Below, in pieces: positions 1 to 47,755 of a DNA stretch of 47,755 nucleotides (positions are counted from its first letter, which is position 1; each line of letters opens with the position of its first letter). A program made the translations under genes and the position numbers. This DNA is from an uncultured Prevotellaceae bacterium. GTDB lineage: Bacteria; Bacteroidota; Bacteroidia; Bacteroidales; Bacteroidaceae. The notes beneath the pieces were generated by a model. That model worked only from the letters and a program-made list of their open reading frames with translations. It did not search any database and had not been told where the DNA came from. The DNA lies in assembly GCA_947307015.1 (NCBI GenBank), contig CAMZHV010000017.1:1-47755 (forward strand). The letters run 5' to 3'.

Positions 1-90
1 GTGAAGATTAAACGCTAAACGTTAAACATATAAACGAATTATTCTATTATAGCAGTGAAGATTAAACGCTAAACGTTAAACGTTAAACGA
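1..90. repeat. AAACG-word repeat with a 27-nt direct duplication
   Basis: Positions 1-27 and 55-81 are identical, and both consist of AAACGCT/AAACGTT words. The second copy runs into the dxr stop codon at 83-85, so the last residues of Dxr (KFV) are encoded by the repeat. The same words recur at 3255-3290 and 4880-4965. No gene is visible in the first 82 bases. Confidence 0.8.
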
Positions 91-1324
91 ATTTCGAGGG
101 GAGGGTCTGCTCCGCTGCGATGCGGCGAGCTTCCTTGTCCGTAGCGAGGTAGTCCTCGTAGGTGGGTGTCTTGATGAAGGTGGCGCGCTGCATGGTTTGC
201 TCGATGATGTCAGCCATCTGGAGGAAGCGGCAGCGGCCTTCGAGGAAAGCACGGTTGACGATCTCGTTGGCGGCGTTGACGATACAAGGCATATTGCCGC
301 CCTGACGCAAAGACTCGTATGCGAGAGCTAGGCAACGGAAGCGGTCTGTGTCGGGACGCTCGAAGGTCAGCGAGTGCATGGTGAACCAGTCGAGGCGGTC
401 GAAGTCGCTCTGCAGACGCTCAGGGAACGAGAAGGCCAGCTGGATGGGTACGCGCATGTCGGGCACGCCCAGCTGTGCCTTGACGGCGCCATCGGCAAAC
501 TGCACGGCGCTGTGTACCACGCTCTGCGGATGCACGACGACCTGTATCTTTTCCGGTTCAACGCCGAAGAGCCATTTGGCCTCGATGACCTCAAAGCCTT
601 TGTTCATCATTGAAGCTGAGTCGATGGTGATTTTGGCGCCCATGTCCCAGTTGGGGTGCTTGAGGGCCATAGCAGGTGTGACGCTCTCCAGCTGTTCGCG
701 TGTGAACGTGCGAAAGGGGCCTCCCGAAGCGGTGAGGATAATCTTCTCGATAGGCGACACCTCGCCCATCAGGCTCTGGAAGATGGCGGAGTGCTCGCTG
801 TCAACCGGCAGGATAGGCACCTGGAACTGTTGACAGAGGCCGTTGATGAGTTCGCCGGCTACAACCATCGTCTCCTTGTTGGCCAAGGCAATGGGTTTGC
901 CTGCACGTATGGCAGCGATTGTAGGCGGCAGGCCCGCGAAGCCAACCATAGCGGTCAGCACCAGGTCTATCTCGTCGCCCTCGACCACTTGGCATAGCGC
1001 ATCGGCTCCAGCATAGACGGCAATGGGCAGATCGGCAAGTGCTGTGCGAAGCGGTTCGTAATAGGTCTCGTCGGCGATGACAACGGCAGCAGGCAGGAAC
1101 TTCCGTGCCTGCTCAGCGAGGAGCTCCCAGCGGCGGTTAGCCGTGAGGATGCGAGCCTCGAAGCGGTCGGCGTGGGCAGCGATGACCTGTAGTGCCTGGG
1201 TGCCGATGGAGCCTGTGGAGCCGAGGATGGCTATTTGTTTAAGACCCCCTCCCCGCTCCCCCTTTAGGGGGAGAGTGGTCACTTTAGACTGTTGAGAATG
1301 TTGTATGTTCATATTCTTAAGCAT
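83..1324 (-). CDS. dxr: 1-deoxy-D-xylulose 5-phosphate reductoisomerase (Dxr/IspC)
   Basis: Dxr makes 2-C-methyl-D-erythritol 4-phosphate from DXP with NADPH, the committed step of non-mevalonate isoprenoid synthesis in the cytoplasm. Visible motifs are the NADPH loop GSTGSIGTQ, LANKETMVVAGE, the metal site PVDSEHSAIFQ, LTASGGPFR and the substrate loop SASMMNKGFEVIEA. The protein is 413 residues, slightly above the family's usual 390-400. The excess is a 28-residue N-terminal leader, part of which (LPLKGERGGGL) is encoded by a G/C palindromic element at 1242-1276. No ATG, GTG or TTG lies between that element and the Rossmann motif, so the leader must be translated. Two starts are possible, 1324 (overlapping the rimM stop as ATGCTTAA) and 1312; I keep the longer. 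It is the last gene of a murA-rimM-dxr run with overlapping ends. Confidence 0.95.
   Translation of the reverse strand: MLKNMNIQHSQQSKVTTLPLKGERGGGLKQIAILGSTGSIGTQALQVIAAHADRFEARILTANRRWELLAEQARKFLPAAVVIADETYYEPLRTALADLPIAVYAGADALCQVVEGDEIDLVLTAMVGFAGLPPTIAAIRAGKPIALANKETMVVAGELINGLCQQFQVPILPVDSEHSAIFQSLMGEVSPIEKIILTASGGPFRTFTREQLESVTPAMALKHPNWDMGAKITIDSASMMNKGFEVIEAKWLFGVEPEKIQVVVHPQSVVHSAVQFADGAVKAQLGVPDMRVPIQLAFSFPERLQSDFDRLDWFTMHSLTFERPDTDRFRCLALAYESLRQGGNMPCIVNAANEIVNRAFLEGRCRFLQMADIIEQTMQRATFIKTPTYEDYLATDKEARRIAAEQTLPSKFV
1242..1276 (+). repeat. G/C palindromic element arm fused to the dxr start
   Basis: A GACCCCC tract is followed by a perfect 7-bp hairpin CTCCCCC-TTTA-GGGGGAG (1256-1273). 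Relative to dxr it is a reversed arm, encoding LPLKGERGGGL directly before the first structural residues of the enzyme. It belongs to the same family as the arms at 5849, 5948, 6585, 6669, 14611, 14749 and 29362. Confidence 0.8.
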
Positions 1325-1946
1325 TCAAATTGAGCAACTCGTCAGGGACGCTGACGTAGAGGCGGCGCTCGCGATGGTCGGCGCGCAGGATGAAGTCCTC
1401 ATGTGCGGGGATGAGGATGTCGCGACCATCGGGCGTAGTGATTTCGAGAAGGACGTTGGCTGTTTGGTCATAGACATTTTCTACAGTTCCTAATAGAGAC
1501 TCGCGGGAAGTCTCCCCTCCCTGACGGGAAAGGCTACGGGTTCTTGAAGTGTCAAGCGACCGAGGTCGAGCGGGCGAGCTTTTCTCGGGAATGGGGCTGG
1601 GGGTGGGTCTGATGACTTCAAATCCCACGAAGTGCTGCCAGGTGAGCTCTTCTTCGTCGACATCAGCGGGTGTGAGGGCTTTGGGGAAGTAGACCTCAGC
1701 ACCAACGAGGGCACTGGCTGCCTCGGCGCTGTCGACATCTTCGAACTTCAGGAGCGCAACGCGGTCTGAACGAAAACGCCACTCTTCGAGAAAGAAGGGC
1801 ACGAGCAGGCCGTCGAGGCGCAGGAAGAGATAGTCGGCTTCCACGCGATCCCACACGTCGTCGGTGAACTGAAATGTCAGCTCTCCTCGTACGCCATGCG
1901 TGCGCGTGAGCATACCTATTTGATAAACCTCGTCTTCTTTAATCAT
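1317..1946 (-). CDS. rimM: Ribosome maturation factor RimM, with an in-frame insertion
   Basis: RimM assists late 30S assembly by binding S19 and the 16S 3' domain. The N-terminal barrel begins at IGMLTRTHGVRGEL, a RimM signature. The PRC-barrel half carries GTVENVYDQTANVLLEI and DILIPAHEDFI. At 209 residues it is longer than the usual 165-180. The excess is about 38 residues between the two domains (roughly residues 113-151), rich in P, S and R and encoded by a composite palindromic element at 1500-1612. The insertion keeps frame and sits at the inter-domain linker, where it may be tolerated. The start overlaps the murA stop (ATGATTAA) and the stop overlaps the dxr start, implying translational coupling along murA-rimM-dxr. 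Confidence 0.92.
   Translation of the reverse strand: MIKEDEVYQIGMLTRTHGVRGELTFQFTDDVWDRVEADYLFLRLDGLLVPFFLEEWRFRSDRVALLKFEDVDSAEAASALVGAEVYFPKALTPADVDEEELTWQHFVGFEVIRPTPSPIPEKSSPARPRSLDTSRTRSLSRQGGETSRESLLGTVENVYDQTANVLLEITTPDGRDILIPAHEDFILRADHRERRLYVSVPDELLNLNA
1500..1612 (-). repeat. Composite palindromic element inside rimM
   Basis: Read on the minus strand it begins AGACCCACCCCCAGCCCC and ends near GGGAGGGGAGACTTCCCG, so both the forward and the reversed arm of the family are present, separated by a unique core. The length inside the reading frame keeps rimM open. The core contains CGCTTGACACTTC, which resembles sequence just upstream of the nadD arm (near 6650). Confidence 0.65.
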
Positions 1947-3249
1947 TTATTCTTTCGATGCAGGCACCGAGGGCTTTCAGGCGCTCTTCGATGCACTCGT
2001 AACCTCGGTCGATCTGTTGTATGTTGCTGATGGTGCTGGTGCCCTCGGCGCTCATGGCAGCGATGAGCAGGGCGATACCCGCACGAATGTCGGGTGATGT
2101 CATACGTCCTGCACGCAAACGGATTTGGTTGTCGTGACCTACGACGACAGCGCGGTGGGGGTCGCAGAGGATGATCTGAGCACCCATGTCGATGAGTTTG
2201 TCCACAAAGAACAGACGGCTCTCGAACATCTTCTGATGGATGAGCACACTGCCTTTGGCCTGAGTCGACACGACGAGCAGCACGCTCAGAAGGTCGGGCG
2301 TGAGGCCAGGCCACGGCGCGTCGGAGAAGGTCATGAACGACCCGTCGATGAACGACTCTATCTCGTAGTGTTCGTGGCAGGGGACATAGATGTTATCGTG
2401 CTGATGCTGGACGGAGATGCCTAAGCGACGGAAAGCATAGGGGATGATGCCGAGGTCGTCGTAGCTGACGTCCTTGATGAGGATGCCGTCGCCGCACATC
2501 GCTGCCATGCCAATGAACGAACCCACTTCAATCATGTCAGGCAGGATGCGGTGCTCGGTACCGTGCAGACACTCAACGCCGTGGATGGTGAGCAGGTTGG
2601 AAGCTATGCCCTCGATGCGGGCACCCATGGCATTGAGCATACGGCAGAGCTGCTGGATGTATGGCTCGCAGGCAGCGTTGTAGATGGTGGTCGTGCCTTC
2701 GGCGAGGACGGCAGCCATGATGATGTTGGCCGTACCTGTGACAGAGGCTTCGTCCAAAAGCATATAGGAACCGCGCAGGCGGTCGGCTGTGATGTCGAAG
2801 ATGCCTCGCTCAAGGTCGTAGTGGAACTGAGCCCCCAGTTTCTCCATGCCGAGGAAATGGGTGTCCACGCGGCGACGACCAATCTTGTCACCGCCAGGTT
2901 TCGACACCAGGGCGTGACCATAGCGAGCCAACAGCGGCCCCACGAGCATGATGCTTCCGCGCAGACGGGCTGAGCACTCAATGAAAGCATCGCTGCTGAG
3001 GAATGTGGTGTCAACGTTGTCGGCTTGGAAGGTGAAATCGCCTTTGCCGTGGCGCGTGACCTTGACACCGACTTTCTTGAGGAGGTCGATCTGATTGTTC
3101 ACGTCGGCGATATCCGGCACATTGAAGATGCGCACAGGATCATCGGTCAGCAGTACGGCACAGAGCACTTGCAGGGCTTCATTCTTGGCGCCCTGAGGTG
3201 TGATTTCGCCCGAAAGACGGTGACCGCCTTCAATCTTGAAAACCCCCAT
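1939..3249 (-). CDS. murA: UDP-N-acetylglucosamine 1-carboxyvinyltransferase (MurA), Asp-type active site
   Basis: MurA transfers enolpyruvate from PEP to UDP-GlcNAc, the first committed step of peptidoglycan synthesis. The EPSP-synthase-like fold is evident from GEITPQGAKNEALQVLCA at the N terminus, LRGSIMLVGPLLARYG, and repeated inside-out motifs through DIRAGIALLIAAMSAEG. Length (436) is normal. The catalytic loop reads PGGDKIGRRRVDTH, so residue 121 (codon 2887-2889), aligned with Cys115 of the E. coli enzyme, is Asp. Asp-type MurA enzymes (for example in mycobacteria) are active but not alkylated by fosfomycin, so natural fosfomycin insensitivity is a fair inference. It is upstream of, and overlaps, rimM. 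Confidence 0.96.
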   Translation of the reverse strand: MGVFKIEGGHRLSGEITPQGAKNEALQVLCAVLLTDDPVRIFNVPDIADVNNQIDLLKKVGVKVTRHGKGDFTFQADNVDTTFLSSDAFIECSARLRGSIMLVGPLLARYGHALVSKPGGDKIGRRRVDTHFLGMEKLGAQFHYDLERGIFDITADRLRGSYMLLDEASVTGTANIIMAAVLAEGTTTIYNAACEPYIQQLCRMLNAMGARIEGIASNLLTIHGVECLHGTEHRILPDMIEVGSFIGMAAMCGDGILIKDVSYDDLGIIPYAFRRLGISVQHQHDNIYVPCHEHYEIESFIDGSFMTFSDAPWPGLTPDLLSVLLVVSTQAKGSVLIHQKMFESRLFFVDKLIDMGAQIILCDPHRAVVVGHDNQIRLRAGRMTSPDIRAGIALLIAAMSAEGTSTISNIQQIDRGYECIEERLKALGACIERIND

Positions 3250-3296
3250 TCTATTTCGTTTAAGCGTTAAGATGTTTAGCGTTTACGTTTCTTCTT
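3250..3296. repeat. TTTAGCG/TTTAACG word repeat between murA and the DUF4290 gene
   Basis: Contains GTTTAAGCGTTAAG and GTTTAGCGTTTACG, the same words as at 1-90 and 4880-4965. On the minus strand the repeat supplies the end of the upstream protein (the basic tail KKKRKR and its stop), another case of a junction repeat entering a reading frame. Confidence 0.6.
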
Positions 3297-3866
3297 GCTG
3301 GCGTTGCTGCCAGGCAGATGTCCGTTGGCAACCGAGGCATAATGGAAGTTCTCAGGCACAGAGGCTATGCCCTCAGTGTAGCTCTCGACGTCGGCTGCCA
3401 CCTTGCGCTCGTCCATGGCATCGCGGTTCCAATTGTAGAGGCTGCGCTTCATGTAGTTGGCCATCATCGACAGGAGTTCCTCGCGTTCGGAACCTTCAGG
3501 CAGTTCCTTCAGCTTGCGCATGAATTCCTCCGTGAAATGACCGTAGTGGCGATAACGGATGCGCTGCATGGGATATTTCAGCGGCTTGGGGCGTGCGTTG
3601 ATGTCCTCGGCCTTGACGACTTCGAAAGGATAGTCTATCTCGAGTCGATAGCCGGAGAGGATGGCCAGCTGGTCCCACAGCTTGTGCTCGTAGTCGGGCT
3701 GCTGGTGGACGTTGGGATTCATCGTTGCCATCACGGCAATGATGCTTTCGGCACATTGCTGACGTTCCTCGCGGTCTTCAATCTCCAGACAGAGGTCGAC
3801 CATCTCCTGAATGATCCGTCCGTACTCAGGCAGGATCAGCTTCTCACGTTGGGTGTTGTATGTCAT
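3276..3866 (-). CDS. DUF4290 family protein
   Basis: The 196-residue protein begins MTYNTQREKLILPEYGRIIQ and continues with a helical segment containing EIEDREERQQCAESIIAVM, features I associate with DUF4290, a Bacteroidetes-restricted family of unknown function commonly next to murA. It is predicted soluble, with no signal peptide or membrane segment. The C terminus is a short lysine/arginine tail (KKKRKR) written by a junction repeat, so it may be strain specific. It lies 26 bp upstream of murA on the same strand and probably shares its transcript. No catalytic motif is apparent. Confidence 0.8.
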   Translation of the reverse strand: MTYNTQREKLILPEYGRIIQEMVDLCLEIEDREERQQCAESIIAVMATMNPNVHQQPDYEHKLWDQLAILSGYRLEIDYPFEVVKAEDINARPKPLKYPMQRIRYRHYGHFTEEFMRKLKELPEGSEREELLSMMANYMKRSLYNWNRDAMDERKVAADVESYTEGIASVPENFHYASVANGHLPGSNASKKKRKR

Positions 3867-3870
3867 TATT

Positions 3871-3924
3871 ATATTTTACAATTTGACAATATTTTATTTG
3901 ACAATTTACAATTTGACAATTAAC
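3871..3924. repeat. TTTGACAA/TTTACAA word repeat
   Basis: Alternating words ACAATTTGACAATATTTTATTTGACAATTTACAATTTGACAAT-like fill the space between tsaB and the DUF4290 gene, next to the palindromic units at 3925-3987. Related words recur at 4673-4693 and 4745-4784. Confidence 0.75.
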
Positions 3925-3987
3925 TTCGCCCCCCTTGGGGGGCTATAGGGGGCATCCCTTCGCCCCCCTTGGGGGGCTACAGGGGGC
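3925..3987. repeat. Two tandem 29-nt palindromic units at the tsaB 3' end
   Basis: Units at 3925-3953 and 3959-3987 differ at one of 29 positions and are separated by 5 nt. Each holds GCCCCCC-TT-GGGGGGC followed by CTAYAGGGGGC. Seen from tsaB they read AGCCCCCTGTAGCCCCCC, the architecture of the forward arm of the palindromic family (G-CCCC tract, spacer, C/G hairpin) with a different hairpin sequence. The first unit met by tsaB encodes its last residues (KSPL) and its stop codon. Confidence 0.75.
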
Positions 3988-4669
3988 TTTTGGGCTTCGT
4001 AGCAATGAACTCCTTGAGGTAGAAGGGCTCGAAATAGGCTACGTCTACCGTTTCGCCACGGCTGAGCGCGCGTGCTGCCAACGGGTACATGTGCTTGGCT
4101 AAAGGCTGGATGCCGTCGATGAACCGGGCGTTGGGGTGGGTGATGACCGCCTTGCACTTCGCTGCGCCGTCGCCGAAGAAACAGACGGGGCCTCGATCGA
4201 GCCATTCGCGGTAGCTGTCGCCGTCGACGATGTCTGCCTGCACGCCACGCAACGGTTTCAAAGCGCGGTCGTAGACAGCGGCGTAGACCTCCATCCGTCG
4301 CGCGTCGATCATCGGTACAAAGAGCGCCTCATCCGGAATGTCTTCACGATAGAGGAGCAAAGGCACGCACAGCAGCTCCAACGTGGGAACCGCCACGAGT
4401 GGAACACCCCGACCGTAGGCAACGCCCTTGGCCATCGATACGCCGATGCGCAGGCCCGTGTAGCTTCCGGGACCCTCGCTGACGGCTACCGCATCCAAGG
4501 GGATAGCATGACTCTCGGCGAAACTCAGCGCCTCGTCAACGAAGACGCCGCAACGCGTGGCGTGATTAGGTCCTTCTGAATCGGTTTGCTCGAAAATGAC
4601 GTGGGCATCCTCGCTCACTGCCACTGAACAGACCTTCGTACTGGTCTCAATATGTAGTATGCAAGCCAA
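3977..4669 (-). CDS. tsaB: tRNA threonylcarbamoyladenosine biosynthesis protein TsaB
   Basis: TsaB is the non-catalytic partner that dimerises with TsaD in making t6A37 on ANN-decoding tRNAs. The ASKHA N-terminal fold is seen in ILHIETSTKVCSVAVSED, and the family motif SEGPGSYTGLRIGVSMAKGVAYG is intact (about residues 64-87). The length of 230 is normal. The C terminus, KPKSPL, is encoded by a palindromic unit (3959-3987) that also supplies the stop, so the native end has been replaced. The gene diverges from yicC across a 300-bp gap with a plausible promoter (-7 box at 4732-4739). Confidence 0.93.
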   Translation of the reverse strand: MACILHIETSTKVCSVAVSEDAHVIFEQTDSEGPNHATRCGVFVDEALSFAESHAIPLDAVAVSEGPGSYTGLRIGVSMAKGVAYGRGVPLVAVPTLELLCVPLLLYREDIPDEALFVPMIDARRMEVYAAVYDRALKPLRGVQADIVDGDSYREWLDRGPVCFFGDGAAKCKAVITHPNARFIDGIQPLAKHMYPLAARALSRGETVDVAYFEPFYLKEFIATKPKSPL

Positions 4670-4731
4670 TGTAATTTACAATTTGACAATTTACTATTAA
4701 CGATTAATGGGGTTAATCCCATTTTAGGGTG

Positions 4732-4739
4732 CAAAGATA
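4732..4739 (-). promoter_or_regulatory. -7 box TATCTTTG for tsaB
   Basis: The minus-strand sequence TATCTTTG fits the Bacteroidetes sigma-ABfr -7 consensus TAnnTTTG and lies about 63 bp upstream of the tsaB start. No clear TTTG -33 box is seen at the expected distance. Confidence 0.6.
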
Positions 4740-4854
4740 CACATAATTTACGATTTGACGATTTACAATTTACAATTTATAGTTTTTTTATCTCTTTTTT
4801 CCTTATTCATTCTTATATTTCCCATTTTTCACGCTTACCTATCTCACTTTTTAC

Positions 4855-4862
4855 TATCTTTG
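4855..4862 (+). promoter_or_regulatory. -7 box TATCTTTG for yicC-gmk-nadD
   Basis: TATCTTTG fits TAnnTTTG and lies 108 bp upstream of the yicC start. The predicted leader would contain the AAACG-word repeats. A convincing -33 box is not visible. Confidence 0.6.
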
Positions 4863-4879
4863 CACCCAAAACAACCGTC

Positions 4880-4965
4880 GTTTAACGTTGAACGTTTAGC
4901 GTTTAAACGTTGAACGCGGACCTATTTATAAAGAATTAAACGTTAAACGCTAAACGCTGAACGAA
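4880..4965. repeat. TTTAACG/AAACGCT word repeat in the yicC leader
   Basis: Successive GTTTAACG, GTTGAACG, GTTTAGCG, GTTTAAACG words, then AAACGTTAAACGCTAAACGC. The words read in both orientations (TTTAACG against its complement), so the leader could fold on itself. Same family as 1-90. Confidence 0.7.
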
Positions 4966-4969
4966 TAAA

Positions 4970-5848
4970 ATGCTTCTATCAATGACTGGCTACGGAAAGG
5001 CTTCGGCCGAATTTCGTGGCAAGAAAATCACAGCTGAGATCAAATCCGTCAACAGCAAGGCGCTCGATTTGCAGACGCGCATCGCACCCATCTACCGCGA
5101 GAAAGAGATGGAACTGCGCGCCATGATTTCATCGGCCCTTGAGCGCGGCAAGGTGGACTTCAGCCTCTACATTGAGCGCGACGATGCCAATGCCGCAACA
5201 CCCATCAACCGCACCATCGTGAAGTCCTACGTCGAACAGATCAACAGCATCATCGAGGAATTCGACCTTGAAGACCCCGAGGAACAATGGATTCCGACGT
5301 TGCTGCGGCTACCCGATGTGCTGACGCGGACGGAGGTCGTGGAACTCTCGGAGGAAGAATGGGCCGTGGCTCACGATGTGGCTCAACACGCCATCGATGC
5401 CCTCATGGACTTCCGTCGTCAGGAAGGTGCAGCGCTCGAAAAGAAGTTTGCCGAGAAGATTGCAAACATCACTGAGCTCCTCGCACAAATCGAACCTTAT
5501 GAGCAGGCACGCATCGAGAAGATACGAAGCCGTATCATCGATGGCCTCAACGCCATTCCCGAAGTGCAGGTTGACCGCAACCGCCTCGAACAGGAGATGA
5601 TATATTATATCGAAAAGCTCGACATCAACGAGGAGAAACAGCGCCTGGCCAACCATCTGCGCTACTTCACCGAGACGATGGCCAACGGTCACGGGCAGGG
5701 CAAGAAGCTCGGCTTCATCGCTCAGGAGATGGGACGTGAGATTAACACCACCGGCAGCAAGTCAAACATCGCCGACATGCAGAACATCGTCGTGCGAATG
5801 AAGGATGAGTTGGAACAGATTAAGGAACAGGTATTGAACGTCATGTAA
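4970..5848 (+). CDS. YicC family endoribonuclease-like protein
   Basis: The 292-residue protein has the YicC N-terminal domain (MTGYGKASAEF at the start, IKSVNSKALDLQTRI) and the DUF1732 C-terminal domain ending in NTTGSKSNIADMQNIVVRMKDELEQIKEQV, the family signature. YicC of E. coli is reported to act as an endoribonuclease affecting stationary-phase survival and small RNA decay; that role is inferred here. The protein is full length and predicted cytoplasmic with a long helical middle. It is followed one base after its stop by a palindromic arm (5849) and then gmk, the usual Bacteroidetes and general yicC-gmk pairing. Confidence 0.92.
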   Translation: MLLSMTGYGKASAEFRGKKITAEIKSVNSKALDLQTRIAPIYREKEMELRAMISSALERGKVDFSLYIERDDANAATPINRTIVKSYVEQINSIIEEFDLEDPEEQWIPTLLRLPDVLTRTEVVELSEEEWAVAHDVAQHAIDALMDFRRQEGAALEKKFAEKIANITELLAQIEPYEQARIEKIRSRIIDGLNAIPEVQVDRNRLEQEMIYYIEKLDINEEKQRLANHLRYFTETMANGHGQGKKLGFIAQEMGREINTTGSKSNIADMQNIVVRMKDELEQIKEQVLNVM

Positions 5849-5882
5849 AGACCCACCCCAACCCTCCCTGTGAGGGAGGGGG
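5849..5882 (+). repeat. Palindromic element, forward arm after the yicC stop
   Basis: AGACCCACCCCAA is followed by the near-perfect hairpin CCCTCCCT-GTG-AGGGAGGG. It starts at the base after the TAA of yicC. With the reversed arm at 5948 it brackets the yicC-gmk junction. It is also shaped like an intrinsic terminator hairpin followed by GGGATAGTTTT, so transcript attenuation is possible. Confidence 0.85.
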
Positions 5883-5913
5883 ATAGTTTTATTAATAATA
5901 AGCTACTATAATA

Positions 5914-6612
5914 ATGAAGAAGAACTCCTATAGTCAAACAAATTCAGCTCCCTCCCTCACAGGGTGCCAGGAAGCCGGAACTATTAAGTGTTCCGGCTGG
6001 ACTGGTTCGGGGGGTGGGTCCATGGGGGGTGGGTCTGCCATAATCTTCTGTGCCCCTTCCGGCAGCGGCAAGAGCACAATCATCAACAGCTTGATGCCTC
6101 ATGAGGAATTGAACCTCGCCTTCTCCATCTCTGCTACCACACGTCCACCGAGAGGTCAGGAACAGCACGGCGTAGAATACCTTTTCTTGACGCCCGATGA
6201 GTTTCGTGAGCACATCGCTGCAGATGACTTCATTGAATATGAGGAGGTTTACACCGATCGCTACTACGGCACACTCAAGGCACAGGTGGAGAAGCAGTTA
6301 GCAGAAGGGCAGAACGTCATCTTCGATGTGGATGTGCATGGCGGTATGCGCTTGAAGGAATATTTTGGCGACCGCGCCCTCAGCCTCTTCATCCAGCCCC
6401 CCAGTATTGACGAGCTCCGCCGCCGGCTCGAAGGACGAGGCACCGATGCCCCCGAAGTCATCCAGCAGCGTCTCGACCGCGCCGCCTACGAACTCTCCTT
6501 CGCGCCCCGTTTCGATCGCATCGTCATCAACGACGACCTCGAATCGGCCAAAGCCGACGCCTACGCCGCCATCACCGCCTTTCTAGGCCCCACCCCTCAC
6601 CCTCCCTTGTAG
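5914..6612 (+). CDS. gmk: Guanylate kinase (Gmk) with element-encoded leader and tail
   Basis: Gmk phosphorylates GMP to GDP using ATP. The P-loop APSGSGKST, the GMP-binding region ISATTRPPRGQEQHGVEYLFL and the lid residues RGTDAPEVIQQRLDRA are present. Two in-frame starts compete. 5914 gives 232 residues with a 35-residue leader containing SLTG and GGGS from a palindromic element; 6022 gives 196 residues beginning MGGGSAIIF. I prefer 5914, because its upstream context is AT rich as usual in Bacteroidetes whereas 6022 sits in a G-rich hairpin, but the shorter form is closer to the family length (about 190-205). The last residues (GPTPHPPL) and the stop are also supplied by a palindromic arm. 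It lies between yicC and nadD. Confidence 0.92.
   Translation: MKKNSYSQTNSAPSLTGCQEAGTIKCSGWTGSGGGSMGGGSAIIFCAPSGSGKSTIINSLMPHEELNLAFSISATTRPPRGQEQHGVEYLFLTPDEFREHIAADDFIEYEEVYTDRYYGTLKAQVEKQLAEGQNVIFDVDVHGGMRLKEYFGDRALSLFIQPPSIDELRRRLEGRGTDAPEVIQQRLDRAAYELSFAPRFDRIVINDDLESAKADAYAAITAFLGPTPHPPL
5948..6037 (+). repeat. Palindromic element, reversed arm with core hairpin, in the gmk leader
   Basis: The arm CTCCCTCCCTCACAGGG (5948-5964) is separated from its GGGGGGTGGGTC end (6009-6020, repeated at 6024-6035) by a core containing a perfect 9-bp hairpin AGCCGGAAC / GTTCCGGCT with an 8-nt loop (5973-5998). It is the expanded version of the plain arm seen at 6669, and the tandem end shows local duplication. 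Confidence 0.8.
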
Positions 6613-6620
6613 GGAGGGAG
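6585..6620 (+). repeat. Palindromic element, forward arm ending gmk
   Basis: AGGCCCCACCCCTCA is followed by CCCTCCCT-TGT-AGGGAGGG. The TAG in the loop is the gmk stop codon, so the last eight residues of Gmk are element encoded. With the reversed arm at 6669 it brackets the gmk-nadD junction. Confidence 0.85.
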
Positions 6621-6631
6621 CTAAATGTTCT

Positions 6632-7291
6632 ATGCAAGTGTCCGCTTCACAAGTGTCACAGGTGACAACTCCCTCCCTCACAGGGAGGGCGGGAGGTGGG
6701 TCTCTGTCCACAGCCATTTACGGCGGAAGCTTTAACCCCATCCACACCGGCCATATCGCTTTGGGGCAGTGGCTCGTCCGGCATCATTTTGTCGATGAGC
6801 TGTGGTTCCTCGTCTCGCCGCAGAATCCGCTGAAACCTGCCTCGGGGCTGCTCGACGATGAGGCTCGTCTGCGTCTGGCGCGCTTGGCCATCGGGCGCAA
6901 GCGGCGGCTACGCGTCAGTGATTTTGAGTTCCATCTGCCCCGCCCATCGTATATGGTGACCACGCTCGAAGCCCTACGCACAGCCTATCCCGACCGCGAC
7001 TTCGTCCTCGTCATCGGCGCCGACAACTGGCACCGCTTCCCGCAGTGGTACAAAGCAGACGAGATCCTCAACCACCACCGCCTCCTCGTCTATCCCCGTC
7101 CTGGCTTCCCCATTGACGAAGCCGCCCTTCCCGCTGGCGTCACCCTCGTCCACACCCCCCTCATCGACCTCTCGTCCACACAGATCCGCGAGGCCATCGC
7201 CACCGATCCCGAGTACAACGGCTTTGGCCTCGAACCCCGCGTTTGGGCGGAGATCAAGGCCAAAGGATACTACGCAGACACATCCCGTTAA
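6632..7291 (+). CDS. nadD: Nicotinate-nucleotide adenylyltransferase (NadD), with element-encoded leader
   Basis: NadD joins NaMN and ATP into deamido-NAD in NAD synthesis. The nucleotidyltransferase motif GGSFNPIHTGHIALGQW, the PHN-like SPQNPLKP segment, VIGADNWHRFPQWYKADEI and the ISSTxIR equivalent LSSTQIREAI are all present. The family normally starts a few residues before YGGSFNP. Here the first 24-27 residues (including PSLTGRAGGGS) come from a palindromic element, and every ATG/GTG start lies upstream of it, so the peptide should be translated. Length is 219 against a usual 185-200. The gene is 19 bp after gmk in the same unit. It is the last core gene before the accessory stretch. Confidence 0.94.
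   Translation: MQVSASQVSQVTTPSLTGRAGGGSLSTAIYGGSFNPIHTGHIALGQWLVRHHFVDELWFLVSPQNPLKPASGLLDDEARLRLARLAIGRKRRLRVSDFEFHLPRPSYMVTTLEALRTAYPDRDFVLVIGADNWHRFPQWYKADEILNHHRLLVYPRPGFPIDEAALPAGVTLVHTPLIDLSSTQIREAIATDPEYNGFGLEPRVWAEIKAKGYYADTSR
6669..6703 (+). repeat. Palindromic element, reversed arm at the nadD start
   Basis: CTCCCTCCCTCACAGGGAGG, then GCGGGAGGTGGGTCT. Its reverse complement matches the forward arm at 5849 almost base for base. In the nadD frame it encodes PSLTGRAGGGS. Confidence 0.85.
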
Positions 7292-7307
7292 ACGTCTATA
7301 CGTGTGA

Positions 7308-7331
7308 GCGTGTCCCACTGGTGGGACACGC
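7308..7331. repeat. Perfect 11-bp hairpin downstream of nadD
   Basis: GCGTGTCCCAC-TG-GTGGGACACGC starts 16 bp after the nadD stop. No T-run follows directly (a CTCCTTTTT stretch comes 13 bp later), so it may be a processing or stabilising hairpin rather than a classical terminator. Confidence 0.6.
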
Positions 7332-7658
7332 CGAAACCATTGCTCCTTTTTGCAAAAACCCTTATATGTTTTTGGCAAAACCCTTGGGTGTTCTGATTAT
7401 AACCCTTGGGCGTGTTTTCTACCACGGCTAATCATTCCCTCCTGATTGTGTACTTGCCGTTTGTCTTACGCGCGCGCACGAGAGGCCATAAAATCCCGTC
7501 ACCTCGTCACAAAGTCACATTATCTAATTGAATATAAATGCAATATATGCGTGACGAATGACGTAACAACCCGTGATTTGGTGACAAAACTGCCCATTTT
7601 TACCCCGAATTTAAATGATATTAACATTCAAAATGATGTATTTTTAGGTTCTGGAACA

Positions 7659-8051
7659 TAAATCTCACAAAAATCAAAACTTAAATCTTTGGTGCTTCTA
7701 TTTTTCAACTTTCGGGTGTATTGGATGAAGAAAAAAACAATAAAAAAGCATGTCCTCTTATATTGTCTGTAGCTCTGTTTTTTAGCGCGAAGCGCGATGT
7801 TCTTCAGACTCGTCTCATAGAAGAGACTCGAAGAAGCGAACAAGTTCGAGCGTTTGCCTCTGCTGATGTCTATGTTTCGGGACGAAACGAGTGATGATGG
7901 CGTAGCGTGCGCAAAAGCTTGCTTTTAGGCGCATCGCCACGACAGCAGCACGTAAGTCTGAAAGACTCAGACATCAAAAGAGGTGTTTTTATTGTTTTTT
8001 TCTCTCAAACTTGAATAAGAAAGATTTAAGGTCTGATTTTTGTGAGATTTA
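7659..8051. ncRNA. 393-nt foldback structure, possible structured RNA
   Basis: The ends, 7659-7690 and 8020-8051, are inverted repeats matching at 30 of 32 positions. Inside, colinear pairings continue: 7731-7746 with 7986-8001 (16 of 16), CCTCTT 7754-7759 with 7978-7983, and GTCTG 7765-7769 with 7968-7972. The centre holds several hairpins: GTCTC/GAGAC at 7812-7827, CGAAC/GTTCG at 7837-7848, GTTTCG/CGAAAC at 7874-7888, and a long stem at 7898-7939 (TGGCG, TGCGC, AAAAGC on one side). The pattern suits either a multibranched RNA or a foldback mobile DNA. I see no clear promoter, so expression is unknown. Confidence 0.4.
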
Positions 8052-8147
8052 AGGTCTGAAATACAATCATATCTCCGAAGCCTAAAAAAGATTTAAGTAT
8101 AGATTTATGTTGGATTTAAGTTCTGAAATGCAATCATACATCCGAAA
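8023..8147 (+). repeat. GATTTAAG direct repeats
   Basis: Blocks 8046-8080 and 8113-8147 share about 30 of 35 positions (GATTTAAGKTCTGAAATRCA, then ATCATAYMTCCGAA). The leading part GATTTAAGGTCTGA also occurs at 8023, inside the right arm of the foldback, and GATTTAAG again near 8090. This suggests stepwise duplication of the element edge. Confidence 0.65.
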
Positions 8148-8428
8148 CTTGCCTCCTCTTTAAACCTATTTTCTTCCTGATTTTCGCACATTTTCATCGA
8201 TTTCGTCACCTCGTCACGCTCTGTCACACCAAAAGTCACGCCTTACCTTGCAGAAATACAGATAGATAAGGCAATCGGTGACGATGTGACGAGATTTTCT
8301 TGGTCTCTCGCGTACGCGCGCGTATGCGCGAATGTCCTGATTGTAAACCTCCAATGTAGTCTGTAGTCTTTTTCGTACAAAATCTATTTTTTCCTTCACT
8401 TTCTGCATCTGAATCCAAAAATAATCAC

Positions 8429-8436
8429 TAACTTTG
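8429..8436 (+). promoter_or_regulatory. -7 box TAACTTTG for the 8531-10851 cluster
   Basis: TAACTTTG is a perfect TAnnTTTG box 95 bp upstream of the first gene of the cluster. A possible -33 (TTTC) lies near 8400. The leader includes a GGCTC/GAGCC hairpin at 8458-8472. Confidence 0.6.
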
Positions 8437-8530
8437 CCACCGAAAGGGCAAAAAGTAGGCTCTGAGTGAGCCGAAATGAAGCTTAGCGAGAGGTGTCTGA
8501 TCGAACTTTATTGGATAATAACGTATCGTT

Positions 8531-8983
8531 ATGATAGCAAAAGAACCGAAGTTTAAATATCAGGAGCAGATAGAGAAGTTGGTGGCCTTAGGTTGTCAGC
8601 TTCCTGAATTGTTTGCCCCTGATAATATGCAGGCGTATCGATTTGCTTTCTCAGAATCAGGCCACCAAAACCATGTGCCGCAATACTTGCTCAATCCCAA
8701 ACGAATGCTTCAGGAGATAGACAAAGGCAGGGCCAATGCATCACTGCTGGCGCTCTCTTGCTTCACGACATCCGAAAAAGCAGAGGCCTTCTACACGAGT
8801 TTGCGAAAGGCATTCAGGAATGTTGCCATTTCAATCGGTGAATCCTTATCGGAGGGCCGCCTCACTAACGAAGATGGTCGGAAGACGGTCTCTGCTCCAA
8901 ATGGCCATTTTGACTTCTATGAATATGAGGGTTGCGACCTGAACAAGACTTTTGTAATTACCAAGAACTTGACCAATAAATAG
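8531..8983 (+). CDS. Hypothetical protein, first gene of the J-domain-like cluster
   Basis: I do not recognise this 150-residue protein. It is predicted soluble and mixed alpha/beta, with no signal peptide or membrane segment. Noticeable segments are a helical start (KYQEQIEKLVALGCQLPELF), a middle with KGRANASLLALSCF, and a C-terminal half GHFDFYEYEGCDLNKTFVI. It is 4 bp upstream of the next gene and follows a good -7 box, so it leads a probable five-gene unit of unknown role. Its coding composition is less G/C rich than the flanking housekeeping genes. Confidence 0.75.
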   Translation: MIAKEPKFKYQEQIEKLVALGCQLPELFAPDNMQAYRFAFSESGHQNHVPQYLLNPKRMLQEIDKGRANASLLALSCFTTSEKAEAFYTSLRKAFRNVAISIGESLSEGRLTNEDGRKTVSAPNGHFDFYEYEGCDLNKTFVITKNLTNK

Positions 8984-8987
8984 GACT

Positions 8988-9509
8988 ATGCAGGAGATAA
9001 ATGGTTATAAGATAGAATACGATTTCAGCACATTCCGGAAGATTGCCGATTTGGTTTACCTCGACGGCCCATTCCTGTCACACTATGTCAGCAGCAAGGG
9101 TGACGACTACCTGTTCTATTGGGTGGACCGAGACGAAAAGGACAACCGTTGGCTCGTACTGCGCGTAAGTCTGCCTAACCTACAGAAATATATTGGGAAA
9201 AAGATATCGCTACGTGACCTCATAGCGAGTCCTAACGACGGGTTTCTCTATGCTGTTGATGTGGACAACGATTTGCACTACCACGATGTGAAGCTCATCC
9301 AACCCACCTCATTGCCAGAAGAATACCTGCCGACCGCCGACTCCTTCTATGATTTTGAACCCGTCCCGGCAGAGGATGCAGAGGAGCTTATGACCTATGA
9401 ACTGACAATTCCTTACAAGGAGCGCAACCGCTTCGAAGATATCCTTCACAAAATCGGCTTCCCCATTTCTGCACTGAAGAAGATGGCCAGTCGAGCTGCC
9501 GTTTTCTAA
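8988..9509 (+). CDS. Hypothetical protein, possibly DUF6575-like
   Basis: A 173-residue acidic soluble protein. The first 80 residues (IADLVYLDGPFLSHYVSSKG, then DDYLFYWVDRDEKDNRWLV) look like a beta-rich domain I associate tentatively with DUF6575, of unknown function. The rest contains an acidic linker (EPVPAEDAEELM) and a short helical end. No catalytic motif is seen. It is tightly spaced with its neighbours (4 bp before, 17 bp after), implying co-expression with the 8531 gene and the membrane protein that follows. Confidence 0.75.
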   Translation: MQEINGYKIEYDFSTFRKIADLVYLDGPFLSHYVSSKGDDYLFYWVDRDEKDNRWLVLRVSLPNLQKYIGKKISLRDLIASPNDGFLYAVDVDNDLHYHDVKLIQPTSLPEEYLPTADSFYDFEPVPAEDAEELMTYELTIPYKERNRFEDILHKIGFPISALKKMASRAAVF

Positions 9510-9526
9510 CTTATCCGTGGAAAACC

Positions 9527-10135
9527 ATGCAAGAAGACAATATTAACTTTGAAGAGATTGGCAAGGGCGAGACCACAAACGCAGACCAATCATCCTCCCT
9601 GTTCAAGCAACCCATTCGGGGATGCTATGAGAGCCTTCATGCAGAATTGAAAGCAAGATGTGCCCCGGAGAACTTTATGAATCCCTACGAGCCGGAGAAG
9701 GTTTCAAGGGCAAACGAACTCTATGCAGAGGTTCTTGCTACCAACGCGCAAGCAGACGAGAAACTCAAGTCGCTCCGTCTGAGGGCAATGGAGGAACTGG
9801 GCGTGAAATTCTCCACGGAACAGTTATTTGAAAAGTTGACAGCAGTTTGCAACCCGAAGAACTTTACAGGTGACTCCTATAACAAAGAACGATTGGAATT
9901 GGCAAATGGGCTATATCAGCAGATACTGATGAATGCTGACAATATCTTTGCGTTGGAAGAGATAGCGTATGAGGCTGATGAATTAGTTACACTATATAAT
10001 AAAGCTACATTTGGAAGTGGCGTTTCTCATCAACCTGAGATAGAAGAAAGCTGGTGGCCATTATTTTGGCTTGTTGCCACTATTTTTGCTTTTATTTTAA
10101 TAGGAGTCATTCTTATAATGTTCGAAAATAGATAA
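9527..10135 (+). CDS. Tail-anchored protein with two degenerate J-domain-like modules
   Basis: 202 residues. Residues about 34-92 and 97-157 are repeats of one helical module with the pattern L-x2-(R/V)C-x-P-x-NF followed by (R/L)AN-x-LY-x2-(V/I)L. At the place where J-domains carry HPD, the modules carry APE and NPK. The third gene downstream has the same module with an intact HPD. A single hydrophobic segment (about 177-198, beginning WWPLFWLVATIFAF) follows, with only a few residues after it, so the protein is probably anchored by its tail with the modules in the cytoplasm. The stop overlaps the next start (TAATG). The function is unknown. Confidence 0.8.
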   Translation: MQEDNINFEEIGKGETTNADQSSSLFKQPIRGCYESLHAELKARCAPENFMNPYEPEKVSRANELYAEVLATNAQADEKLKSLRLRAMEELGVKFSTEQLFEKLTAVCNPKNFTGDSYNKERLELANGLYQQILMNADNIFALEEIAYEADELVTLYNKATFGSGVSHQPEIEESWWPLFWLVATIFAFILIGVILIMFENR

Positions 10136-10539
10136 TGTTTGCAAATACCTGGAATAAAATAATCAGTTGGTTCCGCGACCGCAGTGAGCGCAACAGGCTT
10201 GTACGCAGTTTCAATGAATCTGCACGCGAGGCATTCGTTTTAGGTGAAGCCCCTGCCATGCTCGAAGCAAGCATATCTCGCGGCGACCCTGCATACAAGC
10301 ACGCCTTTTCGAGATGGATGTATTCCGGCTTCCGCATCAAGATATTCACAGGAAGGCTACTGACCAAAGACGAAATGATTTTTATTGGCAACGCCATTCT
10401 GAGCAATGAACAGTTGGTGAGGCGTTTAGTGGTACTTGGATGGGACACGCTGGAAATCCACGGTGAGAATGCCACGTATGGCTGCAAATGGAAATTGGCA
10501 GACCATATAGAAACCATCAATCTACTTAATTCATGGTGA
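10135..10539 (+). CDS. Hypothetical protein of the J-domain-like cluster
   Basis: A 134-residue basic protein that I do not recognise by function. It starts with an amphipathic, arginine-rich helix (WFRDRSERNRLVRSF), has a conserved-looking middle (ISRGDPAYKHAFSRWM, SGFRIKIFTGR) and ends with VRRLVVLGWDTLEIHG and a short helix. There is no signal peptide or membrane span. Its start overlaps the stop of the preceding membrane protein, so the two are translationally coupled and may act together at the membrane. Confidence 0.75.
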   Translation: MFANTWNKIISWFRDRSERNRLVRSFNESAREAFVLGEAPAMLEASISRGDPAYKHAFSRWMYSGFRIKIFTGRLLTKDEMIFIGNAILSNEQLVRRLVVLGWDTLEIHGENATYGCKWKLADHIETINLLNSW

Positions 10540-10545
10540 ACACGT

Positions 10546-10851
10546 ATGGGCAAAGTATTTTCGTGGCTGACTCAAAGGCTCGGTATCAAGTCGGAGCATC
10601 AGCAATACAAACAGCAAGTGATGAGCGAGACTGCCACTATTGACTTCTCTGCCATCACCCATGACTGGGAAAAGTCCAAACGCCTATATGACATTCTGAA
10701 GAAGAAGTGCCATCCAGACCTGTACACAGGTGAGCAAAACGAAACGGCTACCCGTCTCTTCCAGAGGTTGATGGAGAATAAGTACAACTATGCTGAACTG
10801 CTCAAAATAAAGGAATTTGCAGAAAAGGAGTTGGCAATAACAATCCCCTGA
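10546..10851 (+). CDS. Small J-domain-like protein with an HPD motif
   Basis: 101 residues. An N-terminal linker is followed by a helical hairpin at about 43-97 reading RLYDILKKKCHPDLYTGE and then NETATRLFQRLMENKYN. HPD (residues 56-58) is the Hsp70-stimulating tripeptide of J-domains, and the flanking helices fit helices II and III, though helix I is weak and the domain is short. Recruitment of DnaK is a reasonable inference, not shown. The same module without HPD occurs twice in the membrane protein at 9527-10135. It is the last gene of the cluster. Confidence 0.78.
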   Translation: MGKVFSWLTQRLGIKSEHQQYKQQVMSETATIDFSAITHDWEKSKRLYDILKKKCHPDLYTGEQNETATRLFQRLMENKYNYAELLKIKEFAEKELAITIP

Positions 10852-10938
10852 CTTTGTTGTTGTTTCTTTAGGTAGGTTCTTTTGTTCTTTTCATCATTTG
10901 TGGTCTGAACACAGAGAGAACATTGCTTGATGATGTCT

Positions 10939-11286
10939 CTATCTATTTTCATATTCTGCACTGGAAAGTTCGTTTTTATGTATAATTGCTACACTTTTCC
11001 TAACTTTCTGCTGCAAAATTAGTATCTCTTCTACGATGTCTGTTTTCTGAGGGTCTGGGTTAAGTTGCAGAATAAACGTGAGCAGAGGCTCATAACTGTC
11101 AAAGGCCCGCTCTTCTTTCACACAATAATCTTCGCAGGTGTTGAAATAATAGTAGTATCTACCGCGGTATTCGCTTTGCACGCACTGCTTCAGGTGAGTA
11201 ATTTCGGCTATTGCTTCTGGCGTGAGCTCAATACCAGCGAGGTTTCTAATCACATAGTGTAGCGGTCTTCTTCTCATTGTTTTCAT
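10939..11286 (-). CDS. Hypothetical protein
   Basis: A 115-residue protein on the strand opposite to the cluster. It starts MKTMRRRPLHYVIRNLAGIE, has a segment rich in aromatic residues (YRGRYYYYFNTCEDYCVKEE) and ends in a helical region. No family is recognised; two cysteines near residue 52-56 (CEDYC) could bind metal but this is speculation. A second in-frame Met at residue 4 may be the start. The low G+C and isolation suggest a mobile or poorly conserved gene, but the frame is intact. Confidence 0.6.
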   Translation of the reverse strand: MKTMRRRPLHYVIRNLAGIELTPEAIAEITHLKQCVQSEYRGRYYYYFNTCEDYCVKEERAFDSYEPLLTFILQLNPDPQKTDIVEEILILQQKVRKSVAIIHKNELSSAEYENR

Positions 11287-11538
11287 ACGTTTTTGTTCTT
11301 GGTGCTTATAATATGGTCGAAACTGTCCAAAAATTCAAAAACCGCCCCATCTTTTATCATTTATTAACTTGAAATTCCCACCCCAGAAGGCTGAGGACTA
11401 TAAAGGCAAGGATGAGAAGGATGATTGTTCCCCGACGCTAGGCAAAAATCTCTACAAGAAAAGATGATTTTTGTGATGATTTATTTGGGAAATCGGGGGA
11501 TAATCTGTACTTTTGTGGGCAAATAAGCAACAGGTATC
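11287..11538. other. Intergenic region upstream of vsr
   Basis: About 250 bp of AT-rich sequence between two divergent genes. The right end holds the vsr promoter (11484-11515). On the minus strand near 11383-11450 a short open stretch would encode a hydrophobic helix with no start codon, perhaps a gene remnant. Nothing else is supported. Confidence 0.5.
11484..11515 (+). promoter_or_regulatory. vsr promoter: TTTG, 20 bp, TACTTTTG
   Basis: A -33 box TTTG (11484-11487) and a -7 box TACTTTTG (11508-11515) are separated by 20 bp, matching the Bacteroidetes consensus. The vsr start follows 23 bp after the -7 box. Confidence 0.75.
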
Positions 11539-12078
11539 ATGGACAAACTTTCTCCACAACAACGGCACAAAAACATGTCGGCTATCCGTTCTCAAAACAC
11601 GAAGCCCGAAATGATTGTGCGGCGGGGGCTGTGGAGAAGGGGATTCAGATATCGGTTGAATCATAAGCGGCTGCCAGGCCATCCTGATTTGGTACTGAGG
11701 AAATACAGGACGTGCATCTTCGTGAATGGATGCTTCTGGCATGGGCACCACATCAATCTACAAAATACTGATTTACAAGCTACGATTGAGAATAGCGAGT
11801 GCTGCAAGATTCCAAAGACGAATCGCGAGTTTTGGGTGAAGAAGATTTGTAGGAACAAGGAGCGGGACACCGCAGACCTTCGCAAATTGGCGGCAATGGG
11901 ATGGCACTGCATCACGGTGTGGGAATGTGAGTTGAAACCATCGAAGCGAGAAGAGACGTTGACCACTCTTGCCAACACGCTCCGTGAGATTTATCTTCTT
12001 GACCGACATGCTCCCAAGCCATACGATATCGATGATTATTACGACTTCGAGATGCCAATGGCAGCGGAAGACGAATAA
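11539..12078 (+). CDS. vsr: Very short patch repair (Vsr) endonuclease
   Basis: Vsr nicks 5' of the T in T:G mismatches formed by deamination of 5-methylcytosine. The 179-residue protein has the N-terminal MSAIRSQNTKPEM segment, LPGHPDLVLRKYRTCIFVNG with the metal-binding Asp, CFWHGHH, and the family motif KIPKTNREFWVKKI followed by the core strand WHCITVWECEL. In E. coli Vsr the loop before CFWH has Thr-His; here it is Val-Asn, seen in many distant homologues to my knowledge. No cytosine methyltransferase gene lies in the window, so this is an orphan here. The acidic C-terminal tail is extra. The gene has its own promoter and faces the acyltransferase gene convergently. Confidence 0.93.
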   Translation: MDKLSPQQRHKNMSAIRSQNTKPEMIVRRGLWRRGFRYRLNHKRLPGHPDLVLRKYRTCIFVNGCFWHGHHINLQNTDLQATIENSECCKIPKTNREFWVKKICRNKERDTADLRKLAAMGWHCITVWECELKPSKREETLTTLANTLREIYLLDRHAPKPYDIDDYYDFEMPMAAEDE

Positions 12079-12112
12079 TCTCATCAATATAAACAGAAAA
12101 AGGGAAGTGCTG

Positions 12113-13225
12113 CTACACCTTTAGGAAGATGCGGTGACGATAGAGGATGTAGAGGAAGAGCCAGCAGACGGTGATGTAGGCCGCCTGATTGAAGAAGGGC
12201 TGGGCGTCGTCGGGAAGGAACGCGATGAGTCCGCCGAAGAGTTTTTCGGAGGTGTAGGAGAAACGGATGAACTTCTGTGCCAGGTAGATGGTGATGGAGT
12301 TCATGCCAATGACGGTGAAGAAAAGCGTCCAGCGACGCCATCCGCGAACGTCGATGAAGTAGTAGAAGAGGGCGAACATCAGGATAGAATAGGCTCCCAC
12401 GACCAGAACGAAGCTGCTGGTCCACATCTTCTTGTTGATAGGGAAGTCAAGACTCCAGAGCAGTCCAACGGCAAGCATGACGATGCCTGCGAGGATCATG
12501 CCAAGCGTCTTCTTCGTGGGTGTGAGCCCTTGGCGGTCGCTCTTGATCCATTCGCCGGTGAACATGCCGAGAAGGGCGGTGCCGACGGCAGGGATTGTGC
12601 TGAGGATGCCCTCGGGGTCGATGTTGCCATAATAAATGCGTCCGGGCAGGAGGATACGGTCGACGTAGCCGATGATTGAGCCCTGCGCGGAGTAGATGTC
12701 AGCGCCCATAGCGTCGGGAGCTGGGATGAAACGGGCTACGAGCCAGTAGCCGAGGAGAATAGCAGCGGTGATGACGCTGCGCTGTCGCCACGAGGTGTGG
12801 ATGAAGATGAGAGCGGCGAACATCCATGCAAAGCCAATGCGTGCGAGGACGCTGGCGTAGCGGAGCTCGGCGAAGTTGAAGCTTTCGAGCAAGCCGTTGT
12901 AGAGGAGACCGAACACGAAGAGGGTGAAGCCGCGCACGAGCACCTTGCGGTGGATCTGCCAGCTGGTGCGCCCCACCTCGCGCTGTTTAGCGAGCGAGAA
13001 AGGAAAGGAAATGCCCGCGATGAAGAGGAAGAGGGGGAAGATGGTGTCGTGGTGGGCGAGACCGTGCCACTCCACATGTTCCATTTGTTCCGCCAGCCCC
13101 TCGGTGAAGGGGCTGGGGAACCATTGAGAAAGGGCGGCCAGCAAGCTGGCACCGCCCATAATGAAGAACATATCGAAGCCCCGCAGGGCATCTAATGATA
13201 ACAGACGTTTGGAGGATTGTTCCAT
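12113..13225 (-). CDS. Membrane acyltransferase, NagX/HGSNAT-like (DUF5009, COG4299)
   Basis: A 370-residue integral membrane protein with about ten hydrophobic segments. The start KRLLSLDALRGFDMFFIMGG and the motif EWHGLAHHDTIFPLFLFIAG match the bacterial relatives of heparan-alpha-glucosaminide N-acetyltransferase, which move an acetyl group across the membrane onto a sugar. The His in the second motif corresponds to the acetylated His region of HGSNAT. The substrate here is unknown. It lies 65 bp downstream of xylA on the same strand, so it may be read with the xylose genes, and acetylation or deacetylation of a pentose or glucosamine product is a guess. A GCGCC/GGCGC hairpin (13263-13276) lies between the genes. 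Confidence 0.82.
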   Translation of the reverse strand: MEQSSKRLLSLDALRGFDMFFIMGGASLLAALSQWFPSPFTEGLAEQMEHVEWHGLAHHDTIFPLFLFIAGISFPFSLAKQREVGRTSWQIHRKVLVRGFTLFVFGLLYNGLLESFNFAELRYASVLARIGFAWMFAALIFIHTSWRQRSVITAAILLGYWLVARFIPAPDAMGADIYSAQGSIIGYVDRILLPGRIYYGNIDPEGILSTIPAVGTALLGMFTGEWIKSDRQGLTPTKKTLGMILAGIVMLAVGLLWSLDFPINKKMWTSSFVLVVGAYSILMFALFYYFIDVRGWRRWTLFFTVIGMNSITIYLAQKFIRFSYTSEKLFGGLIAFLPDDAQPFFNQAAYITVCWLFLYILYRHRIFLKV

Positions 13226-13262
13226 ACGTGTTGATGAATTGGAAGCTAAAGTTTTAACCTCC

Positions 13263-13276
13263 GCGCCGCAAGGCGC
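13263..13276. terminator. Small GC hairpin after xylA
   Basis: GCGCC-GCAA-GGCGC, a stable tetraloop hairpin between xylA and the acyltransferase gene. No T-run follows on the minus strand (TTAAAACTTTAGC only), so it is at best a weak terminator or a stabiliser of the xylA 3' end. Confidence 0.4.
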
Positions 13277-13290
13277 ATAACATCCTTCAA

Positions 13291-14598
13291 TTAGTACATG
13301 TTGACGATAGCCTCGTAGAGCTCCTGCTTGCCGCTGGTCTGCTTGGGCTCGCCAACCTTCTTGCCGTATTCGTAGGCCTCTTCGAGGGTCATCTTGCCTT
13401 CCTCGAACTTCTTGCCTTCGCCTGCGTCGAAGCTGGCGTAGCGCTCCTTAACCATAGCGCAGAGGGGAGAGTTCTCGATGATGTCGGCTGCGGAGAGCAG
13501 GGCGTGAGCCATAGCATCCATAGCAGCGATGTGAGCGATGAAGATGTCCTCGAGATCGGTCGAGTTGCGACGGGTCTTGGCGTCGAAGTTGGTGCCACCA
13601 TCCTTGAAGCCGCCGCCACGGATGATCTGCATCATGGCCTGTGTGAGCTCATAGTGGTCGATGGGGAACTGGTCGGTGTCCCAGCCGTTCTGGTAGTCAC
13701 CACGGTTGGCATCGATGCTGCCGAGCATGTCAGCGTCAACGGCGCAAGCGAGCTCGTGCTCGAAGGTGTGGCCTGCGAGGGTGGCGTGGTTGACCTCGAT
13801 GTTGACCTTGAAGTCCTTGTCGAGGTTGTGAGCCTTCAGGAAGCCGATGACGGTCTCGGTGTCAACGTCGTACTGGTGCTTGGAGGGTTCCATGGGTTTG
13901 GGCTCGATGAGGAAGGTGCCCTTGAAGCCCTTGCTGCGAGCGTAGTCGCGAGCCATGGTGAGCATGGTGGCCATGTGCTCCTTCTCACGCTTCATGTCGG
14001 TGTTGAGGAGGCTCATGTAGCCTTCGCGACCGCCCCAGAAGACGTAGTTGGTGCCGCCGAGCTCGATGGTAGCGTCGATGGCGTTCTTGATCTGCACGAT
14101 AGCGCGAGCCACGACATCGAAGTCGGGGTTGGTGCTGGCGCCGTTCATGTAGCGCTTGTTACCAAAGACGTTGGCTGTGCCCCAGAGGAGCTTGATGCCT
14201 GTCTCGGCCTGCTTCTGCTTCAGGTAAGCGACGACTTCCTTGAGGTTCTTCTCATACTCCTCGACGGTAGCAGCCTCAGCGACGAGGTCTACATCGTGGA
14301 AGCAGTAGTAGTCAATGCCGAGCTTCTGCATGATCTCGAAGCCAGCGTCAGCCTTCTCCTTAGCAGCCTGCACGGGATCAGCAGCTGTGTTCCAGGGGAA
14401 CGACTTGGTGCCACCACCAAACTGATCAGCGCCTTCTGCGCAGAGTGTGTGCCACCAGGCCATAGCGAACTTAAACCATTCGCTCATCTTCTTGCCCATA
14501 ACAACGCGATCCTTGTCGTAGTAGCGATAGGCCAACGGATTCTTGCTCTCAACGCCTTCAAACTTAATGGCGGAGATTTCAGGGAAATACTGTTTCAT
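13291..14598 (-). CDS. xylA: Xylose isomerase (XylA)
   Basis: XylA converts D-xylose to D-xylulose. The 435-residue protein is the long (class II) type. Active-site residues are in place: His101 and Asp104 in YCFHDVDLV, the metal-binding [13 protein letters not shown] and [12 protein letters not shown] segments, and a W-rich N-terminal region (MAWWHTLC). It starts [20 protein letters not shown], as in Bacteroidetes and Piromyces-type enzymes. It sits between xylB (189 bp upstream, with two palindromic arms in the gap) and the acyltransferase gene. A reversed palindromic arm ends 13 bp before the start codon, so it may affect initiation. Confidence 0.98.
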
Positions 14599-14610
14599 TG
14601 TTTTAATAAA

Positions 14611-14648
14611 AGACCCCCCCCCCTGCCCCTCCCTTGTAGGGAGGGGAG
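14611..14648 (+). repeat. Palindromic element arm upstream of xylA
   Basis: AGACCCCCCCCCCCTG followed by CCCTCCC-TTGT-AGGGAGGGG-like hairpin. In the direction of xylA it is a reversed arm ending 13 bp before the ATG. Its partner is at 14749-14786. Confidence 0.85.
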
Positions 14649-14748
14649 TAAGATGTCTTAGAGCGGGAGGGCTATTAGGGTCATTCTTTAAAGGGTTAAA
14701 GGATTATTTAATAATTGAACTATAGAATACTATTCTTGAAAGTAATCA
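14649..14748. other. AT-rich spacer between the two xylB/xylA arms
   Basis: About 100 bp containing AAAGGGTTAAAGG and TTATTTAATAATTG. No gene or promoter consensus is seen. In the transcript the spacer would form the loop of a long stem if the flanking arms pair. Confidence 0.5.
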
Positions 14749-14786
14749 CTCCCCGCCCTACAAGGGAGGGGCAGGGGGGAGGGTCC
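14749..14786 (+). repeat. Palindromic element arm directly after the xylB stop
   Basis: CTCCCCGCCCTACAAGGGAG followed by GGGCAGGGGGGAGGGTCC. In the xylB direction it starts one base after the TAA as a forward GGACCC arm, the same placement as the arm after yicC. Together with 14611-14648 it forms an inverted pair. Confidence 0.85.
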
Positions 14787-14787
14787 G

Positions 14788-16266
14788 TTAGGAGGGGATC
14801 TTCTTTACCCAACGCTCGTAGGCTTCGCGGTAGGCTGCCTGATTAGCGATGACGGGCTCGATGACTTGTAGCTTCTTCAACGTAGCGAAGGCTTCGTTGT
14901 GGTCCTTATAGATGCCTGCACCCATACCGGCGCCGCGAGCAGCACCTACGCTACCGTCGGTGTCGCACAGCTCGATGGTGGCTCCTGTGACGCCAGCCAG
15001 CGTGTCACGGAAGATGGGACTGAGGAACATATTGGCCTTGCCGGCACGGATGGTCTTGAGTTCCATGCCCATCTGCTTCATCACTTCCATGCCGTAAGCG
15101 AAGGAGAAGACGATGCCCTCCTGAGCAGCACGGAGGAGATGAGCCTGCGAGTGGGTGTTGAAGTTGATGCCATGGATGCTGGCCCCCACTTCCTTGTCGC
15201 AGAGGACGCGCTCAGCACCGTTGCCGAAGGGCAGGATGGTGAGGCCTGCGGAGCCGATGGGCGCCTGAGCTGCGAGGTCGTTCATCTCTGCGTAGCCGAT
15301 ACCCGTTGGAGCTACGTTGCGGCGAGCCCATGAGTTGAGGATGCCTGTGCCGTTAATGCAGAGCAGGACGCCAAGACGCGGGTCAGCTGCGTTGTGGTTG
15401 ACATGTGCGAAGGTGTTCACACGGCTCTGGGGGTCGTAGCCCACCTGTCCAAGCACGCCGTAGACAACACCAGAGGTGCCAGCTGTCGTGGCCGCTTCGC
15501 CCGGCTCAAAGACATTGAGGGAGAGGGCGTTGTTGGGCTGGTCGCCAGCGCGGTAGGTGATGGGGGTGCCAGCTGCGAGACCGAGCTCTGCGGCTGCGGC
15601 TGCATTGACCTCACCCTGAAGGCCGAAGGTCGGTACGATGTCGGCAAGGAGACTGGCGGGAATACCGTAATAGTCGAGCAGGAACTGTGCGGGGCTGTTC
15701 TCCTGGAAATCCCACATCATGCCTTCGGAGAGTCCGCTGACGGTGGTGGCAGCAGTACCGGAGAGGCGCAGGGCAATATAGTCGCCAGGAAGCATCACCT
15801 TATATATTTTAGAGAAGGTGTCGGGCTCGTTCTCGCGTACCCAGGCGAGCTTCGAGGCTGTGAAGTTGCCGGGAGAGTTGAGCAGGTGGCTGAGGCATTT
15901 CTCGCTGCCGAGCTCCTGGAAAGCCTTCTGACCGTAGGGCACAGCACGCGAGTCGCACCAGATGATGGCATCGCGCAGGGGTTTGAGGTCTTTGTCTACG
16001 CAGACGAGGCCGTGCATCTGATAGGAGATACCGATGGCCTTGATGTCTGCCTTGTCGGCACCGCTCTGGCTGAGGACGTCAGCTGTGGCGCCCTTCAGGT
16101 ATGACCACCATGCTTCGGGGTCTTGTTCTGCCCATCCTGGACGCACAGCCTTGATGGGTGCTTCACTCTTAGGATAGAAGGCGGAGGCCACGCAGGCACC
16201 GCTCTGGGCATCGACCAGCGACGCTTTCACGCTGGATGAGCCGATATCATAACCGAGGAGATACAT
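14788..16266 (-). CDS. xylB: Xylulokinase (XylB)
   Basis: XylB phosphorylates D-xylulose to xylulose 5-phosphate, feeding the pentose phosphate pathway. This FGGY kinase has the N-terminal phosphate loop GYDIGSSSVKASLVD, the sugar-binding segment ISYQMHGLVCVD, and AGDQPNNALSLN whose Asp is the usual catalytic base. The C-terminal domain shows GAARGAGMGAG. The length of 492 is normal. It is 58 bp downstream of the transporter, across a TTTAAAG-word repeat, and upstream of xylA. Confidence 0.96.
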   Translation of the reverse strand: MYLLGYDIGSSSVKASLVDAQSGACVASAFYPKSEAPIKAVRPGWAEQDPEAWWSYLKGATADVLSQSGADKADIKAIGISYQMHGLVCVDKDLKPLRDAIIWCDSRAVPYGQKAFQELGSEKCLSHLLNSPGNFTASKLAWVRENEPDTFSKIYKVMLPGDYIALRLSGTAATTVSGLSEGMMWDFQENSPAQFLLDYYGIPASLLADIVPTFGLQGEVNAAAAAELGLAAGTPITYRAGDQPNNALSLNVFEPGEAATTAGTSGVVYGVLGQVGYDPQSRVNTFAHVNHNAADPRLGVLLCINGTGILNSWARRNVAPTGIGYAEMNDLAAQAPIGSAGLTILPFGNGAERVLCDKEVGASIHGINFNTHSQAHLLRAAQEGIVFSFAYGMEVMKQMGMELKTIRAGKANMFLSPIFRDTLAGVTGATIELCDTDGSVGAARGAGMGAGIYKDHNEAFATLKKLQVIEPVIANQAAYREAYERWVKKIPS

Positions 16267-16270
16267 TTGA

Positions 16271-16321
16271 TATGTTAATGTTTAATGTTTAAAGTTTAGA
16301 GTTTAAAGTTTAAGGTTTAAT
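16271..16321. repeat. TTTAAAG/TTTAATG word repeat between the transporter gene and xylB
   Basis: Six successive heptamer-like words (GTTTAATGTTTAAAGTTTAG and on). Similar words occur at 23776-23793 and 43481-43499. The repeat ends right at the transporter stop codon. Confidence 0.7.
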
Positions 16322-16324
16322 GTC

Positions 16325-17803
16325 TTATTTCTTCATTCTACTCTTCCACAGTGCGCTCATATCCTCGAGTGTCTTGCCCTTGGTCTCAGGCACGAGACGC
16401 CAGACGAAGATGGCAGCGATGACGCAAAGAATGCCGTAGAGACCATAGGTGAACCAATGGCCGAAGTCATCGCCCTCTGTCAGGTGCATATTGAACATCG
16501 GCACGAAGGTGGAAGAGACGATGAAGTTGAAGATCCACTGGAAAGCCACAGCGATGGCGACGGCACCGCCACGGATGGTGTTGGGGAAGATCTCGGCAAT
16601 GAGCACCCAGCAGATGGGGCCCCACGAGAACATGAACGAAGCGGAGTAGATGAGCAGCGAGGCAGCGGTGACCAGTTCGAGGCCGGCATGACCGAAGGTG
16701 GTGGCGACGCCGAAAGCGCCAAGAGCCATACCTAACGAGCCGCAGATGAGCAGGGGTTTGCGACCCCATTTCTCAACGGTGAAGATGGCCACGAGGGTGA
16801 AGAGGATATTAATGATGCCCATGAATACGGTGATCATCATCGGATTGTCCATACCCATATCGCCGAAGATACGCGGGGCGTAGTAGAGGACGGCGTTGAT
16901 GCCCACAGCCTGCTGGAACACGCTGAGCATGATGCCAATGAAGATGCACATGAAGCCGTAGGTCAACAGCTTCTCGGTCTTTACGACCATCGTATCCTTG
17001 ATGTCCTGTAGAATCTGAGCGGCACGACTGGAGCCGTTGATTTTCGTGAGGATGTCCAAGGCGATCTGATCCTTGCCGACAGAGACGAGATAGCGCGGCG
17101 TCTCAGGCACAAAGCAGATGAGCAGGGCGAAGAGTCCAGCGGGCACAGCCTCGCTACCGAACATATAGCGCCACCCTGTGGTCACCGTCCATTGTGCAGC
17201 GGGGTTGATGGCAGCAATGCCCTTGCCCATCTCCTCCACGAGGGGCTGGATGTGGTCGCCGAGGATGAAGAAGTTGACGAAGTAGACAACGAGCTGACCG
17301 AAGATGATGGCGAACTGGTTCCACGAGACTAACATACCGCGGATATTCGAGGGCGCCACCTCACCAATATACATCGGGCAGATGGCTGAAGCCAGACCTA
17401 CGCCAACACCACCAATAACGCGGTAGAAGTTGAACATGAGAAGTAGCGAGTAGGTCGGGGTGCCATACTCAAAGAAAAGGAATTCTGGATTCATCGAGCC
17501 GAGCGCTGAAATGAAGAAGAGCAGGCCGGCGATGATGAGCGATTTCTTACGACCGAGATTGGTGGCAAGGAAACCCGAGAGGGCTGAACCGATGATACAA
17601 CCGATGAGCGCAGAGGCAGAGGTGAAGCCATGCCAGCCGTCGGTGTAGGCAAAATCCTGGGCATCCATGAAGAAAGCTTGCAAGCCTTTCTCGGCACCAG
17701 AGATGACGGCGGTGTCGTAGCCGAAAAGCAATCCGCCGAGCACGGCAACAAGAACGATTGAGAAGAGGTAGGCCTTACTGCCTGACTGTTGTGTTTGAGT
17801 CAT
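16325..17803 (-). CDS. xylE: D-xylose:H+ symporter, MFS sugar porter family (XylE/XylT-like)
   Basis: A 12-helix sugar porter of the inner membrane, 492 residues from the chosen start. Signatures are GGLLFGYDTAVISGAE, NLGRKKSLI, PETPRYLVS at the end of the first half, QQAVGINAVLYYAPRIF, and the C-terminal PETKGKTLEDM. The QQ-x3-GIN segment is typical of xylose/glucose porters, and the place upstream of xylB-xylA supports xylose. An in-frame ATG at 17848 is rejected as the start because a -7 box (17836-17843) lies inside that extension. It is the first gene of the xyl unit and diverges from the zinc-ribbon and GH43 genes. Confidence 0.93.
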   Translation of the reverse strand: MTQTQQSGSKAYLFSIVLVAVLGGLLFGYDTAVISGAEKGLQAFFMDAQDFAYTDGWHGFTSASALIGCIIGSALSGFLATNLGRKKSLIIAGLLFFISALGSMNPEFLFFEYGTPTYSLLLMFNFYRVIGGVGVGLASAICPMYIGEVAPSNIRGMLVSWNQFAIIFGQLVVYFVNFFILGDHIQPLVEEMGKGIAAINPAAQWTVTTGWRYMFGSEAVPAGLFALLICFVPETPRYLVSVGKDQIALDILTKINGSSRAAQILQDIKDTMVVKTEKLLTYGFMCIFIGIMLSVFQQAVGINAVLYYAPRIFGDMGMDNPMMITVFMGIINILFTLVAIFTVEKWGRKPLLICGSLGMALGAFGVATTFGHAGLELVTAASLLIYSASFMFSWGPICWVLIAEIFPNTIRGGAVAIAVAFQWIFNFIVSSTFVPMFNMHLTEGDDFGHWFTYGLYGILCVIAAIFVWRLVPETKGKTLEDMSALWKSRMKK

Positions 17804-17835
17804 TGTGAGTTGATGAGGTTTTTGATTTTGCACGG

Positions 17836-17843
17836 CAAAGTTA
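17836..17843 (-). promoter_or_regulatory. -7 box TAACTTTG for the xylE-xylB-xylA unit
   Basis: The minus-strand TAACTTTG is a perfect TAnnTTTG box 33 bp upstream of the chosen xylE start, and it excludes the longer reading frame. No clear TTTG -33 box is seen. Confidence 0.7.
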
Positions 17844-17968
17844 CACATTTTCTTTCATACGCGCCGCACATATTCCGCTTTATTTGTCACAAAATATTTT
17901 AAATGATACATGACACTATCTTTATGCAACATTTACGCATGTCCGAATTGGGGCATACAGACCCGCCG

Positions 17969-18103
17969 CTATTCATCAAAGTCGTAGCGATCGAGGAGTT
18001 TGCCACATTTCGAGCAGAACACTTCGTGACGATAGATGACGCCGCCACAATCATTGCAGCGGTAGGTGCGCTGGGGTTTCTGAGGTTCGTTGTTAGCTTC
18101 CAT
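17969..18103 (-). CDS. Small zinc-ribbon protein (44 residues)
   Basis: An intact 45-codon frame starts MEANNEPQKPQRTYRCNDCG and ends CSKCGKLLDRYDFDE. Two CxxC pairs (CNDC at about 16-19 and CSKC at about 31-34) spaced by 11 residues make a zinc ribbon, like those of small rubredoxin-type or DUF2116-type proteins. A TATCTTTG -7 box lies 28 bp upstream. It sits in the gap between the transporter and the first GH43 gene, on the transporter strand. A role in nucleic acid binding is possible but not shown. Confidence 0.75.
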   Translation of the reverse strand: MEANNEPQKPQRTYRCNDCGGVIYRHEVFCSKCGKLLDRYDFDE

Positions 18104-18130
18104 TTTAGTAAGGTTAAAGTAAAACTGCTG

Positions 18131-18138
18131 CAAAGATA
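18131..18138 (-). promoter_or_regulatory. -7 box TATCTTTG for the small zinc-ribbon gene
   Basis: The minus-strand TATCTTTG fits TAnnTTTG and precedes the ATG at 18103 by 27 bp, which supports the small gene as real. Confidence 0.65.
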
Positions 18139-18264
18139 CTATTTTTTTGCAGAAGACATGCAGGCAGAAGTAAATAAGTTTCGATTTTGTATCAAAAAAT
18201 TCTTTCGGATGAACAAAACGGCACTTTCCTGCCGATTTAGGGCGTGCTTTTCGCCTTTTTTTAC

Positions 18265-18272
18265 TACATTTG
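18265..18272 (+). promoter_or_regulatory. -7 box TACATTTG for the GH43 pair
   Basis: TACATTTG fits TAnnTTTG and lies 29 bp upstream of the ATG at 18302. It implies that the open frame upstream of 18302 is not translated. The -33 region is not clear. Confidence 0.65.
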
Positions 18273-18301
18273 TAGCGAAATCACGACAACAACACTACCT
18301 T

Positions 18302-20320
18302 ATGCGACAAACAATCTTTCCCTTGCTGTTTGTCACGCTTACCATGGCGACAACAGCCTCGGCGCAGAACCCTGTCATCCGCGACCAGTTCACCGCCGAT
18401 CCCACGGCGCGCGTGTTCAACGGGCGCGTGTACCTCTATCCTTCACACGACATCGTGCCACCCGAAGGGGTGCGGCAGGACTGGTTCTGCATGGCCGACT
18501 ACCACGTGTTCTCTTCGGACAACCTCACCGATTGGACTGACCACGGTGTGATTGTCTCTCAGGAGAATGTCCCTTGGGGCAATCCCACTGGCTATTCCAT
18601 GTGGGCGCCCGATTGCGTACAAAAGAACGGCAAATATTATTTTTATTTCCCTAATGGCCCGAAGGAAGGACGCGGCTTCGCCATAGGCGTGGCGACAGCA
18701 GACCTACCCGAGGGACCGTACAAATTAGAGCCTAAGCCCATCGCTGGCGTATCGGGTATCGATCCCTGTGTGCTCATCGACAACGACGGCAGCGCCTACA
18801 TCTACTGGAGCGGAATGGGCATACGCGGTGCTAAGCTGAAAGACAATATGATAGAGCTCGACGGTGAGCTACAGGAAGTCAAGATGCCGCGCCGCGAGGG
18901 TATGCCTGAGATGCCCCCCATGAAAGTCGGTGGTCAGCAGATGGAAGGTTTGCCCGACGGCTTCAAGGAAGGCCCCTTCGCCTTCAAGCGCGGTGACTGG
19001 TACTACCTTACCTTCCCCTGGGTGCGCGGCGACACGAGTAATGGCGCTACTCCGACAGAGACTTTGGCTTATGCCATGTCCAAATCGCCCCTCGGGCCTT
19101 GGGACTTCAAGGGCATCATCATGGCCGAGCACGCCAACCACTGCTGGACCAACCACCATAGCCTGGTGGAATACAAGGGACAGTGGTACCTGTTCTACCA
19201 CCATAACGATTTCTCGCCACGCGACGACAAACGCCGCTCAGTGTGTATCGACAAGATCACATTCCATGCTGACGGCACAATTCAGGAAGTGAAGCCCACG
19301 CTCCGCGGCGTAGGCATCGCATCCGCTACTTCGCGTTTAGAGGTCGACCGCTACAGCGCAGCCAGCACCAACGTAAACACAGCGCTCAACGACACCACAC
19401 ATGCATTCCGCGGCCTTCATGCCTCACTGCCGCAGAAAGGCAGTTGGATCACGTTCGGCGATGTGGACTTCAGCGGTCTGTCCGACAGCTATCTCGTTGT
19501 CTGCGCCAAAGCTGCCGACAACACCGAGTTTTATGTCCGCGAGAAGAATGCCAAAGGCAAGGTGATTGCCAAGGTCACGATGACCGTCAAGAGCGAGATC
19601 ACACGCCCAGGCTCACCAACTCCCTTCCGCCGTGACCAGAGCAACCAGTGGCTTACGTTGACCGTACCTCTTGAATACACGCCAAAGGGCGTTGCCGACA
19701 TCGCCGTAACCTGTGAAGGTGCGGCTGAGGTGAGCATCGACTGGCTGCAATTTAAAAACCGTCCCAACTATTTCACGACCGTCCCAGCCAAGTCCGCCCC
19801 AACGCAGCCTGACGAGCGCGGCTTCATCCGCCGCTGGCAGCTGAGGGAACCCATAAAGCAGGACATCCGTTCTAATGTCATTTTCACCGACTCGTGGCTG
19901 CGCAAGACTTTTGCCGACGAACTGGACAAGCTGCCAAAACAGAAGGCCAAATGGTACACGCTTGAGAGTGAGACATATAACATAAAGATCTTCCGCTTTG
20001 CCGAGAAATACGGGAGCCAGTTGTACGGCAACCTCTTCTGGTGTGAGACCAACATCGACTGTGCAGAGGACATCGAAAACATCCGCTTGGCCGTAGGTTC
20101 CAACGGAGCATCGATGTGGTGGCTCAACGGCGAGGAAGTGCTGCTGCTTGAAGGCGACCGCCGAATGGTGGAAGACGACGGCGTGTCAAACCGCCTCACA
20201 CTCAAGAAAGGACACAACGTGCTGCGCGGCGCTGTCATCAACGGCCCCGGACTCAGCGATATGTGCGTCCGCTTCATCGACGAGCAAGGTAAACCGATAA
20301 CAAACTTCAACATCCAGTAA
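18302..20320 (+). CDS. Secreted glycoside hydrolase family 43 protein (beta-xylosidase/arabinofuranosidase type)
   Basis: 672 residues from the chosen start. A signal peptide (MRQTIFPLLFVTLTMATTASA, cut before QNP) is followed by a five-blade GH43 domain. It starts FTADPTARVFNGRVYLYPSH, whose first Asp is the likely base; GIDPCVLID holds the second Asp and EGPFAFKR the likely acid Glu. From about residue 345 a CBM6-like beta domain follows (LEVDRYSAAS to VSIDWLQFKN). The last 200 residues include a further beta-rich domain of uncertain family with GASMWWLNGEEVLLLEG. The likely substrates are xylan or arabinoxylan side chains, in line with the adjacent xylose genes. An in-frame extension back to 17903 is rejected, as it spans the zinc-ribbon gene and the promoter. 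Confidence 0.88.
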   Translation: MRQTIFPLLFVTLTMATTASAQNPVIRDQFTADPTARVFNGRVYLYPSHDIVPPEGVRQDWFCMADYHVFSSDNLTDWTDHGVIVSQENVPWGNPTGYSMWAPDCVQKNGKYYFYFPNGPKEGRGFAIGVATADLPEGPYKLEPKPIAGVSGIDPCVLIDNDGSAYIYWSGMGIRGAKLKDNMIELDGELQEVKMPRREGMPEMPPMKVGGQQMEGLPDGFKEGPFAFKRGDWYYLTFPWVRGDTSNGATPTETLAYAMSKSPLGPWDFKGIIMAEHANHCWTNHHSLVEYKGQWYLFYHHNDFSPRDDKRRSVCIDKITFHADGTIQEVKPTLRGVGIASATSRLEVDRYSAASTNVNTALNDTTHAFRGLHASLPQKGSWITFGDVDFSGLSDSYLVVCAKAADNTEFYVREKNAKGKVIAKVTMTVKSEITRPGSPTPFRRDQSNQWLTLTVPLEYTPKGVADIAVTCEGAAEVSIDWLQFKNRPNYFTTVPAKSAPTQPDERGFIRRWQLREPIKQDIRSNVIFTDSWLRKTFADELDKLPKQKAKWYTLESETYNIKIFRFAEKYGSQLYGNLFWCETNIDCAEDIENIRLAVGSNGASMWWLNGEEVLLLEGDRRMVEDDGVSNRLTLKKGHNVLRGAVINGPGLSDMCVRFIDEQGKPITNFNIQ

Positions 20321-20323
20321 GCC

Positions 20324-21787
20324 ATGAAACGATATATCTTCTTTACACTATTTTTCACCCTTCACTTTTCACTATTCACAGCCACCGCGCAAGTAGGTGC
20401 TCCTTATATCCACGACCCCTCGACCATCGCCGAATGTGACGGTAAATACTACACCTTCGGCACAGGTGGTGGCGGCCTCATCTCCGAGGACGGCTGGAGC
20501 TGGCACAGCGGAGCTGAGCGTCCGGGCGGCGGTGCTGCTCCCGACGTGCTGAAGATTGGCGACCGCTATCTCGTCATCTATGGTGCCACAGGCGGCGGAT
20601 TGGGCGGCGGGCACAACGGGCGAATCCTAACCATGTGGAACAAAACGCTCGACCCAAAGTCGCCTGATTTCAAGTACACCACAGCCGTAGAAGTGTGCTC
20701 CAGCGACGGCATGGAGGATCAGGATGCCATCGACCCAGGTCTGTTGCTCGACCCCACGACAGGTCGTCTGTGGGTCTGTTACGGCACTTATTTCGGCACC
20801 ATACGCCTCATCGAACTCGACCCCAAGACTGGCGAGCGCGTGAAGGGTAACAAGGAAAAAGACATCGCCATCGACTGCGAGGCCACTGACCTCATCTACC
20901 GCGATGGCTGGTACTACCTGCTCGGCACGCACGGCACCTGCTGCGACGGCGTCAACTCGACCTACAATATTGTTGTCGGACGCTCGCGCTCAGTGGAAGG
21001 CCCCTATCTCGACAACATCGGACGCGATATGTTCCATGGCGGTGGGCGCATGGTGATTGCCGCCGGCGACCGCGTCTGTGGCCCAGGCCATTTCGGACGT
21101 ACTATCATCGACGACGGTGTGGAAATCATGTCGTGCCACTACGAAGCCGACTTCGACCAAGGCGGTCGCAGCGTGCTTGGTCTGCGCCCGTTGCTGTGGA
21201 AGAACGGATGGCCCGAAGCCGGCGAGCGTTTCCATGAAGGCACGTTTGCCATCCTCTCTGAACGTCGCGGCTATTCGCTTGAACTTGCTGTAGATTTCGT
21301 ACGCATCCAGCATGAACGCCAAGGCTGGTGGCGGGTTAATCCTGACGAGCCTGTCAAGCCTGTGGCTAACCAGCAGCTCGCTGACGTCATTGGCACTTGG
21401 CCCGCAGGCGATATCAAAGTCCGTTGCAGCGATTATATGTTCCGCCCGCATCAGCTATGGACTATCACTCCCGTGCCCGAAGCTGGCGGTTTCCTCGGAG
21501 GGCCTTATTGCAAAATTGTCATTGCCGGCACCGACCGTGCCCTGGCTGCGACAGCCGACCTCGAACTGACATCCGTGCCCGCTTTCACAGGCGCTCCCGA
21601 ACAACTATGGCGCATTGAGCAGGCCACCGACGGCACATTCCGCATCATGCCCAAAGCCATTCCCGGCCGCGAGGGCATCAACACCCGCTACGCGCTCTAC
21701 TCAGCTGCCGACAGCACCCCTACCCTCGCGGAATGGGACTTCACGACGGATAATGCCAAGTGGAAGCTGCGCTCCACAGTCCAATAA
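20324..21787 (+). CDS. Secreted GH43-like arabinanase/xylosidase with C-terminal beta domain
   Basis: 487 residues with a signal peptide (hydrophobic FFTLFFTLHFSLFT, cut near ATAQ). The GH43 beta-propeller has IHDPSTIAECDGKYYTFGTG (base Asp), DAIDPGLLLDPTTGRLWVCYG (second Asp) and IDCEATDLIYRDGWYYLL (acid Glu), the arrangement of the endo-arabinanase branch. The C-terminal part, from about 345, contains QLWTITPVPEAGG and QLWRIEQATDG, two similar repeats reminiscent of a ricin-type beta-trefoil that may bind sugar. It starts 3 bp after the first GH43 gene, so the two are co-transcribed and probably act on the same hemicellulose outside the cytoplasm. Confidence 0.87.
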   Translation: MKRYIFFTLFFTLHFSLFTATAQVGAPYIHDPSTIAECDGKYYTFGTGGGGLISEDGWSWHSGAERPGGGAAPDVLKIGDRYLVIYGATGGGLGGGHNGRILTMWNKTLDPKSPDFKYTTAVEVCSSDGMEDQDAIDPGLLLDPTTGRLWVCYGTYFGTIRLIELDPKTGERVKGNKEKDIAIDCEATDLIYRDGWYYLLGTHGTCCDGVNSTYNIVVGRSRSVEGPYLDNIGRDMFHGGGRMVIAAGDRVCGPGHFGRTIIDDGVEIMSCHYEADFDQGGRSVLGLRPLLWKNGWPEAGERFHEGTFAILSERRGYSLELAVDFVRIQHERQGWWRVNPDEPVKPVANQQLADVIGTWPAGDIKVRCSDYMFRPHQLWTITPVPEAGGFLGGPYCKIVIAGTDRALAATADLELTSVPAFTGAPEQLWRIEQATDGTFRIMPKAIPGREGINTRYALYSAADSTPTLAEWDFTTDNAKWKLRSTVQ

Positions 21788-21798
21788 GGTAAGGAAAA

Positions 21799-22341
21799 TC
21801 ACTGCCCGACGAAGAAGTAACGATAGAGCGGCGCTATCATAGAGACTTGCATGAAGTCGCCGCGCAAAAGCATCTCACGTACTTGTTCTTTTGGGAAGGT
21901 ATAAATCTCGATGTCCTCTGTGGCATCGAGATTTTGTTTTGCCGTCTGCTCCACCCCCACGGCGAGGTAGCTATGTGTGGAATTGTTCATCGCACTGGCG
22001 TTGCAGGTGAAATGCATCGTCTCCGTCCACTCGCCACCACTATAGCCCGTTTCCTCAAGGAGTTCGCGCTTGGCAGCATCCATGGGATCCTCACCTTCTT
22101 CGACACAACCTGCGACAATCTCAAAACAGGTACGCCCAAGACCATGACGGTACTGACGGATAATGACCATCTCGTCGTCTTTGGTGACAGCGACGACATT
22201 AACCCATGTGGGATATTCGAGGACGTAGTATTCGTCGTTGATGCGTCCGTCAGGCAATTGGCAGACATCGCGGCGTGCCGTGAGCCAGGGACGGCGAAAG
22301 AGGTATTCTGAAGAAAGGGTTTTCCAGTCGAGATCTTTCAT
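21799..22341 (-). CDS. Nudix hydrolase (ADP-ribose pyrophosphatase-like)
   Basis: The 180-residue protein holds a complete Nudix box, GCVEEGEDPMDAAKRELLEE followed by TG, at about residues 76-98. The upstream beta strands (EYPTWVNVVAVTKDDEMVII, RQYRHGLGRTCFEIVAG) are typical of the NudF/ADP-ribose branch, which cleaves nucleoside diphosphate sugars. It lacks a winged-helix domain, so it is not an NrtR-type regulator. The start overlaps the rhaB stop (ATGA), implying coupling. It converges with the second GH43 gene, 11 bp apart. Confidence 0.88.
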   Translation of the reverse strand: MKDLDWKTLSSEYLFRRPWLTARRDVCQLPDGRINDEYYVLEYPTWVNVVAVTKDDEMVIIRQYRHGLGRTCFEIVAGCVEEGEDPMDAAKRELLEETGYSGGEWTETMHFTCNASAMNNSTHSYLAVGVEQTAKQNLDATEDIEIYTFPKEQVREMLLRGDFMQVSMIAPLYRYFFVGQ

Positions 22342-23759
22342 TGTGGAAGGAAGGTCTTGAGGGTGATGCTATTTCTTATGATTCTTCGCATGGCAGTGAG
22401 AGAGTCTACAAGCCCAGAAGCGCGAACTTGAATGAGGGCATTGCCGAGGGCTGTGCCTTCTTGAGGACCAGCGATGACGGGCATCTGGAGAGCGTCGGCC
22501 GTAAACTGCATGAGATATTCGTTACGAGAGCCACCACCGATGACATGAAGACGCTGAATGTCGACCGGGGTGAGGCGACGCAGGACTTCGACGACCTCAC
22601 GATAGCGGAATGAGAGGGAGCGGAAGATGACGCGGACATAGTCGGCTGGTGTCTCAGGAAGCGATTGGCCAGTCTCACGGAGGTAGTCGCAAATGGCGGC
22701 AGTCATCGAGGCAGGATGTGCAAAACGAGGATCGTCGGGAGCGATGAGGCTGTCGCACGACGACTGTAGGCATAAAGCGTTCAGCGCGTTCACGTCAGAC
22801 GGGATGTCGGCAGCTGTCGACTGCCATTCCTTGCGGCACTGCTCATAGATCCAAAGGCCGGTGATGTTTTTGAGGAAACGAGTTGTGTGGTCGAGACCAC
22901 CCTCGTTGGTAAAGTTCTCGGCGTAGCTATCAGCATTGATGATAGGCGTGGGAGATTCCACACCGAGAAGAGACCAGGTGCCGCAGCTGAGATAGGCGAA
23001 ACGGTCGTCTTCTGCAGGCACGGCGGCGACAGCCGAAGCGGTGTCGTGAGCCGCGACAGCGATGACAGGAATTGCACCCAGCTGCGTAGCAGCCTGCACT
23101 TGCTCTGATATTGTGCCTACGCACTCGCCTGGCTGCACGAGACGCCCAAAATGCTGACGCGTGAGGCCGATCGTGGCGAGGAGATCCGTGTCGAGATCGC
23201 CTGTGCTGGGATTGAGCATCTGTGATGTAGAAGCCACGGTGTACTCGCAGACGGCTTCACCCGTGAGCATATAGATTAAAGCATCCGGAATGAAGAGAAT
23301 CTTGGCGGCATGCTGCAAGGCTACACATCCGTTACGGCGCAACGTATCGAGCTGGAAGAGGGAGTTAAAGGGCATAAACTGAATGCCCGTACGCTCATAG
23401 ACCTGCTGCTGCGACATACGCTCCGCGAAATAATGCTCCATAGCACCGTCGGTGTGCGGGTCACGATAGCAATATGGAAGGCTGAGGAGCTGACCATCGG
23501 CACCGAAGAAGGCGAAGTCGCAGCCCCAGGTGTCGATGCCAATGCTCTTTATCTCCAATCCTTCGGTTTTCACTTGCCGCAAGGCACGAAGAATCTCATT
23601 GTAGAGGTGCGGAAGATTCCAAAAGATGTGTCCGCCGAGCGGCATTTGCGGATTATCAAAACGGGTGAACTCGCGCATGGTAACACGCTCGCCGTCGAAG
23701 GAGGCGAGAACGGTGCGTCCGCTAGTGGCGCCGAGGTCAACGGCAAGGTAGTTAAGCAT
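22338..23759 (-). CDS. rhaB: Rhamnulokinase (RhaB), FGGY family
   Basis: RhaB phosphorylates L-rhamnulose at C1. The 473-residue protein has LAVDLGATSGRTVLASFDG, GIDTWGCDFAFFGADG, the substrate-binding EHYFAERMSQQQVYERTGIQ, the catalytic Asp in VAAHDTASAVAAVP, and the C-terminal HVIGGGSRNEYLMQFTADAL. The rhamnose isomerase, aldolase and permease genes that usually accompany it are not in the window, so it is assigned by sequence alone; other methylpentulose substrates cannot be excluded. It is followed by the Nudix gene with a 4-bp overlap. Confidence 0.9.
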   Translation of the reverse strand: MLNYLAVDLGATSGRTVLASFDGERVTMREFTRFDNPQMPLGGHIFWNLPHLYNEILRALRQVKTEGLEIKSIGIDTWGCDFAFFGADGQLLSLPYCYRDPHTDGAMEHYFAERMSQQQVYERTGIQFMPFNSLFQLDTLRRNGCVALQHAAKILFIPDALIYMLTGEAVCEYTVASTSQMLNPSTGDLDTDLLATIGLTRQHFGRLVQPGECVGTISEQVQAATQLGAIPVIAVAAHDTASAVAAVPAEDDRFAYLSCGTWSLLGVESPTPIINADSYAENFTNEGGLDHTTRFLKNITGLWIYEQCRKEWQSTAADIPSDVNALNALCLQSSCDSLIAPDDPRFAHPASMTAAICDYLRETGQSLPETPADYVRVIFRSLSFRYREVVEVLRRLTPVDIQRLHVIGGGSRNEYLMQFTADALQMPVIAGPQEGTALGNALIQVRASGLVDSLTAMRRIIRNSITLKTFLPQ

Positions 23760-23792
23760 GGGGAGTGATAATAATTTAATGTTTAAAGTTCT

Positions 23793-24977
23793 TTAGCTCA
23801 AAATCGTGCGTCCGACGGCCTTACGGATTTCAAACATATACATCAGGCAGGAAAGCAGGAAATAGACGCCTGCGATGATCCATATAGCCATCATCTCGCG
23901 GTGGCAGTCGCCGAGGGAAGCGCCCATGCCCGAGATGCGAACGTAGGCGTTGGCGCCCCACGTGGAGGGGAAGAACATACCGACTGCTTTCCAGAATGGA
24001 GGGATGGAGGCACCAGGCCAGCTGACACCCGTGAGGAAGAGCAGGGGAATGGACATGAAGACGAACAACAAGATGCAGTCCTCACGACGATAGACGAAGC
24101 CGGAATAGAAAATCGCCATGAACGTGCAGGCCAGCAGATAGGGCACGAAGAAACCTATCAGATCCCAGAAATGAGCGAGCTGCGGCAAACCGAACCAACG
24201 CGTGACGCAGACAGACATATAGATGGCCATGAGCAGGAACACGAGGAAGTGGACGAGACCACGACCGAGCACAATGGCGATGGCGTTCTTGTAGTGGCGC
24301 GTGGGCGGGATGACGAGGCCGCGGAAACGCTCACGCGAGCGACCCATGGACATGCCTACGCCAAGACACAAAGCCTGCTGCAGAATGAGCATGAGCACAG
24401 GTGGGATAAGGAAGGCGCAGAAGCCTCCGGCGGAGTTGTACAACTTCACCTCTTCGAAACGGACAGGCCAGCGCGCAAGCTCTTCTTCGCGACGAGTGAT
24501 ATTCTCCTGATGCTCTCGCACTTTTATGGAGCGATTGAGTTCCTGAGCTACATTGACAATGCCAAGATATGCGACCTTGTAGTAGAGCATAGAGGTCAAG
24601 TCGCTGTAGAGTCCAACGACAGTCTGATTGCCACGCCACAGTTCTTTGTCGAACTCGGCAGGCACACGCATGATGGCATACACATCACGTCGACGCATAA
24701 GTTCCTGCGCTTCGTCCATGCTGGTGCAATGAGCTGCTATCTGTACCTCAGCAGTGGCATCCACACGACGGATGAAGTCGCGGCTGCGGGCACTCATGCA
24801 GTCATCGACAACGCAAATGGGCAACTCGCGTTGCGTCTCGGTGCTGTAGATCATCGCATAAAGCAACGGATAAGCCAGCGGCAGCAAGATGATGAAGAGC
24901 AGAATGCCTTCGTCCTTAACAATATCGCTGAGCTCATCGAGCCAGACATGCAGTATCGGAAAATGAGGTTTAATCAC
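23793..24977 (-). CDS. ABC-2 type transporter permease
   Basis: A 394-residue inner-membrane protein of the ABC2_membrane_3 (YhhJ/YhiH) type. One N-terminal helix (DEGILLFIILLPLAYPLLYAMI) is followed by a periplasmic domain of about 140 residues (ELPICVVDDCMSARSRDFIR, MRRRDVYAIMRVPAEF), then five helices in the C-terminal half. Its stop-side neighbour is rhaB; its start overlaps the end of the second permease (ATGA). The two permeases form a pair with HlyD and TolC genes upstream. No ATPase gene is present in the cluster. Confidence 0.88.
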   Translation of the reverse strand: MIKPHFPILHVWLDELSDIVKDEGILLFIILLPLAYPLLYAMIYSTETQRELPICVVDDCMSARSRDFIRRVDATAEVQIAAHCTSMDEAQELMRRRDVYAIMRVPAEFDKELWRGNQTVVGLYSDLTSMLYYKVAYLGIVNVAQELNRSIKVREHQENITRREEELARWPVRFEEVKLYNSAGGFCAFLIPPVLMLILQQALCLGVGMSMGRSRERFRGLVIPPTRHYKNAIAIVLGRGLVHFLVFLLMAIYMSVCVTRWFGLPQLAHFWDLIGFFVPYLLACTFMAIFYSGFVYRREDCILLFVFMSIPLLFLTGVSWPGASIPPFWKAVGMFFPSTWGANAYVRISGMGASLGDCHREMMAIWIIAGVYFLLSCLMYMFEIRKAVGRTILS

Positions 24978-26149
24978 GGGATATATTCTTTATGGAGGAA
25001 TGCGTCAGTCAAGCGATAATAGAACAGCTGCGGCAAGAGGAAGATGGCAATGAGTGCCACAACACTTGTCCAAATATAACTAATGGGATAGCCGTTCAGT
25101 GCCTGATTGACATAGATGAGGAAATAATGGTGCAAAGGGAAAACGTTAGACAACCACTGGAAAGGCTCGTCCATCGCCGAGACCGGGAAGGAGAAGCCAG
25201 CCAGCGAGAGCTGCAATACACCAAACAACGAACATGCGGACATAGCCATACGCATCTGACTCGGAAACACCTCGAACATAAGAAGGCCGAAACCTTGGGA
25301 GGCGAGAACAGCAACGAAGCCCCAAAGCATCATGCGCGGAATCCCGCAAGCGCAAGGGAACTGCAGATAGCTGTAGAAGACGAGGTCGATAAGCCAGAAG
25401 ATGATGGTGTAGAGCACCGTTTGAGGCAAGAGTTTGCCTAGAACAGCAACCCATACGTTGTTGCCTGACATCTCGTAGAGTTTTTTCTGGCTTCCACGTT
25501 TCCATTCCATGCCAATGGAGTATGAGGTCGTAAGCATGATGACAATCATCAACAAGCCTGGCACGAGAAGATTGGACAAGACAACAGAGTAGTTAAGATG
25601 CGGGTTGCCAAGGGGATGACTCTCAATGACAATAGGCTGTAGGGTGCCCATGATTTGGTCATCGCGGAAGCCACGGGCACGCATCGTCTCACGTGTAATA
25701 GCCAATCCGACCATTTCGCCCATCTTGCGCATATCCTTCATCAGCAACGAAGCAGGGATGTAATATATGTCGTTGGTGTAGAACGAAATAACGGGTTGAC
25801 GCTGCGTCAGTGCCGCCTCAGTAGTACCCTTGGGGATACGGAAGATGGCATAGATCTCGCCACGCTGCATAGCCTGACGCGCCTGTGTGAAGCTGGTGGT
25901 CTGCAGCACGAAATTCGTCTCCTCCATCGAGCCGAGGATGCGCGTGAGCTGGCGCGTGACGTGCGTATCGTCCTCATCGACGAGTGCTGCCGGCAGTTTC
26001 GTGGGCAATCCCGCTCCCATCATCGTTGTGAAGAACGTCAGGAATCCCAACGGTGCCACAAACATGATGATGATGAAGATAGGACGGCGCGCGAAAGTGC
26101 TAAGCTCGCGACTCGTGATGAGCCATATTCTGTTTAATGCTTTCAGCAT
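24974..26149 (-). CDS. ABC-2 type transporter permease (partner)
   Basis: 391 residues, with the same topology as the next gene: an N-terminal helix (IIIMFVAPLGFLTFFTTMMG), a periplasmic domain with ALVDEDDTHVTRQLTRILGS and MQRGEIYAIFRIPKG, and five C-terminal helices. The shared RGEIYAIFRIP / RDVYAIMRVP motif shows that the two permeases are paralogues. It begins 5 bp after the HlyD-family gene. The exported substrate is unknown; relatives are linked to drug or envelope-lipid export. Confidence 0.88.
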   Translation of the reverse strand: MLKALNRIWLITSRELSTFARRPIFIIIMFVAPLGFLTFFTTMMGAGLPTKLPAALVDEDDTHVTRQLTRILGSMEETNFVLQTTSFTQARQAMQRGEIYAIFRIPKGTTEAALTQRQPVISFYTNDIYYIPASLLMKDMRKMGEMVGLAITRETMRARGFRDDQIMGTLQPIVIESHPLGNPHLNYSVVLSNLLVPGLLMIVIMLTTSYSIGMEWKRGSQKKLYEMSGNNVWVAVLGKLLPQTVLYTIIFWLIDLVFYSYLQFPCACGIPRMMLWGFVAVLASQGFGLLMFEVFPSQMRMAMSACSLFGVLQLSLAGFSFPVSAMDEPFQWLSNVFPLHHYFLIYVNQALNGYPISYIWTSVVALIAIFLLPQLFYYRLTDAFLHKEYIP

Positions 26150-26154
26150 TGCAT

Positions 26155-27144
26155 TTATTCCTTAATGATAACGGTCATGCCAGCGAGGATGTCCTGAACA
26201 TCAGCCTGATTCACGGGACGTGCGATCACCTCGAAGGTCTTGAGGTCATACTGGTCGAGGGCCTTAGTAGCCTTCCATGTAGCATAGCTGCCCATGACAT
26301 TAATGCCTGCAATGCGAACCATGAGCTCGCGATCAACGGCAGGAGCATAGACCTTCAGTTCCATACCCACTTTCATGCCCGGCAGATAGTCCTCGCGAAC
26401 ATTAAAGATGAAGCGTACATCATAGTCTTTGGCGATATTCATGATGGGAGCGCCTGTACCAACGAGCTCGCCCACTTCAGGGAAGATCTCGGTAACGGTG
26501 CCGTCTGCTGTAGCCAGCAAAACAGTCTCCTTCTGATAGCCCTGCACTTCGGTGACAGCACCCTGAGCGCGTGCAACCTGAGCGGCAGCAGCAGCTTTGT
26601 CTTCGCGGCGTGCGCCTTCGCAAGCCATCTCGTACTGACTCTTAGCTGCTTTCTCCGTTGCCTGCATCGCCTTCAACTGAGCTTCAGCCTCGTCGCGTTT
26701 CTGGGCGGGGATGACGCCCTCATCGTAGAGACGGGAGACACGTGCGAAAGTCTTCTCGGCAACCTCCAAGCCAGCCTGAGCCTTTTGCCAAAGCTCGTAC
26801 GCGCCCTGTATCTCTTGCTGACGGGCTCCGTTCTTGGCTTTTTGTTCGATGGCCTTGGCTGCAGCTTCGGCAGCTTGAGCCTGCATCATTTTAGCTTCTA
26901 CTTCAGGTGAATCCATGATCACAAGCGTGTCGCCCGCTTTCACCTTGTCGCCAGTCTGCACACGTATTTCCTTGACACGGCTGGGCACTTTGCTCGACAC
27001 ACGATAGTCGGTGGTTTCTGCCTGTCCTTGCAGAACTTCTTTAGGTTTCGGCAGGAAAATGCCGACGAAGATGACCAGAAGCATCACGCCCACCAGCACA
27101 AAGGCGATGATGAGCAGATTGTTGAATTTTGTTCGTTTAGCCAT
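26155..27144 (-). CDS. HlyD-family membrane fusion protein
   Basis: The periplasmic adaptor links the permease pair to TolC. The 329-residue protein has one N-terminal membrane anchor (about 10-30, LIIAFVLVGVMLLVIFVGIF) and a split lipoyl domain (VKAGDTLVIMDSPEVEAKMM, and ETVLLATADGTVTEIFPEVG). Between them is a long coiled coil (about 75-200) rich in A, E, K and Q. The beta-barrel part ends with NQADVQDILAGMTVIIKE. It sits 41 bp after the TolC gene and 5 bp before the first permease. The YhiI/EmrA-like layout fits the cluster. Confidence 0.92.
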   Translation of the reverse strand: MAKRTKFNNLLIIAFVLVGVMLLVIFVGIFLPKPKEVLQGQAETTDYRVSSKVPSRVKEIRVQTGDKVKAGDTLVIMDSPEVEAKMMQAQAAEAAAKAIEQKAKNGARQQEIQGAYELWQKAQAGLEVAEKTFARVSRLYDEGVIPAQKRDEAEAQLKAMQATEKAAKSQYEMACEGARREDKAAAAAQVARAQGAVTEVQGYQKETVLLATADGTVTEIFPEVGELVGTGAPIMNIAKDYDVRFIFNVREDYLPGMKVGMELKVYAPAVDRELMVRIAGINVMGSYATWKATKALDQYDLKTFEVIARPVNQADVQDILAGMTVIIKE

Positions 27145-27185
27145 AATATCTATTTTTTCTTTATTTCAATATTTTCAATTTACAT

Positions 27186-28826
27186 TCAATGTGAAAGAGT
27201 TCCCAAAGCCCTCATGAGATAGAGGTCAGCGAGGCGGACATCAATCTCCGCATCGACCAGTGTGGAATGCGATGAGAGCCAAGCGGTTTGTGCCTGTAGC
27301 ACATTGCTCACGGGGATGACACCTTCCTTCATGCCGAGGTTGGCCATACGCAAGTTCTCATCGGCTTGCTCCTGTGAGCGCATCGCGGTAACGAGACGTC
27401 GTTGTGCTTCCTGCAACTTCTGACGGTTCTGGTTAACTTGTAGTGTAATTTTCTCGCGAACCTCTTCGGCTTGCGTTTGCGCAATCTGAGCCTCCACCTT
27501 CGCCTGCTTCACCTTGTAGAAACGATCGCCCCACGTGATGATGGGTACTTTCAGCATAACACCTACGGTCCACATTCCACCAAACTTCTTTTGGAAGCCG
27601 TTATAGACGTTGGGATTAGAAACAAGATAGCCTGCGGTGAGTGCCAGATTGGGCATATATTCCGAACGCGCCACTTTCACCTGTTCGCGCTTCACCTGAG
27701 CTGCGATCTCCAGAGCGCGAAGTTCGGGGCGATGAGACAGAGCCGTCTCAACGGCAAAGGGAACATCAGCATTCGGCTGCAACGATGCTGACAGGTGCTG
27801 TGCGCCATCAGCTGTTACATTGCTGCCCTCGTCCTCCAAAGTGAAGTTAGAGTCCAGGGGTAATCCGCAGAGCTGAGCTAAAGCCATGCGTGAGAGCATC
27901 AAACCATTTTCGACCTGAATCAGAGCCACTTCGGCTTCGTTGACTTTCACCTTCACAGAGAGTCCGTCGGCTTTCGTTGTCATGCCTTCTGCAATGAGCT
28001 TATCCACATCGCCGTCCAACTTCTTCACGGTAGTCAGGAAACTCTCGGCCAACTGCTTCTTGCCCTCTAAGGCTACAATGCGCCAGTAGGCTTCATCGAC
28101 ACTCACCAGAAGATCTTGCTCCTCTAATGTGGTTTTCTCACCAGCGGCCTGTTCTGCCAGACGTGTAATCTTGTCGTAGGCGCGAATCTTGCCGCCCATA
28201 TACAGGGGTTGCGTCAACATCACGGCTGCGCCAGCCATGTTACGTGTATCTGTGCGGAAAGCATCGACGATGTTCTGGCCTGTAGCATCAAGGGTGGCTG
28301 CCATCGACGTGAGCATAGCGTTGAAGACCGTAGAGGCCTGCTCCATATAAGGTGCAGCCATCTGCTGTATCAACTGAGGGTTAGCCATCATCTGTACCAG
28401 CTGCGGATTTTGAGCCAGGATAGCCTGTACCTCAGGATTCTGCATGAGCTGTAAAAACTCAGGGCTCTGCATGAAGCCAGCCCAGCGCTGCTGAAGATCG
28501 GCAGACCCCTGTGCAAGACCTTGACGAATAGAACCCGCCAGATTGGTTCCCATATTGGAGAGCGCCTGCTTCTGGTCATTATTCAAAAGTGAAATTTCAC
28601 GTGACGTGTACTGATAAGTGCCGACGGCATTGACACGAGGGAAGTAATTGCTCAGTGCCGACTTGCGTTGCCAGTGTGCAGCCTCCTGCTTGAGGGCACT
28701 CATCTTCAGCTCTTTGTTGTTACGTAATGCTAATGTGCGACAGCTATCCAACGACAGCGTCTGTCCGACGGCAGACGAAACTATGAGGAGTGACAGCGCA
28801 CCAGCCACAATAAACATTCTTTTCAT
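27186..28826 (-). CDS. TolC-family outer membrane efflux protein with an NP-repeat insertion
   Basis: A signal peptide (to about GQT) is followed by two OEP repeats of the trimeric outer-membrane channel: LSLDSCRTLALRNNKELKMS in the first and LSHRPELRALEIAAQVKREQ in the second. At 546 residues it is about 100 longer than usual. The extra part (about 85-200) is rich in Q, M and A and holds four motifs spaced by about ten residues, SPEF (121), NPEV (130), NPQL (140) and NPQL (149). This resembles the NP repeats of STI1/ubiquilin-type helical modules. It probably extends the periplasmic coiled coil. It lies 22 bp downstream of hisS on the same strand. Confidence 0.9.
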   Translation of the reverse strand: MKRMFIVAGALSLLIVSSAVGQTLSLDSCRTLALRNNKELKMSALKQEAAHWQRKSALSNYFPRVNAVGTYQYTSREISLLNNDQKQALSNMGTNLAGSIRQGLAQGSADLQQRWAGFMQSPEFLQLMQNPEVQAILAQNPQLVQMMANPQLIQQMAAPYMEQASTVFNAMLTSMAATLDATGQNIVDAFRTDTRNMAGAAVMLTQPLYMGGKIRAYDKITRLAEQAAGEKTTLEEQDLLVSVDEAYWRIVALEGKKQLAESFLTTVKKLDGDVDKLIAEGMTTKADGLSVKVKVNEAEVALIQVENGLMLSRMALAQLCGLPLDSNFTLEDEGSNVTADGAQHLSASLQPNADVPFAVETALSHRPELRALEIAAQVKREQVKVARSEYMPNLALTAGYLVSNPNVYNGFQKKFGGMWTVGVMLKVPIITWGDRFYKVKQAKVEAQIAQTQAEEVREKITLQVNQNRQKLQEAQRRLVTAMRSQEQADENLRMANLGMKEGVIPVSNVLQAQTAWLSSHSTLVDAEIDVRLADLYLMRALGTLSH

Positions 28827-28848
28827 ACCTTATATTAAATATGTACTC

Positions 28849-30240
28849 TTACGATTGTACTTTTGCTATCAATTCGTCAGTCGACACGACCAACTGCTCA
28901 CCTGTGATCATATCCTTGAGTGTGAACTTGCCTGCTGCCATCTCCGTCTCACCGGCAATGGCAACGAAAGGAATGGCACGAGCGTTGGCATAGGCCATCT
29001 GCTTCTTCATTTTGGCCGCATCTGAATAGATCTCAGTGCGGATGCCGGATCTGCGGGCAGCAGCCACGGCGGGAAGGGAATAAGCGGCTTCGGCATCGCC
29101 AAAGTTCACAAAAAGCAACTCCGTCGTCGTACTCACTTCTTTGGGATAGAGATCCAGCTGGTTGAGAACATCATAGATACGATCAGCACCAAAGGAGATA
29201 CCTACTCCCGAAAGCCCGGGCATACCGAAGATGCCTGTCAGGTTGTCGTAGCGACCGCCGCCAGTGATGCTGCCAATCTCCACGTCCAAGGCTTTCACTT
29301 CGAAGATACAGCCCGTATAATAGTTGAGGCCGCGGGCGAGGGTGAGATCGAGTTGGAGGGCAGACCCACCCCCTACTCTACCAGTGAGAGAGGGTGCAGT
29401 TACTAAAGCGTATTTATTCAGAACAAATTCTACTTCGTCACAACCTTTCAGACCCATCTCGCTGTCTTTGAGCACTTCGCGCATCGTCTGCAGCTTCTCC
29501 TTGTTGGAGCCGCTGAGTTTGATAATGGGTTGCAGGCGTTCAATGGCTTCAGCGGGGATTCCGTTCTCCGCCAACTCGGCGTTGACAGCGTCGAGACCTA
29601 TCTTGTCGAGCTTGTCAATGGCTACGGTGATGTCCACAATCTTGTCGGCCTGCCCAATCATCTCGGCAATGCCGGTGAGGATTTTGCGGTTGTTGATCTT
29701 AATACATACACGGATGCCGAAGCGATGGAACACTTCGTCGATAATCTGCATCAGCTCAACTTCGTTCAACAGGGAATCGGAACCAACGACATCGGCATCA
29801 CACTGGTAGAACTCACGATAACGCCCTTTTTGCGGACGATCGGCACGCCAGACCGGTTGAATCTGGAAACGGCGGAACGGAAGTGTCAGTTCGTCACGGT
29901 GCTGCACCACAAAACGGGCGAAAGGCACGGTGAGGTCATAACGCAGACCTTTCTCACAAATACAAGCTGCCAGTTTCGGTGTACCGCCCTCGCAGAATGC
30001 CGAAGGATCAACGCCCCGAAGGAAATCACCACTGTCAAGGATCTTGAACAACAGTTTGTCGCCCTCTTCGCCATACTTGCCCATGAGCGTCGAGAGGTTC
30101 TCCATGGCGGGAGTCTCGATCTGCTGGAAGCCGTACTGCGCATAGACGCTACGTATGGTGTCGAAAATATAATTGCGACGTGCCATCTCCTGTGGTCCGA
30201 AGTCACGCGTTCCTTTGGGAATACTTGGTTTTTGTGCCAT
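28849..30240 (-). CDS. hisS: Histidyl-tRNA synthetase (HisS) with element-encoded insertion
   Basis: HisS charges tRNA-His. Class II motifs are present: motif 1 near the start ([19 protein letters not shown]), motif 2 with [20 protein letters not shown] and [12 protein letters not shown], the histidine-A sequence [15 protein letters not shown] and motif 3 [11 protein letters not shown]. The C-terminal anticodon domain starts after [12 protein letters not shown]. About 14 residues containing [12 protein letters not shown] are inserted before [15 protein letters not shown], encoded by a palindromic element at 29362-29399. The insertion is in frame, just before the active-site strand, and does not touch motif residues. 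Length 463 fits a Bacteroidetes HisS plus the insert. The gene has its own promoter (30270-30300). Confidence 0.97.
29362..29399 (+). repeat. Palindromic element arm inside hisS
   Basis: AGACCCACCCCCTACTCTAC then CAGTGAGAGAGGG. It is a diverged copy of the arm; the hairpin is imperfect, which suggests an older insertion. In the hisS frame it reads [11 protein letters not shown], the same peptide as in NadD and (split by a core) Gmk. No partner arm is nearby. Confidence 0.8.
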
Positions 30241-30269
30241 GATTATACTTCTTTTTCAAAAAGCGGGTG

Positions 30270-30300
30270 CAAAGTTAGACAATTCTTCTTATTTGACAAA
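30270..30300 (-). promoter_or_regulatory. hisS promoter: TTTG, 19 bp, TAACTTTG
   Basis: On the minus strand a -33 box TTTG (30297-30300) and a -7 box TAACTTTG (30270-30277) are separated by 19 bp, and the hisS ATG lies 29 bp downstream of the -7 box. Confidence 0.8.
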
Positions 30301-30328
30301 GGGAAGGGGGCAAAGTGAACCCTTTTCG

Positions 30329-31846
30329 TTATCTTTTCCTACCTTTTTGCACAATTTCAGATGTATTCTTATACATGAAAACGAGGAACCAGATGGCAAG
30401 GCAAACGGCGAGGACAAGGCCTGCGATGAGGCTGGGCAAATACGGCAAGCGGAAGCCTTCCGGTGCACAAAGTATGTAGGTAGTTACGACAAATGTCATG
30501 AACACGGCGGGCAGGAAGGCAATCCATGCGTTGCGCCCGTGGCGATGAAGCCACACAGCTGCCGTCCATAAGAAACAGGTGGCGAGGGTCTGATTAAACC
30601 ACGCGAAATAACGCCACAACACATCGAAGTCCACAAAGACAAGGGCGGCAGAGATTGCAAAGAGCGGCAGGGCGAGGACGAGGCGACGCCAGATCTTATG
30701 CTGTTCCATGTGCAGGAAATCAGCCACAATGAGACGGGCAGAACGGAAGGCGGTATCACCAGAGGTGATGGGAGCTGCCACGACACCGAGAACAGCGAGA
30801 ATAGCTCCGATGCGCCCCATCCATGTCTGACAAATCATGTTGACGATGAGGGCAGGATTGCTTTTGCCGCCGGAGGTCATGAGGGCTGCGAGGGAAGAGT
30901 AGGCGTCCTCAGAAGAACCATCGGGAACCGTAACAAGACCTTCGGAAGCAGCAACGGAGGCAAACTTGATGGCGGCAGCGGCCCAAATCATCGCTACGAT
31001 GCCCTCAGTAATCATGGCACCATAAAAGACAAGACGACCACGGCGTTCATTCACGAGGCAACGCGACATGAGAGGCGACTGCGTAGCATGGAAGCCACTG
31101 ATGGCACCACAGGCGATGGTGATGCAAAGGAAGGGAAAGATGGGGAGGCCTTTAGGATGGTGACTCACAAAGGGCGCATCGGTAATCTCTGGCAACCAAC
31201 CTTCCTGAGTGAAAATGCCGAAGCCCACCCCGATAGCCATGATTAGCAGGGCGGCACCGAAGATGGGATAAAGGCGACCGATGAGGGTGTCGATGGGCAG
31301 GAGGGTGGCCAAAATGCAATAGAAGAAAACAGCGATGAGGAAGATGGTCTTCCAAGAAGACACATCAAGCCCCCAGACACCACCGGTCATCGTTGCCAGC
31401 AGACCAGCGGAGGTCGTGACGAAGACGGTGCCAACGAGCACAAGAAGGATGATGGAAAGGACGCGCATAGCCTGTCGTGCCACCGTGCCCAACTCATCGC
31501 CGACCATCTCAGGCAGCGAGGCACCGTCCTTACGCAAGGATATCATGCCACAGAGATAGTCGTGGACAGCACCCATAAAGATGCAACCGATGACAATCCA
31601 CAGGTAGGCAGATGGACCAAAGAGAATGCCCATGATGGCACCAAAGATAGGTCCTGTACCGGCAATATTAAGGAACTGAATGAGATAGACACGCCACGTA
31701 GGCATGGGGATATAATCCACGCCATCTTTGAGGCGGTAGGAAGGTGTCTGGCGCTCGGGCTGAATACCGAAAGTATGCTGGACGAAAGCTCCATAAAGGA
31801 GGTAGCCAAGGATGAGGGCTACGAGGGCAATAGAAAAAGTTAACAT
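30329..31846 (-). CDS. CstA-family carrier (carbon starvation protein)
   Basis: A 505-residue membrane protein with about 14 hydrophobic segments. Family signatures include an early PMPTWRVYLIQFLNIAGTGPI, GAVHDYLCGMISLRKDGASL, GFHATQSPLMSRC, and SGDTAFRSARLIVADF. CstA proteins take up pyruvate or peptides under carbon limitation; the exact substrate here is not known. It is the shorter Bacteroidetes form (E. coli CstA has about 700 residues) with no CstA C-terminal domain. It follows aroC by 34 bp and precedes the hisS promoter. Confidence 0.9.
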   Translation of the reverse strand: MLTFSIALVALILGYLLYGAFVQHTFGIQPERQTPSYRLKDGVDYIPMPTWRVYLIQFLNIAGTGPIFGAIMGILFGPSAYLWIVIGCIFMGAVHDYLCGMISLRKDGASLPEMVGDELGTVARQAMRVLSIILLVLVGTVFVTTSAGLLATMTGGVWGLDVSSWKTIFLIAVFFYCILATLLPIDTLIGRLYPIFGAALLIMAIGVGFGIFTQEGWLPEITDAPFVSHHPKGLPIFPFLCITIACGAISGFHATQSPLMSRCLVNERRGRLVFYGAMITEGIVAMIWAAAAIKFASVAASEGLVTVPDGSSEDAYSSLAALMTSGGKSNPALIVNMICQTWMGRIGAILAVLGVVAAPITSGDTAFRSARLIVADFLHMEQHKIWRRLVLALPLFAISAALVFVDFDVLWRYFAWFNQTLATCFLWTAAVWLHRHGRNAWIAFLPAVFMTFVVTTYILCAPEGFRLPYLPSLIAGLVLAVCLAIWFLVFMYKNTSEIVQKGRKR

Positions 31847-31880
31847 AGTTTATTTCTCGACAGGGTAACTGCCGAGCGTA

Positions 31881-32969
31881 CTAAAGATGAATTGTTTTAT
31901 TAAGAAGATATGAATCAAGAATGGTGATGGCGGCCATAGCCTCTACGATGGGCACGGCACGCGGCAGCACGCAAGGGTCGTGGCGACCACGGGGGTGAAT
32001 AGTGACGGCATTACCATGAATGTCAATCGTCTCTTGCGGACGCAGAAGAGTGGCGACAGGTTTAAAGGCTACACGGAAGGAGATCGGCTGGCCGTTGCTA
32101 ATGCCGCCTTGGATGCCACCAGAATGATTTGTTTTTGTTAATCCCTCGCATGAAGAATTGACAAAAAGATCATTCTGTTCGCTTCCACGTTGACTAACAC
32201 CCGCAAAGCCCTCGCCATATTCGAAACCTTTGACGGCGTTAATGGAGAGCATAGCAGCGCCGAGTTGGGCGTGAAGCTTACCGAAAACGGGTTCGCCGAG
32301 ACCTGCGGGACAACCTAAAATGACACCGGCAATGATGCCACCGATGGTGTCACCTTCGCCCTTGACTTCGAGAATGAGGTTCTCCATCCGTTGGGCGATG
32401 ACGGGATCAGGACAGCGCACGGCGTTAGACTCTATGAGGCTGAGATCGAGTTGTGTCCAATCGCGCTCGCAAGCGATATCGCCGACCTGCTGCGTCCACG
32501 CCTTGACATCAATGCCAAGCTGGCGCAGACAAAGCTTTGCAACGGCTCCAGCTACGACGCGGCTGACGGTCTCACGGGCTGAAGAGCGTCCACCGCCACG
32601 ATAGTCGCGCAGACCATATTTTGTATAATAAGTGTAATCGGCGTGTGAGGGGCGGAAGACATCACACAGGTCATCGTAGTCGCTGCTGTGCTGGTTCTCG
32701 TTGCGAACAATAAAGCCAATGGGAGTGCCGGTGGTCATGAGGGAGCCCTCGGGAACTGTAAGGACTCCTGACAGCAGTTCCACGCGGTCGCCTTCCTTGC
32801 GAGCGGTAGTGAGGGCACTCTGACCAGGACGACGACGATCGAGTTCGGACTGGATGAAGTCAAGATCGAGGGAGATGCCAGCCGGACAGCCATCAATGAC
32901 ACCGCCGATGGCTGCCCCGTGGCTCTCGCCAAAAGTAGTCAGACGAAAGAGATTGCCGAAGGTATTCAC
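31881..32969 (-). CDS. aroC: Chorismate synthase (AroC)
   Basis: AroC makes chorismate from EPSP with reduced FMN. All three family motifs are seen: [20 protein letters not shown] at the start, [20 protein letters not shown] (about 129-148) and [19 protein letters not shown] text with [11 protein letters not shown] downstream. The length of 362 is normal. It is a single aro gene in this window, 45 bp downstream of the slyD-like gene, and may be read with it. Confidence 0.97.
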
Positions 32970-33014
32970 GTGCTTGGAGTTAAACGATTAAGTGTTTACG
33001 GATTCTGGTGGCGT

Positions 33015-33596
33015 TTATTGGCAATTGCCGCAACCGCCTTCACCACAGCCACCTTCAACACAGCCGTTACCACCGCAGCCACCACAACCACCGCCACAGC
33101 CATCACACTCTCCACTAAGGATTTTAGCGGTCTGTTCAATCTCTTGCAGTGAAGCCTCGCGGTTCTCATAGACGGTACCTGTAAACTGTATGGCCTTTCC
33201 AGCCAAAGGATTGTTGAGGTCGACTGTGACTTCGGTGTCCGTCACTTTGACAATGGTTCCATAGAAATGATCACCTTCGTTATTCATGAGGGGAACTTCC
33301 GCTCCTGGAAAGATTTCTTCTTCCATGAACTTCCCCCGAATCTCAAAAACCTTACGGGGCACAGCACGTACGAGCTCCTCCTCACGCTCGCCAAAAGCCT
33401 CAGCGGCCTGCAACGTGAAATCGAACGATTCGCCGCCGCGCAACTGTATGAGACGTTCCTCGAAAGCATCAATCATCAAACCCATTCCTGTGACAAAACC
33501 TACAGGTTTGGTGACTTCTGTCTCATAGATGAGCTTATGGCTGGCTGCCGTATTGGTGAACATACGATAGGCCAACTTGATATATCTCTGTTCCAT
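33015..33596 (-). CDS. slyD: SlyD-like FKBP-type peptidyl-prolyl isomerase with a Gly/Cys tail
   Basis: The 193-residue protein combines an FKBP domain split by an insert-in-flap chaperone domain (ETEVTKPVGFVTGMGLMIDA, EAFGEREEELVRAVPRKVF, VDLNNPLAGKAIQFTGTV) with a C-terminal tail. It catalyses proline isomerisation and acts as a chaperone in the cytoplasm. The last 32 residues are glycine rich with eight cysteines, no histidine (CDGCGGGCGGCGG and CVEGGCGEGGCGNC). In E. coli SlyD the His/Cys-rich tail binds nickel; here the all-Cys tail would favour soft metals. A TATCTTTG -7 box lies 39 bp upstream. Confidence 0.9.
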   Translation of the reverse strand: MEQRYIKLAYRMFTNTAASHKLIYETEVTKPVGFVTGMGLMIDAFEERLIQLRGGESFDFTLQAAEAFGEREEELVRAVPRKVFEIRGKFMEEEIFPGAEVPLMNNEGDHFYGTIVKVTDTEVTVDLNNPLAGKAIQFTGTVYENREASLQEIEQTAKILSGECDGCGGGCGGCGGNGCVEGGCGEGGCGNCQ

Positions 33597-33634
33597 AATA
33601 ATGAAAAATATAGTATTTTGAGTCTTTTTGCGTG

Positions 33635-33642
33635 CAAAGATA
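33635..33642 (-). promoter_or_regulatory. -7 box TATCTTTG for slyD
   Basis: Minus-strand TATCTTTG, 39 bp upstream of the start. It is back to back with the ilvD promoter at 33683-33714, giving a divergent pair. Confidence 0.6.
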
Positions 33643-33682
33643 CGCTTTTTTCTTCATTTCTCAGCACTTAACAGAGGATAAA

Positions 33683-33714
33683 TTTGTTTTTGACGGCAGT
33701 TTGGAGTAATTTTG
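33683..33714 (+). promoter_or_regulatory. ilvD promoter: TTTG, 20 bp, TAATTTTG
   Basis: -33 TTTG (33683-33686) and -7 TAATTTTG (33707-33714), 20 bp apart. They overlap an in-frame TTG at 33684, so that codon cannot be the start; the ATG at 33759 is used. Confidence 0.8.
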
Positions 33715-33758
33715 CAGCGTTTTCAAGACGAAACATAAACCTTTTGACATCAAGAATC

Positions 33759-35576
33759 ATGATACATCAACTACGCAGCGCCGTCTGCACTGAAGGTCGT
33801 CGTATGGCTGGAGCCCGCGCGCTGTGGGTGGCCAATGGCATGAAACGCGAACAATTCGGCAAGCCCATCATTGCTGTCGTCAACAGCTTCACCCAATTCG
33901 TACCAGGACACACCCACCTACATGAGGCGGGACAGATCGTGAAGCGCGAAATCGAGCGTCTGGGTTGTTACGCCGCAGAGTTCAACACCATCGCCATTGA
34001 CGACGGCATCGCCATGGGACACGACGGTATGCTCTACTCCTTACCTTCTCGCGACATCATCGCCGACTCGGTGGAATATATGGTTAATGCCCACAAGGCT
34101 GATGCCATGATCTGCATTTCCAACTGCGACAAGATTACACCGGGCATGCTCATGGCTGCTATGCGACTGAACATTCCCTCCATCTTCGTCAGCGGTGGCC
34201 CCATGGAGGCAGGTAAATACAAAGGAGAGAACCTCGACCTCATCGCCGCTATGGTAAAAGGAGCCGACCCGACGGTTTCAGACGAGGAGCTGGCCGAAGT
34301 AGAGAACCGCGCCTGCCCAGGTTGCGGCTGTTGTTCGGGAATGTTCACGGCCAACTCAATGAACAACCTGACTGAGGCCATCGGACTCTCGCTGCCCGGC
34401 AACGGTACGATATTGGCAACGCACAAGAACCGTGTGCGCTTAATGCAGCAAGCAGCCCAGCAGATCGTCAAGAACGCCATTGCCTACTATGAGCAGGGTG
34501 ACGAGAGCGTGCTCCCTCGCAGTATCGCTACGCGTCAGGCTTTTCTCAACGCCATGACCCTTGATATTGCCATGGGCGCCAGTACAAACACCGTGTTGCA
34601 CCTATTGGCCGTAGCTCAAGAAGCCGAGGTCGACTTCACGATGAAAGACATTGATGCCCTCTCCCGCAAGACGCCCTTTCTTTGCAAGCTGGCACCTAAC
34701 AGCCAAAAATACAGCGTGCAGGAGTGCGGACGTGCAGGTGGCATGATGGCTCTGCTTGGCGAACTGGCCAAGGGCGGGCTGATTGACACCAGCGTGAAGC
34801 GCGTGAATGGAGCTACGCTCGCAGAAGACATTCAGAAATATTCGATAGAAGCTAAAGATACTATGGATTCTATGACCGATTTCTCTCCCGCTCAAATCTA
34901 CCTATCCGCTCCCGCTGGTAAGTTCTGCAATGAGCTCGGCAGGCAGGAAACCTACTACGACAGCTTCGACACCGACCGCGCCAACGGCTGCATCCGTGAT
35001 ATTGAGCACGCCTACACGAAAGATGGCGGTATGGCCGTTCTCTTCGGTAATATCGCTCAAGACGGCTGCGTAGTGAAGACTGCAGGCGTGGACGAGAGCA
35101 TCTGGAAGTTCTCGGGGCCTGCTGTGGTCTTCGACAGCCAGGAAGAAGCCTGCGAAGGAATCCTCGGCGGTCGCGTAAAAAAAGGTGACGTAGTTGTCAT
35201 CACACACGAAGGGCCCAAGGGAGGTCCAGGCATGCAGGAGATGCTCTATCCTACCTCTTATATCAAGAGTATGCACATGGGCAAGGAGTGCGCGCTCATC
35301 ACCGACGGTCGCTTCTCCGGCGGCACCAGCGGTCTCAGCATCGGCCACATATCGCCTGAAGCAGCCAGCGGGGGTAATATCGGCAAAATTCTGGATGGTG
35401 ATATCATTGACATCGACATCCCCAACCGCAGCATCAACGTACGTCTAACCGAAGAGGAGCTGGCAGCACGTCCACAACGTCCGTTGCAACGCAAGCGTGT
35501 GGTCTCAAAGAGCCTGCGCGCCTACGCCCAGAGCGTATCTTCTGCAGACAAGGGTGGTGTGCGCATCATCGAATAA
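33759..35576 (+). CDS. ilvD: Dihydroxy-acid dehydratase (IlvD)
   Basis: IlvD dehydrates dihydroxy-acids to the 2-keto acids of valine, isoleucine and leucine synthesis. It is an Fe-S enzyme; [17 protein letters not shown] and [18 protein letters not shown] hold the conserved cysteines, and the C-terminal [20 protein letters not shown] is the family motif. The chosen start gives 605 residues ([20 protein letters not shown]), close to the usual 610-616. No other ilv genes are in the window, whereas ilvBN and leu genes often follow in related genomes. A separate lipoprotein gene follows 30 bp downstream. Confidence 0.97.
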
Positions 35577-35606
35577 CGAATATTTTAAACACTACGGAAT
35601 CAGCTT

Positions 35607-36161
35607 ATGAGAAAGACTTTTTCATACCTCATTCTCGCCCTGGTAACACTCGCTGCGTGTACAAGCAAACCTTCAACAGCGGAACAGACGATCTCCCACA
35701 GCGAATATGAGACAGACGAGGAGAAAGGTGACGGCATTCAGCGGATGCATGAGTACAACTACAGCGACACCATCTTCGTCGACGGCAAGAAATACGTATA
35801 TATCATCCACCGCGAGCCTTCGGACAGCCTGCCTGTTGTTACCGATGACGAGGGCACGCGCTATGCCGATAACATCTATACGCTCTCTATCAGTCGCACT
35901 GACGGCGAGTACACATCGTACACCTTTTCAAAGTACAACTTCATCTCATATCTCTCACCCCAGTTCCAACGCAAGGGCATCCTCGACGGTATGATGTGCG
36001 ACACGACGCTCTCCGGTCTCCGCTTTGCCATCAGTGTCAGTCTGCCGCAGAGCGATATGTTCGAGCCTCTCCTGCTCACCATAGACCCCAAGGGCGGCAT
36101 GAGCATCATCCGCGACGAACGTAGCGACGCTGAACTGGAGGATCATGACGACGGCGTGTAA
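35607..36161 (+). CDS. Lipoprotein, DUF4738-like
   Basis: The 184-residue protein has a lipoprotein signal (MRKTFSYLILALVTLAAC, lipobox LAAC with Cys18), followed by a linker of Ser, Thr and Glu residues. The mature part is a predicted beta-rich domain with YNYSDTIFVDGKKYVYIIHR, DNIYTLSISRTDGEYTSYTF, and an acidic C terminus. It resembles Bacteroidetes DUF4738 lipoproteins; this is from memory and unverified. No enzyme motif is seen. It lies between ilvD and rfbB on the same strand. Confidence 0.75.
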   Translation: MRKTFSYLILALVTLAACTSKPSTAEQTISHSEYETDEEKGDGIQRMHEYNYSDTIFVDGKKYVYIIHREPSDSLPVVTDDEGTRYADNIYTLSISRTDGEYTSYTFSKYNFISYLSPQFQRKGILDGMMCDTTLSGLRFAISVSLPQSDMFEPLLLTIDPKGGMSIIRDERSDAELEDHDDGV

Positions 36162-36212
36162 TTATAATGTAACGAGTAATCACCTCATTTTAACCGTTAA
36201 CTAACATACAAC

Positions 36213-37346
36213 ATGAATAGTATTATCATCACTGGCGGCGCCGGATTCATCGGCTCACATGTCGTCCGCCTCTTCGTCAATAAGTACCCAGAGTACAAAA
36301 TAATCAACCTTGATAAGCTTACCTACGCTGGCAACCTCGCCAACCTCAAGGACATTGAGGATCGCCCCAATTATAAGTTCGTCCGTATGGATATTTGCGA
36401 TTTTGAGGGCGTGCTGAAGCTCATGCAGGACGAGCACGTCGACGGCATCATTCATCTCGCCGCCGAAAGCCACGTGGATCGTAGCATCAAGGATCCCTTC
36501 ACCTTTGCCCAGACGAATGTCATGGGAACATTGTCCCTGCTGCAAGCTGCCAAGCTCTATTGGGAAAGCCTGCCCGAGGGCTACGAAGGCAAGCGCTTCT
36601 ACCACATCTCTACTGATGAAGTCTACGGCGCACTCGCAATGACGCACCCTGAAGGTATCGAACCGCCCTTCACGACCAAGGCGTCCTCCGGCAAGCATCA
36701 CCTGGCTTATGGCGAGAAGTTCTTCACCGAAGACTTGAAATACCAGCCTCATTCACCCTACTCTGCCGCCAAAGCGAGTAGCGACCATTTTGTCCGCGCT
36801 TTCCACGACACCTATGGCCTACCCACGGTCGTCACCAATTGCTCCAACAACTACGGTCCCTATCAGTTCCCCGAGAAGCTCATTCCGCTTTTTATCAATA
36901 ACATTCGTCATCGCAAGCCCTTGCCCGTTTATGGCAAGGGTGAAAACGTGCGCGACTGGCTGTATGTCGAAGACCACGCCCGCGCCATCGACCTCATCTT
37001 CCATGAAGGCAAGATTGCAGAAACATACAATATCGGAGGCTTCAACGAGTGGAAAAACATTGATATTATCCACGTGCTTATCAATACTGTCGACCGCATC
37101 CTCGGACGCCCAGAAGGTGCTGATCTCGACCTCATCACATACGTCACCGACCGTGCCGGACACGATCTCCGTTATGCCATCGACAGTTCCAAGTTACAGC
37201 GTGAACTCGGTTGGGAGCCATCCCTCCAGTTTGAGGAAGGCATTGAGAAGACCGTCCGTTGGTACCTCGACAATCAGGCATGGATGGACAACGTCACCAG
37301 TGGCGACTACCAACGCTACTACGAAGATATGTACGCCAAGCGATAA
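36213..37346 (+). CDS. rfbB: dTDP-glucose 4,6-dehydratase (RfbB)
   Basis: RfbB makes dTDP-4-keto-6-deoxyglucose, the branch point for dTDP-rhamnose and other deoxysugars of surface glycans. The NAD-binding GGAGFIGSHVVRLF, the catalytic STDEVYG, YSAAKASSDHFVRA (Tyr-x3-Lys), and YGPYQFPEKLIPLFI are present. Length 377 is slightly above the usual 350-360 because of an insertion near GALAMTHPEGIEPPFTTKAS, which is common in Bacteroidetes. The rfbA, C and D partners are not in the window. It converges with the ribosomal block and is followed by a terminator. Confidence 0.96.
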   Translation: MNSIIITGGAGFIGSHVVRLFVNKYPEYKIINLDKLTYAGNLANLKDIEDRPNYKFVRMDICDFEGVLKLMQDEHVDGIIHLAAESHVDRSIKDPFTFAQTNVMGTLSLLQAAKLYWESLPEGYEGKRFYHISTDEVYGALAMTHPEGIEPPFTTKASSGKHHLAYGEKFFTEDLKYQPHSPYSAAKASSDHFVRAFHDTYGLPTVVTNCSNNYGPYQFPEKLIPLFINNIRHRKPLPVYGKGENVRDWLYVEDHARAIDLIFHEGKIAETYNIGGFNEWKNIDIIHVLINTVDRILGRPEGADLDLITYVTDRAGHDLRYAIDSSKLQRELGWEPSLQFEEGIEKTVRWYLDNQAWMDNVTSGDYQRYYEDMYAKR

Positions 37347-37395
37347 GCTATCCAGGCCAAGGCCTTCTATACGGTCTGTGTCACATCAGCAAAAC

Positions 37396-37427
37396 GAAAA
37401 GGACAACCCTCTCGGGCTGTCCTTTTC
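37396..37427. terminator. Bidirectional intrinsic terminator between rfbB and rplQ
   Basis: GAAAAGGACA on one side pairs with TGTCCTTTTC on the other, with an inner CC/GG extension across one mismatch and a TCTC loop. Flanking A and T runs give terminator shape in both directions, serving the convergent rfbB and the alpha operon. Confidence 0.85.
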
Positions 37428-37447
37428 TGTAGTATTGCAATGTAGAA

Positions 37448-37939
37448 TTATTCGGCGGGTGCCTCGGCTGAAGCCTCAGCGGATGCCTCTGCAACAGGAG
37501 CCTCAACGGCAGGTGCTGCGGTGGAGGACTTGCGGCTACGGCGAGTGCGGGTAGCCTTCTTCTGGGTCTTGGCCATCTTCTCGTCGAAGTCAACAAGCTC
37601 GATGAAGCAGATGGGAGCCATATCGCCCTTGCGGAAACCAGTCTTGATGATGCGGGTGTAACCGCCGGGACGGTCAGCGATCTTGGGGCTGACGACCTGG
37701 AAAAGCTCCGTGACAGCATACTTGTCCTGCAAGTGGCTAAACACGACGCGACGGGCGTTAGTAGTATCTTGTTTGGCCTTGGTCAGAAGGGGCTCGACAA
37801 ACTTCTTGAGCGCCTTAGCCTTAGCGAGAGTCGTAGTGATTCTTTTGTGCATGATCAGCGAGACAGCCATATTGGAGAGCATGGCGTCGCGGTGAGCTGC
37901 AGTACGGCTCAGGTGATTGAATTTCTTTCCGTGTCTCAT
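37448..37939 (-). CDS. rplQ: Ribosomal protein L17
   Basis: L17 (163 residues) lies near the peptide exit tunnel of the 50S. The start [20 protein letters not shown] and [18 protein letters not shown] identify it. After about residue 125 there is a basic stretch ([11 protein letters not shown]) and a tail of Ala, Glu, Pro and Ser, a Bacteroidetes feature not present in E. coli L17. It is the last gene of the alpha operon, 6 bp after rpoA. Confidence 0.98.
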
Positions 37940-37945
37940 TGGGAA

Positions 37946-38938
37946 TTAATCTTTGTCTAATTTATACTTTGAAATGTCGGTTCCAAACGACAGATTCAGA
38001 CTCTCGAGCAAATCATCAAGCTCGGTGAGCGATTTCTTACCGAAGTTGCGGAACTTGAGGAGGTCGGTCTTATTGTACTGCACAAGATCGCCGAGCGTCT
38101 CGACATCAGCGGCCTTCAAACAATTGAGCGCGCGCACGGAGAGATCCATGTCAACGAGCTTAGTCTTCAGCAGCTGACGCATGTGCAACACTTCCTCATC
38201 AAACTCTTCATTGCTGTCGAGATCAGCATTCTCGAGCGTAATCTTCTCGTCGGAGAAGAGCATGAAGTGGTAGATGAGAATCTTGGCAGCCTCCTTCAAG
38301 GCTTCCTTCGGGTGGATGGAACCGTCGGTGGTAATTTCAAGCACGAGTTTCTCGTAGTCAGTCTTCTGCTCAACGCGGAAGTTTTCTACGGCATATTTGA
38401 CATTGCGGATAGGAGTGTAGATAGAATCGATAGGAATCACATTGACATCAGTGCAGAAGTCGCGGTTTTCCTCTGAGGGAACATACCCGCGGCCTTTGTT
38501 GATGGAGATTTCCAGTTGCATCGTTGCCTTGGCATCTAAATGGCAAATCACTAATTCAGGGTTTAACACTTCGAACCCGGTCAGATACTTGTTGAAGTCG
38601 CCAGCGCGGAACTCCGTGGCGTTCTCGACGGTGACGGTCACTTTCTCGTTCTCGAATTCCTCGACCACCTGTTTGAATCGCACTTGCTTGAGGTTGAGGA
38701 TGATATTGGTCACGTCCTCCTTCACACCGGGAACCGATGCGAATTCGTGTTCTACGCCCTCAATGCGCACGGTATTGATGGCATAACCCTCCAGGGAAGA
38801 AAGCAGAATACGGCGAAGCGCATTACCTACGGTAATACCGAAGCCGGGCTCCAACGGACGAAATTCGAACTTGCCGTATTTGTCGTCGGCCTCCACCATT
38901 AACACCTTGTCAGGTCTTTGAAATGCTAATATCGCCAT
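37946..38938 (-). CDS. rpoA: RNA polymerase alpha subunit
   Basis: RpoA assembles core RNA polymerase and binds activators and UP elements. The N-terminal domain has [20 protein letters not shown]; the C-terminal domain has [20 protein letters not shown] and [20 protein letters not shown] take the ATG at 38938 ([11 protein letters not shown]), the family start, over an ATG two codons upstream. It is 330 residues, of normal length. It follows rpsD by 9 bp. Confidence 0.98.
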
Positions 38939-38947
38939 AATCACTTT

Positions 38948-39553
38948 TTATTTAGAGTACAATTCAACGATTAGTTGCTCCTTGATATTCTCAGGAATGT
39001 CAGCGCGCTCAGGCTTGTGGAGGAGCTTGCCGGCCTTCTGAGTTTCGTCCCACTCAAGCCAAGGATACTTGCTGTGATTGAAGCCAGCGAGGGATGCCGC
39101 GATGACTTCGAGGGACTTGGACTTCTCGCGAACGCCGACAATCTGACCCGGCTTAACGCTGAAGGAGGGTACGTGAACGAGTTTGCCATCAACAACGATG
39201 TGACGGTGGGTGACAAGCTGACGTGCGGCGGCACGTGTGGGAGCTATGCCGAGGCGGAAGACGATGTTGTCAAGGCGGCATTCGAGATTCTGGAGGAGAA
39301 TCTCACCAGTGATGCCATTGGTGCGTGCTGCCTTCTCAAACATGTTACGGAACTGCTTCTCGAGCACTCCGTAGGTGTACTTTGCCTTCTGCTTCTCAGC
39401 AAGCATGACACCATACTCAGAGGTCTTGCGACGACGGTTGTTTCCATGCTGTCCAGGAGGGAAATTGCGCTTGGACAGAACCTTGTCGGGACCGAAAATG
39501 GCCTCGCCGAAGCGACGAGCAATCTTTGATTTTGGACCTGTATATCTTGCCAT
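38948..39553 (-). CDS. rpsD: Ribosomal protein S4
   Basis: S4 (201 residues) nucleates 30S assembly. It starts [20 protein letters not shown], has the S4 RNA-binding domain [20 protein letters not shown] with [12 protein letters not shown], and no zinc knuckle (the Cys-containing N-terminal form is absent). The preceding gap (39554-39611) holds a short TA-rich repeat with TTCGAAATTTCGATATTACG. Confidence 0.98.
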
Positions 39554-39611
39554 AATCTATTTGATATTTTCGAAATTTCGATATTACGTTATTACGATAT
39601 AACGCCCATAA

Positions 39612-40001
39612 TTATACGCGACGGCGCTTCGGAGGACGGCATCCGTTGAAAGGCAGTGGGGTTACGTCGATGATTTCGACGACCTCAATGCCAGCACCAT
39701 GAATGGTGCGAATGGCGGACTCACGACCGTTACCGGGTCCCTTGACATAGGCCTTCACCTTGCGCAAACCCAGGTCGTAGGCGATCTTTGCACAATCCTG
39801 TGCGGCCATCTGAGCGGCGTAAGGGGTGTTCTTCTTAGAACCGCGGAAACCCATCTTACCAGCGCTGGACCAAGAGATAATCTGACCCTCACTGTTGGCA
39901 AGCGAAACGATGACGTTATTGAAGGAACTGTGCACATGAAGCTGTCCAAGTGCATCGACCTTCACGTTTCTCTTCTTTGCTGCGACTGTTTTCTTTGCCA
40001 T
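39612..40001 (-). CDS. rpsK: Ribosomal protein S11
   Basis: S11 (129 residues) binds 16S rRNA in the platform. [40 protein letters not shown] and [11 protein letters not shown] are the family landmarks. Located 10 bp downstream of rpsM. Confidence 0.98.
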
Positions 40002-40011
40002 ATCTTAATGA

Positions 40012-40392
40012 TTATTTGGTAGCCTTTTTCTTGTTAGCAACGGTCTTCTTCTTACCCTTACGAGTGCGGGCATTGTTCTTCGTGCTTTGTCCGCGCACGG
40101 GGAGTCCATTACGATGACGAACACCGCGATAGCAGCCGATATCCATCAGACGCTTGATGTTCATCGCGATTTCAGAGCGAAGATCGCCCTCTACCTTGTA
40201 ATCTGCTGCAATGACCTCACGGATCTTACCGGCCTGTTCGTCGGTCCAGTCCTTCACCTTGATGTCCTTGTCGACACCGGCTTTCTCGAGGATTTTTGCA
40301 GAACTACTGCGACCGATGCCGTAGACATAGGTCAAAGCGATTTCACCTCTCTTGTTTTGAGGCAAATCGACACCAACAATTCTAATTGCCAT
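40012..40392 (-). CDS. rpsM: Ribosomal protein S13
   Basis: S13 (126 residues) contacts the P-site tRNA and the intersubunit bridges. [20 protein letters not shown] and the H2TH-type region are intact, with [19 protein letters not shown] near the end and a basic tail ending NKKKATK. It lies 34 bp after rpmJ. Confidence 0.98.
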
Positions 40393-40426
40393 ATACTAAA
40401 TTTATTCGTTTTGCAATACTTGTCGA

Positions 40427-40543
40427 TTAACCCTGACGTGTTTTGAACTTAGGGTTCTTCTTGTTAATCACATACAGGCGACCCTTGCGACGCACGATTT
40501 TGCAGTCTGGGGTACGCTTCTTTAAAGATGCTCTTGTTTTCAT
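40427..40543 (-). CDS. rpmJ: Ribosomal protein L36
   Basis: A 38-residue frame starting [20 protein letters not shown] and ending NPKFKTRQG. It is too short for common length filters but matches L36. Only one Cys of the zinc-binding set remains (DCKIVRRKG, with no later CxxxH pair), so this is the zinc-independent form. It is placed between infA and rpsM, as in other Bacteroidetes. Confidence 0.96.
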
Positions 40544-40554
40544 ATTGTTGCTTA

Positions 40555-40773
40555 TTATTTGAATCGGAAAACGATGCGACCCTTAGACAGGTCGTATGGG
40601 CTCATCTCTACCTTCACTTTATCTCCAGGCAGGATCTTGATGTAGTGCATACGCATCTTGCCAGAGATGTGCGCCGTAATTTGGTGCCCATTCTCGAGCT
40701 CCACGCGGAACATGGCGTTGGAGAGTGCCTCGACGATCTGTCCGTCTTGTTCGATAGCTGATTGCTTTGCCAT
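40555..40773 (-). CDS. infA: Translation initiation factor IF-1
   Basis: IF-1 (72 residues) is an OB-fold factor that occupies the 30S A site. It starts [20 protein letters not shown] and ends [12 protein letters not shown]. It is the standard length, 11 bp upstream of rpmJ. Confidence 0.98.
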
Positions 40774-40786
40774 ACTGTGCTTTACG

Positions 40787-40830
40787 AGTTTCTGAGTTTA
40801 CGAGTTTCTGAATAATTGAGTTTCTGAGTA
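40787..40830. repeat. GAGTTTCT/GAGTTTAC word repeat between map and infA
   Basis: Four near-identical words (GAGTTTCTGAGTTTACGAGT, then TTCTGAATAATTGAGTTTCT) in the 63-bp map-infA gap. It is the only clear word repeat of this sequence in the window, but it has the same layout as the TTTAACG, TTTGACAA and TTTAAAG families. Confidence 0.7.
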
Positions 40831-40836
40831 TGTGGG

Positions 40837-41637
40837 TCATGAGAGCCTTGCGGCTTCGATCTTCTCAATTTCCTCGAAGGAGGAGAGGATGTCGGGTTTG
40901 CCATGATGTATGGCTATGGTATGCTCGAAATGAGCTGCGGGCTTGTGGTCGCGCGTCCGAACTGTCCACTTGTCAGGCATCAAATATACTTCATAGGTGC
41001 CTTGAGTAATCATCGGCTCTATGGCGATACACAGACCATTCTTGATCTGCTTGCCCTGCCCACGGCGTCCGTAGTTGGGAACCTGAGGATCCTCATGCAT
41101 CGTTTTGCCGATGCCGTGTCCCACGAACTCACGTACGACACCATAGCCTTGTGCTTCGCAATGGCTCTGAACAGCATAACCGATATCACCTATGCGATGT
41201 CCAGAGACTGCCGTCTCGATGCCCTTGTAGAGAGCCTCCTTAGTGGTTCGGAGGAGTCGTTTGACCTCCTCCGCAACCTCACCCACCTGAAAGGTGTAGC
41301 AGGAGTCCCCATTGTAGCCATTCAGAAGTGTCCCGCAGTCCACGGAGACGATGTCTCCTTCTTTCAGCACGGTGTCCGCTGTAGGCACACCGTGGACGAC
41401 AACGTCGTTGACACTCGTGCAGATGCTCCCAGGGAAAGGACCTCCATAAGGATTAGGGAACCCTTTGAAGGTAGGCTCTGCACCATGATCCCGTATGAAT
41501 TCCTCGGCGAGAAGGTCGAGCTGCGCGGTGGTAACACCAGGCTTTATGGCCTTGCCTATCTCGGCGAGCGTCGCGGCCACCAAGAGGTTGGCGGCTCGCA
41601 TCAGCTCAATCTCATCCTCAGTCTTCAGAAATATCAT
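40837..41637 (-). CDS. map: Methionine aminopeptidase (Map)
   Basis: Map removes the initiator methionine from new proteins. The 266-residue type I enzyme has the metal ligands in VDCGTLLNGYNGDSCYTF (two Asp), VGHGIGKTMHEDPQVPNYG (His), IAIEPMITQG (Glu) and HFEHTIAI (Glu). There is no N-terminal zinc-finger extension. It lies 23 bp after secY, the typical secY-map pairing. Confidence 0.97.
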   Translation of the reverse strand: MIFLKTEDEIELMRAANLLVAATLAEIGKAIKPGVTTAQLDLLAEEFIRDHGAEPTFKGFPNPYGGPFPGSICTSVNDVVVHGVPTADTVLKEGDIVSVDCGTLLNGYNGDSCYTFQVGEVAEEVKRLLRTTKEALYKGIETAVSGHRIGDIGYAVQSHCEAQGYGVVREFVGHGIGKTMHEDPQVPNYGRRGQGKQIKNGLCIAIEPMITQGTYEVYLMPDKWTVRTRDHKPAAHFEHTIAIHHGKPDILSSFEEIEKIEAARLS

Positions 41638-41660
41638 TCGTCAGATACTCCTTTCGTAGA

Positions 41661-43007
41661 TTAGTATGCGCTCATACCGCTACGGCCACGGATGCGACCC
41701 GACTCAAGCAAGCCGTCGTAGTGGCGCATGAGTAGATGACTCTCAATCTGCTGCAGCGTGTCGAGCACGACACCCACCAGGATGAGCAACGAGGTACCAC
41801 CAAAGAATTGGCCAAACTCAGGCGTCACATTCATCAGGCCGGCGAAAGCAGGCATACAGGCGATGAACGCCAAGAAGAGGGAGCCAGGAAGCGTAATCTT
41901 AGACATCACCTCGTCAATATAGTTGGCCGTATCTCTACCCGGACGTACACCGGGGATGAAGCCATTGTTGCGTTTCATATCCTCTGCCATCTGCACGGGG
42001 TTCATGGTGATAGCCGTGTAGAGGTAGGTGAAGGCAATGATGAGCAGCGCAAACACCACATTGTAAGCCCAGCTGCGGTGATCAGACAGTGCCATGAGGA
42101 CAGCAGAGGGATTCTGACCGTCGCTGAAAGCCTGCAACAGCGTGATGGGCAGGAACATGATAGCCTGAGCGAAGATAATAGGCATCACATTGGCGGCGAA
42201 GAGCTTCAGGGGGATGTACTGACGTGCACCACCTACCTGCTGGCCACCCATGACACGCTTAGCATACTGCACGGGCACCTTGCGGGTAGCTTGTGTAAGC
42301 ATGATTGCGGCCATCATCACCAAGAACAGGACAGCAATCTCAACGATGAACATCACGAGACCACCACCTGTCAGGTTGTTCAGACGGCTGGTCAATTCCT
42401 GACCTAATGCCTGAGGCAGGCGGGCAATGATACCCAACATGATGATCATGGAGACACCGTTGCCAATACCCTTGTCCGTGATGCGCTCACCCAGCCAAAG
42501 GATGAACATACTACCAGCAGCGAGGATCACCGTGGAGCTAATCATGAACGTGGTCCAACCGATGGAGGGAGCCAGCGCTCCGCCCGAGAGGTGACGCAGG
42601 TTCACCAGATAGCCAGGTGCCTGGAAGAACAGGATAAAGATGGTCAGATAACGTGTGTACTGGTTGATCTTGCGGCGACCGCTCTCACCCTCGCGCTGCA
42701 TCTTCTGGAAATAAGGTACAGCGACAGCCAGCAGCTGGATGACGATGGACGCCGTGATGTAAGGCATGATTCCCAATGCGAAGACAGAAGCGTTGGAGAA
42801 AGCACCTCCAGAGAACATGTTCAGCAGGCTCATCAAACCCTCGCTGGTCTGCTCGCGCAGAGCTACCAATTGATTCGGGTTAATGCCGGGAAGCACCACG
42901 AAAGAACCAAAACGGTAGACAGCGGCGAAACCGATGGTGATGAGGATCTTCATACGAAGGTCCTCAATCATCCAGATGTTCTTGAGTGTAGCAAAAAACT
43001 TCTTCAT
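41661..43007 (-). CDS. secY: SecY preprotein translocase subunit
   Basis: SecY is the channel of the Sec translocon. The 448-residue protein has ten hydrophobic segments, starting after FFATLKNIWMIEDLRMKILI. A plug-like region follows the first segment, containing LLNMFSGGAFSNASVFALGI. Other landmarks are MQREGESGRRKINQYTRYL and the large cytoplasmic loop with GGARQYIPLKLFAANVMPII. It starts 15 bp downstream of rplO. Confidence 0.98.
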   Translation of the reverse strand: MKKFFATLKNIWMIEDLRMKILITIGFAAVYRFGSFVVLPGINPNQLVALREQTSEGLMSLLNMFSGGAFSNASVFALGIMPYITASIVIQLLAVAVPYFQKMQREGESGRRKINQYTRYLTIFILFFQAPGYLVNLRHLSGGALAPSIGWTTFMISSTVILAAGSMFILWLGERITDKGIGNGVSMIIMLGIIARLPQALGQELTSRLNNLTGGGLVMFIVEIAVLFLVMMAAIMLTQATRKVPVQYAKRVMGGQQVGGARQYIPLKLFAANVMPIIFAQAIMFLPITLLQAFSDGQNPSAVLMALSDHRSWAYNVVFALLIIAFTYLYTAITMNPVQMAEDMKRNNGFIPGVRPGRDTANYIDEVMSKITLPGSLFLAFIACMPAFAGLMNVTPEFGQFFGGTSLLILVGVVLDTLQQIESHLLMRHYDGLLESGRIRGRSGMSAY

Positions 43008-43022
43008 GAGTCTTAATTTGTC

Positions 43023-43466
43023 TTACAGGGTTTTTGCGTTACCGCCAGCAGCTTCAATGGCAGCCTGAGCAGCCTGAGAGAAGGCATGAGCCTCCACCTC
43101 AACCTTTGCGGTGAGCTGCCCCTTGGCCAGAACCTTAACGAGCTGACCAGCCTTGGCAGCACCAGCAGCAATGAGTTCGGCGATGCCCACTTTCTCTGCA
43201 CCCTGCTCAGCAAGCTTCTGAATGAGGGAGAGGTTGACAGCCTGATACTCTTTACGGTTGATGTTCTTGAAGCCGAACTTAGGCAGACGACGCTGGAGAG
43301 GCATCTGACCGCCTTCGAAACCAATCTTCTTCTTATAACCCGAACGTGCCTTGGCACCTTTGTGACCACGTGTGGAGGTTCCTCCGAGGCCAGAACCAGG
43401 ACCACGTCCAATACGCTTGCGCGTCTTGGTGGCACCTGCTGCGGGCTTTAATGTATTCAATTTCAT
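43023..43466 (-). CDS. rplO: Ribosomal protein L15
   Basis: L15 (147 residues) assists late 50S assembly. It starts MKLNTLKPAAGATKTRKRIG and contains GSGLGGTSTRGHKGAKARSG and GGQMPLQRRLPKFGF. A TTTAAAG-type repeat (43481-43499) lies between it and rpmD. Confidence 0.98.
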   Translation of the reverse strand: MKLNTLKPAAGATKTRKRIGRGPGSGLGGTSTRGHKGAKARSGYKKKIGFEGGQMPLQRRLPKFGFKNINRKEYQAVNLSLIQKLAEQGAEKVGIAELIAAGAAKAGQLVKVLAKGQLTAKVEVEAHAFSQAAQAAIEAAGGNAKTL

Positions 43467-43480
43467 ATCGTGTGTCGGTT

Positions 43481-43499
43481 TAAAGTTTAGAGTTTAAAT
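43481..43499. repeat. TTTAAAG word repeat between rpmD and rplO
   Basis: GTTTAAAGTTTAGAGTTTAA, matching the words at 16271-16321. It shows that the word repeats, unlike the G/C palindromes, do enter the ribosomal block. Confidence 0.6.
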
Positions 43500-43519
43500 A
43501 AATGTGTAGAGGTTGAACC

Positions 43520-43696
43520 TTAATCAATGACTTTCACCAGATGGTGTACCGTCTGAATCTGTCCGCGGACAGAGGGGGTGTCCTCCAGCTCCACGACGTG
43601 GTTCAACTTCCTCAGCCCCATAGCGTCGAGTGTACGCTTCTGATTCTTGGGGGCGCCGATACGGCTCTTAATCTGCTTTATTTTGATAGTTGCCAT
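43520..43696 (-). CDS. rpmD: Ribosomal protein L30
   Basis: A 58-residue frame starting MATIKIKQIKSRIGAPKNQK and ending VHHLVKVID. It matches L30 in length, motif (RTLDAMGLRKLN) and place between rpsE and rplO. The start is 18 bp after the rpsE stop. Confidence 0.97.
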   Translation of the reverse strand: MATIKIKQIKSRIGAPKNQKRTLDAMGLRKLNHVVELEDTPSVRGQIQTVHHLVKVID

Positions 43697-43714
43697 AGTC
43701 TTGAACCTCCTTCG

Positions 43715-44227
43715 TTAACCTCTGAATACTTTTTCTACACTGATGCCACGGTTCTGTGCCACCTGCTGTGCGTCGCGCATCTCAGAGAGGGCAGCGATGG
43801 TGGCCTTGACCAGGTTGTGGGGGTTGGAAGAACCCTTACTCTTGGCCAGGCAGTCAGTGATACCAACACTTTCAAGGACGGCACGCATAGCGCCACCAGC
43901 CACCACACCTGTACCAGTTGAGGCGGGCATGATAAGCACCTCAGCTCCGCCGAACTTGGCGGCCTGCTCGTGGGGTACCGTACCCTTAATAACGGGAACC
44001 TGCACAAGGTTCTTCTTGGCGGCTTCCACGCCCTTGGCGATGGCAGCTGTGACTTCACCGGCTTTGCCGAGGCCATAACCGATGATACCCTTGCCGTCGC
44101 CGACTACTACGATTGCTGCAAACGTGAAGGTGCGTCCACCCTTGGTCACCTTGGTGACGCGGTTGATGGCTACGAGGCGGTCCTTCAATTCAACATCGCT
44201 ATTGATCTTTACGTTCTTGATTGCCAT
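43715..44227 (-). CDS. rpsE: Ribosomal protein S5
   Basis: S5 (170 residues) helps decoding accuracy. The double-stranded RNA binding part ([40 protein letters not shown]) and the second domain ([20 protein letters not shown]) are intact. It is 5 bp downstream of rplR. Confidence 0.98.
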
Positions 44228-44232
44228 AATGT

Positions 44233-44574
44233 TTAGAATTTAAGTCCACCGTTACGTGCTGCGTCTGCAACTTCCTTCACTCTGCCATGATAGAGATAAC
44301 CGTTACGGTCGAAAACGACTGTGGTGATACCGGCTTCGAGAGCCTTCTTCGCGATGAGCTCGCCTACCTTGGCAGCCTGCTCCTTCTTGGGGCAAACCTC
44401 CATGCCGAGCGACGATGCTGAGCACAGCGTAGTGCCGTTGTCGTCGTTGATAATCTGGACATAGATCTGCTTGTTGCTGCGGAACACCGACATACGGGGG
44501 CGCTCAGCGGTACCAGAGATCTTGTTGCGAACTCTATATTTGATCTTGATTCGTCTTTCTATTTTCGTTGTCAT
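44233..44574 (-). CDS. rplR: Ribosomal protein L18
   Basis: L18 (113 residues) binds 5S r[23 protein letters not shown] and the C-terminal [20 protein letters not shown] identify it. It follows rplF by 24 bp. Confidence 0.98.
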
Positions 44575-44598
44575 GATTACGCGATTTTATAGTTGAAA

Positions 44599-45180
44599 TT
44601 ACTTAGCGCCTGCTGACTTGCCAGACTTTCTGCGAATCTGCTCGCCAAGGAACAAGATACCCTTGCCCTTGTAAGGCTCCGGCTTACGGAAAGAACGGAT
44701 CTTGGCACAAACCTGTCCGAGGAGCTGTTTGTCGCAAGACTTCAAGATGATCTGGGGATTCTGGTTACGTTCCGACTTCGTCTCCACCTTGATCTCAGCG
44801 GGGAGTTGCAGGAGAATAGGATGCGTATAACCGAGAGCGAACTCGAGCAGGTTACCCTTGTTGCTCACGCGATAACCGACACCCACGAGCTCCATCTGCT
44901 TCGTGAAGCCTTCGCTGACACCGACAACCATGTTGTGGATCAGTGCGCGATAGAGACCGTGGTAAGCCTGCTTCTGCTTCATCGTCACGTTGATGGGATC
45001 GTACTCTGCGTCAATGTCGAAAGTGATTTCGGCCTTGTCCTTGTCGTAATTAACTTTGATGGAAGGATTAACCTCTTGGGTTAAAACACCCTCCTTGCCT
45101 TTGACAGTAATCGTGTTGCCGTCAAGGGAAATCTCAACACCTGCGGGGATGTTAATGGGCAATTTACCAATTCTTGACAT
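44599..45180 (-). CDS. rplF: Ribosomal protein L6
   Basis: L6 (193 residues) lies near the factor-binding site of the 50S. It starts MSRIGKLPINIPAGVEISLD and ends with RKPEPYKGKGILFLGEQIRR, a close match to the L6 C-terminal signature. It follows rpsH by 18 bp. Confidence 0.98.
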   Translation of the reverse strand: MSRIGKLPINIPAGVEISLDGNTITVKGKEGVLTQEVNPSIKVNYDKDKAEITFDIDAEYDPINVTMKQKQAYHGLYRALIHNMVVGVSEGFTKQMELVGVGYRVSNKGNLLEFALGYTHPILLQLPAEIKVETKSERNQNPQIILKSCDKQLLGQVCAKIRSFRKPEPYKGKGILFLGEQIRRKSGKSAGAK

Positions 45181-45198
45181 GTTAATACCTCCTTTTAA

Positions 45199-45594
45199 TT
45201 AATAGACGTAGCATAAGACTTCACCACCGATCTTCTGTTCGGCAGCTTCCTTGTTCGTCATCACACCCTGTGAGGTGGAGATGATGGCGATACCCAGTCC
45301 GTTGATAACACGGGGCATGTCCTTGTAGCCGGTGTACTTACGCATACCGGGACGGGACACACGGATCAGTTTCTTGATGGCGTTAACCTTGTTAACAGCA
45401 TCGTACTTCAGAGCAACCTTGATAGTGCCCTGAGGGCCGTCGTCCACGAACTTGTAGTTCAGGATGTAGCCCTTCTCGAAGAGGATCTTGGTGATCTCCT
45501 TCTTCAGATTCGACGCGGGGATCTCAACCACACGGTGCTTGGCCATGATGGCGTTGCGCACTCGCGTCAAATAGTCTGCAATAGGATCTGTCAT
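45199..45594 (-). CDS. rpsH: Ribosomal protein S8
   Basis: S8 (131 residues) binds 16S helix 21 and represses the spc operon in E. coli. It starts MTDPIADYLTRVRNAIMAKH and ends ISTSQGVMTNKEAAEQKIGG plus EVLCYVY. The 75-bp gap to rpsN holds only AT-rich sequence. Confidence 0.98.
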   Translation of the reverse strand: MTDPIADYLTRVRNAIMAKHRVVEIPASNLKKEITKILFEKGYILNYKFVDDGPQGTIKVALKYDAVNKVNAIKKLIRVSRPGMRKYTGYKDMPRVINGLGIAIISTSQGVMTNKEAAEQKIGGEVLCYVY

Positions 45595-45669
45595 TTGTTT
45601 AAGATTTAATTAATCGGCACGCTGCCGACAATATTAAAAGTTAATAGAATAGGGGTTTCGTGTAACGTG

Positions 45670-45969
45670 TTACCAGCTGGCCTTCTTCACACCGGGGATG
45701 AGTCCCTGTGAAGCCATCTCGCGGAACTGGATACGGGAGAGACCGAACTGGCGCATATAGCCCTTCGGACGACCCGTGATCTTGCAGCGGTTGTGCAGGC
45801 GGATAGGATTGGCGTTGCGGGGAATGCTCTGGAGCTTCTGAGCAGCCTCAAAGGCGTCAACGGGATCACCCGTGTTGACAATCTTCTTCAGGGCAGCACG
45901 CTTGGCAGCATACTTGGCCACGAGCTTGGCACGCTTGACCTCGCGGGCCTTCATTGATTCTTTTGCCAT
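45670..45969 (-). CDS. rpsN: Ribosomal protein S14 (zinc-independent form)
   Basis: S14 has 99 residues, with no CxxC pairs, so it is the longer zinc-free form. It starts [40 protein letters not shown] is the conserved core. It is 6 bp downstream of rplE. Confidence 0.98.
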
Positions 45970-45975
45970 ATCTCT

Positions 45976-46530
45976 TTAGTCTTTAGCGTTTTTGAAGGGA
46001 AGGCCGAACTCCTTGAGCAGTGCAAAGCCCTCCTCATCGGTCTTAGCTGTAGTCACGAAAGTGATGTTCATACCGACGATGCGGTCGATGGTGTCGATAT
46101 TGATCTCGGGGAAGATGATCTGCTCCTGGATGCCGAGGGTGTAGTTGCCACGGCCGTCGAGCTTGCTCTCGATACCCTTGAAGTCGCGGATACGGGGCAG
46201 TGCCACCTTGACGAGCTTCTCGAGGAACTCGTACATGCGCTCGCGACGCAGTGTCACCATGACGCCGATGGGCATCTTCTTACGGAGCTTGAAGTTGGCC
46301 ACGTCCTTCTTGGAGATGGTGGCGACAGCCTTCTGGCCCGTGATGGTGGTGAGCTCGTTGATAGCCACTTCGATAATCTTCTTGTCGGCGGTAGCGATGC
46401 CGAGGCCCTGATTGATGACAATCTTCTTCAGGACGGGGATCTGCATAGCTGATGTGTAGCCGAACTTCTCCTTGAGTGCGGGAGCGATACGCTCGGTATA
46501 CTCCTGCTTGAGTCTTGCTGTATTTGCCAT
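45976..46530 (-). CDS. rplE: Ribosomal protein L5
   Basis: L5 (184 residues) binds 5S rRNA and forms a bridge to the 30S. The [20 protein letters not shown] core and the C-terminal [20 protein letters not shown] are intact. The start shares one base with the rplX stop (TAATG). Confidence 0.98.
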
Positions 46531-46850
46531 TACTTAATCTCCTCTCCTGATTTCTTGGCATAGCGTACGAGCTTGCCGTCTTCGTTCAACTTACGTCCAA
46601 TGCGGGTAGCCTTTCCAGACTTGGGATCCACCACATTCAGGTTGGAGATGTGGATGGGGGCTTCCTGCTTCACAATGCCTCCCTGAGGGAACTTGGCACT
46701 GGGCTTCTGGCTCTTGGAGACCATGTTCTGGCCTTCGACGAGAGCCTTCTGCTCCTTGACGAACACCCTCAGCACCTTGCCAGTCTGGCCTTTGCTGTTG
46801 CCGGCGAGGATCATGACGGTGTCGCCTTTCTTGATATGTAACTTTGCCAT
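46530..46850 (-). CDS. rplX: Ribosomal protein L24
   Basis: L24 (106 residues) nucleates 50S assembly. It starts with the KOW motif ([20 protein letters not shown]) and contains [20 protein letters not shown]. Its stop overlaps the rplE start, implying coupling. Confidence 0.98.
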
Positions 46851-46874
46851 TACTGTATTTGAATCTTTAGATGA

Positions 46875-47240
46875 TTAAAGAACCTCGGGTGCGAGTGATA
46901 CGACCTTCATATTGACTGCACGCAACTCACGGGCCACAGGGCCGAAGATGCGGCTGCCGCGAAGCTCACCAGCATTGTTCAACAGTACGCAAGCGTTGTC
47001 GTCGAAACGGATATAGGAGCCGTCGGCACGACGCACTTCCTTACTTGTACGGACGATCAAGGCTTTCGACACAGCACCCTTTTTAATTTCACTGGAGGGG
47101 ATGACGCTCTTCACAGAGACGACGATGACGTCCCCAACTGTTGCATAGCGACGACGTGTGCCGCCCAACACGCGGATGCAGAGGCACTCCTTGGCACCGC
47201 TGTTGTCTGCAACGACTAATCTAGATTCTGCCTGTATCAT
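46875..47240 (-). CDS. rplN: Ribosomal protein L14
   Basis: L14 (121 residues), at the intersubunit face and the RsfS binding site. It starts [20 protein letters not shown] and ends [20 protein letters not shown] plus VL. Normal length, 2 bp downstream of rpsQ. Confidence 0.98.
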
Positions 47241-47242
47241 AA

Positions 47243-47500
47243 TTACTTAGCTCTTTCTACGATTTCTACTACTCTCCATCTCTTGGTTTTGCTCAGGGGA
47301 CGGGTTTCCATGATGAGAACGGTGTCGCCCTTGTGGCAGTCGTTCTTCTCGTCGTGAGCGTGGTATTTCTTCGTTTTCTGGACGAACTTACCATAGATCG
47401 GGTGTCTCTCCTTATACTTGGCAGCCACTACAATGGTCTTATCCATCTTGTCGCTGATGACAACACCTGTTCTTGTCTTTCTTAAGTTTCTAGCTTCCAT
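47243..47500 (-). CDS. rpsQ: Ribosomal protein S17
   Basis: S17 is an OB-fold 30S protein. I start it at 47500 ([20 protein letters not shown]), 85 residues, because the family begins here. An ATG four codons upstream (47512) is 2 bp from the rpmC stop and is the alternative. [20 protein letters not shown] is the C-terminal signature. Confidence 0.97.
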
Positions 47501-47514
47501 GTCTAAGACCATTA

Positions 47515-47709
47515 TTAATTAGCGTTCTTTTTCTCCGTGAGGATCGTCATCATGCGGGCGATGTCACGACGAGCCTTCTTGATCTCGGAAGGATTCTCCA
47601 GGGGAGCCACGGCGTGGTTGAGCAGCGTCTGCTGGTACTGTGCCTTGGCCGTCTCAATCTTTTCTGCGAGCTCCTCAACGGAGAGAGCTCTGATTTCTGC
47701 TGTCTTCAT
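47515..47709 (-). CDS. rpmC: Ribosomal protein L29
   Basis: L29 (64 residues) is a two-helix protein at the tunnel exit. I use the ATG at 47709 ([20 protein letters not shown]); an upstream TTG two codons earlier overlaps the rplP stop and is not needed. The motif [19 protein letters not shown] is intact. Confidence 0.97.
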
Positions 47710-47711
47710 AA

Positions 47712-47755
47712 TCAAGCGTTTTTGTCGTAATCTCGTCTAACAATGAACTTTGTTG
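47712..47755 (-). CDS. rplP: Ribosomal protein L16, C-terminal end only
   Basis: The last 14 codons before the window edge read TKFIVRRDYDKNA and a TGA stop at 47712-47714. This matches the Bacteroidetes L16 end in sequence and in place (before rpmC). The rest of the gene is outside the window. Confidence 0.9.
   Translation of the reverse strand, partial: TKFIVRRDYDKNA

Follow-up and report, generated by a model that had tools for sequence, protein, structure and literature searches.

Peptide segments shared by unrelated essential proteins of a Prevotellaceae genome are probably the translated arms of a short inverted-repeat element related to DUF559 nuclease genes

Palindromic repeats that are read in frame with numerous unrelated genes, and lie both at the termini and in the interior of the proteins, have been described as Rickettsia palindromic elements (RPE), and the accessible text of the sources names no enzyme for them (PMC10969869, PMC3733652). 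REP and REPIN sequences, which are associated with the Y1 (HUH) transposase RAYT, are hairpin repeats that form inverted dimers, lie at gene ends and give stop codons to open reading frames (accessible parts of PMC3733652 and PMC6006769). The accessible part of a further source assigns a DUF559 gene to the EDxHD family (PMC9403480), and the EDxHD homing endonuclease I-Bth0305I has a related nuclease domain (PMC3943268, accessible in part; PDB 3r3p). Inteins carry homing endonucleases as in-frame inserts in essential enzymes such as LeuRS.

The window analysed here, a stretch of 47,755 nucleotides, comes from a Bacteroidaceae-like draft genome of 2.99 Mb (94 contigs, 86 % complete). It contains a peptide, SLTGRxGGGS, which recurs in NadD, HisS, Gmk and Dxr, as an earlier note on this DNA had described, and which is encoded by a hairpin arm in one of its reading frames. 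The core of this arm is present genome-wide in 170 exact copies, or 224 with at most one mismatch, against none for the reversed control pattern. The arms frequently occur as inverted pairs flanking a spacer, similar to a MITE or REPIN, and single arms are also found. As in RPEs, the in-frame translatable insertions lie in unrelated genes, but the sequence and the host are different and the arms match those that bracket a DUF559 gene. The most probable reading, to which we assign a probability of about 0.68, is that the peptides are encoded by the arms of a short inverted-repeat element, which probably represents a non-autonomous version of a mobile element with a DUF559 gene. The features in the window are listed in Table 1.

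Table 1 Genes with arm-coded segments and inverted-repeat arms in the window
Feature	Position	Strand	Remarks
Dxr gene	83..1324	-	Pfam family; reads ..TTLPLKGERGGGLKQIAILG; N-terminus MNIQHSQQSKVTT-LPLKGERGGGL-KQIAILG
Diverged hairpin arm (Dxr segment)	about 1243..1275	-	
RimM gene with extra segment of ~33 residues	1317..1946	-	Pfam PRC_RimM: 102 residues on 69 model positions
Likely diverged arm-spacer-arm inside rimM	1510..1609	-	judged from the sequence of this genome alone
Left arm directly 3' of the yicC stop codon	5849..5893	+	
Gmk gene	5914..6612	+	Pfam family; reads ..APSLTGCQEAGTIKCSGWTGSGGGSMGGGSAIIFC
Right arm giving SLTG..GGGS of Gmk; second variant, with extra hairpin core	5948..6036	+	
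Left arm giving Gmk C-terminus PTPHPPL and TAG stop	6588..6620	+	
NadD gene, N-terminal segment arm-coded	6632..7291	+	Pfam family; reads ..VTTPSLTGRAGGGSLSTAIYGGSFNP
Right arm coding PSLTGRAGGGS of NadD	6669..6703	+	
Complete arm-spacer-arm	14607..14790	.	arms of 43 nt, 91 % complementary; between FGGY kinase and presumably XylA-like genes
HisS gene with internal segment	28849..30240	-	Pfam family
Strongly decayed arm coding the HisS segment	29364..29395	-	

All four segments lie on arms, and each arm is read outward with the same orientation, as had been proposed, although the Dxr arm falls outside the range 5948..29399 to which the earlier note had confined them. The outward reading of the arm encodes a linker rich in Pro, Gly and Ser, APSLTGRAGGES; the inward reading ends in a stop (PPL*, RPPC*) or else continues as an open linker (PPALPVREG). 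The claim that the frame always avoids the stop of the element thus does not hold: other frames use it, and the C-terminus of Gmk, ..GPTPHPPL*, falls inside the next arm. The back-translated peptide pattern had one match (NadD) against 0.00 expected, a separate back-translated 24-mer had no match, and a strict oriented arm pattern had only two matches, both diverged. Besides the palindrome recognised earlier as a source of new terminal and loop segments, which the present results support, two aspects had been missed, namely that the palindrome makes up a single arm of an element with inverted repeats and that some arms close the gene upstream of them with a stop codon. The earlier interpretation had also missed that matching arms bracket a DUF559 gene in relatives, which therefore becomes a candidate for the mover.

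The arm pairs are short, have terminal inverted repeats, occur in many copies (224 cores) and contain no enzyme gene, as expected of a MITE, and they share their ends with enzyme-coding loci, the arm being identical to that of one DUF559 locus (L273) and closely matched by one of this genome's own (L260). Within the genus, 38 of 49 DUF559 loci lie between matched inverted arms at a score of at least 18, compared with 54 of 461 mismatched arm pairs and 1 of 57 control genes; the 11 loci below this score include two of the six copies of this genome (L259, L261). In a sample of the phylum only 9 of 29 loci reached the score. Similar bracketing was observed in Deinococcota, Cyanobacteria and Alphaproteobacteria. 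The arms might alternatively be ordinary REP/REPIN sequences moved by a RAYT, with DUF559 as a passenger that landed between REPs. This appears unlikely, even though REPs inside ORFs, supplying stops, and their partner RAYTs are known (PMC3733652), as is a Bacteroidetes tnpA subclass 2.6 (PMC6006769), in the accessible parts of both sources, and a Y1_Tnp gene is present in this genome. That gene, the only one found in the draft, is by eye flanked by different hairpins and not by a cognate REP. Across genomes, with kinship ignored, the number of arms follows DUF559 (rho 0.54) and not Y1_Tnp (rho 0.16, p 0.23; Fisher 0.18), and five genomes (G015, G016, G018, G019 and G040) have 43-76 cores and no Y1_Tnp match. 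The arms of DUF559 are matched pairs in other phyla too, which also argues against a RAYT. One of the five genomes, G018, which is 80 % complete, has 70 cores and no DUF559 match, and eight genomes with DUF559 have no copy of the arm core; perhaps these use other arm variants.

Located at the ends of genes or in loops, the arms contribute N-termini, C-termini including the stop codon, or internal segments. In addition to NadD, Gmk, Dxr, HisS and probably RimM in the window, IspD, FabF, UvrC and LeuC-LeuD have arm-supplied segments elsewhere, and the same arm is found in the same frame in many other genes of the genome. In Gmk the first ~40 residues are coded by the element, as are the final residues and the stop by an arm, and orthologues in relatives begin ATGAGCAAAGTC at this point. 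The extra core noted previously in Gmk is a second repeated variant, with 25 copies including Gmk in loci that were partly chosen for this variant. Arms are also present at the start of gmk in several relatives, possibly by shared descent.

Neither NadD nor Dxr has an in-frame ATG, GTG or TTG between the arm and the fold, in agreement with the earlier observation that no usable start lies there, except that NadD has a CTG exactly at the position of the relatives' ATG, and a CTG start downstream of the arm is possible. This codon fits the view that the arms at gene ends are retained for a role as RNA hairpins (in termination, stability or attenuation), their protein reading being incidental and translation starting downstream. 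Many arms are indeed at gene ends, and the copy beside the FGGY kinase gene (assigned by Pfam) and the gene which we take to be XylA-like contributes coding sequence to neither neighbour. The insertions in HisS, LeuC-LeuD, an acyltransferase and LeuRS/MetH are however internal, Dxr has no other start codon, and the arm-bearing genes show a frame bias with no ATG 3' of the arm, which makes an explanation by RNA hairpins improbable, somewhat more so than one by a RAYT.

Alignment with orthologues lacking the segments, which had been suggested as a check, showed that most of those compared are without them. The HisS segment was missing from 80 of 80 relatives, and 13 of 16 dxr loci, compared by eye, lacked the arm. 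In the predicted model of HisS (mean pLDDT 72) insert residues 284-291 form a low-confidence coil, which is indicative only. Translation of the segments is indirectly supported by the frame bias, by an open frame in LeuC-LeuD and by a genome in which the sole LeuRS carries an insert.

By sequence and by fold relation to I-Bth0305I (PDB 3r3p) and Vsr, DUF559 is an endonuclease of the Vsr/EDxHD type, although the Foldseek comparison with Vsr itself gave only E 0.43 and four of five predicted models had mean pLDDT of 50-66. PADLOC gave weak matches only, the best to a 'homing endonuclease' profile (1.6e-6), and the score for NCBIfam NF007294 (DUF559) was far under the cut-off. Unlike I-Bth0305I, DUF559 has hairpin arms and many dispersed copies, and no self-splicing intron or intein was detected around it. 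The Caulobacter DUF559 protein VsrA, of the PD-(D/E)XK type, is linked to the DNA-damage response in vivo and has been proposed to be a Vsr-like mismatch-repair enzyme, and palindromic arms are not mentioned in the accessible text (PMC12907096); in Legionella, segments with DUF559 plus a transposase are reported to be recombination hotspots (PMC12308824, accessible in part). Both reports would suit a nuclease that serves repair or defence and merely has its gene amid hairpins that cause rearrangements, the bracketing being a by-product. We regard this as very unlikely, as arms of the same locus match each other far better than arms of different loci do, and the nuclease is situated both in the gaps between adjacent genes and within host genes that are unrelated.

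DUF559 itself also occurs as an in-frame insert of LeuRS and MetH. The sole LeuRS of the single-contig genome G163 carries a full insert, and named isolates such as Formosa agariphila and Zunongwangia profunda also have the in-frame nuclease. The nuclease motif is kept in 118 of 120 LeuRS inserts, in which no recognisable arms were found in the phylum sample. The likeness to inteins does not extend to splicing, no Hint domain being among the Pfam matches of the 10 fused proteins scanned. An assembly artefact of repeats, conceivable for a 94-contig draft that is 86 % complete, is largely refuted by these inserts in G163 and the isolates, by bracketed copies in complete plasmids and by arm-like sequence 5' of the same genes in several independent genomes.

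In the mechanism proposed, the presumed autonomous form would be an arm, the DUF559 gene and an inverted arm, about 0.5 kb together. The nuclease is predicted to recognise the hairpin arms and then break the DNA, and host repair would copy the element into the break; no target-site duplication was seen at arm ends by eye. Cutting and copying by DUF559 are what we infer from the sequence relations. Copies in genes would persist only where the frame runs through the arm, and insertion over a gene start may be tolerated, since translation can begin at a start codon within or ahead of the spacer and continue through the arm. The translatable arms would be what allows the element to reside in proteins, and in other Bacteroidota the whole nuclease gene is an intein-like in-frame insert in essential enzymes.

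More broadly, with odds slightly better than even, DUF559 may represent a class of mobile element not recognised so far, in which a gene for a homing-type (Vsr/EDxHD) nuclease is flanked by translatable hairpin inverted arms, with neither a classical transposase nor splicing, and of which both the miniatures and the whole gene can lie inside essential proteins in several phyla, rewriting termini, fusing neighbouring genes and seeding new protein segments. No description of such an element was found in the accessible literature on DUF559, EDxHD, Vsr and in-frame REPs of Bacteroidetes, which takes in only a minority of subscription papers and preprints. If the reading is right, a common annotation ('endonuclease domain-containing protein', 'DUF559') would denote the enzyme by which a selfish element has become widespread, and this would suggest the type of enzyme to seek behind other protein-coding palindromes, e.g. 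those of Rickettsia. Essential proteins could then gain segments from selfish DNA that is translated and not spliced out, and a called N-terminus may, in genomes of this kind, consist of mobile-element sequence. With LeuRS inserts present in cultured marine isolates, it can be tested directly whether the embedded nuclease is translated and active.

The LeuC-LeuD insertion is apparently shared with a sister species, in which the arms have decayed and the frame has stayed open. In LeuC native residues were replaced by the arm at unchanged length, and not all copies can therefore be described as simple insertions.

The quoted peptides were found in NadD, HisS, Gmk and Dxr, the protein families being as the earlier note had named them, and all four are coded by an outward-read hairpin, CCCTCCCTnnnAGGGAGGG with a G-rich tail ending GGGTC, or by a decayed form of it. 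The Dxr arm (hairpin repeat half) lies at about 1243-1275, beyond the range originally given for the peptides. The source genome (2.99 Mb, 94 contigs, 86% complete; the window is its contig C17) contains 170 exact copies of the core, the conserved centre of the arm, and 224 with at most one mismatch, a reversed control pattern giving 0. RimM, absent from the earlier note, has approximately 33 extra residues (window 1510-1609), likely a whole diverged arm-spacer-arm. The element layout, judged by eye from 89 cores in fetched loci, is RGACYCWCCCCCYGC-core-GAGYRRTNAC, spacer, GTNACYGCTC-core-GCGGGGGGWGRGTCY, and inverted pairs are frequent among the arms. The extra core of Gmk is a recurring variant with 25 copies in the searched loci, many of which had been fetched because an earlier search for it matched them.

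Inverted arm pairs in the window
Feature	First arm	Second arm	Complementarity
Inverted arm pair	14607-14649	14748-14790	91%
Inverted arm pair	6589-6620	6669-6700	81%
Inverted arm pair	5866-5893	5937-5964	79%

On alignment with orthologues, the HisS segment was missing from 80 of 80 relatives; by HisS, the nearest are draft genomes of Bacteroidaceae from rumen and other gut sources (top 86%, locus L086, 'Rumen_Coassembly_mag_972'). Different inserts occupy that place in the HisS loop of L029, L044, L049 and L057, and two further sites in HisS are occupied, one by an arm-like insert in L086, the other by an arm-spacer-arm in L019. The gmk gene starts in most relatives with ATGAGCAAAGTC or similar, shortly past yicC; here the element directly follows the yicC stop and the relatives' ATG is lost. 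By eye, no fewer than 5 of 21 gmk loci (source genome, G029, G042, G046 and G051) have arm-like sequence 5' of the gene, and 3 of 16 dxr loci (source genome, G040 and G041) have such a segment. NadD has CTG where the relatives' ATG aligns.

In a positional sample, comprising 49 of 50 listed places (of 224) on contigs C1-C8 and the window, 48 of 65 cores overlapped an ORF of at least 120 amino acids, shadow frames counted. The start is read through an arm in IspD, a DEAD-box (RecQ-like) helicase, a FabF-like synthase, TGT, a RimO-like radical-SAM protein, UvrC, IspF (YgbB) and Ddl, the sub-family names being in part our assumption, and several exported proteins have the arm, in our reading, inside the signal-peptide region. 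Among 60 oriented arms, 38 had an ORF of 130 codons or more reading outward; 30 of these had no ATG within 45 nt past the arm (phases 21, 7, 2), the frame being open through the arm in 29, and the remaining 8 had phases 5, 2, 1. Inward ORFs of at least 130 codons (n = 17) stopped at TAG/TAA in 10 cases, in one of which (L177) the stop is its own, and stayed open in 7.

An element also sits on the LeuC-LeuD junction, with the leuC stop and leuD start gone, giving a fused ORF of 739 amino acids (Aconitase 31-479, Aconitase_C 546-667). LeuC and LeuD form a single ORF in the source genome, G040 and G011 (L316-L318). In G040 the insertion seems to be shared in decayed form, with degraded arms and an open frame, and this openness despite arm decay is the best sequence evidence for translation. 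No recognisable arm was found in the fused frame of G011. LeuC holds a second arm, which stands in place of native residues with length unchanged.

DUF559 (PF04480), a Vsr/EDxHD-type endonuclease, is the candidate mover. Its loci (50 of 92 matches listed, including L274 and L275, picked because arms were already seen there) were scored by matching the upstream flank with the reverse-complemented downstream flank, L268 being omitted for its short flank. Bracketing (score ≥18) was found in 38 of 49 loci (median 27; 36 of 47 minus L274 and L275), against 54 of 461 mismatched flank pairs between genomes (median 10) and control genes at 1/28 (gmk) and 0/29 (dxr). Of the source genome's own six copies four were bracketed, and L259 and L261 were not by this score; the arm of L273, from a relative, is letter-identical to a common arm of the source genome. 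The gmk gene reads in frame through an arm out of a DUF559 ORF in L234 (G047) and L237 (G013), L244 (G020) has the same arrangement with a stop inside DUF559, and in G046 and G051 continuity was judged by coordinates. In L236, L246, L264 and L268 (G016, G042, G003, G043) the DUF559 ORF is fused to the C-terminus of an ORF which we take to be phosphoglycerate mutase. The source genome's own such copy (L006, 1475-2785) ends in an arm remnant only.

The whole nuclease domain also occurs in frame inside host proteins. Pfam placed DUF559 between parts of LeuRS (L279, L282), MetH (L299, L305) and HsdR (L283, L285), after the HsdM methylase domain (L293) and in three other restriction/methylase proteins (L277, L278, L280), with no splicing domain among the Pfam matches of the fused proteins. 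The LeuRS-insert query matched 765 proteins; all 120 listed, several from named isolates, had PF04480 and LeuRS domains, and the nuclease motif was intact in 118. The fused LeuRS was the sole one at E ≤ 1e-30 in G163 (one contig, 100% complete) and G113 (40 contigs); LeuRS of G166 and G095 lacks the insert. Arms can no longer be recognised around these LeuRS inserts. Further short arm-like segments in LeuRS of L279 and L282, NSSPLGRSGGDF and NSSPSGRLGGTL, suggest that one gene was invaded repeatedly.

Of the 198 genomes in a phylum sample, 109 had DUF559, as did 66 of its 103 genera. Bracketing was weaker there, since only 9 of 29 loci, all taken from the top of the match list, scored ≥18 (controls: median 9.5, 95th percentile 16.7, maximum 27.5). 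Among plasmids, 32 records had DUF559, and 7 of the 10 annotated records fetched (Cyanobacteria, Deinococcota, Alphaproteobacteria) exceeded 25.3, the 99th percentile in a control set of 90 mismatched pairs whose median was 10.25 and maximum 40; L310 (20.5), L306 and L307 did not.

The rival mover is the RAYT-type transposase Y1_Tnp. Core number was compared with the number of each enzyme in 61 genomes, with kinship uncorrected. For DUF559 the two correlated (rho 0.54, p 8e-6; presence 29/8 vs 6/18, Fisher 5e-5); for Y1_Tnp there was no clear correlation (rho 0.16, p 0.23; presence 16/7 vs 19/19, Fisher 0.18). G018 has 70 cores and neither match. The association of arms with DUF559 is strong, and we infer the enzymatic role of the nuclease; the window peptides would most simply be footprints of non-autonomous copies of DUF559 elements. 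In-frame palindromes and Vsr-like homing enzymes are each known already, and the literature searched held no report combining the two.

Unrelated hairpins, GCCAGCCATTTCAATGGCTGGC-like and GCGTGCCTTTAGGTACGCG, flank the only Y1_Tnp gene found in the source genome (L018, C32:16581-19922) and are perhaps that gene's own REP family. Other repeats in the window are two near-identical 30-nt copies of a hairpin-rich repeat (3924-3987, CTTCGCCCCCCTTGGGGGGCTATAGGGGGC), intergenic AT-rich repeats (AATTTACAATTTGACAATT) with TTAAACG repeats (3872-4770), and a 64-nt direct repeat in two copies, 81% alike and separated by 67 nt (8016-8146).
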